From Thermodesulfobacteriota bacterium (GTDB lineage: Bacteria; Desulfobacterota; BSN033; UBA1163), in contig JASEHH010000026.1 in the NCBI GenBank assembly GCA_030017685.1, forward strand, positions 1 to 38,063: 38,063 bases of DNA, in the 5' to 3' direction. This document shows, one piece after another, positions 1-38,063 of this stretch. Numbering within the stretch: the first letter of the stretch is position 1; every line of letters starts with the position of its first letter. The notes beneath the pieces are model-generated. The model saw only the letters and a program-made list of their open reading frames with translations, searched no databases and had not been told where the DNA came from. Made by a program: the position numbers and the translations under genes.

Positions 1-26
1 GCCCTGTACCATGCTAGGTTCAGGGC
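1..26. repeat. 26-bp palindromic repeat, intact copy
   Basis: Ten-base arms GCCCTGTACC and GGTTCAGGGC flank the six-base loop ATGCTA; the arms pair with one mismatch. The same sequence occurs at 34869-35032, where it is split by a 136-bp insertion, and related palindromes lie at 22414-22437 and 22442-22467. It sits downstream of flgH, so it could also form a hairpin at the 3' end of that transcript, but no T-run follows. Confidence 0.7.
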
Positions 27-126
27 CCGTTTCGTAAATCGTCAAATGGTTACGGCTAAAGATTTGGAAGACGAACAACGTAACCGAATGACGATACGGG
101 CATCTTTACCGTTACCTTTCACCTTT

Positions 127-840
127 TTAAAAAGGCCATACCCAGTCGACTATTCTCGCCAGCCATCCTGGGCTCTGTTTGTCGCTGATTGCTCCGTATC
201 CGTTCAATTCGATCGCAGCCTCGGCAACATAGGTGGAAAGGATGACATTGGTGGAAGAGATGTCTTCAGGCCGGATGATTCCCTGAATGGAGATATACTG
301 GTTCTCATTGTTGACCTGAATCTGTCTCGTCCCACGGATCACAAGATTGCCGTTCGGTAAGACATGGACCACCCGTGCGGTGATATAGGCGGTCATGGAT
401 GAAGTGCGGGTTGTCTCTCCCTTTCCATCAAATTGATTCGATAAATCGATTTGATGACTCGCACCAACGGGAAGCTTATGGAGCTTCCACCCGCTCGTGA
501 TGAGCTCAAACAGTCCGCTCCAGTTTGCCTTCAAACCGGAACCCCTCTCCGTTTTGGTCTCCGCATTCTTCGATGCGCTTGACGATTCCACAATGTTGAT
601 CGTGACGATATCGCCTACACTTCTGGCCTTCACATCACTATAAAGGTTGATCGATTGTGAGGAAGACCAGAGAGACCCTTCCTCCCTTATCGGGGCAGGC
701 CTGGAATGGGCTGACAGCGCCTCCTTTTCAAGGTCCATCGGAGTCGGCCGTTGGGCCTGTGGCGTTAAACACCCTGTCAAAAGGAGGAGCATCACCTGAA
801 GCCCCGCCGTTTTCTTCCACCCGATCATTAATGAAGACAT
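127..840 (-). CDS. flgH: FlgH, flagellar L-ring lipoprotein
   Basis: FlgH assembles the outer-membrane L-ring around the flagellar rod. The product is 237 residues, usual for the family. It starts with a lipoprotein signal peptide whose lipobox LLTGC puts the acylated cysteine near residue 24. The conserved GSLWSS motif, the VGDIVTINIVESSSASK stretch and the LPNGNLVIRGTRQI and ISSTNVILSTYVAEA segments are typical of FlgH. The start at 840 is chosen because GGGAG lies six bases upstream. Two further in-frame ATGs (846, 864) fall inside a 7-bp repeat tract and may be repeat-derived. It is the last gene of the flgF-flgG-flgA-flgH unit. flgI, often next in other genomes, is not between here and the window edge. 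Confidence 0.93.
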   Translation of the reverse strand: MSSLMIGWKKTAGLQVMLLLLTGCLTPQAQRPTPMDLEKEALSAHSRPAPIREEGSLWSSSQSINLYSDVKARSVGDIVTINIVESSSASKNAETKTERGSGLKANWSGLFELITSGWKLHKLPVGASHQIDLSNQFDGKGETTRTSSMTAYITARVVHVLPNGNLVIRGTRQIQVNNENQYISIQGIIRPEDISSTNVILSTYVAEAAIELNGYGAISDKQSPGWLARIVDWVWPF

Positions 841-845
841 CCTCA

Positions 846-887
846 TCTCCCTTTCACCTTTCATCTTCCACCTTTTAATCTGCCATC
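846..887. repeat. Degenerate 7-bp tandem tract before flgH
   Basis: Read on the plus strand the sequence falls into about six heptads such as TTCACCT, TTCATCT and TCCACCT. It overlaps the possible upstream starts of flgH. It resembles the tract at 9102-9157 in both period and wording. Confidence 0.55.
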
Positions 888-969
888 TCTCCTGACGCTT
901 TGAAAAAATGCTTCATATGGAGAGGCACAGGCCGCCAATTTTTTCACACCTTCAGGGGGCGAGTGGGGA

Positions 970-1719
970 TTAAAAATCGACCCGAACCGTATGCTCATCG
1001 AGCACTCTACCTGAGACCTCTCTTCTGCTTGAGAGGTTAACCAGTTTGATACGGTCTCCTCTCCGTCCTTCTTCTCTTACCTCCCCCACGGTAGTGATCT
1101 TGACCTGGCGACTCTCTGCCAGGAGCATGACCCGATCCCCTCTTCTGAGCAGTGGGGGTTCCTCGACGATCCCGGCCCGCAGGACCTCACCCCTGTTGAT
1201 TGCAATCATCATCCTCTTTCCCAAAACCTCTTTCATCTCACTGAGGGAGTCATGGGGGAGGAGGGAGAGACTCCGGCTCACCCACTGCACATCCTTTGCC
1301 TGAACCTCATGATGCCTTCCTAAATAATGTGCGGTCACAATCACATCCGTATAGATATCGACCCGTCCGTTCACCCTTGTTTTTCCCACCTCTCTTCCGT
1401 TCGTTCGAAAAAGGAGAAGTCCAGAAATATTCCCTCCCCGGCGGGCCTGTTCGGATAGAAGGATATCACAGGAGAGACCTCCGGAGGGAAGCCCGATCTT
1501 CTCATAACCATGGATTGCCTTGATCTCAATTCGGTATCTCTTCTCCGGGTAGATGGTTTGAAAACCGGCCTCCAGAATTTTTATGACTTCATCCAGCTCA
1601 AGGACCTTTCCTTCCCGGTTGATTTCGATGGAAAGGGAAGATTGTCCTGATATTCCGGGACCGGGAACGAGAAATGTACAAAAGGCGAGAGCGATGAAAA
1701 AACATAGGGCCTGTTTCAT
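970..1719 (-). CDS. flgA: FlgA, P-ring assembly chaperone
   Basis: FlgA is the periplasmic chaperone for assembly of the FlgI P-ring. The 249-residue product begins with a Sec signal peptide (a hydrophobic stretch to about residue 25, followed by GISGQS). The second half matches the SAF-type C-terminal module: a YTDVIVTAHYLGRHHEVQAK strand region, then RSLSLLP, VLGKRMMIAINRGEVL and RRGDRVMLLAES, ending with VNLSSRREVSGRVLDEHTV. That last stretch is the conserved N-x-S-S-x-R-x-x-x-G-x-V motif of the FlgA C terminus. It lies 11 bases downstream of flgG and about 80 bases upstream of flgH in the same operon. Confidence 0.92.
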   Translation of the reverse strand: MKQALCFFIALAFCTFLVPGPGISGQSSLSIEINREGKVLELDEVIKILEAGFQTIYPEKRYRIEIKAIHGYEKIGLPSGGLSCDILLSEQARRGGNISGLLLFRTNGREVGKTRVNGRVDIYTDVIVTAHYLGRHHEVQAKDVQWVSRSLSLLPHDSLSEMKEVLGKRMMIAINRGEVLRAGIVEEPPLLRRGDRVMLLAESRQVKITTVGEVREEGRRGDRIKLVNLSSRREVSGRVLDEHTVRVDF

Positions 1720-1730
1720 TCATCCATCTC

Positions 1731-2513
1731 CTATCTCTTCAGGTTATTGGCGACCTGGAGCATGTCATCTCCGGCCTGGATCACCTTGCTTCCGATCTCA
1801 TAGGCCCGCTGGGCCATGATCATATTGATCATCTCCTCCACCATATCGACATTCGACATCTCCAAAAATCCTTGGGAGAGCGTCCCGAACTCATCCGTCC
1901 CCGGATTCCCCTGGGCCGGGTCTCCGGACGCCTCGCTGGGAATGAACAGGTTCTGTCCGATGCTTCTCAATCCGCCGGGGTTGGGAAAGTTAAATAACTG
2001 GATCTGAACGCTTCCGAGTTCCCTGCCGTCGGAGCCCGAAGCGACCAGCTTCCCTCCTGAGTCGATCGTGATCGTCGCCGTCCTGGCGGGAACCGCAAAT
2101 TCGGGCTGGAGCCGGTTCCCGTTACTGTCACAGATATAACCATCCTTATCTAACTTGAAAGCTCCCGACCGGGTATAAACCTCTCTGCCATTGCTGGTGA
2201 GCTTTAAAAAACCCTTTCCTTCAATCGCCACATCGAGTTGATTCTTGGTATTGGCATAATCCCCCTGGAGGAAAAGTTTCTCCACGGAGACAACCTTCGA
2301 TCCCATGCCTATCTGAATTCCCGAAGGGATCTGCCCTCCTCCGGCCGTGGAGGCTCCTGCGGTCCGGATGTTCTGATACATCAGGTCCTGAAAACTGGCC
2401 CGGCTCTTCTTAAATCCATTGGTATTCACATTGGCAAGATTGTTGGCCACCACATCGATATTCGTCTGCTGACAGGCCATGCCTGTTGCCGCTGTCCAGA
2501 GTCCTCGCATCAT
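1731..2513 (-). CDS. flgG: FlgG, distal rod protein
   Basis: FlgG forms the distal rod of the flagellar basal body and is exported by the flagellar type III apparatus without a cleaved signal. The 260-residue length is canonical. The N terminus MMRGLWTAATGMACQQTNID, then VVANNLANVNTNGFKKSRASF, is the flagellar rod signature. The C terminus carries the SNVDMVEEMINMIMAQRAYE motif and ends in DDMLQVANNLKR. The middle contains the FlgG-type VAIEGKGFLKL and YTRSGAFKLDKDG segments. An AGGAGG ribosome site lies about ten bases before the first ATG. It follows flgF by 27 bases. Confidence 0.96.
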   Translation of the reverse strand: MMRGLWTAATGMACQQTNIDVVANNLANVNTNGFKKSRASFQDLMYQNIRTAGASTAGGGQIPSGIQIGMGSKVVSVEKLFLQGDYANTKNQLDVAIEGKGFLKLTSNGREVYTRSGAFKLDKDGYICDSNGNRLQPEFAVPARTATITIDSGGKLVASGSDGRELGSVQIQLFNFPNPGGLRSIGQNLFIPSEASGDPAQGNPGTDEFGTLSQGFLEMSNVDMVEEMINMIMAQRAYEIGSKVIQAGDDMLQVANNLKR

Positions 2514-2540
2514 CGTTTTTATTCCTCCTTGTTGGGATGT

Positions 2541-3248
2541 TTAAACCCTTCCGAGGTCATTGACTACCTTTCCATTCAGTTCGTCCCGGGATTGAATCAC
2601 CTTTAAACAGGATTCATAGGTCCTGAGGGCATCGATCAACTTCACCATCTCTTCGATCGAATTGACATTCGACTGTTCGAGATAACCCTGGAGAATGGAG
2701 GCCGTTTCAACCTCCTTCTCCCCCTCAGGAGCCTCTGACACGAACAGATTGTTTCCCTCTTTTCTCAACCGGGTCGGATCGGCAAAGGTGACCAGGGCGA
2801 TCCGGTCCGCCTCTCCCCCATCCAGTTTTATGGTCCCATCCTTCTCCACCACCATCTCTTTTCCGCTCAGTCTGATTTCTCCCTTTCGCCCGAGGACAGG
2901 GAAACCATCCGCATGAGTCAATCTCTGTTCCCTGTCCAATTTGAAATGGCCTGCCCGCGTATATCGAATCCCGTTGGGTGTCATTACCTTGAAAAATCCT
3001 TCTCCCTCAATGGCCAGATCAAGACCGTTTCCGGTCTTTTCAATGCTCCCCTGCTGAAAGGAGACGACGGAGATTTCCTGCTTTTCACCTCCGGAATGTT
3101 CGAGCGCTTGAGAAAAGAGGGTTGAAAAAACGGGGACATCCTTCTTGTAACCCACTGTTTGCACATTGCTTAAGTTCTGGGAAATCAGTTGAAATCGCCT
3201 CTCCTGTCGAAGCGCTCCCGAGGGGGATAGGTTAATGGATGGTCTCAT
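2541..3248 (-). CDS. flgF: FlgF, proximal rod protein
   Basis: FlgF is a rod protein of the flagellar basal body. The 235-residue product has the FlgF/FlgG architecture: an N-terminal helix (LISQNLSNVQTVGYKKDVP), the IEGEGFFKVMTPNGIRYTRA core and the C-terminal SNVNSIEEMVKLIDALRTYE helix. A longer frame could start at TTG 3254. The ATG at 3248 is preferred because AAGGAG sits eight bases upstream, whereas it would be only two bases from the TTG. It is the first gene of the flgF-flgG-flgA-flgH unit and lies just downstream of a near-perfect sigma-54 promoter. Confidence 0.93.
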   Translation of the reverse strand: MRPSINLSPSGALRQERRFQLISQNLSNVQTVGYKKDVPVFSTLFSQALEHSGGEKQEISVVSFQQGSIEKTGNGLDLAIEGEGFFKVMTPNGIRYTRAGHFKLDREQRLTHADGFPVLGRKGEIRLSGKEMVVEKDGTIKLDGGEADRIALVTFADPTRLRKEGNNLFVSEAPEGEKEVETASILQGYLEQSNVNSIEEMVKLIDALRTYESCLKVIQSRDELNGKVVNDLGRV

Positions 3249-3279
3249 GATCAATTCTCCTTATGCTGACAATGAAACC

Positions 3280-3295
3280 TGCAAAGCATGTGCCA
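3280..3295 (-). promoter_or_regulatory. Sigma-54 promoter of flgFGAH
   Basis: The minus strand reads TGGCACATGCTTTGCA, matching TGGCACG-N4-TTGCW at every fixed position except one (A for G at position 7). The predicted start near 3269 gives a 21-base leader containing the AAGGAG ribosome site of flgF. It implies control by RpoN and an NtrC-family flagellar activator that is not in the window. Confidence 0.85.
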
Positions 3296-3405
3296 ATCGC
3301 CAAACTCCCTCTATTTCCAATAAATTGAGATCCTTCAATCAACTTTTTGATGCCTCTATCAGGCAAAGAGATACCTAAAGATAAAGACCACAGGGAATTT
3401 TTTTC

Positions 3406-3711
3406 CTACCCCCTTCGGGGCTGTAAGGAAGACCATCTTTGATTCATCGAATAGACAAAGGCCAGGATCTCCGCCACGACCAGATAGGCCTCTGGAGGAA
3501 TTTCCTGGTAGAAGTCGAGTTGTGCCAGCACCTGAACCAGAGCCGGATCTTCCTGGATAGGAATGCCATTATGCCGGGCCAGTTCGATGATCTTCTGGGC
3601 GAGCAAGCCCTGACCTTTGGCCGTCACCCTCGGAGCCTGATCCCGGCCCGGAATATATTTGAGCGCCACCGCCTTTTTAATAGACCCTCTCTTCGGCTTC
3701 GACCGTCCCAT
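3406..3711 (-). CDS. Small FlhB C-domain paralogue (FhlB/YlqH type)
   Basis: The 101-residue protein resembles the cytoplasmic export-switch domain of FlhB, without the membrane domain. The segments KYIPGRDQAPRVTAKGQG, IIELARHNGIPIQEDPALVQ and EIPPEAYLVVAEILAFVYSM align by eye with the FlhB tail encoded at 11254-12321 (VVAKGSGFIAEKIIEIARN and PSSFYHAVADILAYVYRM). The NPTH autocleavage site of FlhB is absent, and the protein begins just after where it would lie. In other bacteria such stand-alone domains (Bacillus YlqH, gammaproteobacterial FhlB) can substitute for the cleaved FlhB C-domain. It follows a FliK-like gene by 33 bases, so the pair may act in export-substrate switching. Confidence 0.85.
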   Translation of the reverse strand: MGRSKPKRGSIKKAVALKYIPGRDQAPRVTAKGQGLLAQKIIELARHNGIPIQEDPALVQVLAQLDFYQEIPPEAYLVVAEILAFVYSMNQRWSSLQPRRG

Positions 3712-3744
3712 TGGATAAATCCTTTCATAGATGGAGCAATAGGA

Positions 3745-4881
3745 TCAAACGACCAGGTTCAATAATGATCTGTCATTTCCTTTCATCTCGCTCAGAAAAT
3801 TTTCAACAATCTTCTCCGGAGTCTGGGTGGAGACACGCATCTCGGACTGAAATCCAAGATGAAGAAGTCGCCTCTGAAGTTCGTTGAGCGCTCCGCTGAA
3901 GAAGGACGTCACCTCATCAGAGGAGAAAAAGAACTGGCCATAAAGGTTTTTCCCGGTCATCCTCACCTCGATGCTCATCTTTCCCCACTCCGGCAAATGG
4001 AGCAAAAAGAGCATGGACATCCCTTCGGGATCCGAACGGTCTGATCCGGATTGAGGAAGAGAGAGATGGAGATCAACGAGCTGAAGGCGTTCCTGTATCC
4101 AGAAAGGAAGGAGAAGAAAGATCTTCTCCTGAATCCCGGCAGGAGAAGAAGAATGAAGCAACTGGTAGCCTTCGATCTTGCGAAGAAGATGATGAACGCC
4201 GTCCAGGAGTTCTTCGTGCATGGAGGAACCGGGACCTGAGGTCTGGACCGCAGGCGAAGAAGTTTCGAGCTGGGCCTTCAATCTGGCCAACAATCCTTTT
4301 ACATCCCTGCCCAGCGCCGCTTCGAACCGGCCCCGGCTGCGGGTTTCGATCAGCTGTCCTAACTGATGTTCGAAAAAGAGGCCTGACCGTGTGATGATCC
4401 CCTTGATCTGTCCGGGATCGATTGCGAAGGACCGGGAAGGGGAAAAGGAACTCCACAGGCTCAGCAAACGGTCCATTGTCTCCCGTACCGCAGGAGCCAT
4501 TTCCTGCCTCCCTGTTTTCCAGAGAAGTGATAATCTTTCTGACAGGTCCCCCATGGAGGGATCGGTCATGAGAAAGGCTTTAAGCCATCTCTGGGCCTCC
4601 AGGACGCTCGTCTCTTCCGGCTGAAGAAGTTTCAGAACGATTTGAGGATAAACCGCCTTGACTTCAAAAAGTCCCTCCATTCCTCTGTTCAGCCGCATGT
4701 GGCTCTCCACGGAGAGATCATGGCCTTCCATGCGGATCACCGCATGGTGATCATCGATCGCTTCAATCACCTTTCCCCGGAGAACCTGGCCAATATGAAA
4801 AGAGGGAAAGTCCTTCCCTAAGGGGGAATCCAGGCGAATCAGATCGAATGAAGTAAGAAATGGAGATTGGATCTCTTTCAA
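3745..4881 (-). CDS. FliK-like hook-length-control-related protein
   Basis: The product has 378 residues. The N-terminal third contains a compact beta-rich stretch (IGQVLRGKVIEAIDDHHAVI, then EVKAVYPQIVLKLL). The rest is helical, and the C terminus (about 285-370) resembles the Flg_hook domain of FliK: LHLPEWGKMSIEVRMTGKNL, then FFFSSDEVTSFFSGALNELQ and LLHLGFQ. It differs from the FliK at 19037-20515 and resembles the Bacillus YlqG type, which also pairs with a small FlhB-like protein. The start is TTG, supported by AAGGGA six bases upstream. A plausible role is modulating the substrate switch; this is inferred from context and a weak motif match. Confidence 0.7.
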   Translation of the reverse strand: MKEIQSPFLTSFDLIRLDSPLGKDFPSFHIGQVLRGKVIEAIDDHHAVIRMEGHDLSVESHMRLNRGMEGLFEVKAVYPQIVLKLLQPEETSVLEAQRWLKAFLMTDPSMGDLSERLSLLWKTGRQEMAPAVRETMDRLLSLWSSFSPSRSFAIDPGQIKGIITRSGLFFEHQLGQLIETRSRGRFEAALGRDVKGLLARLKAQLETSSPAVQTSGPGSSMHEELLDGVHHLLRKIEGYQLLHSSSPAGIQEKIFLLLPFWIQERLQLVDLHLSLPQSGSDRSDPEGMSMLFLLHLPEWGKMSIEVRMTGKNLYGQFFFSSDEVTSFFSGALNELQRRLLHLGFQSEMRVSTQTPEKIVENFLSEMKGNDRSLLNLVV

Positions 4882-5005
4882 GATAATCCCTTTGAAAATG
4901 TCGAAATTAATGGAATCGTAAGAAGTCTGGAAAACCCATTATCAGTCATTCCTGCGCAAGCAGGAATCCAGTATTTTTAAGTAGTTAGAATTCTCTGGAT
5001 TCCCG

Positions 5006-5024
5006 CCTGCCTGCGGTAGGCAGG
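5006..5024. repeat. 19-bp GC-rich palindrome inside copy A
   Basis: The sequence CCTGCCTGCGGTAGGCAGG is missing at the equivalent place in copy B, so it behaves as an insertion. Related palindromes lie at 16700-16720, 31303-31323 and 34795-34813. Confidence 0.75.
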
Positions 5025-5032
5025 TTTTCACG

Positions 5033-5062
5033 CCTGCGCGCTGAAGCGCTATGGCGCGCAGG
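5033..5062. repeat. 30-bp palindrome flanked by CACG direct repeats
   Basis: The arms CCTGCGCGC and GCGCGCAGG bracket a centre around AAGCGCT. CACG occurs once at this site in copy B (as CGTG on the other strand) but flanks the insert on both sides here (5029-5032 and 5063-5066). This fits a 4-bp target duplication. Confidence 0.75.
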
Positions 5063-5108
5063 CACGGGAATGACGACTTTTTACGATTCCATCAATTCTG
5101 TGTTTGTA

Positions 5109-5600
5109 TTAAATCTTTAACGGAGAGGACTCCTGGCATCTCTTTAAATTCATGATGAGCTGGACTTCTCCGATGGAAAACCCGGTCTGCCTGGCAATCT
5201 CCGAAAAATCCCGGCCTCCTTCGGCCATCTCCATGATCTCGACCTCCCGCTCTTTACCTGTGATCTCCTCGGCAATCGGAATCATTTCCCGATCCATCCC
5301 CGCCATCATGGAACGGAGCGCCCCGATTTTTGCATCGAGTTGTTCGATTAATCTGTTCGTAATTTCTTTCCTCTCTTCAAGGGTCTTTGAAAGCTTCTCA
5401 TAGACCATTTCCGATTCCTCAACCCATTTCCTGATTTGATCGGAATTCTTATAAACCGGTCTCGGACCCCTGAGAAAGGCCATCACCCGCCTGAAATAGG
5501 TGATCATGATGATGAGCGAAAGAAGGACGCTCCCTGTTAAAAGGATCAAACCCACCTCTATACCCGTTAAGTTCAAGAAGCTCACTGTGCCTGTCTCCAT
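5109..5600 (-). CDS. SwrB-like single-span membrane protein with coiled coil and HTH
   Basis: The 163-residue protein has one N-terminal membrane span (about residues 12-34, GIEVGLILLTGSVLLSLIIM), a basic patch (YFRRVMAFLRG), a long coiled coil (about 55-115) and a C-terminal helix-turn-helix-like segment (AEGGRDFSEIARQTGFSIGE, then VQLIMNLK). This layout matches Bacillus SwrB and DUF2802-type flagellar-operon proteins. It also lies in the SwrB position, downstream of flhG and the sigma-28 gene. SwrB promotes activation of flagellar export in Bacillus; a similar role here is inferred from layout and position, not from sequence identity. The start at 5600 is set by GAGGAGGAG a few bases upstream. 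Confidence 0.75.
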   Translation of the reverse strand: METGTVSFLNLTGIEVGLILLTGSVLLSLIIMITYFRRVMAFLRGPRPVYKNSDQIRKWVEESEMVYEKLSKTLEERKEITNRLIEQLDAKIGALRSMMAGMDREMIPIAEEITGKEREVEIMEMAEGGRDFSEIARQTGFSIGEVQLIMNLKRCQESSPLKI

Positions 5601-5642
5601 TTTTCTCCTCCTCATTTCCCGTGGCTGTTAGGGGATGTTATA

Positions 5643-5861
5643 TCAGATGACAATGTCCAGGATCTTTCCTGAAGACGGATCCCTTTCCTGTTCAAGGATT
5701 TCTTCCTCCTGATCCGTATCGGCCGGAGGTTTCTCCCCCCGCCCTTTCTTTCTCTTCCGCAGGAGGATCTCCTGCCCAGGGACATCCCCTCCGGAATCTT
5801 TCATTTTATCCGCTGGAAGGAGGCCACCGAGTTTAGCTGAGATTCCGATCTCATCAGCCAT
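5643..5861 (-). CDS. Small flagellar-operon protein of unknown function
   Basis: The 72-residue protein is hydrophilic with no membrane span. It has a basic patch (LLRKRKKGRGEKPP), an acidic stretch (DTDQEEEILEQERD) and a short hydrophobic tail, GKILDIVI. I do not recognise a named family. It is likely a real gene because it fits tightly between cheY (six bases upstream) and the SwrB-like gene in a long operon, and has an ATG start with a purine-rich GAAGGGAAG upstream. The separation into charged linker and hydrophobic tail suggests a small adaptor or regulator, but nothing in the sequence fixes a function. Confidence 0.7.
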   Translation of the reverse strand: MADEIGISAKLGGLLPADKMKDSGGDVPGQEILLRKRKKGRGEKPPADTDQEEEILEQERDPSSGKILDIVI

Positions 5862-5867
5862 ATGGGG

Positions 5868-6251
5868 TTACTTCCCTTCAAAGACCTTATTGATCTTCTC
5901 GGTCAGGGTTTCAGCGGTGAAGGGTTTGACGATATAATTGCTCACGCGATACTTCACCGCCTCGATGACATGCTCCTTCTGTCCTTCTGCCGTGACCATG
6001 AGAAACGGCAAATCCTTCCATTCCTCGCTGGTCCGGACGGCTTTTAATAGCTCCAGTCCGGTCATCTGGGGCATATTCCAATCCGAGATGACGAAGTGGA
6101 TCTTCTCCCTTCTCAGGACATCCAGGGCGGCCGTTCCGTCTTCAGCTTCGTGGATATTGACATATCCGAGTTGCCTGAGGATATTTTTGATGATCCTCCT
6201 CATGGTCGAAAAATCATCCACCACCAAAATGTTCATCTTTAAATCCGGCAT
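5868..6251 (-). CDS. cheY: CheY, chemotaxis response regulator
   Basis: The 127-residue protein is a single receiver domain with no output domain. The key residues fall at the same numbers as in E. coli CheY: acidic pair D12-D13, phospho-acceptor D57 (FVISDWNMPQMTG), T87 (LMVTAEG), Y106 and K109 (NYIVKPF). Phosphorylated CheY binds FliM to switch rotor direction, and the FliM here has the matching N-terminal EEIDALL motif. It lies between fliA and the 72-residue unknown gene in the flagellar operon. No cheA or other kinase gene is in the window. Confidence 0.96.
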   Translation of the reverse strand: MPDLKMNILVVDDFSTMRRIIKNILRQLGYVNIHEAEDGTAALDVLRREKIHFVISDWNMPQMTGLELLKAVRTSEEWKDLPFLMVTAEGQKEHVIEAVKYRVSNYIVKPFTAETLTEKINKVFEGK

Positions 6252-6293
6252 CTTTCTTCTCCTTTAATATGAAATCTTCCCTGTGAGAGCCCT

Positions 6294-7085
6294 TTACAGA
6301 CCATCCTCCAGATAGCGTTTCAACCGGGCTCTCAATTTTAAGACCCCTTTCGTATGAATCTGACAGATTCTGGACTCGGTTAAATCAAGCGCCACTCCGA
6401 TCTCTTTCAATGTCAGTTCCTCATAGTAATAAAGCGAGATGACCATTTTCTCCTTCGAAGAAAGCTCATCGATCGCCCGTGCCAGAACCTTCTTCAACTC
6501 CTTAAGGCTGTATTGATGAAAGGGATCATTCTCCTCGCTGTCGACCAGGGAGTCCAGAATCTCTTCGAGTGAGAGCCTGGGAAATCTCTTCTGAACCTCC
6601 TCCATATCCAGGGGAGAGAGGCCGTGAAGGTTCTTCATCGTCTCATAATAGGCATCCAGAGAGATGCCTATTTCGGAGGCAATTTCATCATCCTCCACCA
6701 ACCTTCCCTTCTTTTTCTCCAATTGGTTGATCGTCCTCTCGAGCTGGGTGGCTTTCTGCCTTACGGACCGCGGCACCCAATCCATCGATCTCAATTCGTC
6801 GAGCATCGCTCCACGGATCCGGAATTCGGCATAGGTTTTAAACTCCACCTTCTTGCCCGGGTCGAATTTCGTTAAGGCATCCATCAGGCCGATCACTCCG
6901 GCGCTGATCAGGTCATCGATGGAGATATGAGAGGGAAGCCTCATGGCCAGCCGGTGAGCAATATACTTGATCAAAGGGGTATATTGCAGGATCATCTCGT
7001 CACGATCCTGGGTCTTCGACTTTCGGACCGTTAAAAGACGCTCCGTCGGAGAGCTCACCTGTTGATAAAAAGCTTTTGCTTTCAA
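6294..7085 (-). CDS. fliA: FliA, sigma-28 factor for late flagellar genes
   Basis: The 263-residue protein is a FliA/WhiG-type sigma factor. Region 2 spans about residues 30-105 (YIAHRLAMRLPSHISIDDLI, AGVIGLMDALTKFD and TYAEFRIRGAMLDELRSMDW). Region 3 follows at VPRSVRQKATQLE. Region 4 is at the C terminus, with helix-turn-helix LTLKEIGVALDLTESRICQI. It directs transcription of class III genes such as flagellin. The frame opens with TTG, overlapping the flhG stop by four bases and preceded by AGGGGG; an ATG at residue 31 is an alternative but would crowd region 2. The FliA-specific anti-sigma gene flgM is not in the window. Confidence 0.95.
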   Translation of the reverse strand: MKAKAFYQQVSSPTERLLTVRKSKTQDRDEMILQYTPLIKYIAHRLAMRLPSHISIDDLISAGVIGLMDALTKFDPGKKVEFKTYAEFRIRGAMLDELRSMDWVPRSVRQKATQLERTINQLEKKKGRLVEDDEIASEIGISLDAYYETMKNLHGLSPLDMEEVQKRFPRLSLEEILDSLVDSEENDPFHQYSLKELKKVLARAIDELSSKEKMVISLYYYEELTLKEIGVALDLTESRICQIHTKGVLKLRARLKRYLEDGL

Positions 7086-8020
7086 ACAATCCCCCTTTCC
7101 TGATACAGATCGTCCTGGGATTCAAATAGCCTCTTCCAGAAAAACTGGATCCCGCCCGTGGCAACGGATCTCGAGGGCCTCTCCAAGATCGCCCTCGCCA
7201 GATCCTCAAAATGCCTGCTCGAAGGCGCCTTTGGAAAGATTTCGAGAACGGGTTTCTGGTGTCTGACGGCCAGAGGAAGTTTCTCGTCAAAGGGGATGAA
7301 CCCCAGGTAATCAATCGACAGGCTTTTGAGAAAATGGTCGGCCACCTTGCTGATCTTTTTAAATACCCCTTTCGCCTCCTCCTCATCCGAAACGAAATTG
7401 ACGAGCATCATAAAATCCTTCTTCTTGCACCGGGTGGACAAGACCTTGATCAGGGCATAGGCGTCCGTCATTGAGGTCGGCTCGGGTGTGGCGATGACGA
7501 TCGATTCCGGGGCTGCCATATTAAAATAGAGGACATTGGAAGAGATACCTGCTCCGGTATCGATGAGCAGGATGTCGATGTTCTCAGCCATAAGGTCGAT
7601 CTCATCTAACAGGAAGAGTTTCTGTGTCTCGTTGAGATCGACAAGACCGGAAACCCCTGAACTGGCGGGCATGATCCGCATTCCCCCTGGCCCCTCGATC
7701 AGGATCTCCGAAAAACTCTTTTCCCGTCCGAAGAGATGTTCGACCGTATATCGGGGAGCCAGCCCCAACAGGACATCGATATTGGCCAACCCCAGATCTG
7801 CGTCCAGCACCAGAACCTTCTTTCCCAGCCGGGTAAAGGCGAGGGCCAGGTTGACCACCACATTCGTCTTGCCAACGCCTCCTTTTCCGCTGGTGACGGA
7901 GATCACCCTCGGACAGCGGAGTATCGCCTCGTCCCCCCTAACTCCGGAAACAGGGGAAAAGCACTCCTTTTGTTCAACGGCTTGATTCATGATCGTTCGT
8001 AATTCTTCTGCCTGGTCCAT
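7082..8020 (-). CDS. flhG: FlhG (FleN/YlxH), MinD-type ATPase controlling flagellar number
   Basis: The 312-residue protein is a ParA/MinD-family ATPase. The deviant Walker A motif SVTSGKGGVGKTNVVVNLA is near residue 45, VLDADLGLANIDVLLGL follows, and LLIDTGAGIS is the Walker B region. The N terminus MDQAEELR carries the DQAxxLR activator motif that stimulates the FlhF GTPase in characterised FlhG proteins. The C terminus has the membrane-targeting-type amphipathic region expected near FFWKRLFES. FlhG restricts flagella number, usually with polar placement. It lies 14 bases after flhF and overlaps fliA. An AGGTG site seven bases upstream supports the start. Confidence 0.95.
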   Translation of the reverse strand: MDQAEELRTIMNQAVEQKECFSPVSGVRGDEAILRCPRVISVTSGKGGVGKTNVVVNLALAFTRLGKKVLVLDADLGLANIDVLLGLAPRYTVEHLFGREKSFSEILIEGPGGMRIMPASSGVSGLVDLNETQKLFLLDEIDLMAENIDILLIDTGAGISSNVLYFNMAAPESIVIATPEPTSMTDAYALIKVLSTRCKKKDFMMLVNFVSDEEEAKGVFKKISKVADHFLKSLSIDYLGFIPFDEKLPLAVRHQKPVLEIFPKAPSSRHFEDLARAILERPSRSVATGGIQFFWKRLFESQDDLYQERGIV

Positions 8021-8034
8021 TCAACTTCACCTCG

Positions 8035-9075
8035 TCAATTCCATGTAATAGCGCTGAGCACCATATTGGCCACTCTCGGCTTCGTGGCCAGTTCGATATC
8101 CTCAGGAACGCTCTGGCCTTTGCTCAGATAGGAGAGGGGCCTTTTGAAGCGCACCAACTGGTTGAAAAGGGGAACATACTGAGTGGTCTCATCGATTTTG
8201 GTAAAGATGTAACTGGAGATGGGGAGAAGGCGGAACCGCTCGACAATCCATTCCAGATCGCTATCCTTCGTCGTTGCGCTGAGAAGGAGGTGATTCTCGA
8301 TCTTCGGATGGACGGTCAGGAAATCTCTCAATTCCTCGATCGGCTTCGTAAGGTGAGGACTTCTTCCGGCGGTATCGATGAGCAGGAGGTCCTGGTGTCT
8401 GTTTCTTTCGATGATCTGCCTGAGTTCTTCCGGATGAAAGGCCGCCTCCAGGGGCAGTCGCAGGATCTGGGCGTACTGTTTCAACTGTTCGACCGCTCCG
8501 ATGCGATAGGTATCGATCGTGATCAGGGTGATCCGGTCCGTCACCTTTAAACGGAAATGGGCGGCCAGTTTTACCAGGGTGGTCGTCTTGCCGATCCCCG
8601 TGGGTCCGATAAAGGACCATATCCTGGGCCCTTTAAAAGAGGGTTCGGTCACCTCCACGCATTCCATGAGCCTCCAGCTGAGAAGTCCCCGATAGGCCTC
8701 GGTTAAATTTTTGGCTGACGGCTCTTTTCGGAAGGCTCGGATCTCTTCGGCCAGCCCCTGGACAAACTCCGGAAATAGACCGGCGGAGTGGATCTTCCGG
8801 AGGAAGAGTTCCTCTTCCGATTCCTTCGGCCCCCTCACCTTCTCCATCCCGACAGGCCAGGCCAATGGATCCCATCCGGAGAATCCTGACGAAGATTTGG
8901 AAGGTCGATCGACCGCGGCCACCACCTCAACCATCGGAGGCGAATAAAGTCCGGGTCCTCGAAGAGCGTTCCTGATCTTCTTCGTTGAAAGGATGATCGC
9001 CTCCGAACCCATCTCCTCCTTCACTTTTCTCAATGCCTCCTGGATATCCTTTGCCACATACTGTTTGATCTGCAT
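8035..9075 (-). CDS. flhF: FlhF, SRP-type GTPase for flagellar placement
   Basis: FlhF is an SRP-family GTPase that places the flagellar basal body, most often at the pole. The 346-residue protein has the basic N-terminal domain (MQIKQYVAKDIQEALRKVKE, then GSEAIILSTKKIR) followed by the NG domain. The GTPase motifs are all visible: FIGPTGIGKTTTLVKLA (P-loop), ITIDTYRIGAVEQLKQYA, LLIDTAGRS and IFTKIDE. A GGGAG site six bases before the ATG supports the start. It is followed closely by flhG, its regulatory partner, and preceded by flhA across a 77-base gap filled by 7-bp repeats. Confidence 0.96.
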   Translation of the reverse strand: MQIKQYVAKDIQEALRKVKEEMGSEAIILSTKKIRNALRGPGLYSPPMVEVVAAVDRPSKSSSGFSGWDPLAWPVGMEKVRGPKESEEELFLRKIHSAGLFPEFVQGLAEEIRAFRKEPSAKNLTEAYRGLLSWRLMECVEVTEPSFKGPRIWSFIGPTGIGKTTTLVKLAAHFRLKVTDRITLITIDTYRIGAVEQLKQYAQILRLPLEAAFHPEELRQIIERNRHQDLLLIDTAGRSPHLTKPIEELRDFLTVHPKIENHLLLSATTKDSDLEWIVERFRLLPISSYIFTKIDETTQYVPLFNQLVRFKRPLSYLSKGQSVPEDIELATKPRVANMVLSAITWN

Positions 9076-9101
9076 AAAAAACTCCCTGCCTCTTCACCCT
9101 C

Positions 9102-9157
9102 TTTTAAATTCCAAATTCAACGTTCTACGTTCCACACTCCACCTTCCACCTTTTATG
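9102..9157. repeat. Eight degenerate 7-bp repeats between flhA and flhF
   Basis: The plus strand divides cleanly into eight heptads. Examples are TTCCAAA, TTCTACG, TTCCACA and TTCCACC; most begin TTC and carry A at position 5. The tract overlaps the last codons of flhA. No hairpin or T-run suggests a terminator. Confidence 0.7.
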
Positions 9158-11249
9158 ACATGGTCACCATCCCCATGGATTGAATCTTTGTCTGGGGAGG
9201 CAATTCGCTATGGGATAGAACCGCAACCTGCGGAAGGATGCGATCGAGCAAACGTTTCAAATGTCTCCTCAGCACAGGGGAACAGAGGATGACGGGTTGA
9301 TAATTGAGGTGCGTCATTTGATCAAGGGTCTGATGGAGGTTCATCACCATCTTCTGCGCCAGATTGGGCTCCAGGGAAAGGTTCGCTCCGTAATCCCCTT
9401 TTTGTATCCGATCTCTCAACATATCCTCCGTATTCTGATCGAGAGTGATGAGGGGCAGAATCCCTTCCGCAGTTTCATACTGTTTCACAATGGAGCGGGC
9501 CAGCCTCTGACGGACATATTCGGTCAGGATGTCAGGGTCTTTGGTGACAGGTCCATAATCAGCCAGAGTCTCCACAATGGTCAAAAAGTCCCGGATGGAG
9601 ACGCGTTCCTTCAAAAGATTTTGAAGGACCTTCTGCACCGCCCCTAAAGGAAGAAGTTGAGGCGTCAACTCTTCGACCGCCTTCGGATATTGCTGGGCCA
9701 ACCGGTCCAGTAATTTCTGGACATCCTGTCTGCCCAGGAGCTCATCCGCATGGGATCGCAGGGTTTCGGTCAGATGGGTGGTGATGATCGTTGAAATATC
9801 GACCACCGTGTATCCTGCAAACTGGGCTTCATCCTTTCTCTTCTCCGGAACCCATAAGGCCGGAAGCCCGAAGACCGGCTCCTGGGTCGGGATCCCATCC
9901 AGCGTTCTCTTCACCTCGCCGGGGCTGAGGGCCATGACATAACCCGGCATCATCTCTCCCCGCACCACTTCATTCCCTTTGATGACGACCCTGTACTCTC
10001 CCGGTTTCAACTGGAGGTTATCCCGGACCCGAAGGGGAGGCACGATAATTCCCAGTTCCGTTGCAAACTGGCGTCGGATGGAACGGATCCTCTCCAGCAG
10101 GTCCCCGTTCTGCTCTTCATCGACGATCGGGATCAAACCGTATCCCACCTCCAGTTCCAGCCGGTCCAGGCTTAAGAACGACTCCACCTGTTCCGGAGAA
10201 GGAGGTAAAGCCATCTTCTGCGCCTCTTCGGCCTGCTTTCTCTCCTTCCGTTTCTGTTCCTTAAGAATGGAGTAACCCAGAAGGCCGATGACGAGAGAGA
10301 GGCCGATAAAGGGAATATGGGGAAGGCCGGGAATCAATCCTAAAAAGAAGAGGATGCCGGCTGAAAGGCTGATGGCCTTAGGGTGAAGTCTGAACTGGTT
10401 TCCCAGTTCCTTTCCCATATTTTCCTCAGAGGCCGCCCGGCTGACGATGAGGCCTGCCGCCGTGGAGATCATTAGCGCCGGGATCTGTGAGACCAGACCG
10501 TCTCCGATCGTCAAAATGGTGAAAGTTTGAGCCGCCGAAAGAAAAGTCATCTTATATTGAATGACGCCGACGATGAACCCTCCCACGATATTGATGAGAA
10601 TGATGAGTAGCCCGGCTATCGCCTCGCCTCTGACAAACTTGCTCGCTCCGTCCATGGCCCCGTAAAAATCGGATTCCCGGGCAATCAGGGCTCTCCTCCT
10701 GCGCGCCTCCTTTTCGTCGATCATGCCGGCGTTGAGGTCCGCATCAATGCTCATCTGTTTTCCGGGCATGGCATCGAGGGTGAACCGGGCGGCCACCTCC
10801 GCAATCCGGCCGCTTCCTTTCGTGATGACGATGAAATTGATGATGATCAGAATGCTGAAGATGATGAAGCCCACGAAATAGTTTCCTCCGATGACAAAGT
10901 GGCCGAAGGATTTGATCACTTGACCGGCTGCGGCCGTCCCTTCGTTTCCGTGGAGCAGGATCAGACGGGTGGTGGCAATATTGAGGGAAAGCCTGAACAG
11001 GGTGGTCAACAGAAGGAGAGAAGGAAAGGTCGAAAATTCGAGCGGGGTCTTAATGTAGAGGGAGGTCAACAGGATGATCAGAGAAAAGGTGATGCTCACA
11101 GAAAGAAGAATATCCAGTAGAAGAGCAGGAAGGGGAAGGATCATCACTAATAGAATGGAGACGACCCCTGCAGCCAGATAGAGGTCCGCCTGATGAATTC
11201 TGCGTTCGCCGGTAGGGATGGGTTGGGAAGAGGCTGCCTTTTCGCTCAT
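9153..11249 (-). CDS. flhA: FlhA, flagellar export gate protein
   Basis: FlhA is the large membrane component and export gate of the flagellar type III apparatus. The 698-residue length is canonical. The N-terminal half has about eight membrane spans and holds the FHIPEP-family signature, with MSIDADLNAGMIDEKEARRR followed by ESDFYGAMDGASKFVRGEAI. The C-terminal half is the cytosolic domain that binds export substrates and chaperones. It starts four bases after the flhB stop, within the fliP-fliQ-fliR-flhB-flhA export block. Its stop codon falls inside a 7-bp repeat tract. Confidence 0.97.
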   Translation of the reverse strand: MSEKAASSQPIPTGERRIHQADLYLAAGVVSILLVMILPLPALLLDILLSVSITFSLIILLTSLYIKTPLEFSTFPSLLLLTTLFRLSLNIATTRLILLHGNEGTAAAGQVIKSFGHFVIGGNYFVGFIIFSILIIINFIVITKGSGRIAEVAARFTLDAMPGKQMSIDADLNAGMIDEKEARRRRALIARESDFYGAMDGASKFVRGEAIAGLLIILINIVGGFIVGVIQYKMTFLSAAQTFTILTIGDGLVSQIPALMISTAAGLIVSRAASEENMGKELGNQFRLHPKAISLSAGILFFLGLIPGLPHIPFIGLSLVIGLLGYSILKEQKRKERKQAEEAQKMALPPSPEQVESFLSLDRLELEVGYGLIPIVDEEQNGDLLERIRSIRRQFATELGIIVPPLRVRDNLQLKPGEYRVVIKGNEVVRGEMMPGYVMALSPGEVKRTLDGIPTQEPVFGLPALWVPEKRKDEAQFAGYTVVDISTIITTHLTETLRSHADELLGRQDVQKLLDRLAQQYPKAVEELTPQLLPLGAVQKVLQNLLKERVSIRDFLTIVETLADYGPVTKDPDILTEYVRQRLARSIVKQYETAEGILPLITLDQNTEDMLRDRIQKGDYGANLSLEPNLAQKMVMNLHQTLDQMTHLNYQPVILCSPVLRRHLKRLLDRILPQVAVLSHSELPPQTKIQSMGMVTMS

Positions 11250-11253
11250 CTCT

Positions 11254-12321
11254 TTACAATGTCCTGTTCTTCATCCGGTAGACATAGGCCAGAATATCAG
11301 CCACCGCATGATAGAAGCTGGAGGGAATCATCTGGCCTACCTCCACGGTCTTGTAGAGGATCCGGGCTAAGGGTCTGTTTTCGATAACGGGGATGTGATG
11401 ATTCCGGGCGATCTCGATGATCTTCTCTGCGATAAAGCCGGAGCCCTTGGCCACCACCTTGGGCGCCTCCATCTTCTTTATCTGGTAGAAGATGGCCATG
11501 GCCAGGTGGGTGGGGTTGGTGATGATCACATCCGCCTTTGGAACCTCTGCCATCATCCGCCTCCTGGCCATCTGACGCTGGAGGCTTCGTATTCTCGATT
11601 TGGCAATCGGATCTCCCTCGGTCTGTTTGAATTCCTCCTTCACTTGTTGTTTGGTCATCCGGAGGCTCTTTTCATAAGTCCAGCGTTGAAAAAGATAATC
11701 CATGCCTGCAAGAACAATCATCACCATGCCGATCCGAAGCAGGAGATCCCATGAGATGGAGCGGACATATCTCAGAATGGCTTCCGGCTCCTGGTTCATC
11801 AGAAGGGAAAGGCGGGGTAATTCTTTCTTAATCGTGACATAAGCAATCCCGCCGACGATCACGAATTTGAGGAGCGATTTTATCAATTCCGCCAGGGAGT
11901 GTTTGGATAAGAGTCTTCTCAAGCCCGTGATGAGATTGAGTTTGGACCAGTCCCATTTCAGGGCCTCTGTCGCCATCAATGTCCCGCTCTGAACATAATG
12001 GCTGAGGACCGACAGGACCAACACGGTGATGAGAATCGGAGAGAGAATCAGAAAGAGGGAATGGATTAGTTCCACATTGAGGATCTGAACCGTCTCGAGA
12101 GAAAAAGACCGGGCTCCAACCTGTGTAAAGGATTTAATCATCAGATCGGAGAGGTGTCGATAGAGGTAAGAACCGAATAGAAACAGAATGGAGGCCCCTC
12201 CCATCAGGACAAAGAGCGAAGGGATCTCCCGGCTCTTCGCCACCTGGCCTTTTCTTCTCGCCTCTTCTCGCCTTTTCGGCGTGGCCTGTTCAGTTCGTTC
12301 GGAAAAAGACTCTTCTGCCAT
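11254..12321 (-). CDS. flhB: FlhB, export-specificity switch protein
   Basis: FlhB is the autocleaving membrane protein that switches the flagellar apparatus from rod/hook to filament substrates. The 355-residue product has the conserved N-terminal ERTEQATPKRREEARRKGQV, about four membrane spans (35-215) and the cytosolic domain with the autocleavage motif NPTH (DVIITNPTHLAMAIFY). After it come APKVVAKGSGFIAEKIIEIA and the C-terminal ADILAYVYRMKN. It starts three bases after the fliR stop. A second short gene, at 3406-3711, encodes a paralogue of its C-terminal part. Confidence 0.97.
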   Translation of the reverse strand: MAEESFSERTEQATPKRREEARRKGQVAKSREIPSLFVLMGGASILFLFGSYLYRHLSDLMIKSFTQVGARSFSLETVQILNVELIHSLFLILSPILITVLVLSVLSHYVQSGTLMATEALKWDWSKLNLITGLRRLLSKHSLAELIKSLLKFVIVGGIAYVTIKKELPRLSLLMNQEPEAILRYVRSISWDLLLRIGMVMIVLAGMDYLFQRWTYEKSLRMTKQQVKEEFKQTEGDPIAKSRIRSLQRQMARRRMMAEVPKADVIITNPTHLAMAIFYQIKKMEAPKVVAKGSGFIAEKIIEIARNHHIPVIENRPLARILYKTVEVGQMIPSSFYHAVADILAYVYRMKNRTL

Positions 12322-12323
12322 AG

Positions 12324-13115
12324 TTATCTCTTCATCAGGGGCAACAGGGTGGTCACCAATCCCCTTCCCGATTCATCCATCAGGTTCTTGAGAGTGGGCC
12401 AGAACAGCTCCATCGAAAGCCCCAGAAAGATCAGCCCCAGACTGATCGTCAACGGAAAACTGCTCATCAACAGGTTCACCTGGGGGATCATTCTCGCAAT
12501 GATCCCCAGCGCAATCTGCACCAGCATCATGATGGCCAGAATAGGCGCCCCGATCTTAATCGCCAGCACAAACATCCTTCCCGACAGACGGATGAAGAGC
12601 TGAACCAGCCCTTCCCGGGGTTGAAACTCTCCCGGAGCGAGGACATGAAAACTCTGTGCGAGGGCCTTGAAAAACCAGTGATGTCCGTCCACCGCTAAAA
12701 AGAGAAGGAGACCGATAAGGTAATAGAATTCGGTCAACACGGTCGATTCGGTGCCTGACTGCGGGTCCATCACCCTCGCCATTCCGAACCCCATCTGGAA
12801 ACTAACCAGTTCACCGGCCAGTTGGAGGCCGGCAAAGATCAGACGGACCGAGAAACCCAGAAGGAACCCGATCATCAATTCGGAGAGTGCAAAGAAACCG
12901 AAGCTCAATGGCTCGGATGGGAACCCCCCCACCTCGATCTTGACCGTGGGCAGAAGCACCAGGCTGATGATCAGGGTCAACCCGGCCTTCACCCGGTTGG
13001 GAATGTTGCGGGAATGGAACAGGGGCATCATAAAGACGATCGGCGCAACCCGCATCAGGATGAGGAGCCAGGTTTGAAACATGGGTAATGTCCACTGGGA
13101 AAAATCATTGACCAT
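12324..13115 (-). CDS. fliR: FliR, export gate membrane protein
   Basis: FliR, with FliP and FliQ, builds the core export channel. The 263-residue protein is highly hydrophobic with about six spans and the family segments RVAPIVFMMPLFHSRNIPN, LSELMIGFLLGFSVRLIFAG and MMLVQIALGIIARMIPQVN. The helical hairpin near the C terminus (LMSSFPLTISLGLIFLGLSM) is also typical. It lies between fliQ and flhB, with a 15-base gap to fliQ. Confidence 0.95.
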   Translation of the reverse strand: MVNDFSQWTLPMFQTWLLILMRVAPIVFMMPLFHSRNIPNRVKAGLTLIISLVLLPTVKIEVGGFPSEPLSFGFFALSELMIGFLLGFSVRLIFAGLQLAGELVSFQMGFGMARVMDPQSGTESTVLTEFYYLIGLLLFLAVDGHHWFFKALAQSFHVLAPGEFQPREGLVQLFIRLSGRMFVLAIKIGAPILAIMMLVQIALGIIARMIPQVNLLMSSFPLTISLGLIFLGLSMELFWPTLKNLMDESGRGLVTTLLPLMKR

Positions 13116-13130
13116 CGAAGCCGTTTCCTC

Positions 13131-13400
13131 TCATCGCGCAAATCCGGGCAACTGAATCAGCAACTGTTCCGTATAATAAATCATCTTCTGCAACATCCAG
13201 GGCATGAGAAAGAGCAGACTGAGCAGGACGGCGACGATCTTCGGGACAAAGGTAAGCGTAATCTCATGCATCTGTGTAACCGCCTGAAAAAGGCTGATGA
13301 TGAATCCCACTACCAGTCCCACCCCCATGATCGGCAGGGAGAGGTAGAGGGTGATCTCGATCGCCTCTTTTGCAATGCGCACCACAAGTTCAGGATTCAT
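13131..13400 (-). CDS. fliQ: FliQ, export gate membrane protein
   Basis: FliQ is a small subunit of the FliPQR export channel. The 89-residue length and two-span architecture are canonical. The first span is LYLSLPIMGVGLVVGFIISL, then FQAVTQMHEITLTFVPKIVA leads into the second span (VLLSLLFLMPWMLQ). The QxTQ-type motif and TFVPKI are strongly conserved in the family. A GGAGAAGAG site precedes the ATG. It sits between fliP (55-base gap) and fliR. Confidence 0.96.
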   Translation of the reverse strand: MNPELVVRIAKEAIEITLYLSLPIMGVGLVVGFIISLFQAVTQMHEITLTFVPKIVAVLLSLLFLMPWMLQKMIYYTEQLLIQLPGFAR

Positions 13401-13455
13401 CGTCTCTTCTCCAAATGAAAAACCACTGGAAAACTGATTCCATCTTTATAGGTAT

Positions 13456-14238
13456 TTAATAAAAACTCTTCACCATCGAGCCCACGATGAGATGCCAGCC
13501 GTCGACCAGTACGAAGAGCAGGACCTTGAAAGGCAACGAGATCATCACGGGCGGAAGCATCATCATCCCCATGGACAAAAGGATGCTCGAGACCACCATA
13601 TCGATGACCAGAAAGGGAAGAAAGAGGACAAATCCCATCTGAAAAGCCGTCTTCAACTCGCTGATCATAAAAGCCGGAAGGAGCACGGTGGTTGGGATAT
13701 CCTCCGTATTTCTCGGTTTTGGAATTTTCGACAGGCCGATGAACAGGGCCATGTCCTTCTCTCTGGTCTGTTTGAACATGAACTGGCGAACCGGTTTGAT
13801 CGCCTCTTCAAGGGCCTTCTCCTGCGATAGCTTCTTCTCCATATAGGGGGTGTAGGCATTCTCTTTGACCGTCTGCCAGACCGGAGTCATGATGAAGAAG
13901 GTCAGAAAGAGTGACAATCCGATCAGGATCTGATTGGGCGGCATCTGATGAATTCCCAGAGCACTTCTTAGGAAAGAGAAGACGATGATCAAACGGGTGA
14001 AAGAGGTCATCATGATCAGAATGGCCGGAGCCAGAGAGAGGATGGTCAGAAGAAAGAGAATCTGAATGAGGACAGAGACTTCCCCCGGATTTTTCGACTC
14101 TCCGGCGCCGATCTTCACCGTGGGAATGGAAAGGGCTTTGGTCTGGGCAAGCCCCTGTGAGGGGAAAAAGAGTAGAAACGCGATCCCCACCATTCCAACG
14201 ATCACGAGGAGGTGGAAGCGATGGAAATTATTTCCCAT
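13456..14238 (-). CDS. fliP: FliP, export gate membrane protein
   Basis: FliP is the main channel-forming subunit of the flagellar export gate. The 260-residue protein begins with a cleavable signal peptide ([19 protein letters not shown], then LAQT), as FliP does in many bacteria. The family segments are present: [40 protein letters not shown] and [20 protein letters not shown]. The C terminus is [20 protein letters not shown], then [16 protein letters not shown]. Its ATG lies inside the end of fliO (11-base overlap), which indicates coupled translation, with AGGAGG upstream. Confidence 0.97.
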
Positions 14239-14620
14239 AAACCCTCCTCCACAACCCGCCTTTAAAACCTTTCGGTTTCATGAAAAAGGGCTGAAAATAC
14301 TGGAGGGGGAAAGGGGCTTCCTGCTTCGGTGCAGTGCGGTTCAACATCCTCTCGATGAACTCCCTGTTTTCGATCTTGGTGAGAAGGTTGATTTGAGCCT
14401 CTGAAATCCCGAGAGCCAGGATCTCTCCGCCCATTTCAACCAGGGAAAGGTATTTTTGCGGAGCAAGGTACTGGGTGGCCAGCACACGGATTCCAGAATC
14501 GCTGGATGATCCTCCTGTCATCATCCGGTTCTTCTTCATCAGCCTGGCAAGGAGAAAGAGAACGAGGAGAATCGTCCCCAATACCAGAATCATCTTTAGA
14601 ATAGCCCAGCTCATCTCCAT
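14228..14620 (-). CDS. fliO: FliO, export gate assembly protein
   Basis: FliO is a membrane protein that helps assemble the FliP ring. The 130-residue protein has one N-terminal span ([20 protein letters not shown]) followed by the cytosolic FliO domain with [20 protein letters not shown] and [20 protein letters not shown]. FliO is poorly conserved, so the assignment rests on the single span, the conserved domain and its place between fliN and fliP. It shares the last bases of fliN (TGATG junction) and overlaps fliP by 11 bases. Confidence 0.9.
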
Positions 14621-14964
14621 CAGGCCCCCAGTTGTTTGACCCTTTCGGTAGGACTGATGATATCCGTAAGTCTCACGCCGAATTTTTCATTGACGACCAC
14701 CACTTCCCCGCGGGCCACCAGTTTCTGATTGACCAGAATCTCCAGAGGTTCTCCTGCCAGTTTGGAGAGCTCAACAACCGACCCCTGTCCCAATTGAAGA
14801 AGTTCGCTGATCAATATCTTGGCCCGGCCCAATTCCACGGAGATTTCCAGCGGAATATCGAGGATGAAATCGAGATTGCCATTCTCCTTCGGAGGGGAGA
14901 CTTCTTCGCCCATCCCTTCTTTCCCCTCCCTCTCTCCTGTGAAACTCCGTTGCTCCTGTTCCAT
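14620..14964 (-). CDS. fliN: FliN, rotor switch C-ring protein
   Basis: FliN is a C-ring protein that works with FliM and FliG in torque switching and export docking. The 114-residue product has a short charged N-terminal region and a SpoA domain: DIPLEISVELGRAKILISEL, LQLGQGSVVELSKLAGEPLE, then ILVNQKLVARGEVVVVNEKF and GVRLTDIISPTERV. The ATG at 14964 is preferred because AGGAGG lies six bases upstream; a longer frame extends to 14979 without such a site. It follows fliM by 20 bases. Confidence 0.95.
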   Translation of the reverse strand: MEQEQRSFTGEREGKEGMGEEVSPPKENGNLDFILDIPLEISVELGRAKILISELLQLGQGSVVELSKLAGEPLEILVNQKLVARGEVVVVNEKFGVRLTDIISPTERVKQLGA

Positions 14965-14984
14965 AACTGACCTCCTCATTCAAT

Positions 14985-15968
14985 CTATGCGGATTTTACT
15001 TTCCCTTCGATTTGAATCGCTTTGTTGCCTCTGCAAATCCCTGGTTTTCCGAGGAATTTGGGAACCCCCTGGACCTGGACGACCAATGGATCCGAAACCT
15101 CCCGGTTAAGGGAAAGCACATCCCCTTCCTTCCATCGGAGAAGATCCTGAACCATCACCTTGGACTTCCCCAGTTCAACCTTCACCTCTACTTCGGCGCT
15201 CTGCAATCGCTCTAAGAATCTCGAGACCCAGGTCTGATCCACCTCAAGTTGCTCGCTCTGAAATCCGGAATAGAGCCTATTTTTAATGGGTTCGATGTTG
15301 GCATAGGGAATGCAGAATGTGATCATTCCGGTAAACTGCTCCAGTTCCACTCCGAACGTGATGTTGATCACGAGATCGCTGGGTGGAACGATGCTGACGA
15401 ACTGAGGATTGATCTCGCTTCTGACATGCTGGAATGTAATGGGATGGATCACATTCCACGCCTTCTCCATATCCGAGAAGATCATGGTCGCCACCTTCTG
15501 GATCAATCTCGACTCGATTGCGGTGAAATCCCTTCCTTCGACCCGGTAGGTTCCCTTCCCCGACCCTCCGAAAAAGACATCGAGCAAGGTGAAGACCAGC
15601 TTGGCCTCTATGGCTAAGATCGCATACCCCCGGAGGGGATCCATCCGGAAGACATGGAGACTGCTCGGGACCGGAAGGGTTTTGATGAACTCTCCGAATT
15701 TCTTCATCTCGTTGCCCCTCGAGCCCACATCGATCGTCTTCCTTAAATCGGAGGAAAGGCTGTTTCGGAATAGCCTGCAGAAATGATCATTGATGATCTC
15801 CAGAGTGGGCATTCGGCCGCGAATGACCCGGTCCTGATTGTTGAAATCATAACGGTTGATGCCCGAACGATCCGGACTTTCCGGTGCGGTGCTGACATCT
15901 CCGTTTTCCATTCCCCGAAGAAGAGCATCGATCTCTTCCTGACACAAAATCTTTTCCACAGTCATCAT
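14985..15968 (-). CDS. fliM: FliM, rotor switch protein
   Basis: FliM is the C-ring protein that binds phosphorylated CheY. The 327-residue protein has the N-terminal CheY-binding motif QEEIDALL, the CheC-like middle domain (LEIINDHFCRLFRNSLSSDL, PLRGYAILAIEAKLVFTLLD and FGGSGKGTYRVEGRDFTAIE) and a C-terminal SpoA domain (VEVKVELGKSKVMVQDLL, LVVQVQGVPKFLGKPGICRG). It starts ATGATG, overlapping the fliL stop by four bases. The matching CheY gene lies downstream in the same transcript. Confidence 0.97.
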   Translation of the reverse strand: MMTVEKILCQEEIDALLRGMENGDVSTAPESPDRSGINRYDFNNQDRVIRGRMPTLEIINDHFCRLFRNSLSSDLRKTIDVGSRGNEMKKFGEFIKTLPVPSSLHVFRMDPLRGYAILAIEAKLVFTLLDVFFGGSGKGTYRVEGRDFTAIESRLIQKVATMIFSDMEKAWNVIHPITFQHVRSEINPQFVSIVPPSDLVINITFGVELEQFTGMITFCIPYANIEPIKNRLYSGFQSEQLEVDQTWVSRFLERLQSAEVEVKVELGKSKVMVQDLLRWKEGDVLSLNREVSDPLVVQVQGVPKFLGKPGICRGNKAIQIEGKVKSA

Positions 15969-16498
15969 TGCACCACGAATTCGGTGAAGTAGACCGTCTT
16001 CACCTTAAATTTTTCAAAGAGTTGATTCGCTTTCAGGACAATCTCCTCCTTCAACTTCAACTTCCCCTTCGACTCAGCAATTTCCGGATAGGTCTTGCTG
16101 GTGAGGATAGTCAGGATGGCATCCCTCAGCTGAGGCGAGCGCTTTGCATACTCCTCATTCGCCTTTTCGTCCTCGCTTTCGATATCGATCTTAATCTTTA
16201 GATATCTCGGAAACTCCGTATCGGCGAGATTGACGATCATCGAATCGAGGCTGTAGATATGGCCTTGCTTGGCCGGTTCGGGCTTCTTCTCCTGTGTTGA
16301 ACCATCCTCTTTAAAAGGGTTGATCCCCGCCGGAAGGAGTGAGGGAGCGAAGAAAAAGATCGAACCAATGGCCACAAGGATAAGGAAAAAGAGACCGCCT
16401 ATCAGGATGATCGGGCCCTTTTTCCCCTTTTTAACCTTCGGAGACTCGCTTTCCGACCCTTTATTCTTTTTTACTTCAGCAACCTGTTTTTCCGCCAT
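15965..16498 (-). CDS. fliL: FliL, basal-body-associated membrane protein
   Basis: FliL associates with the stator and basal body and supports motor function. The 177-residue protein has a lysine-rich cytoplasmic N terminus, one span (GPIILIGGLFFLILVAIGSI) and a periplasmic domain with YSLDSMIVNLADTEFPRYLK, LRDAILTILTSKTYPEIAES and the C-terminal VKTVYFTEFVVQ. It is the first gene of the large fliL-to-FhlB unit and lies 28 bases downstream of the predicted start of a consensus sigma-54 promoter. It overlaps fliM by four bases. Confidence 0.93.
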   Translation of the reverse strand: MAEKQVAEVKKNKGSESESPKVKKGKKGPIILIGGLFFLILVAIGSIFFFAPSLLPAGINPFKEDGSTQEKKPEPAKQGHIYSLDSMIVNLADTEFPRYLKIKIDIESEDEKANEEYAKRSPQLRDAILTILTSKTYPEIAESKGKLKLKEEIVLKANQLFEKFKVKTVYFTEFVVQ

Positions 16499-16536
16499 TC
16501 CATCTCTTCCCGGAATTAAACTTCAGAGAGAAGAAT

Positions 16537-16552
16537 AGCAACGAGCGTGCCA
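16537..16552 (-). promoter_or_regulatory. Sigma-54 promoter of the fliL operon
   Basis: The minus strand reads TGGCACGCTCGTTGCT, an exact match to TGGCACG-N4-TTGCW. The predicted transcription start is near 16526, leaving a 28-base leader before fliL. It should drive the long export/switch/regulator operon. Confidence 0.92.
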
Positions 16553-16671
16553 ACTGGAAAAAATTTATAGGAGATGGCTAATCTTATGAGAGAATTGAGT
16601 TTTTTAATTTAAAGGCGGAAACAGAACAGATGGATGGCCGTCAATATTCAGGTCGTTTGTCAACGGTTTGA

Positions 16672-16734
16672 CAGAGTAGAGTTCGGAGTTTTGAGTTCGC
16701 CCGCCTGCCGGACGGGCAGGGAGTTCGGAGTCTA
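16672..16734. repeat. 7-bp tandem tract with 21-bp palindrome inserted
   Basis: Heptads GAGTTCG, GAGTTTT and GAGTTCG run up to 16699. A 21-bp palindrome (arms CCCGCCTGCC and its complement) occupies 16700-16720, after which GAGTTCG and GAGTCTA resume. The insertion is exactly three heptads long, so the 7-bp register is kept. Confidence 0.7.
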
Positions 16735-16797
16735 AATTTATCGTAACAGTTTAGCTGTTTGAAATCGTCTTGTAAAATCCCTTCCAACCTCCCTTTC

Positions 16798-16820
16798 TCC
16801 CCCCTTAAAATAAGGGGGGA
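16798..16820. repeat. C-run/G-run palindrome
   Basis: The arms TCCCCCC and GGGGGGA flank TTAAAATAA. It is a strong potential hairpin with no T-run, flanked by further G-rich sequence to 16852. Confidence 0.6.
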
Positions 16821-16872
16821 GGGGGGGTATGACAAAGGGGGGATTAGATCAGTTTTTTCAAAACGCTAAATT

Positions 16873-17008
16873 ATGATGGAATCGTAAAAAGTCGTCATTC
16901 CCGTGAAAACGGGAATCCAGAGAATTCTAACTATCTAAAAATACTGGATTCCTGCTTGCGCAGGAATGACTGATAATGGGATTTTCAGACTTTTTACGAA
17001 ACCATCAA
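16873..17008. repeat. 136-bp inverted-repeat element, copy B
   Basis: Terminal inverted repeats of 21 bases lie at 16873-16893 and 16988-17008, with the core GGAATCGTAAAAAGTC on the left and a close match on the right. Inside are two smaller hairpins: a GTCATTCCCG...CGGGAATCCAG unit and a CTGGATTCC...GGAATGAC unit. It is the uninterrupted form of copy A (4907-5095), in inverted orientation. ATTA occurs directly on both outer sides if the element is taken to start at TGATGG, a possible 4-bp target duplication. Confidence 0.85.
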
Positions 17009-17032
17009 TTATTACAATCTATCTATTTCTTC

Positions 17033-17062
17033 ACTCCAAACCCCGAACTGCGAACTCCGAAC
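17033..17062. repeat. 7-bp tandem tract at the 3' side of flgE
   Basis: Heptads ACTCCAA, ACCCCGA, ACTGCGA and ACTCCGA lead up to the flgE stop codon. They are roughly the complement of the GAGTTCG heptads at 16672-16734, so copy B is flanked by tracts in opposite orientation. Confidence 0.65.
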
Positions 17063-17064
17063 GA

Positions 17065-18327
17065 TTACCGGATATTGATCAACTGGGCCAGCATCTCATC
17101 GGTGGTGGTGATCACCTTCGTATTCGCCTGATAGCCCCTCTGGATGATGATCATCTTAATAAATTCAGCGGCCATATCGACATTCGACTCTTCCAGCATG
17201 GAGGAGGAGATCGTGCCCATGCCCCCTATTCCGGGTCTATTATAAAGCGGATCCCCGGAAGTTGTCGTCGCCTGGAAAAGATTTGCCCCTTTTCGGTTAA
17301 GGCCGTTGAGATTTGGGAAATCGGCCAGGGCGAGACATGCAATCTTGCGCCGCGTCCCGTTCGTATAACTGGCGACAATGTTCCCCTCATCGTCGATGCC
17401 TACCCCTGAAACCGTCCCGGCCGCATACCCATCTTGAGTGAGGACCTGGATCGCCGAAGGAGAGCCGTACTGGGTCATTCCGGTAAAATCGACGGTCGCT
17501 GCCGGAGGAGTGAGACCGTTGGCAAAGGTGATAGCCCCCGTATAAAAATTGACTGGCATCGCCGTGGTTAACCCTCCGGAGGAGTCAAAAATAGCTGTCC
17601 CTGAGCCATATTGCTCGAGGACCCCAGGAGTTCCCCCCTGAACATCGGAGCCATCGATCACGGCATTCCACCCCCAGGTCTGATCAGCTGTCTTGGTAAA
17701 ATAGACCCGGACCTGGTGGGATTGCCCGAGCGAATCATAGATGTTCAGGGCCGTTGAAAAATGTGAGGTCCCTGATGGATCGGTGATATCCCAGACCAGG
17801 GTAGATTCGGAGGCGTTCAAATTTAAAACCATGTCCACATCGCTGGAGACGCGGGGAGGGATCATGCTATTCTGGTTAATCTGGATATCCGATAAGGAAT
17901 TGATCATGGTCGTTCCCGTGCTGTCATAGAGATATCCCTGGACCTGATATCCCTGGGGGTTGACATAGTAGCCCGTGTTATTGATTTTAAAATGGCCGGC
18001 GCGGGTGTAAGACATCTCGTCTGTGAGAGAATCTTGAAGAACGAAAAAACCTTTTCCGTTGACAGCCACATCCGTGGAGACATCGGTCGTCATCAGAGAA
18101 CCCTGGATGAAGTTGGCATCCACTGTCGAAACCTTAACGCCAGCGCCTGTCTGATTACCGCCGGAAACTCCCGAGAGGGAAACCCCGAGGACATCCTCAA
18201 AGTGAACCGAACTGTTCTTAAAGCCTGTGGTTTGGAGATTGGAAATGTTATCTCCGATGACCCGCATGGCCGTGGCATGGGTGTCAAGACCCGAAAGCCC
18301 CGAATAAAAAGATGATGTGACAGACAT
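17065..18327 (-). CDS. flgE: FlgE, flagellar hook protein
   Basis: FlgE polymerises into the flagellar hook. The 420-residue protein has the N-terminal rod/hook signature (SFYSGLSGLDTHATAMRVIG, then DNISNLQTTGFKNSSVHFED), the FlgE D1/D2 segments (VNGKGFFVLQDSLTDEMSYT, FSTALNIYDSLGQSHQVRVY) and the C-terminal helix EESNVDMAAEFIKMIIIQRG, then YQANTKVITTTDEML. The length and the FNIYDSLG-type motif separate it from FlgF and FlgG. It lies 21 bases after flgD in the fliK-flgD-flgE unit. Confidence 0.96.
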   Translation of the reverse strand: MSVTSSFYSGLSGLDTHATAMRVIGDNISNLQTTGFKNSSVHFEDVLGVSLSGVSGGNQTGAGVKVSTVDANFIQGSLMTTDVSTDVAVNGKGFFVLQDSLTDEMSYTRAGHFKINNTGYYVNPQGYQVQGYLYDSTGTTMINSLSDIQINQNSMIPPRVSSDVDMVLNLNASESTLVWDITDPSGTSHFSTALNIYDSLGQSHQVRVYFTKTADQTWGWNAVIDGSDVQGGTPGVLEQYGSGTAIFDSSGGLTTAMPVNFYTGAITFANGLTPPAATVDFTGMTQYGSPSAIQVLTQDGYAAGTVSGVGIDDEGNIVASYTNGTRRKIACLALADFPNLNGLNRKGANLFQATTTSGDPLYNRPGIGGMGTISSSMLEESNVDMAAEFIKMIIIQRGYQANTKVITTTDEMLAQLINIR

Positions 18328-18348
18328 AATAATAACCTCCTTTCAATT

Positions 18349-19017
18349 TTAAGTAGATGAACTCAGGATGGCTTTTACATCCTGTAAGGTAATTCTTTCC
18401 GAACCCAGATTCAGATAGATCACTCCGTTTTCAAAGTGGATTCCAGTGACCGTGTCTATTCTTGAAAGACCGACCGGGATGGGCTGTCCCTTTTCGTCAA
18501 CGGCTGTGACCTGGAATGAATATCTGCCGTCAGACTGCTTCATTCCCTCCTGCGATTTTCCATCCCAGACCAGCTTTTGCCTGGAAGCGTCTTTTCCCCC
18601 TTCATCAAGGGTTCGAATCAATTGCCCTTTCCCGTCATAGATCTGGATCTTTACCTTTCCGGGTTTGGACAACTGATAATAACCCTCGGACACCTTCCCT
18701 CCGTTGATGGACAGATACTGGCTTTCGGTCTCCACTCTCTTCCCGATCAGCCCGGCCGCCTGTAAACCGTTCATAGAGGCATGATAGGCGCCCAGAGTTT
18801 CAAGAGAGCTTTGGATTCGATTCAGGCTGTCAAGGCTGTTAAACTGTGCCATCTGTGTGGCCATCTGAAAATTATCCATGGGTTCGAGAGGGTTCTGGTT
18901 CTTCAACTGCGTGACGAAGAGATTTAAAAAATCCTCCTGATTGAGACTGGTCTTTCTCTTGCTGGAACCAGCCACCGGATCAGAATTGGCCGTGGGTGAT
19001 ATGGACGAAATGCTCAT
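18349..19017 (-). CDS. flgD: FlgD, hook-capping protein
   Basis: FlgD caps the growing hook and allows FlgE to polymerise. The 222-residue protein has the N-terminal capping region (LNQEDFLNLFVTQLKNQNPL, then EPMDNFQMATQMAQFNSLDS) and a FlgD Ig-like/Tudor core (GKVKIQIYDGKGQLIRTLDE, LVWDGKSQEGMKQSDGRYSF). It lies 19 bases after fliK and just before flgE. Confidence 0.95.
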   Translation of the reverse strand: MSISSISPTANSDPVAGSSKRKTSLNQEDFLNLFVTQLKNQNPLEPMDNFQMATQMAQFNSLDSLNRIQSSLETLGAYHASMNGLQAAGLIGKRVETESQYLSINGGKVSEGYYQLSKPGKVKIQIYDGKGQLIRTLDEGGKDASRQKLVWDGKSQEGMKQSDGRYSFQVTAVDEKGQPIPVGLSRIDTVTGIHFENGVIYLNLGSERITLQDVKAILSSST

Positions 19018-19036
19018 TTCGTAACCTCCTATTATG

Positions 19037-20515
19037 TTATATGATTCTGTCTATATAACTGCTCATTCCCGGATATCGACGGACCGCAATTGAAAGGACA
19101 TCCGAAGATTCGGGGGATAGAAAGGCCCCGTCTCCGTTAAGCTCACTAACCTCCTGTTGTCCTCTGGAAAATGAATGTTCTTTCCTCTCCATGAATCGAT
19201 CCGCCCCCTGCTGAACAAAGACGTCAAACTTCTCTAGTTTAAAACCACCCTCTTCCAGGATCCTGCGAAGCTCTGTCCGGTGTGCCTCGAGCAATTCTTT
19301 TGTTACAGGGCTTTCCGCCCAGAGAGTAGCTCTCACCATCTCCTTCTCTTTTGTGACCTCCATGTAGAGGTTCCCGAGACGGGGGGGATCTAATGTTAGT
19401 TTGATTCTTTCCTCGCCATTTTGAACGGACCACACCATCTTCCGGCCAACCTGATGATAAATTTCAAATGACTCCACTTTCGAAAAAAAACCATTCTGCC
19501 CCTTCGGAACCTCCTCCGGCATGAAATGCTTCATTTTAGATTCCGGCCCGGCCCCGTTCTGTATCGAATAGGATTCGGAAAGGGAGGGATTATTCTTCAG
19601 GGATGCCAATCTGTGGTTGTCATTTTCAGAGTCAGGGCTTAATCCACTGATTTGAGGTTTACCAATGAATTCAAGCTTCAATGTCAGGTCCGGTCCGCCT
19701 TTTTCCGAAGAAACAGTGGCTGGATTTAAAGAAGTCAAGGCCCTCTGGCCATCATCCTCCATCTTGCCGGTCACGAGATAGTTTCCCGCATCTTTTCCCT
19801 TTATCTGAAATATGGAGAAAGGTTCCTCATGATGACCACCCATTCGATTTACAAACCTCTGGACAGTCTCCGAAACACCCTTCTCTAAAAGAGATAGGTC
19901 TGGCGCCAATTTTTCACTCCCGGGTTGAAACAGTGAGTAATCGACTGATTCTCCTTCGGAGTTCTGGGAAATGAAGAGTCCCTGAAAGGGAGGGTCGAGC
20001 TGATTGGGCGAAACAGAGCAAGAGATATTCGAAGCAAGTCTTCCCGGACCATCCGGATGGCCGGGGATAAAAGGGGCTATTAGACCGCCAGGCCCTTCGC
20101 AAAACAGAGAGGGCTCTCCCTGAATGTCCGCACCAACCGCATTTGGGAAATGGGTTGGGCTCGACATAAACAATGAGGTTTCTGATGGTTGATGGAGTGA
20201 AGGGGGAGGCCCCTGATCTTCGGGAAGGACGGGAACGCTCAATGGATGAATAAGGGTTTGGTCAATAAGTTCATTGAAGGTGTTGTAAGAAAGAGATTCT
20301 CTCTCGTCTGATCGGGGTGAGAGCGATTCTTCTGATAAAGCAAATAAGGACTCCCCCTGGCATCCATTCTCATTACAAAATCCTCCCTCCATATCAATCA
20401 TCTGATTGAGGAGAAGAGAATTAAACCCCTCGGAGGAAAAATCAGGAGAAAGGACAGAAGGATTCCCTTCGAATCCCACAGGCATCAGGTTGGCTAAAAG
20501 TGGCAGTTCCATCAT
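19037..20515 (-). CDS. fliK: FliK, hook-length control protein
   Basis: FliK is the molecular ruler that sets hook length and triggers the FlhB switch. The 492-residue protein has a long, low-conservation N-terminal part rich in Ser, Pro and Gly, and a C-terminal Flg_hook domain: VWSVQNGEERIKLTLDPPRL, GNLYMEVTKEKEMVRATLWA and LLEAHRTELRRILEEGGFKL. The L-x-P-x-x-L-G motif (LDPPRLG) is diagnostic. ATG occurs at both 20515 and 20512. The second is six bases from GAAGG and may be the real start. The predicted sigma-54 transcription start lies only a few bases upstream, leaving an unusually short leader. Confidence 0.9.
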   Translation of the reverse strand: MMELPLLANLMPVGFEGNPSVLSPDFSSEGFNSLLLNQMIDMEGGFCNENGCQGESLFALSEESLSPRSDERESLSYNTFNELIDQTLIHPLSVPVLPEDQGPPPSLHQPSETSLFMSSPTHFPNAVGADIQGEPSLFCEGPGGLIAPFIPGHPDGPGRLASNISCSVSPNQLDPPFQGLFISQNSEGESVDYSLFQPGSEKLAPDLSLLEKGVSETVQRFVNRMGGHHEEPFSIFQIKGKDAGNYLVTGKMEDDGQRALTSLNPATVSSEKGGPDLTLKLEFIGKPQISGLSPDSENDNHRLASLKNNPSLSESYSIQNGAGPESKMKHFMPEEVPKGQNGFFSKVESFEIYHQVGRKMVWSVQNGEERIKLTLDPPRLGNLYMEVTKEKEMVRATLWAESPVTKELLEAHRTELRRILEEGGFKLEKFDVFVQQGADRFMERKEHSFSRGQQEVSELNGDGAFLSPESSDVLSIAVRRYPGMSSYIDRII

Positions 20516-20529
20516 TTGCCTTCAGACAA

Positions 20530-20545
20530 AGCAATGGATATGCCA
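20530..20545 (-). promoter_or_regulatory. Sigma-54 promoter of fliK-flgD-flgE
   Basis: The minus strand reads TGGCATATCCATTGCT, with the TGGCA and TTGCT elements at exact sigma-54 spacing. Positions 6-7 (TA) differ from the CG consensus. The predicted start near 20519 falls inside the GAAGG ribosome site of fliK. Confidence 0.75.
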
Positions 20546-20737
20546 AAATAAATCAGCCGGACCGATTTTTTATTCCTTTATTATTTCCGATACTTTAGCT
20601 CCCTTCCTTTTAATAATAGAATGATTACCCTCCGCCCCCCGGAAATAATTTCCCCCTAACCTAAAAATACGGAGAAAATATTTCCAGGGTTAAGAAATAG
20701 AATGTGGTCACTCATGAATTAAAAAGCGCCCTGCTAA

Positions 20738-20771
20738 TAAAAAAGAAAAGCCCCGACCGATGCCGGGGCTC
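20738..20771 (-). terminator. Rho-independent terminator after tRNA-Glu
   Basis: On the minus strand AGCCCCGG pairs with CGGGGCT around a short loop, followed by TTTTCTTTTTT. It ends tRNA transcription before the fliK promoter and insulates the hook operon. Confidence 0.88.
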
Positions 20772-20785
20772 TTCGATAGTAATAC

Positions 20786-20863
20786 TGGCGTCCCCAAGGG
20801 GATTTGAACCCCTGTCGCCGACGTGAAAGGCCGGTGTCCTTGGCCTGACTAGACGATGGGGAC
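20786..20863 (-). tRNA. tRNA-Glu (anticodon TTC)
   Basis: The 78-base gene includes an encoded CCA. The acceptor stem GTCCCCA pairs with TGGGGAC, the anticodon loop reads CTTTCAC (anticodon TTC), and the T arm contains GGTTCAAATCC. It is followed by a strong terminator and lies in the same direction as tRNA-Lys and purA. Confidence 0.97.
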
Positions 20864-20885
20864 CCAATCTCAAATAATCATTTGT

Positions 20886-20962
20886 CAATGCAAAATGAAA
20901 AATGCAAAGTGATAAATTTTGACTGCTAACTTTTCAATTTACAATTTTCAATTTGCATTGTG
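20886..20962. repeat. Eleven degenerate 7-bp repeats between two tRNA genes
   Basis: The sequence between tRNA-Glu and tRNA-Lys divides without a gap into eleven heptads. The left half reads like AAATGAA and AAATGCA; the right half like CAATTTA, CAATTTT and CAATTTG. The two halves are partly complementary, so the whole could fold on itself. Confidence 0.75.
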
Positions 20963-20970
20963 TCGTAAAA

Positions 20971-21046
20971 TGGTGGGCCGTACTGGACTTGAACCAGTGA
21001 CTCTCTGCTTAAAAGGCAGATACTCTACCGTCTGAGTTAACGGCCC
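20971..21046 (-). tRNA. tRNA-Lys (anticodon TTT)
   Basis: The 76-base gene includes CCA. The acceptor stem GGGCCGT pairs with ACGGCCC, the anticodon loop reads CTTTTAA (anticodon TTT), and the T loop contains GGTTCAAGTCC. It lies 64 bases after the purA stop. Confidence 0.97.
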
Positions 21047-21055
21047 GTCTGATTC

Positions 21056-21085
21056 AGCGTAAGAGAAAACCCCCTGTATTGTCAA
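21056..21085 (-). promoter_or_regulatory. Possible sigma-70 promoter for the tRNA genes
   Basis: The minus strand has a perfect TTGACA at 21080-21085 and a weaker TACGCT at 21056-21061, 18 bases apart. Transcription would start a few bases before tRNA-Lys. The -10 element is a poor match. Confidence 0.4.
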
Positions 21086-21110
21086 GATGAAATGGAAATT
21101 ACGTAACACT

Positions 21111-22437
<1,327 letters not shown>

Positions 22438-22441
22438 CTTT

Positions 22442-22467
22442 GCCCTGCACCCTATGTGGTTCAGGGC
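22442..22467. repeat. Second palindrome of the CCCTGAACC family
   Basis: The arms GCCCTGCACC and GGTTCAGGGC surround CTATGT, with one mismatch. It is four bases from the neighbouring copy, so the two could form a double hairpin in the serA-purA transcript. Confidence 0.75.
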
Positions 22468-22488
22468 AGTTTAAACCTTCTTCCACCC

Positions 22489-24069
22489 TCAAAGTTCGAT
22501 CTGGCGGACCGAGATGATATTGGGCAACCTCAAAATTTCACCCACCATGCCCGGAGGCAGAGGAGAATCGAGGTGGAGAAGAGAGATCGCCATTCCGCCC
22601 ATTCGATCGCGACCGAACTGCATGGTGGCGACATTGATATTGCGGCTTCCCAGCGCCGTCCCGATATTGCCGATCACTCCGGGCCGGTCATAATTATTCA
22701 CCAAGAGGATATATCCCTCCGGAAGGGCTTCAATGAGAAAATCGTTGAGCTTGACGATTCGCAACTCCTTTCTTCCGAAGAGTGTTCCTGCGATATAGTT
22801 CTGTTCCATCTTCGACCGCACGGTCAGGGCGATCAGGCTGGTAAAGTCCTCTGCATCTTCACTGATGGACTCCGTCACCCTGATCCCTCTCTCCTTGGCC
22901 ATCACGGGGGCATTGACAAAGTTGACCGTCTCACCCACAAACGGCGTCAGCAGTCCCTTCAGGACAGAGATGGTGATAGGTTTTGTCCCGTATTCTAAGA
23001 CTTCGCCATGGTATTCGATCAGAACTTCTTCAATGGCATAATTCGAAATCTGTCCCAAAAAGCTTCCCAATTTCTCCCCCAGCCTCAGATAGGGCCTTAA
23101 GAAGAGGAGGATGTCCGGGCTGACAGCCGGGATATTGACCGCATTGCGGATTTCACCATTAATCAGATAATCGACAACCTGCCGGGATATGGCGATGGCC
23201 ACATTCTCCTGGGCCTCTTCTGTGGACGCTCCTAAGTGAGGGGTGCAGACAACTTCTTCCAGCTCCAGAAGAGGATTTCCAATCGCGGGCTCTTTTTCAA
23301 AAACATCGAGCGCCGCTCCCGCGACCTTCCCCGTTTTAATCGCCTCGTAAAGATCCTTTTCGTTGATGATTCCACCCCGGGCGCAGTTGATCAGGATGAC
23401 GCCTTTCCTCATCTTTGCAATGGCATTCTGATCGATCAGATTCCGGGTCTCCTCGGTCATAGGAGTATGGATGCTGATGAAATCTGACCGGCTCAGAAGT
23501 TCGTCAAAGGAGACCAGCTCAACCCCTTTCTTCTCCGCCACTTCCGGCGAAAGATAGGGATCGTAGCCGATGACCTTCATCTTCAAGCCCCTGGCGCGGT
23601 CCACAACGATCGTTCCGATGACTCCGATGCCGACCAGTCCGAGCGTCTTTTGATAGAGCTCCACACCCATAAACTTCTTCTTATCCCATTTCCCTGCCCT
23701 CATCGAGGCTGTAGCCTGAGGAACCTTTCTTGAGACGGAGAGCATCATGGCGATCGTATGCTCTGCCGCGGCAATGGCATTCTCCTGGGGGGTGTTCATG
23801 ACCACAATCCCCTTCTTGGTCGCCGCAGGAATATCGACATTGTCCAGCCCGATCCCCGCCCTTCCGATCACTCTCAGGCGACTCCCTGCCTCGATGATAT
23901 CCGCCTTCAACTTCGTCTCGCTCCGGATGATGATGGCATCGTATTCGGCGATGATTTGCTTCAGGTCCTCCTGCGAGAGACCGGGTTTGACATCATACTT
24001 CAGGCCCTTTGCCTGTTCCAGAACCTCCAGCCCCTTCTGGGACATCGGATCGCTGACCAATACCTTCAT
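22489..24069 (-). CDS. serA: SerA, D-3-phosphoglycerate dehydrogenase (long ACT form)
   Basis: SerA oxidises 3-phosphoglycerate to 3-phosphohydroxypyruvate, the first step of serine synthesis. The 526-residue protein is the long form. It has the catalytic and NAD domain with LGLVGIGVIGTIVVDRARGL (GxGxxG) and INCARGGIINEKDLYEAIKT. The catalytic His follows in VVCTPHLGASTEEAQENVA. Beyond it are the intervening ASB domain and a C-terminal ACT domain (LLVNNYDRPGVIGNIGTALG). The ATG at 24069 is preferred, with GGAG six bases before it; 24081 is an alternative. It lies directly after a class V aminotransferase gene. Confidence 0.95.
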   Translation of the reverse strand: MKVLVSDPMSQKGLEVLEQAKGLKYDVKPGLSQEDLKQIIAEYDAIIIRSETKLKADIIEAGSRLRVIGRAGIGLDNVDIPAATKKGIVVMNTPQENAIAAAEHTIAMMLSVSRKVPQATASMRAGKWDKKKFMGVELYQKTLGLVGIGVIGTIVVDRARGLKMKVIGYDPYLSPEVAEKKGVELVSFDELLSRSDFISIHTPMTEETRNLIDQNAIAKMRKGVILINCARGGIINEKDLYEAIKTGKVAGAALDVFEKEPAIGNPLLELEEVVCTPHLGASTEEAQENVAIAISRQVVDYLINGEIRNAVNIPAVSPDILLFLRPYLRLGEKLGSFLGQISNYAIEEVLIEYHGEVLEYGTKPITISVLKGLLTPFVGETVNFVNAPVMAKERGIRVTESISEDAEDFTSLIALTVRSKMEQNYIAGTLFGRKELRIVKLNDFLIEALPEGYILLVNNYDRPGVIGNIGTALGSRNINVATMQFGRDRMGGMAISLLHLDSPLPPGMVGEILRLPNIISVRQIEL

Positions 24070-24174
24070 CATCTTCTCCATTCCAGTTCACCCCACACGA
24101 TGTCACCAATAATGATTCCGTACTCTCTCCGAGCCGGAGGGCTCTCTGAGCCGGAGGCCGAAATCCGAAATCCA

Positions 24175-25317
24175 TTAGAACTCCATCAATACCTCTTCCA
24201 GCCTTCTTACGCCCGTTCCCAGTTCGAAGCGGTGGCCCATCTCTTTCAGAAGCATCTCCAGAGCGGAGATGACCATCACCATATCCAGTCTTCCATAATA
24301 TCCGAGATGGGCGATTCGAATGATCTTCCCCTTGGCGCGGTCCTGTCCCTCTGCCACTGTAATTCCGAACCTCTCGAAGAAGAGATCCTTTAATCGTTCT
24401 CCGTCGATTCCCTCCGGGATCTTGACTGCAGTGACTGCATTGCTCGGTGAATCCGGAGCATAGAGGCCGAGACCCAAAGCCTTTGCGGCCTCACGGGTGG
24501 CCTTGGCCAGCTTTTCATGTCTCCGGAAGAGGGGTTCCAGCCCTTCCTTCCGGATCATATTGAGCGACTCCCTTAACCCCACAAAGAGGGAGATCGCCGG
24601 AGTATAAGAGCTCTGATTCTTCTTCGTCGATTTCAATTCCTTTTTGAAGTCAAAATAAAATTTTGGAAGATTCGACCTTTCGACCAGCCTCCACGCCTTT
24701 TCACTCAACGAGGCAAACGCAAGGCCCGGAGGAAGCATCAAGGCCTTCTGTGACCCGCTCACCACGACATCGATTCCCCACTGATCCATCGGAATATCGA
24801 AGACGCCAATGCCGGTAATGGCATCGACTACAATCACTTTGTCTTCATATCTATTTACAATCTCTGCGATCTCCCGGATGGGATGCCTCACGCCGGTCGA
24901 TGTCTCGCTGGCCTGCGTATAAACCGCCCGGATCGCAGGATCGGACTCCAGCGCCTTCCGAATCGATTCCGGCTCGACCGCCTTTCCCCACTCCACATCG
25001 ATGGGAATAAACTCAATCCCGTAGGCCTTGCAGACCTCTCCCCATCTCTCCCCGAACTTTCCTCCCCGGATGACCAGGGCCTTGTCCCCTCTGGAAAGGA
25101 TGTTGGAGACCGCTCCTTCCATGGCGCCTGTGCCAGAGGAGGTAAAGACTAATACCTCGTTCTTCGTCTGGAAAAGGTATTTCAACCCCTCCCTGATCTC
25201 AGCAAAAATCTTTTCGAACTCGGGCTCCCGGTGATGCATGATCGGTTCGGCCATCTTGAGGAGCACTTCCGGCGGAAGCATGGTCGGACCGGGAGAGAAG
25301 AGATATTTCTTTTCCAT
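24175..25317 (-). CDS. Class V PLP aminotransferase (serine/alanine-glyoxylate type), probable SerC substitute
   Basis: The 380-residue protein belongs to fold-type I class V aminotransferases. Visible segments are YLFSPGPTMLPPEVLLKMAE at the N terminus, FTSSGTGAMEGAVSNIL, QASETSTGVRHP, VVDAITGIGVFDIPMDQWGI and the PLP-lysine stretch VVSGSQKALMLPPGLAF. The family includes serine-pyruvate and alanine-glyoxylate aminotransferases. Being next to serA suggests that it converts 3-phosphohydroxypyruvate to phosphoserine in place of SerC, as proposed for similar pairs in other bacteria and archaea; this is inference. ATG 25317 is chosen because AGGAGG lies six bases upstream; a GTG at 25332 would include that site. 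Confidence 0.9.
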   Translation of the reverse strand: MEKKYLFSPGPTMLPPEVLLKMAEPIMHHREPEFEKIFAEIREGLKYLFQTKNEVLVFTSSGTGAMEGAVSNILSRGDKALVIRGGKFGERWGEVCKAYGIEFIPIDVEWGKAVEPESIRKALESDPAIRAVYTQASETSTGVRHPIREIAEIVNRYEDKVIVVDAITGIGVFDIPMDQWGIDVVVSGSQKALMLPPGLAFASLSEKAWRLVERSNLPKFYFDFKKELKSTKKNQSSYTPAISLFVGLRESLNMIRKEGLEPLFRRHEKLAKATREAAKALGLGLYAPDSPSNAVTAVKIPEGIDGERLKDLFFERFGITVAEGQDRAKGKIIRIAHLGYYGRLDMVMVISALEMLLKEMGHRFELGTGVRRLEEVLMEF

Positions 25318-25344
25318 AACAACCTCCTTCACTTTAACCGCTAA

Positions 25345-25373
25345 ATATTATGTGATAATTACCTCTATGTCAA
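25345..25373 (-). promoter_or_regulatory. Sigma-70 promoter for the aminotransferase-serA unit
   Basis: The minus strand has TTGACA at 25368-25373, a 17-base spacer and TAATAT at 25345-25350. It lies about 28 bases before the aminotransferase ATG. Confidence 0.65.
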
Positions 25374-25409
25374 TATTTTCCTCATTTTTTTCTTATTTTT
25401 TCAACAACC

Positions 25410-25438
25410 TTGACATTCGAGCAATAATTCTCTAATTT
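25410..25438 (+). promoter_or_regulatory. Sigma-70 promoter for the TPR-peptidase unit
   Basis: TTGACA at 25410-25415 and TAATTT at 25433-25438 are 17 bases apart, upstream of the gene at 25471. It is divergent from the promoter at 25345-25373. Confidence 0.55.
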
Positions 25439-25470
25439 TTATAAAGCCCTTATCAAGGAGGGGTCGTTCC

Positions 25471-25725
25471 ATGGACCAAATCCCTACAAAAACCCTGGCT
25501 GAGATCTATTTCAAGCAGGGTGATCTTCGGAAGGCATACGATATCTATAAAATCCTTTATGATAAAGATCCCTCCGATCCGGAGATTCAGAAAAAGTTGA
25601 ATGAATTGGATCAAAAGATGAACCCCTCGCATCCCTCTGCTCAACCCCTTCCCTGCTCCAGGGAAGAGAAGATACGCTTCCTTGAGAGGTGGCTCGCTCA
25701 TATTCGTGAAAGGAAAAAAGGGTGA
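25471..25725 (+). CDS. Small TPR-like protein
   Basis: The 84-residue protein contains one TPR-like helical hairpin (LAEIYFKQGDLRKAYDIYKI, then LYDKDPSDPEIQKKLNELDQ), a proline-rich linker and a basic C-terminal helix (FLERWLAHIRERKKG). AAGGAGG precedes the ATG by about ten bases. It overlaps the following M24 peptidase start at TGATG, which indicates an operon. Proteins of this layout often accompany other genes in Deltaproteobacteria, but I assign no specific role. Confidence 0.75.
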   Translation: MDQIPTKTLAEIYFKQGDLRKAYDIYKILYDKDPSDPEIQKKLNELDQKMNPSHPSAQPLPCSREEKIRFLERWLAHIRERKKG

Positions 25726-26807
25726 TGCAGAACTCGTTTTTTGAGAAAAGGCAACGGTCTGTTCAGGAAATCATCGGCTTTAATCAACTCGATGGAATTC
25801 TCTTTACCAATCTTGAGAATATCCGTTATTTCTGCGGTTTTACAGGCAGCGACGGAGCCCTTCTCATCGCCCGTAAAGAGGCCTTCTTCCTGACCGATGC
25901 CCGATACTGGACCCAAGCCGAAGAGGAAGTCAAACAATCCCGGATCATCCATTACAAGAAAAAACCGGACGGGATTGCCTCCCTCCTTTCAGACCTCAAG
26001 TTGAAGAAGGTGGGTGTCGAAGGTTCCTCTTTCACTCTTTCATCGCACCAATTCCTTATGAAAAAATTGGGCGTCGAGGTGGAGTTCATTTCTCTGGAAG
26101 AGGAGATCAAGAACTTAAGGGCGGTCAAGGATCCTCAGGAATTATCCCTCATCCGGGCGGCAATCGATCTCTCAACAAAGTCATTTTTTCATATGATGGG
26201 AATGCTAAAGGAAGGAGCGGTTGAAAGGGAAGTTGCGCTCGAAATGGAATTCTTCATGAAGAAAAACGGAGCTGAAGCGACCGGTTTTGATATCATCATC
26301 GCCTCAGGGAAGAGATCCGCCCTGCCCCATGGAAGGGCGAGCGCGAAGAGAATCGATAAGGGAGACTTCATCCTCATCGATTTCGGTTTAAGGGTTCAGG
26401 GTTATCACTCTGACCAGACACGAACCCTCGTCTGTGGAAAACCAACTCCGGAACAGTCAAAGGTCTATCAGATCGTCAAAGAGGCCCACGACCTGGCAAT
26501 AGAGGCCATTCGACCTGGCATTCCCATCTGCGAGATAGACAGAATGGCAAGGGATCATATTAAAAACCAGGGCTATGGAGACTATTTCGGTCATGGGTTA
26601 GGCCATGGGATTGGCCTCTCCGTCCATGAAGACCCTGTGGTGAATGGTGAAAATAAAGGGCTGATTCAGGAAGGAATGGTCTTCACCATCGAGCCGGGCG
26701 TCTATATCCCGCAATGGGGGGGAGTCCGGATCGAGGATATGATCCTCGTCACCTTTCAGGGAGCGGAGCCATTGACCTGTCTTCCCGCAGAACTGACCGT
26801 GGTTTAA
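25725..26807 (+). CDS. M24 family Xaa-Pro peptidase
   Basis: The 360-residue protein has the two-domain build of bacterial aminopeptidase P/prolidase: a creatinase-like N-terminal domain (ILFTNLENIRYFCGFTGSDG) and a C-terminal pita-bread domain. All five metal ligands are seen: both Asp in LIDFGLRVQGYHSDQTRT, His in FGHGLGHGIGLSVHEDP, Glu in FTIEPGVYIPQWGG and Glu in VRIEDMILV. It probably removes N-terminal residues ahead of proline from peptides in the cytoplasm. The ATG overlaps the upstream stop; a GTG one codon earlier is possible. Confidence 0.93.
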   Translation: MQNSFFEKRQRSVQEIIGFNQLDGILFTNLENIRYFCGFTGSDGALLIARKEAFFLTDARYWTQAEEEVKQSRIIHYKKKPDGIASLLSDLKLKKVGVEGSSFTLSSHQFLMKKLGVEVEFISLEEEIKNLRAVKDPQELSLIRAAIDLSTKSFFHMMGMLKEGAVEREVALEMEFFMKKNGAEATGFDIIIASGKRSALPHGRASAKRIDKGDFILIDFGLRVQGYHSDQTRTLVCGKPTPEQSKVYQIVKEAHDLAIEAIRPGIPICEIDRMARDHIKNQGYGDYFGHGLGHGIGLSVHEDPVVNGENKGLIQEGMVFTIEPGVYIPQWGGVRIEDMILVTFQGAEPLTCLPAELTVV

Positions 26808-26813
26808 AAGCCC

Positions 26814-26842
26814 TTGACCATTGCTCAATAATTTCTTATATT
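26814..26842 (+). promoter_or_regulatory. Sigma-70 promoter of tRNA-Gly
   Basis: TTGACC at 26814-26819 and TATATT at 26837-26842 are 17 bases apart, about 50 bases upstream of the tRNA gene. Confidence 0.65.
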
Positions 26843-26895
26843 GTTGTCGTCAGATTCACTATTGGACTAAAGGACTTTAGACAAGAGACGACAAT

Positions 26896-26971
26896 GCGGG
26901 CATAGCTCAGCTGGTAGAGCATCGGCTTCCCAAGCCGAGGGTCGCGGGTTCGATCCCCGTTGCCCGCTCCA
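26896..26971 (+). tRNA. tRNA-Gly (anticodon CCC)
   Basis: The 76-base gene includes CCA. The acceptor stem GCGGGCA pairs with TGCCCGC, the anticodon loop is TTCCCAA (anticodon CCC), and the T arm carries GGTTCGATCCC. It is followed by a strong terminator and then by an AT-richer, gene-poor stretch. Confidence 0.97.
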
Positions 26972-26980
26972 AAGAAATCA

Positions 26981-27016
26981 AGAGGTTACAGTATCAATGC
27001 TGTAACCTCTTTTTTG
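26981..27016 (+). terminator. Rho-independent terminator of tRNA-Gly
   Basis: The arms AGAGGTTACAG and CTGTAACCTCT form a perfect 11-bp stem with an eight-base loop, followed by TTTTTTG. Confidence 0.93.
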
Positions 27017-27621
27017 TTAGTGTCCAAATAGGTGTCCATCGTTCCGGTGATCCTCTCCTTTTTTACCCTTTCAGACCATAAAAATGGAGGGCTTGACTTG
27101 CCGTTCTTTCTTAAGTTTTATAGCCAAAATTTCCTTCTACCTCTCCCCCCCAAAAAGCCTTCTATATTGTTATGCCTCAACTGTGGAGCACTTCCTGAAA
27201 TCATTTTTTGACAAGTTCTACCAAAAGGTGTAGACTTCAAATGGTAATCGATAAGGGGGTATTCCGAGGTTGTTGCGGGTGAGAAAGGGTATATGGAATT
27301 CTATTTTGTTGGCCAATCCCTGTCGCTTTCTGTGTAAAAATGTGGCATTTTTATAAGCAAAAACCTCCTTTAGCCGACGTGTGCGTCCAATATTGTAAAG
27401 CGAGAAATAGATTAATTATCCAAGGGTGTTGGAATAATAAATTGACATCTTACCCTGATCAGACATAAAACTGTTGCAGAAATGGAAAATACAATGTTAT
27501 GTTTTTTACAACAGGGACTCATTATGCTATGGTCGTGACAGCTACTATAGTGGTGGATGTTACTCCGTTTGACCATGCTAAGGTGCGGGTAGGGAAGGAC
27601 TTTGCCAGTGGCACTTAAAGT
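27017..27621. other. AT-richer stretch with no convincing gene
   Basis: Just after the terminator GTGTCCA occurs twice (27020-27026 and 27032-27038). The rest shows no gene with a ribosome site. A 71-codon frame on the minus strand (27412-27627) and a 39-codon frame on the plus strand ending near 27618 lack supporting starts. No copy of the tRNA-Gly 3' end was seen that would mark an attachment site. Confidence 0.5.
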
Positions 27622-27637
27622 TGGCACAGGATTTGCG
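27622..27637 (+). promoter_or_regulatory. Sigma-54-like promoter upstream of a secreted protein gene
   Basis: TGGCACAGGATTTGCG matches TGGCACG-N4-TTGCW except at positions 7 and 16. The predicted start near 27648 gives a 35-base leader that contains the AGGAG of the gene at 27683. Confidence 0.55.
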
Positions 27638-27682
27638 GTCGAAGAGATGCGAAAGCAAATCTAATTCATAGGAGTTATAGCT

Positions 27683-28498
27683 ATGAAACTGAGGTATTGG
27701 TTTGATTGTGGTGTGGTAATCTTGACAGTTGCGATAGTCGTTTGTGGTTCCAATGTGCTGCGAAATAAGGTTCTTGCTCAGTCCTACGATTCTGCTGAAC
27801 TAACTGACTTGAATTCAAAGATTGAGAGGCTGGAAGAGGAATGGTTTGAAGTAGGAGATCAGTTTCCAGAACGTGAGAAATGGGAAAGGAGACGACAGAT
27901 AAGTGAGCAGATACAACAGCTAAAGAAGGAGAGACAACGTTTAGAGGAGCAGTATCGACTACAGAAAAAGGACCACGAGAGGTATAAAGAGGAGGCAGCG
28001 TTAAAGGAGGAGGAGAGACAACGGCGATTAGAGGAGAACCGACTACAGGAAGAAAAGAAGAAACGAAAAGCAGAGGATGAGAAGAGACGACGAGAAGCAG
28101 AGCAGCAAGAGAAGGACTACAATCGTCGTAAGGCTGAGATGGAAGAGCAGCAACAAGCTAAGGTAAAGAAGTATAACATTGTCGATCAGATTAGTGGTTA
28201 TGATTTAGTTAGCAACCCATTCAGGTGGAAGAACAAAGTTGTTGTGCTACGTTTTAGCTCCTTCGTTAAGATGCTGGATTCTAGTACAGGAGTTTTTCGA
28301 GACGTCTCTACATATGAGCAGTTTCTCGTTGCTAAGCTTCCTCCTAAGTTGTTCCCTATTAGGCTTTCTTCTGGTTTGCCTCCTCCAGACTTTTTGACTT
28401 ACCACTTGGTAGTAAAGGTCAAAGGCATGACCACAGCCAAAAACGCTTTCGGTGCTTCGGTTGAACTGCCTTTAGTTGAGTTTGTCGACACGTACTAA
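27683..28498 (+). CDS. Secreted protein with long charged coiled coil, unknown function
   Basis: The 271-residue protein has an N-terminal signal peptide (WFDCGVVILTVAIVVCGSNV, cleavage plausible after VLAQ). Next comes a very long Glu/Lys/Arg/Gln-rich helix from about residue 40 to 160, and then a compact beta-rich domain. That domain opens with VDQISGYDLVSNPFRWKNKV and contains VVVLRFSSFVKML and LTYHLVVKVKGMTTAKNAFG; the NPFRWKNKVVVL opening recalls small OB-like domains in other secreted proteins, but I cannot name a family. AGGAG lies eight bases before the ATG. Codon use (CGA, CGT, TTG, AGT) looks unlike the flagellar genes, which may indicate acquisition. Confidence 0.8.
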   Translation: MKLRYWFDCGVVILTVAIVVCGSNVLRNKVLAQSYDSAELTDLNSKIERLEEEWFEVGDQFPEREKWERRRQISEQIQQLKKERQRLEEQYRLQKKDHERYKEEAALKEEERQRRLEENRLQEEKKKRKAEDEKRRREAEQQEKDYNRRKAEMEEQQQAKVKKYNIVDQISGYDLVSNPFRWKNKVVVLRFSSFVKMLDSSTGVFRDVSTYEQFLVAKLPPKLFPIRLSSGLPPPDFLTYHLVVKVKGMTTAKNAFGASVELPLVEFVDTY

Positions 28499-28637
28499 AA
28501 TAGATGAGTGAATATACAGAAGTTGATACATCACAATTAGATCTCCCTCAAGAAAGATGACTTTAGCAAATCTATAGGAGGGAGAGAGGAATATGGGTTA
28601 GGAGAATATATCAAGGGCCCCGATAACACGGAACCCT

Positions 28638-28880
28638 TTACTCCAACCAGCCATCTTCTTCAGCGAGCTTGATTAAGCTCATTAGGGTGTTCTTGTCAGG
28701 TATTCGCGCCTGACCTCTTTGTGGTCTTAAATTACCGTTCTGATCTCTCCAGATAAAACGGTAGCCTTCCTCTGACTCACCATTTCCATCATAATTGTAA
28801 ATGCACTTTTGGAAACATAAATTCCATTCTCCCTCTGGATGGTTAGTTTTCACTTGCTTTAACACATCAACGTGAGCCAC
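28638..28880 (-). CDS. Small conserved-looking protein of unknown function
   Basis: The 80-residue protein contains GYRFIWRDQNGNLRPQRGQA followed by RIPDKNTLMSLIKLAEEDGW, a pattern I associate with small uncharacterised proteins in Deltaproteobacteria and related groups. No membrane span or signal is present. An ATG at 28901 opens the frame, but AGGAGG lies five bases before an in-frame GTG at 28880, so the GTG is preferred. It stands alone on the minus strand between two plus-strand genes. Confidence 0.65.
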   Translation of the reverse strand: MAHVDVLKQVKTNHPEGEWNLCFQKCIYNYDGNGESEEGYRFIWRDQNGNLRPQRGQARIPDKNTLMSLIKLAEEDGWLE

Positions 28881-29489
28881 ATTTACCTCCTTTACTTTCA
28901 TAGGTTTTGAGTAAAGATTTTATTTATCCCTTAATCCTCTCTCCCATTGGTCAATTAAAGCGTTTTCTGAACGAAAAACAGGCACAGTCTCATGAAAATT
29001 TTTTGATAAATAATTTCCAGTGGTTATATTTTACGATTTAAGTCCTCCTTTCCTGTATGTCCCTCCCTACACCTTTTCAGTTGCAATAATTGGGCCCAGA
29101 CGGGCAAGTTCTCCAGCAGTCTTTACATTGTTTTCAAAGGCTCAACTCAAATTATGTTTCTTTTGCCGCCTTCTACGTAAAAAGGCGACATTTTTATTTT
29201 TCTCTCCTTAGCCAATGTTTTGTTTTCCTCACTTGTTGAAAAAATTGCGTCAGCCTGTCGCATTTTTGCCCAATATGCGACATAAATTTCTACAAACCAA
29301 TACCAAACTCACACTCACTTTCTTATAGTAATCCTCAGTCTATTCCCCTGATCGGTTCTGCGGACTTGTAGGTGCTATTCGCAAACCTTTGTCCCGCGCT
29401 TCCCTAAACATTTTTTTACATTTTTACATTTTTGTGTTGACAAGGAGTTTAAAAAGATTTAGGTTTAACTACTAATTAGAGGTACGGTT
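28881..29489. other. AT-rich stretch with no convincing gene
   Basis: About 600 bases hold no gene with a ribosome site; a 63-codon frame at 29020-29211 has none and looks accidental. A TTGACA near 29437 lies about 50 bases before the next gene and is a possible -35 element, but its -10 is weak. T-rich runs (TTTTTACATTTTTACATTTT) occur around 29410-29432. Confidence 0.5.
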
Positions 29490-29756
29490 ATGTCGGATGA
29501 ATTGAATATTGTCCTTGAAGACGTGAAGGAAAAGTTTGATACGGTGATTGAGGCTTTTAATATGGTGAAGGAAAGCCTGGATCTGCATCGTGAGGAAAAC
29601 CGTAAAGAACATGAAGAGTTCAGAATGGAAATCCTTGGGATAAAAAAAGATATCTATGAGATGAAGAGTGAGGTCAAGGAGGTTCGGCGAGACCTCAACG
29701 AACATCGAGAAAGCACAGAACTTCATAGAGGAAAGGTAAAAAAAGAGGCATCCTAA
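29490..29756 (+). CDS. Small coiled-coil protein, unknown function
   Basis: The 88-residue protein is almost entirely charged helix: LNIVLEDVKEKFDTVIEAFN, then REENRKEHEEFRMEILGIKK and EVKEVRRDLNEHRE. Heptad-type hydrophobic spacing indicates a coiled coil. There is no signal or membrane span. AGAGG seven bases upstream supports the start. Similar short coiled-coil frames occur in Deltaproteobacteria, but I know of no function. It precedes the HU gene by 86 bases, which has its own promoter. Confidence 0.65.
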   Translation: MSDELNIVLEDVKEKFDTVIEAFNMVKESLDLHREENRKEHEEFRMEILGIKKDIYEMKSEVKEVRRDLNEHRESTELHRGKVKKEAS

Positions 29757-29775
29757 AAAGAACCAAATTTTATGC

Positions 29776-29803
29776 TTGCTTTTTGAAAACTTTTCAGTAT
29801 AAT
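29776..29803 (+). promoter_or_regulatory. Sigma-70 promoter of the HU gene
   Basis: TTGCTT at 29776-29781 and a perfect TATAAT at 29798-29803 are 16 bases apart, about 40 bases before the HU ATG. Confidence 0.75.
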
Positions 29804-29842
29804 CATTCTAAAATAATATTTTCTTTCGAGGAGGGCACAGTT

Positions 29843-30145
29843 ATGGCAGGAAAGAAACCGCTTACCAAATCACAGATCGTCTCCTATGTTGCAAACAAGT
29901 TCGATTTCTCCAAGAAGACGGCTGGGGCCATCGTTGACGAGATGGCCGCCCTGGCTGTCGCAGAAACCAAGAAGGCAGGCGCCTTCACCTTCCCCGGCAT
30001 TGGCAAACTCGTCTTGGTGAAACGGAAAGCCCGTGTGGGAAGAAATCCGGCAACGGGTCAGCCGATCAACATCCCGGCAAAGACCGTGGTGAAGATGCGA
30101 GTTGCCAAGGCCTGCAAGGACGCCATCGTCCCGCCGAAGAAGTAA
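29843..30145 (+). CDS. hup: HU-family DNA-binding protein
   Basis: HU-type proteins bend and compact DNA as dimers. The 100-residue protein has the expected fold segments: TKSQIVSYVANKFDFSKKTA at the N terminus, FTFPGIGKLVLVKRKARVGR, NPATGQPINIPAKTVVKMRV and a lysine-rich tail. The RNPATGQ/INIPA arm is the DNA-binding ribbon. The ATG at 29843 is chosen because GAGGAGGG lies upstream; a longer frame from 29783 would start within the promoter. It has its own promoter and terminator, so it is probably monocistronic. Confidence 0.95.
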   Translation: MAGKKPLTKSQIVSYVANKFDFSKKTAGAIVDEMAALAVAETKKAGAFTFPGIGKLVLVKRKARVGRNPATGQPINIPAKTVVKMRVAKACKDAIVPPKK

Positions 30146-30171
30146 GACTAAACTCATCTCAAGCAAAACAG

Positions 30172-30226
30172 GGAAGCCACTTCATCACCATTCTCGGAAA
30201 TGGGAGTGGCTTCCTATCTTTTTTTC
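30172..30226 (+). terminator. Rho-independent terminator of the HU gene
   Basis: The arms GGAAGCCACT and AGTGGCTTCC form a perfect 10-bp stem, followed after TATC by a run of seven T. It reaches into the end of the convergent gene at 30214. Confidence 0.85.
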
Positions 30227-30480
30227 TCTATCTTAAGGGAGATAGCGTTGTAGTGGTCCGGGCACTCCACTTCAATTTTTTCCCTGTCCCACCAGGGGTA
30301 TTTCCCTCCGAATTGCATCACATTCAGATAGGGGAAGATGTCGTGGTAAAAGAAGCCGCAAAGCCCCCCCGAATCGTAGCAGTTTAACTCGAACTGCTGG
30401 CCCAGGGTGTGATGCGCATGGCAGGTTCCTTTGGCTCCTGTGACCGTTGCAATAAATTTAACTTCAGTTTCCTGTTCCAT
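30214..30480 (-). CDS. TIGR04076-type small protein
   Basis: The 88-residue protein has the features I associate with TIGR04076: an EVKFIATVTGAKGTCHAHHT N terminus, QQFELNCYDSGGLCGFFYHD, IFPYLNVMQFGGKYPWWD and a C-terminal ISLKIEKK strand. It has four cysteines, and the histidines near the N terminus could bind metal. Function is unknown. ATG 30480 is supported by GGAGGAG about seven bases upstream; a longer frame to 30567 overlaps fchA and is rejected. It follows fchA by 23 bases, so it is probably co-transcribed. Confidence 0.8.
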   Translation of the reverse strand: MEQETEVKFIATVTGAKGTCHAHHTLGQQFELNCYDSGGLCGFFYHDIFPYLNVMQFGGKYPWWDREKIEVECPDHYNAISLKIEKKR

Positions 30481-30503
30481 AGGATCTCCTCCGCATACTC
30501 TCT

Positions 30504-31109
30504 CTACCCAATGTGGGTAAGAGCTCCCAAAATCTCTCCCATCAAGTGATTTCTCTTCTTCGCCCAATCCGTCATCAATGAATGCATCCTTTTCAGAAAA
30601 ACCTTATCCGTCACCGGAACCAGATTAATGCCGATATTGAGCAACCCTCCGGCCAGGGCCGCATCCGCAAGAAAAGCCGCCACCCCCGTGTCACTGACCG
30701 CATTCGGATTTCCTTTCAGAATGAGAAGCCTGGAACACTCCAGAAGCTGTATGGACTGCTGACATACCAACTGGGGGGTCACGGTGGCTTTCTGATAAGC
30801 CTTCTGGATCGCTCTGATCCGGCCAAGACGGTCTCTCTCTGTTTTTTGAGGAAGGCGAAAGGCTTTGATCACCTCATTAAAAGAGTCCGCATCTTCATCA
30901 ACGGCAAGGAAAAGTCTTCTCTGAATGACCAGGGCCTTCTTTTTGATCTCCCCCATCTCCTTCTGCCATTTTTTATCCCTCTTTGAAGAGAGACCAGCCA
31001 CCATGGCAACCAGAGAGGCGGAGAGAGCCCCTGCCAGGGCAGAAACACTTCCTCCGCCTGGAGTGGGGCTGTCCGAAGCAACTTTTTCTAAGAATCGTTT
31101 CGTTTCCAT
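30504..31109 (-). CDS. fchA: FchA, formimidoyl-THF cyclodeaminase
   Basis: This enzyme converts 5-formimino-THF to 5,10-methenyl-THF and ammonia. The 201-residue protein has the family N terminus (DSPTPGGGSVSALAGALSAS, then LVAMVAGLSSKR) and the conserved segments FLAVDEDADSFNEVIKAFRL, GNPNAVSDTGVAAFLADAAL and GGLLNIGINL. AAGGAGG six bases before the ATG supports the start. In animals this activity is fused to formiminotransferase; here the two are separate neighbours (ftcD at 31377-32273). Confidence 0.93.
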   Translation of the reverse strand: METKRFLEKVASDSPTPGGGSVSALAGALSASLVAMVAGLSSKRDKKWQKEMGEIKKKALVIQRRLFLAVDEDADSFNEVIKAFRLPQKTERDRLGRIRAIQKAYQKATVTPQLVCQQSIQLLECSRLLILKGNPNAVSDTGVAAFLADAALAGGLLNIGINLVPVTDKVFLKRMHSLMTDWAKKRNHLMGEILGALTHIG

Positions 31110-31302
31110 GGCATCCTCCTTATTCGTATCATTTTAGTTCTTTGAAACGATAATTATAGAGGACATAGGTCAGGGATGCTGGAAAAGCCTTAGAGCGGAT
31201 ACCTTTAATCAAACGATATCCACGGTCAAAAGGTAAATCAACGTTTCAAGAATTTCCTTGTCACCAATGATACTCCCTCTAAAGACCGCATTCTAAGGCT
31301 TT

Positions 31303-31323
31303 GCCTGCCTGCCGGTAGGCAGG
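31303..31323. repeat. GC-rich palindrome between ftcD and fchA
   Basis: The arms GCCTGCCT and AGGCAGG surround a GCCGGT-like centre. It belongs to the same family as 5006-5024, 16700-16720 and 34795-34813. Confidence 0.65.
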
Positions 31324-31376
31324 GAAGCATTCCTGGCCTGTGGCCAACTCCGTTTCAAAGGGCTAAAGTGTTACCC

Positions 31377-32273
31377 TTATTCAAACTCTAAAATCCGTTG
31401 TTCGATGACCTGATTTGTTGAAAATTCCGGATACTTCAAATAATGCCGGACAACGCCTTCCAGAACAGCGAGAGGAACCAGTCCCACAATCTCGGATCCT
31501 TCGATTTCTATCCCTCTCTTCATTGCCTCTGCTCTGATAAACTCATAGACCTTTGGGATATTGGTCACCCAGTAATGGGTCAGATTCATCGAAACCTGAA
31601 CCATTCCCTTCTCTTTTAATTCCACCCCCATGGCCCTGACATGGGGAAACCCGCCATCCTTAAACCTCACCTTTCTGGCAATCTCTTTTGCCAGGTTGAC
31701 ATCTTCACTCCTAAGGTTGACATTGTAAGCCACCAGAGGAAACCGGGCTCCTACCACGGTGGCCCCGGACTTTGGACTGAATTCGGCTGGTCCTTCGTCA
31801 GGCTTCCATCCGGGATCTTTCAGCTTTTCAGGAAGTCCTTCATATTCCCCTTTTCGAATCGCCGGCAGTTCTCTCCTCTCCGTTCGGAGAGCCGCCTCTT
31901 CATAAAAGAAGATAGGGATCCCTCTTCTTCCCAGCTCCTTTCCAAATTCTCTTGCTATCCCTACAGCCTCCTCCATCTCGACCCCATGAATGGGAACAAA
32001 GGGAACGACATCCACTGCCCCTAAACGGGGATGTTCTCCCTTGTGCTCTCTCATATCGATGAGATCAATGGCCTTCAGGGCAAAAGATAGGGCCGCCTCT
32101 TTCACCGCCTCCGGTTCACCCACAAAAGTGAAGACACTCCGGTGGTGATCCCTATCTGAAGAGATGTTGAGAAACCTGACCTTTTTATGCTTGATGATCT
32201 CTTCGGCAATAGAAGCGATCTTATCCGGGTCTCTTCCTTCACTGATATTGGGGACACATTCTAATAGGCGCAT
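31377..32273 (-). CDS. ftcD: FtcD, glutamate formimidoyltransferase
   Basis: FtcD transfers the formimino group from N-formimidoyl-glutamate to THF, giving glutamate. The 298-residue protein has the canonical LLECVPNISEGRDPDKIASI start, LNISSDRDHHRSVFTFVGEP, and the catalytic-His region EHPRLGAVDVVPFVPIHG (His near residue 81). VSMNLTHYWVTNIPKVYEFI is in the C-terminal half. It lacks the cyclodeaminase domain, which is encoded separately by fchA. No clear Shine-Dalgarno site precedes the ATG; the upstream sequence is a 7-bp repeat tract. Confidence 0.94.
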   Translation of the reverse strand: MRLLECVPNISEGRDPDKIASIAEEIIKHKKVRFLNISSDRDHHRSVFTFVGEPEAVKEAALSFALKAIDLIDMREHKGEHPRLGAVDVVPFVPIHGVEMEEAVGIAREFGKELGRRGIPIFFYEEAALRTERRELPAIRKGEYEGLPEKLKDPGWKPDEGPAEFSPKSGATVVGARFPLVAYNVNLRSEDVNLAKEIARKVRFKDGGFPHVRAMGVELKEKGMVQVSMNLTHYWVTNIPKVYEFIRAEAMKRGIEIEGSEIVGLVPLAVLEGVVRHYLKYPEFSTNQVIEQRILEFE

Positions 32274-32283
32274 AATCTAAACC

Positions 32284-32351
32284 CAGTCATCAGTTATCAG
32301 TCATCAGTACATAACTATTTCCTACTGATCACTGGTCACTGATTACTGATC
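32284..32351. repeat. Paired 7-bp tracts between hutI and ftcD
   Basis: Four heptads of the type CAGTCAT/CAGTTAT (32284-32311) face four heptads ACTGATC/ACTGGTC (32324-32351). The two sets are near complements, so the gap could form an imperfect stem with a short loop. Confidence 0.75.
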
Positions 32352-32360
32352 ACTTCTCCC

Positions 32361-33614
32361 TTAAAATCGGTTTCTATAGACTATCCTTCCGTTTTTGATG
32401 ACGCATTCGACATGATCCACGCCGAAATGGTAAGGAAGGTATCTATAATTCGGAATATCGAGCAAGATCAGATCGGCCTTCTTCCCTGCATCAAGGCTTC
32501 CGATCTCCTTCTCTTGCCCCATGGACCTGGCCGCATGGAGGGTGGTGGCCTGGATCACTTCTTTAGGGGTCATTCTGAAGAAGAGACAGCCCATGGTCAT
32601 CATCAGGGGAAGGGATTCGGTCATTGAGGAGCCCGGGTTCAAATCGGTGGAGAGGGAAACAACGACTCCCTTCTCGATCATCTCCCTTGCGGGTGGATAT
32701 TTCTTCATTGAAAGAAAGAAACTAACTCCCGGCAACAGGACCGCTATGACCCCTTTCTCGGCCATTCGTTCAATCCCTTTCTGGCTCACATATTCGAGAT
32801 GATCCGCAGAATAGGCCCCGACCTCAGCCGCCAGTTCTGCTCCGCCACCCGGACTCAGTTGGTCCGCATGGATTTTTGGCTTGAGGCCGTATCGCTTTCC
32901 TGTCTCGAGGATTTCTCTTGACTCTTCGAGATGAAAAGCCTTCTCCTCACAGAAGACATCGCAGAACTCTGCCAGCCCTTCCCCGGCAACTTCTGGAATC
33001 ATCTCTTGGGTGAGAAGATCCATGTATCTTCTTCTCTCATTTTTAAACTCTTTTGGAAGGGTATGAGCTCCCAGGAAGGTCGGGACAATGTCCACAGGAT
33101 GATTTTCCTGTAATGCCTTCATCACCCGGAGAATTTTTAATTCATCTTTAAGCGAAAGCCCGTAACCGCTTTTGGCCTCAATGGTCGTAACACCCTTTGA
33201 GAGGAGTCGATCAAGTCTTCTCTTTCCTGAAGAGAGGAGTTCATCAAATGAAGCCTTTCTTGTCGCTTCAACGGTGGATAGGATTCCGCCTCCCCTCTCG
33301 GCAATCTCCAGATAAGTGCGACCTTCAATTCTCTGTTCAAATTCATTCTCTCTTGAACCGGCAAAGATGAGATGAGTATGCGAATCGATGAGGCCCGGCA
33401 TCACGACCTTTCCTCTCGCATCGATCACCTGCCCTTCCGGACCCAAAACAAAATCTCCCGGTAATTCATCCGTCTTTCCGATCCAGAAGACCCTGCCCTC
33501 TTTAACGGCGACGGTGCCGTTCTGTATGATTCCCAGTCCTGATTCATCTTTAAAGGAGGAAGAAAGGGTGAGGAGTTCTTTGGCATTTTTGATGATGAGA
33601 TCAATTTCAGTCAT
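32361..33614 (-). CDS. hutI: HutI, imidazolonepropionase
   Basis: HutI hydrolyses 4-imidazolone-5-propanoate to N-formimidoyl-L-glutamate. The 417-residue amidohydrolase has metal-binding and substrate motifs in order: LIDSHTHLIFAGSRENEFEQ, RIEGRTYLEIAERGGGI, PKIHADQLSPGGGAELAAEV, YSADHLEYVSQKGIERMAEK and STDLNPGSSMTESLPLMMTM. The ATG lies inside a tandem 7-bp tract and no proper ribosome site is visible. It lies between hisC and ftcD. Confidence 0.95.
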   Translation of the reverse strand: MTEIDLIIKNAKELLTLSSSFKDESGLGIIQNGTVAVKEGRVFWIGKTDELPGDFVLGPEGQVIDARGKVVMPGLIDSHTHLIFAGSRENEFEQRIEGRTYLEIAERGGGILSTVEATRKASFDELLSSGKRRLDRLLSKGVTTIEAKSGYGLSLKDELKILRVMKALQENHPVDIVPTFLGAHTLPKEFKNERRRYMDLLTQEMIPEVAGEGLAEFCDVFCEEKAFHLEESREILETGKRYGLKPKIHADQLSPGGGAELAAEVGAYSADHLEYVSQKGIERMAEKGVIAVLLPGVSFFLSMKKYPPAREMIEKGVVVSLSTDLNPGSSMTESLPLMMTMGCLFFRMTPKEVIQATTLHAARSMGQEKEIGSLDAGKKADLILLDIPNYRYLPYHFGVDHVECVIKNGRIVYRNRF

Positions 33615-33645
33615 TCGTCATTCGTCTCTCGTCGCTCGTCTATCG
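33611..33645. repeat. Five 7-bp tandem repeats at the hutI start
   Basis: The plus strand reads TCATTCG twice, then TCTCTCG, TCGCTCG and TCTATCG. On the coding strand the repeat unit is GACGANN, and the hutI ATG lies in the final unit. Confidence 0.75.
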
Positions 33646-34719
33646 TCCGAAGTTTTTTTTAACCGCCTTAATGAATCTATAGTTATCCACCCTTCTTCCG
33701 ATTGTCACCCTCCCGAAGGTCGGATACCCCCATGTCTTTCCCGGCCGGATGATGATCCCCTCTCCAAGAAGTCCACGAAAGACCTCTTCCGAATCTCTCT
33801 CGAAATTGATGAAGATGAAGTTGGCCTGACTGGGAACATAAGACAGTCCGATCCTGTCCAGCTCTTGATAGAGATATCTCCTCCCTTCATAAACCATTTG
33901 AATCGATTGGATCGCATGCTCCTCATCGTTCAAGGCGGCCTCGGCCGCCACCTGGGCGAGCCGGTGAACAGGAAAGGGCTCTCTCACCTGATAGAGGCAA
34001 TGGATCAAATCTTCTCTTCCTAAAGCATAACCGATTCTCAAACCTGCCAGGCCGTAAACCTTTGAGAAGGTTCGGAGCAGAATCACCTGTCCCTTCTTAA
34101 TATAGTCCAGGCCAACCGGAGACCATGGGTCTTCCACAAACTCTCCGTAGGCCTCATCCAGAATGACGATGACACGATCCGGAAGTCGGGAGAGGAAAGA
34201 GTCAAAAGATTCCCGATGGACAATCGTCCCCGTGGGGTTATTGGGATTGCAGACGAAGACCAGTTTTGTCTTCCGGTTCACTCTCTTCAACATGCCCTCC
34301 AGATCGTGCGTGAACCCTTTTAACTTCACCCTGACGGGTTTCCCTCCCATGATCTGGGTCACATTGGTATAGACGGAGAACGTGGGATCCGCCATGATCA
34401 CTTCATCACCTTCGTTGACAAAGGCGCAGGCGATCATCAGAATGAGATTATCCGCCCCATTGGAGATAACCACTCTCTTTCCAGGCAATGAAAATTTCTG
34501 ACCGATGGCCTGCCTCAGGATCGAACAGGGGCCCTCGGGATAAAGATGAATCTTTGAAAGCTCTTTGCGGACAGCTTCTATGGCTTTCGGAGAGGGTCCC
34601 AGCACATTTTCATTCGATGCCAGTTTGATCCATTGCTTCGTACCGTATTCTTTCTGAACCTCTTCGATCGATTTGCCGGGGATATAGGAGGCGATTTTAA
34701 ATATGTTCTTTCTTGCCAT
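33640..34719 (-). CDS. hisC: HisC, histidinol-phosphate aminotransferase
   Basis: HisC is a PLP enzyme that makes histidinol phosphate in histidine synthesis; close relatives act on aromatic amino acids. The 359-residue protein has the family motifs IKLASNENVLGPSPKAIEAV, ISNGADNLILMIACAFVNEG, VCNPNNPTGTIVHRESF and the PLP-lysine stretch LLRTFSKVYGLAGLRIGYAL. The start MARKNIFKIASYIPG at 34719 is chosen; the longer frame to 34755 runs into repeat-like sequence. It shares the strand with hutI-ftcD-fchA, 25 bases before hutI, which is unusual because it joins a synthesis gene to a degradation set. Confidence 0.93.
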   Translation of the reverse strand: MARKNIFKIASYIPGKSIEEVQKEYGTKQWIKLASNENVLGPSPKAIEAVRKELSKIHLYPEGPCSILRQAIGQKFSLPGKRVVISNGADNLILMIACAFVNEGDEVIMADPTFSVYTNVTQIMGGKPVRVKLKGFTHDLEGMLKRVNRKTKLVFVCNPNNPTGTIVHRESFDSFLSRLPDRVIVILDEAYGEFVEDPWSPVGLDYIKKGQVILLRTFSKVYGLAGLRIGYALGREDLIHCLYQVREPFPVHRLAQVAAEAALNDEEHAIQSIQMVYEGRRYLYQELDRIGLSYVPSQANFIFINFERDSEEVFRGLLGEGIIIRPGKTWGYPTFGRVTIGRRVDNYRFIKAVKKNFGR

Positions 34720-34782
34720 TCTCTCAATCTTCAATTCCCATCTTCCTTTCTTCAAATGAAATAATAGGCAATCTTTCAGGAC

Positions 34783-34867
34783 GGCTTCGTCACCCCTGCC
34801 TACCGCAGGCAGGCACGAACAATGAAAATACTTTGAGTGCTTGGGTTAAGGTTAAGGTGACGAAGCC
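34783..34867. repeat. Inverted repeat GGCTTCGTCACC with palindrome inside
   Basis: GGCTTCGTCACC (34783-34794) and its exact complement GGTGACGAAGCC (34856-34867) are separated by 61 bases. The left arm is directly followed by a GC-rich palindrome at 34795-34813. Confidence 0.7.
34795..34813. repeat. 19-bp GC-rich palindrome
   Basis: CCTGCCTACCGCAGGCAGG is the complement of the palindrome inserted at 5006-5024. It begins at the first base after the GGCTTCGTCACC arm. Confidence 0.7.
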
Positions 34868-35035
34868 CGCCCTGTACCATGCTAGTGTAGCGTCTCTAAC
34901 ACTTCTTTACAATAATCTCAGAGCTGTCATTCCCGCAAAAGCGGGAATCCAGGTTGAAAAGACTGGATTTCGGATCAAGTCCGGAATGACAAAATTGTAA
35001 AGTCATTTCTGAGACACCACACTAGGTTCAGGGCG
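34865..35035. repeat. Palindromic repeat split by a 136-bp element
   Basis: The left half GCCCGCCCTGTACCATG ends at 34881 before CTAG, and the right half GTTCAGGGCGGGC begins at 35026 after a second CTAG. Removing the insert and one CTAG restores the repeat found intact at 1-26. Confidence 0.85.
34886..35021. mobile_element. 136-bp MITE-like element C with CTAG target duplication
   Basis: Imperfect 28-base terminal inverted repeats match at 20 positions, with ends TGTAGCGTCTC and TGTGGTGTCTC and a shared CTTTACAAT. Direct CTAG copies flank it at 34882-34885 and 35022-35025. There is no coding capacity. A 4-bp YTAR-type duplication fits IS5-like transposases acting in trans, which is an inference. 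Its core holds the same GTCATTCCCG...GGAATGAC hairpins as elements A and B, but its ends differ. Confidence 0.88.
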
Positions 35036-35142
35036 GGCATCTTAGCCCTGACCGTATAACAAAACCCTTATTTTCTGAGCAATGTGCTCATTTTAATGAA
35101 TCAACCAATTATGTCAAGGAGATTGTGGTGTGGATAAATAAT

Positions 35143-35171
35143 TTGACAAACATGCTGGAACATATTAAATT
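35143..35171 (+). promoter_or_regulatory. Sigma-70 promoter of the TRAP operon
   Basis: TTGACA at 35143-35148 and TAAATT at 35166-35171 are 17 bases apart, about 33 bases before the dctP ATG. Confidence 0.6.
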
Positions 35172-35203
35172 TTTTGAAAATTTTATTAAAAGGAGGGGTC
35201 GGA

Positions 35204-36334
35204 ATGAAGATGAAAAAGTGTGTTGTCATTCTTGCGGTCGTCTCGATTTCGTTGTTGTTCCTTTCAGGTTCGGTTAGAGCACAGACAAAGGTTTACACCT
35301 GGAAAATTCAGAGCACCTGGGCGGCCGGAGCTTTTGAACATGTCAACCCCAAAGACCTGGTGGCCAGACTGGAGGAGATGGCAGGGGGAAGATTAAAGAT
35401 CGAACTTCTCCCGGGCGGCGCCATTGTGCCACCCTTTGAAGTCCTCGACGCTGTGCATAAAGGCATCGTTGATGCAGGACATGGCTGGCCGGGCTATTGG
35501 GTCGGCAAACATCCGGCGATGGGGCTTTTCAGCACTGCGGGCGGCGGCACATTCGGAATGGAGCGCGAGGACTTCATGAGCTGGGTTTATCTCGGAGGCG
35601 GTCTGGAGCTCTATAACGAACTCATCCAGAAGGAGCTGAAGTATGATGTCATTTCCTTCCCTACAGCCGGAGATCCTCCGGAACCATTAGGATGGTTTAA
35701 AAAACCCATCAAATCCGTGGCAGAATTCAAAGGGATCAAATTCCGGGCAGCCGGGATGGCCGCGGAGGTCTTCAAAGAAATGGGGATGTCCGTCGTCACC
35801 CTTCCCGGAGGTGAAATCGTCCCGGCCCTGGAAAGAGGAGTTATTGACGGATCTGAATACCATTCCCCCAGCGCGGACATGTCCATCGGGCTTCATAATG
35901 TCCGTAAAATCTATATGATGCCCAGTGTCCATCAGCCCACCGGGTTCATGGATCTCATGATCAACCGGAAGAAGTGGGATGAGCTGCCGGCTGACCTGAA
36001 GGCCATTGTCAAAACCGCCTGTATGGCTGATGCTCTCTATTTCGCCCTGAAACAGATCGATCAGAACAGCAAGGACCTTGAAACCATGGTGACCAAGCAT
36101 GGCGTCAATGTCGTGCAAACCCCGAACGAAATCATCGTCGAGATGTTGAAGGCGTGGGATAAGGTGGCCGAGAGAAAAGCAAAGGAGAATCCCTTCTTCG
36201 CTAAAGTCCTGGCGTCTCAAAAAGGCTGGGCAGGGCGTGTGGTCCCCTTCCGGTCGGTGTATCATCCACCTTCGGAATTGATCACCGAATATTACTGGAA
36301 AGGTGTGAACCCTTATAAGGTGACCAAGCCGTAG
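35204..36334 (+). CDS. dctP: DctP-family TRAP transporter substrate-binding protein
   Basis: This is the periplasmic binding protein of a TRAP transporter. The 376-residue protein has a Sec signal peptide (VVILAVVSISLLFLSGSVRA, cleavage after VRA). Family segments are WKIQSTWAAGAFEHVNPKDL, GGRLKIELLPGGAIVPPFEV, LDAVHKGIVDAGHGWPGYWV and GIKFRAAGMAAEVFKEMGMS, which holds the substrate-carboxylate Arg. LPGGEIVPALERGVIDGSEY follows. It resembles the TakP branch that binds 2-oxo acids or similar carboxylates, but the ligand cannot be read from sequence. ATG 35204 is supported by AGGAGG seven bases upstream. Confidence 0.93.
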   Translation: MKMKKCVVILAVVSISLLFLSGSVRAQTKVYTWKIQSTWAAGAFEHVNPKDLVARLEEMAGGRLKIELLPGGAIVPPFEVLDAVHKGIVDAGHGWPGYWVGKHPAMGLFSTAGGGTFGMEREDFMSWVYLGGGLELYNELIQKELKYDVISFPTAGDPPEPLGWFKKPIKSVAEFKGIKFRAAGMAAEVFKEMGMSVVTLPGGEIVPALERGVIDGSEYHSPSADMSIGLHNVRKIYMMPSVHQPTGFMDLMINRKKWDELPADLKAIVKTACMADALYFALKQIDQNSKDLETMVTKHGVNVVQTPNEIIVEMLKAWDKVAERKAKENPFFAKVLASQKGWAGRVVPFRSVYHPPSELITEYYWKGVNPYKVTKP

Positions 36335-36381
36335 GTTCACCAGGGCCAGATGTTTCTTGCACTCTGAGCAATTGACGAATG

Positions 36382-36412
36382 GGTAGGGAATGGTTTAAAA
36401 CCGTTCCCTACC
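36382..36412 (+). promoter_or_regulatory. Hairpin between dctP and dctQ
   Basis: The arms GGTAGGGAATGG and CCGTTCCCTACC form a 12-bp stem (one G-T pair) with a TTTAAAA loop. No T-run follows, so it looks like an mRNA-stabilising or attenuating element rather than a full terminator. Confidence 0.7.
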
Positions 36413-36428
36413 TTCACATTGATACCCT

Positions 36429-36956
36429 ATGAATCCGTTTCCAAAACCCTTGCAGGCCATCATCCGGATCATCGATGCAATCGGCGAATGGTCAGGGAGA
36501 ATCGTCGGCTGGCTGATCATCCCTCTCATCTTCGGCTTGACCTATGAGGTCATTGCCCGCTATGGCTTCAACGCCCCCACGGTCTGGGCCTATGATATCG
36601 CCTATATGCTTTACGGAAGCCTCTTCATGCTGGGGGCCGCTTATACCCTTAAAAAAAATGGACATATCCGGACCGATATGTTCTATGACCGCTGGTCCCC
36701 TCGGCGGCAGGGCTGGGTCAATGCCTTCTCGTATCTCTTTCTCTTCTTCCCGGGGATGATCTTCTTCCTCATCTCCGGCGCCGATGCGGCCATCCATTCC
36801 TGGACGATTCTCGAAAAATCGGACTTCAGTCCGTGGAGGCCGCCTCTTTATCCCTTCAAAACCGTCATCCCGCTTGCTGCGTTTCTCCTCATCTTTCAGG
36901 GGATTTCTGAGTTTATCAAAAGCCTCCATGCCGCTCTGAAAGGGGAATGGCTATGA
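36429..36956 (+). CDS. dctQ: DctQ-family TRAP transporter small membrane subunit
   Basis: The 175-residue protein has four membrane spans: IVGWLIIPLIFGLTYEVIAR, then a span around YDIAYMLYGSLFMLGAAYTL, one near YLFLFFPGMIFFLISGADAA, and a final span at VIPLAAFLLIFQGISEFI. The GHIRTDMFYDRWSPR loop matches the family pattern. It bridges the binding protein to the DctM permease. No strong ribosome site precedes the ATG. It overlaps dctM by four bases (ATGA). Confidence 0.92.
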   Translation: MNPFPKPLQAIIRIIDAIGEWSGRIVGWLIIPLIFGLTYEVIARYGFNAPTVWAYDIAYMLYGSLFMLGAAYTLKKNGHIRTDMFYDRWSPRRQGWVNAFSYLFLFFPGMIFFLISGADAAIHSWTILEKSDFSPWRPPLYPFKTVIPLAAFLLIFQGISEFIKSLHAALKGEWL

Positions 36957-38063
36957 GTCCTGAATATCTCGGTTTGATCTTTTTGGCCGCCCTCTTGATT
37001 GGAATCTTTGCCGGGTTCCCGATCGCCTTTTCCCTTATCATTCTCTCTATCATCTTCGGCTATATTGGGTTTGGCGCCAGCGTCTTCGATCTCATGGTCC
37101 TTCAGACTCTTGGCGTAATGAAAGAAGAGACCCTCGCCGCTGTCCCTCTGTTTATCTTCATGGGACACCTTCTCGAAAAAGCAGGCCTGATGGAACGCCT
37201 CTTCACCTCCTTTCAGCATATGCTGGGTGGCGTGCGGGGATCTCTCTATCTTGGCGTTCTCCTGACCGCCACCATCTTTGCCACAGCGACGGGGATTATC
37301 GGCGCTTCCGTCACAGTCATCGGGATCATGGCGGCTCCGGCCATGATGAAGAGCAAATACGATGTGAGGCTTTCGGCAGGCACCATCACTGCCGGGGGAA
37401 CACTGGGGATACTCATCCCTCCCAGTGTGATGCTGGTGGTCATGGGACCCGTGGCAGGGGTTTCGGTTGTTAAACTTTTCGGAGCAGCCATTTTACCGGG
37501 GCTTCTTCTCTCCGGCCTCTATATCGGTTATGTTATGATACGGAGTCACCTCAGACCCGAGCTCGGGCCTCCCCTGCCTCCTGATCAGCGGCTCACCTCA
37601 ACCCGAAAGATCTTCACCGAATTCTTATCGGGCATTCTCCCAATGGGATTCATCATCTTTGCCGCTCTGGGCAGCATCATCATGGGGCTGGCAACCCCTA
37701 CCGAAGCCGCCGCCATGGCTTCCACCGGCTCTATCCTGTTGACCCTCTTCTACCGGCGACTCACCTGGACAACCCTCAAAGATTCTGTTTATAAAACCCT
37801 CCAGACCTCCAGCATGATCCTTTTTCTCGGAATGGCCTCCAATATTTACGGCGCCGTATTTACCCGGCTGGGCACGAGCACCATGATTGCCAAATCCCTG
37901 CTGGGTCTCCAGATTCATCCTCTCGGATTGATCGCCCTGGTCATGCTGATCATCTTCCTTCTCGGCTGGCCCCTCGAATGGCCGGCCATTGTCTTCATCT
38001 TTCTCCCAATCTTTCTTCCCGTGGTTCAGGAACTGAAGATGGACCTTCTCTGGTTTACGACGC
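36953..38063 (+). CDS. dctM: DctM-family TRAP transporter large permease (3' end outside window)
   Basis: The reading frame stays open for about 370 codons to the window edge; typical DctM proteins have 425 or more residues, so the C terminus is missing. It begins MSPEYLGLIFLAALLIGIFA and has alternating membrane spans. Family segments are AVPLFIFMGHLLEKAGLMER, TGIIGASVTVIGIMAAPAMM, AGGTLGILIPPSVMLVVMG and GLATPTEAAAMA, followed by FLLGWPLEWPAIVFIFLPIF. It is the sodium- or proton-coupled import channel working with DctP and DctQ. The ATG overlaps the dctQ stop. Confidence 0.94.
   Translation, partial: MSPEYLGLIFLAALLIGIFAGFPIAFSLIILSIIFGYIGFGASVFDLMVLQTLGVMKEETLAAVPLFIFMGHLLEKAGLMERLFTSFQHMLGGVRGSLYLGVLLTATIFATATGIIGASVTVIGIMAAPAMMKSKYDVRLSAGTITAGGTLGILIPPSVMLVVMGPVAGVSVVKLFGAAILPGLLLSGLYIGYVMIRSHLRPELGPPLPPDQRLTSTRKIFTEFLSGILPMGFIIFAALGSIIMGLATPTEAAAMASTGSILLTLFYRRLTWTTLKDSVYKTLQTSSMILFLGMASNIYGAVFTRLGTSTMIAKSLLGLQIHPLGLIALVMLIIFLLGWPLEWPAIVFIFLPIFLPVVQELKMDLLWFTT

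Follow-up and report, generated by a model that had tools for sequence, protein, structure and literature searches.

Several intergenic gaps in a Thermodesulfobacteriota genome (lineage UBA1163; assembly GCA_030017685.1, contig JASEHH010000026.1, positions 1 to 38,063, the whole 38,063-nt stretch being called the window here) contain degenerate sequence that divides into units of about seven bases, and the question arises as to which process could maintain the period while the repeated word differs from gap to gap. An initial annotation of the window had noted at least seven such sites and had proposed a common process (slippage, templated synthesis or period-locked selection) rather than one dispersing element.

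Results

Tracts in the Window

The lag-7 identity at the listed sites was 0.60 (846–887), 0.69 (9102–9157), 0.43 (16672–16734), 0.78 (17033–17062), 0.67 (20886–20962), 0.64 (32284–32351) and 0.82 (33611–33645). When each site with 20 bp on either side was subjected to 2000 dinucleotide shuffles, the observed period-7 score was reached by 28 shuffles at 16672–16734, by one at 32284–32351 and by none at the other five; with any lag from 5 to 12 allowed to the shuffles (n = 500), the numbers were 1, 0, 43, 0, 2, 0 and 0 in coordinate order. Six of the seven sites are thus solid, and 16672–16734 is weak taken alone because it is a single arm of a hairpin, separated from its partner at 17033–17062 by about 300 bp of other repeats.

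The minus-strand tract at 846–887 (sense AAGGTGG AAGATGA AAGGTGA; TRF row 850–875) occupies the presumed ribosome-binding region of gene 127–864, putatively flgH from a reading of its protein. The word of the minus-strand tract at 9102–9157 drifts from AAGGTGG to AATTTGG; this tract begins at the upstream stop codon in the gap between genes 9153–11249 and 8035–9075, presumably flhA and flhF from a reading of their proteins. The downstream arm at 16672–16734 (minus strand) consists of CTCCGAA words broken by the palindrome CCCGCCTGCCGGACGGGCAGG, and the upstream arm at 17033–17062 (minus strand; TRF) consists of TTCGGAG words and starts 2 bp past the stop codon of flgE (FlgE by Pfam). The enlarged loop between them (16735–17032) holds other repeats, including a REP/BIME-like element at about 16870–17012. 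A plasmid origin of the whole gap (16499–17064) was considered and gave no match. In the tRNA-Lys/tRNA-Glu gap, a minus-strand heptad hairpin at 20886–20962 has arms of ATTGNAA and AATGNAA with single mismatches every ~7 nt and a predicted DNA fold of −19.5 kcal/mol (z −4.34).

Two tracts are additions to the list, namely a short TTTCGGA heptad tract at 24150–24173 (minus strand), 1 bp past a stop codon, and an octad tract, TTTTTACA, at 29413–29433 (plus strand; TRF). Further along, a downstream arm at 32284–32308 with ACTGATG ACTGATA units, a TAACTGA-like word (TRF), faces an upstream arm at 32324–32362 with AGTGATC AGTAATC units, which overlaps the amidohydrolase stop codon by 2 bp (both minus strand). 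The last tract, GACGANN on the minus strand, extends over 33610–33647, from the last codons and stop of the aminotransferase gene to the amidohydrolase start codon, and is not confined to the gap. Its first unit, GACGATA, is the 3′ end of the aminotransferase gene itself; it is also found in the G005 ortholog, which has no array, and is absent from the other eight of nine orthologs, including that of the nearest relative, G006. GACGATA may have been the seed unit of this array, and chance is also conceivable. Of the seven sites listed initially, two are arms of one hairpin and one enters genes. At the Rfam gathering score the window contained three tRNAs only, and no tract matched any model.

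Period and Enrichment in the Genome

The sample comprised 258 kb of the 3.96-Mb genome, a draft in 326 contigs, with 181 intergenic stretches (43,555 bases) and 219,867 coding bases; genes were called with a simple codon-usage caller, and starts may be misplaced. Period-7 tracts numbered 38 in intergenic DNA against a shuffle mean of 0.15 (maximum 1; 20 shuffles), and only 2 in coding DNA. Intergenic period 8 was also enriched (11 against 0.25); period 6 gave 3 against 0.1, periods 14 and 16 gave 34 and 9 tracts as harmonics, and periods 4, 5, 9–13 and 15 gave 0–2 each. Six-nucleotide units were also recognised by eye in two hairpins. The unit length is thus about 7: mostly 7, also 8 and occasionally 6. 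The outcome named beforehand as refuting the claim, an absence of enrichment over shuffles or in other parts of the genome, was looked for in this sample and in other genomes and was not found. Heptads dominate, but the period is not locked.

Units are mostly degenerate, with 64 consensus words among 97 tracts of the genus. A few arrays outside the window do contain three exact units. Differences between units comprised 208 transitions and 273 transversions, a ratio atypical of point mutation. The longest run of invariant columns was 2.90 in heptads against 2.33 in a slippage simulation (difference 0.57 ± 0.16; 58 tracts) and 4.11 in octads against 3.15 (difference 0.96 ± 0.23; 27 tracts), all with at least four units and a minimum of mismatches. 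In a second comparison of 63 heptad, 29 octad and 12 hexad tracts chosen in the same way, the heptad column profile hardly differed from neutral slippage simulation. Selection locked to the period, one of the causes offered initially, is weakly supported, with a slight clustering of invariant columns in its favour and a column profile close to simulation against it. Two further ideas were dropped: a fixed unit grammar of four conserved and three free positions, good by eye but close to the slippage simulation, and an explanation from reading frames or stop codons, based on units of 7 and 8 not being multiples of 3, which would also permit 5, 10 and 11.

Position Relative to Genes

Tracts were present in 91 of 356 co-directional gaps, 7 of 64 divergent gaps and 9 of 55 convergent gaps. 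Of 89 heptad tracts, 34 were no more than 15 bp from the upstream stop codon and 18 were equally close to a start, about 20 being expected. The near-stop tracts were richer in G on the sense strand (25 against 6, with 3 equal), the corresponding figures being 28 against 21 (6 equal) for tracts elsewhere and 164 against 119 for gaps without tracts.

This G-richness, the slight contiguous excess of invariant columns over the slippage model in both heptads and octads, and the words common to different families (below) would suit units that are spaced protein-binding sites, for a CspB/S1/CsrA-like RNA binder or a DNA binder, with the 7-nt spacing and part of the word under selection. An RNA-binder role of this kind (CspB/S1/CsrA-like) was proposed by MacGregor for TAACTGA repeats, and the binding of one CspB per heptamer is discussed there (PMC4679880). 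On the other side stand the near-neutral column profile, words that vary inside a site, from site to site and among sister species at a single gap, and the two congeners devoid of tracts in 74 and 100 kb described below, and binding sites appear an unlikely explanation.

Hairpin Arms

The complementary tracts noted initially at some sites are hairpin arms, and these are frequent. An inverted partner within 250 bp was found for 33 of 94 heptad tracts and for 26 of 44 octad tracts, compared with 19 of 470 and 17 of 220, respectively, when flanks were swapped as a control; 61 of the 94 heptad tracts were unpaired at this threshold. In the 21 of 53 heptad hairpins that had a gap-free block of at least 28 and a period signal in both arms, the arms matched unit for unit above shuffled units (mean z 1.9 ± 0.34), a modest result from alignments picked as best inverted repeats. 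Similarly, the variable letter of CXAA was the same in both arms in 18 of 24 hairpins against 6.2 expected, an agreement partly built in by the choice of inverted repeats.

Mismatches between arms, read on the sense strand, comprised 76 G-T and 73 A-C in 45 heptad hairpins and 22 G-T and 20 A-C in 16 octad hairpins. The lack of a G-U preference argues against selection for RNA structure; non-heptad hairpins likewise had no G-U excess (49 against 60), so the measure has no positive control. The predicted DNA folds of the tRNA-gap hairpin in five species gave z values of −4.3, −1.6, −4.1, −0.9 and −2.6, of which two are not significant. These folds, the very location between tRNA genes, the excess directly past stop codons and the persistence of hairpins in congeners with altered words are what one would expect of hairpins selected at the RNA level, as terminators or as elements for processing or stability at 3′ ends. 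Such a role is nevertheless judged very unlikely in view of the mismatch counts, the two insignificant folds, the unpaired majority of heptad tracts and the absence from the window of Rfam matches other than tRNAs.

The Same Gaps in Congeners

In several gaps congeners carry heptad hairpins built of different words. The counterpart of 16672–17062 in G002 is a compact hairpin in a 264-bp gap, with arms ~20 nt apart. The gap orthologous to 9102–9157 opens in G002 with a different, shorter heptad-like run, and no heptad run was seen by eye in G008 and SM23_61. The tRNA-Lys/tRNA-Glu gap holds different words in G002, G003 and G004; no heptad hairpin was found there in G005 and G008. The gap of 24150–24173 has heptads of the same type in G006, G002 and, by eye, G001, and that of 32284–32362 has related, altered words in G002, G003 and G006 and another element in G009. 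No period-7 tract at all was detected in 74 kb of G005 (two contigs) or in 100 kb of G008 (one contig).

Among 254 gap pairs drawn from 910 ortholog rows (both gaps at least 40 bp, each species pair once), the relative had a heptad tract in 20 of 52 when the first species had one and in 14 of 202 when it had none; the 20 positive pairs represent nine gaps in regions fetched around window tracts and are neither independent nor random. Comparison of the tract L110:11271–11316 with its ortholog in L174 gave one unit fewer and one extra base. Where the tract was present only in G000, median gap lengths were 93 bp in G000 and 87 bp in the ortholog, G000 being longer in 16 of 28 pairs; these comparisons gave no clear case of a tract growing out of an empty gap. 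One gap harbours a different type of hairpin in G006 (L112:3446–3572 compared with L181). Each species is represented by one genome, and no pair is close enough for single events to be watched.

Shared Words and Dispersal

When the eight tract-bearing window segments were searched against ~1 Mb of DNA from the genus (E ≤ 1e-4), five matched nowhere else, the queries being short enough for diverged copies to escape; the REP-like insert at 16870–17012 had 30 other places. Outside the window, the heptad hairpin L112:10170–10380 (~200 bp, CGAA words) was matched at dozens of places at least in the four congeners searched, and of 16 places examined 12 were heptad hairpins by eye and four matched only an internal GC-rich palindrome. 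A process common to the sites, in preference to one dispersing element, therefore describes most of the window, and does not extend to this dispersed heptad family.

A genome with at least one match to AGTTCGGAGTTCGGAGTT at no more than one mismatch was termed a carrier, and 17 of 148 genomes qualified. G005 is a weak carrier (2 matches) despite its 74 kb free of period-7 tracts, and G008 has no AGTTCGG match and 4 TTTCGGA matches. The reversed-word control matched only one of the 148 genomes (G102, 8 matches). Chance or an assembly artefact, which the draft state of the genome might have suggested, is already refuted by this control together with a signal far above shuffles and the presence of tracts in other genomes and named assemblies; its probability is practically nil.

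Identical words recur in distant families: with AGTTCGG excluded, 9 of 33 tracts in distant genomes matched words listed for the genus, the rate for words with shuffled letters being 5%, in a sample of seven genomes chosen as AGTTCGG carriers in which 2 of 20 stretches had been chosen for holding AGTTCGG. No period-7 tract was found in 60 kb of G151 or 20 kb of G140, both among these seven. Among the words recurring in unrelated families are AGTTCGG, ATTTCGG, ATTGCGG, CCAAATT and GTTTAGA. The words thus differ by site, as first described, but are not free. A limited, shared vocabulary might reflect the preferences of an enzyme rather than ancestry: a dedicated or idiosyncratic activity stepping ~7 nt would write mirrored arms into 3′ intergenic gaps, both arms of a gap being overwritten together by a different word in each species. 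This scheme seems decidedly improbable.

Across 10 genomes, counts of Y1_Tnp rose with those of the TTTCGGA word (Spearman 0.74, P 0.014), and Y1_Tnp was present in 16 of 17 AGTTCGG carriers against 85 of the 131 other genomes (P 0.013). Both associations, the dispersed L112:10170–10380 family and the other hairpin type in G006 are compatible with tracts being short non-autonomous mobile hairpins (MITE- or REP-like) moved in trans, perhaps by Y1 of the RAYT type, the words marking subfamilies settled in tolerant gaps. Inspection by eye of 20 Y1 gene places (11 of 13 G000 matches and 9 from six congeners; 260 bp on each side where available) revealed terminal signatures of their own and no heptad hairpin, and G037 has 8 word matches without Y1_Tnp. 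A Y1 transposase was therefore rejected as the maker of the tracts and kept only within this rival, to which the single-place window segments are also opposed, as are gap comparisons that gave no clean empty site and, on unsystematic inspection, no target-site duplication. Mobility of this kind is regarded as rather unlikely.

Two other candidates were rejected. Reverse transcriptase (PF00078) was present in 10 of the 17 carriers and in 47 of the 131 remaining genomes (P 0.11). For loss of SbcD, a hairpin nuclease, the marker was TIGR00619, above cut-off in 28 of 148 genomes; the one carrier of the 17 to have it is G067, which has the most AGTTCGG matches (152). TIGR00619 is absent alike from tract-poor G005 and G008 and from G000 and G007, so SbcD loss explains nothing inside the genus.

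Discussion

REP/BIME elements are intergenic imperfect palindromes in many copies, associated with RAYT-type transposases (TnpA_REP) and not known to be built of heptads. The tracts resemble them as intergenic imperfect palindromes in a genome with Y1_Tnp genes; REP-style multicopy was seen for the CGAA-word family and not for five of the eight window segments, and, unlike REP/RAYT, no heptad hairpin was recognised by eye beside the Y1 genes inspected. The cyanobacterial STRR sequences include several heptad words in one genome, as here. Three Calothrix heptanucleotides are mentioned in PMC4692102.

An excess of 7-nt repeats in prokaryotic genomes was first reported in 2007 (Mrazek et al. 2007, as cited in PMC4679880 and PMC4692102), and in a tabulated part of a prokaryotic survey (PMC4060949) unit 7 exceeded 6 and 8 (7n3 against 6n3 and 8n3) in seven of eight classes. 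The present tracts share tandem 7-nt units with such heptameric simple sequence repeats and, unlike the surveyed exact repeats of at least three identical units, are degenerate, of many words, and often arms of hairpins. TAACTGA direct repeats are described from marine Beggiatoaceae, cyanobacteria and Bacteroidetes (MacGregor 2015, PMC4679880), likewise as intergenic heptads; the 32284 tract contains a related word, TGACTGATAACTGA. In those organisms a single exact word is placed mostly immediately 5′ of starts and related words are seldom repeated, whereas here the words vary, the excess lies past stops with none at start codons, and arms pair. The exact TAACTGA 14-mer occurs in G000 at one place (2 overlapping matches), with 6 more matches at one mismatch and 3 for the reversed control. 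The Xanthomonas and Nostoc heptads GGGAATC and GGGGA(C/T)T (PMC4692102) also occupy same-gene gaps, vary in length and sequence among close species and include some inverted pairs; each organism there has a single type of G-rich motif, investigated as a G-quadruplex former, while most of the many words here lack G runs. In Geobacter metallireducens, GGACCGG and MTYCTGA form arrays of four or five heptads in tandem, and one of the classes is drawn as fold-back sites; these are two fixed families, one also intragenic, read as regulatory sites (PMC2700814). The initial remark that no role is established in this kind of bacterium is thus fair as to role, although such arrays had already been reported from G. 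metallireducens. Heptad repeats as such are published; degenerate hairpin arms of many words look like a new form of them.

The differing words that sister species carry at some shared gaps suggest that mutation rewrites these tracts continually. As a tentative account, held with somewhat less than even confidence, it is proposed that these intergenic quasi-palindromes arise and turn over at the DNA level, by slippage of ~7 nt combined with template switching between arms, in DNA that tolerates them and above all immediately past stops. Where it is tolerated, frequently at a gene's 3′ end, a ~7-nt unit would be duplicated by strand slippage, and further slippage would homogenise the units of an arm while changes build up. 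Fold-back template switching during replication would then copy one arm onto the other, so that a hairpin is made and repaired; selection would purge arrays from coding and promoter DNA, and some hairpins so formed could spread as small repeat families. The period, the intergenic bias, the frequent inverted pairing, the excess near stops, the survival of some sites with altered words and the lack of a mismatch bias of RNA type are observed; both kinds of event, and their order, are inferred. In E. coli, template switching is reported to perfect hairpin arms (PMC7202029), and its role in hairpins more widely has been discussed (PMC8794818); the unit-for-unit and CXAA agreement between arms supports it indirectly here. 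Slippage related to polymerase contact or footprint has already been put forward for heptads (PMC4679880, PMC4692102). Of the causes first offered, slippage fits best and alone leaves the mirrored arms unexplained; nothing was found in favour of synthesis on an external template.

Several observations count against this account. Slippage predicts no preferred unit length, yet 4–6 and 9–13 are nearly absent from intergenic DNA; the 208:273 ratio of transitions to transversions is unlike that of point mutation; invariant columns cluster slightly more than in the slippage simulation; and the reuse of words in distant families is unexpected under blind drift. The modest unit-for-unit agreement of arms, the gap lengths that betray no growth of a tract and the rarity of the possible seed GACGATA among orthologs also weigh against it. 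The proposal accounts neither for the preference for 6–8 nt nor for the words common to distant families.

Conclusions

The genus offers a natural comparison, with congeners that have dozens of arrays next to others that have few or none, the same gaps filled with different words, and a vocabulary patchily distributed across the phylum. Through these contrasts, sequencing at strain level and comparison of candidate genes can tell apart slippage, template switching, protein-guided spacing and mobility.

Extent of the Period-7 Signal

The source draft genome (G000) comprises 3.96 Mb in 326 contigs, the window being contig C187, which carries three tRNA genes, a cluster of flagellar genes and genes of metabolism. 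FlgE, an amidohydrolase, an aminotransferase and others were identified by Pfam, and flgH, flhA and flhF are putative assignments from our own reading of the protein sequences. The top FlhA match among 80 named loci listed was Deltaproteobacteria bacterium SM23_61 (73% identity). Nine congeners (G001–G009) were compared, G006 showing 89–97% identity to G000 over the aligned parts only.

The initial annotation had listed, as a minimum, seven gaps containing heptads whose word varies from site to site. The period-7 signal clearly exceeded local shuffles at six of them (846–887, 9102–9157, 17033–17062, 20886–20962, 32284–32351 and 33611–33645); 16672–16734 alone showed no clear excess. A scan of 258 kb of the genome gave 38 intergenic period-7 tracts against 0.15 in shuffles and two in coding DNA, and TRF was concordant with the scan. 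The phenomenon is therefore genuine, intergenic and extends beyond the window. The 7-base period proposed as the common feature is enriched in gaps across the 258 kb scanned, but octads belong to it too (period 8, 11 tracts versus 0.25). In the same intergenic scan, periods 14 and 16 were harmonics and the remaining periods between 4 and 15 gave 0–3 tracts each. By eye, GGTTAA/GGCTAA hexad hairpins at L106:3677–3760 and L110:13234–13291, two other genomic stretches, appeared as a 6-nt counterpart of the heptad hairpins.

Genus-wide, 97 tracts yielded 64 consensus words, and the word can change stepwise within a single array (e.g., L100:2967–3074). The unit-to-unit differences comprised 208 transitions and 273 transversions, a split unlike ordinary point mutation. 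After one gene, at L100:2842–3280, about 480 bp of consecutive heptad and octad arrays was observed with differing words (AGTTCGG, AGGAATCC, AAGAGGG, CGAGGGA and TTTGGAT). At 24125–24157 a 17-bp unit, CTCTCCGAGCCGGAGGG, occurs twice, adjoining a TTTCGGA tract, and is apparently single copy in G006.

Position Relative to Genes

Heptad or octad tracts were found in 91 of 356 gaps between co-directional genes, in 7 of 64 between divergent genes and in 9 of 55 between convergent genes. Among 89 heptad tracts in co-directional gaps, 34 begin 15 bp or less from the upstream stop codon and 18 end 15 bp or less from the downstream start, random placement giving about 20 of 89. On the sense strand the near-stop tracts were G-rich in 25 cases and C-rich in six, compared with 28 and 21 for tracts away from stops and 164 and 119 for tract-free gaps. 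The first unit of the 33610–33647 tract is the aminotransferase gene's own 3′ end, GACGATA; this end is also present in G005, there without an array, and is absent from the other eight aminotransferase orthologs compared.

Paired Arms and Dispersal

An inverted partner within 250 bp was found for 33 of 94 heptad tracts, versus 19 of 470 in a control with flanks exchanged between tracts, and for 26 of 44 octad tracts versus 17 of 220. The 16672 and 17033 sites form the two arms of a single hairpin. In the same gap of G002 both arms lie about 20 nt apart; in G000 about 300 bp of other repeats separates them, with a palindrome within one arm. A REP/BIME-like hairpin element (GTCATTCCTGCG...CGGGAATGAC type), present at 30 other places in the approximately 1 Mb of genus DNA searched, is inserted at 16870–17012 between these AGTTCGG hairpin arms. 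The DNA fold predicted for the tRNA-gap hairpin (−19.5 kcal/mol, z −4.34) alternates runs of roughly six pairs with single mismatches.

Eight tract-bearing window segments were used as short queries against the same approximately 1 Mb, so that diverged copies would be missed; those at 846, 9102, 16672, 17033 and 33611 had no other place at E ≤ 1e-4, and the tRNA gap had two, the 24082–24174 gap four and the 32284 gap three, some orthologous. The roughly 200-bp heptad hairpin with CGAA words at L112:10170–10380 (AAATCCGAAGCACGAAATCC...) belongs to a family dispersed within the genus, one copy of which, at L106:19005–19370, holds another hairpin family nested inside. Y1 (RAYT-like) transposase genes occur at L218, L220–L225, L196 and other loci, with several subfamilies in one genome; several are flanked by complementary ends, e.g., GGGGTCAGGCTTG or GGGGACGTAGGTT, and they are few in the tract-poor congeners (five in G005, none in G008).

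Mechanism

A selected RNA stem is expected to prefer G-U mismatches. Sense-strand arm mismatches were 76 G-T and 73 A-C, and G-U was also not favoured in non-heptad hairpins (49 versus 60), which leaves the mismatch test missing its positive control. Arms matched at 0.776 in register (a value inflated by alignment choice), 0.649 when shifted one or two units, and 0.664 between units of one arm; against shuffled units, z for the mirrored arms averaged 1.9 ± 0.34 over 21 hairpins. Invariant-column runs showed a slight excess over a slippage model, from which the column profile departed little. Slippage inside the arms combined with template switching between them would produce both paired arms and word replacement in both arms.

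Perfection of imperfect inverted repeats by template switching is described for E. coli (PMC7202029), and PMC8794818 proposes template switching as creator and maintainer of hairpins. In yeast, RNA-DNA hybrids are reported to initiate such events where transcription is high (PMC3820800); speculatively, the G-richness of the sense strand near stops would be consistent with such initiation. Both PMC4679880 and PMC4692102 quote a polymerase-contact idea for the ~7-nt unit (Mrazek et al. 2007).

Sister Species and Shared Vocabulary

With both gaps at least 40 bp, a relative had a heptad tract in 20 of 52 cases when the first species had one versus 14 of 202 when it had none, an indicative result only, as the 20 concordant pairs stem from nine gaps and regions were taken around the window. 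Words were similar in some shared gaps and different in others. In the tRNA-Lys/tRNA-Glu gap, the arms of G000 and G007 are of the ATTGAAA type; G002 carries the AATAACC type, G003 the ATTCGGA type and G004 the ATTGCGG type. In G005 (gap −1 bp) and G008 (21 bp) the tract is absent. Aligned by eye, the units of the 32274–32360 gap read AGTNATC in G000 and G002, ARTNRYC in G006 and AATNNNC in G003; the element that G009 carries there is a different one. At L112:3446–3572 the hairpin consists of octads in G000 and of heptads in G006.

Full-text search of open-licence literature found no description of degenerate multi-word heptad or octad hairpin arms and no report of differing words in one gap of sister species. 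Intergenic heptad repeats as such are already known; the degenerate hairpin-arm form is therefore new in our judgement, which rests on that search.

At the threshold giving 54 period-7 tracts in 378 kb of G000, none was found in G005 (74 kb, two contigs) or G008 (100 kb, one contig); whole-genome TTTCGGA and AGTTCGG word matches numbered two and two in G005, and four and none in G008. These two species are a natural contrast pair in a tract-bearing genus.

Searched as an 18-mer with up to one mismatch, the AGTTCGG word was present in 17 of 148 phylum genomes from seven families (maximum 152 matches per genome), and the reversed control in one (8 matches). In samples from seven distant genomes selected for carrying AGTTCGG, with two of 20 stretches chosen for holding it, 11 of 35 heptad tracts had an exact genus-list word and 16 more were one substitution away; letter-shuffled words matched exactly in 5%. 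With the AGTTCGG word itself set aside, 9 of 33 tracts in these samples matched the genus list. Words common to distant families may reflect transfer, ancestry or a shared enzyme preference.
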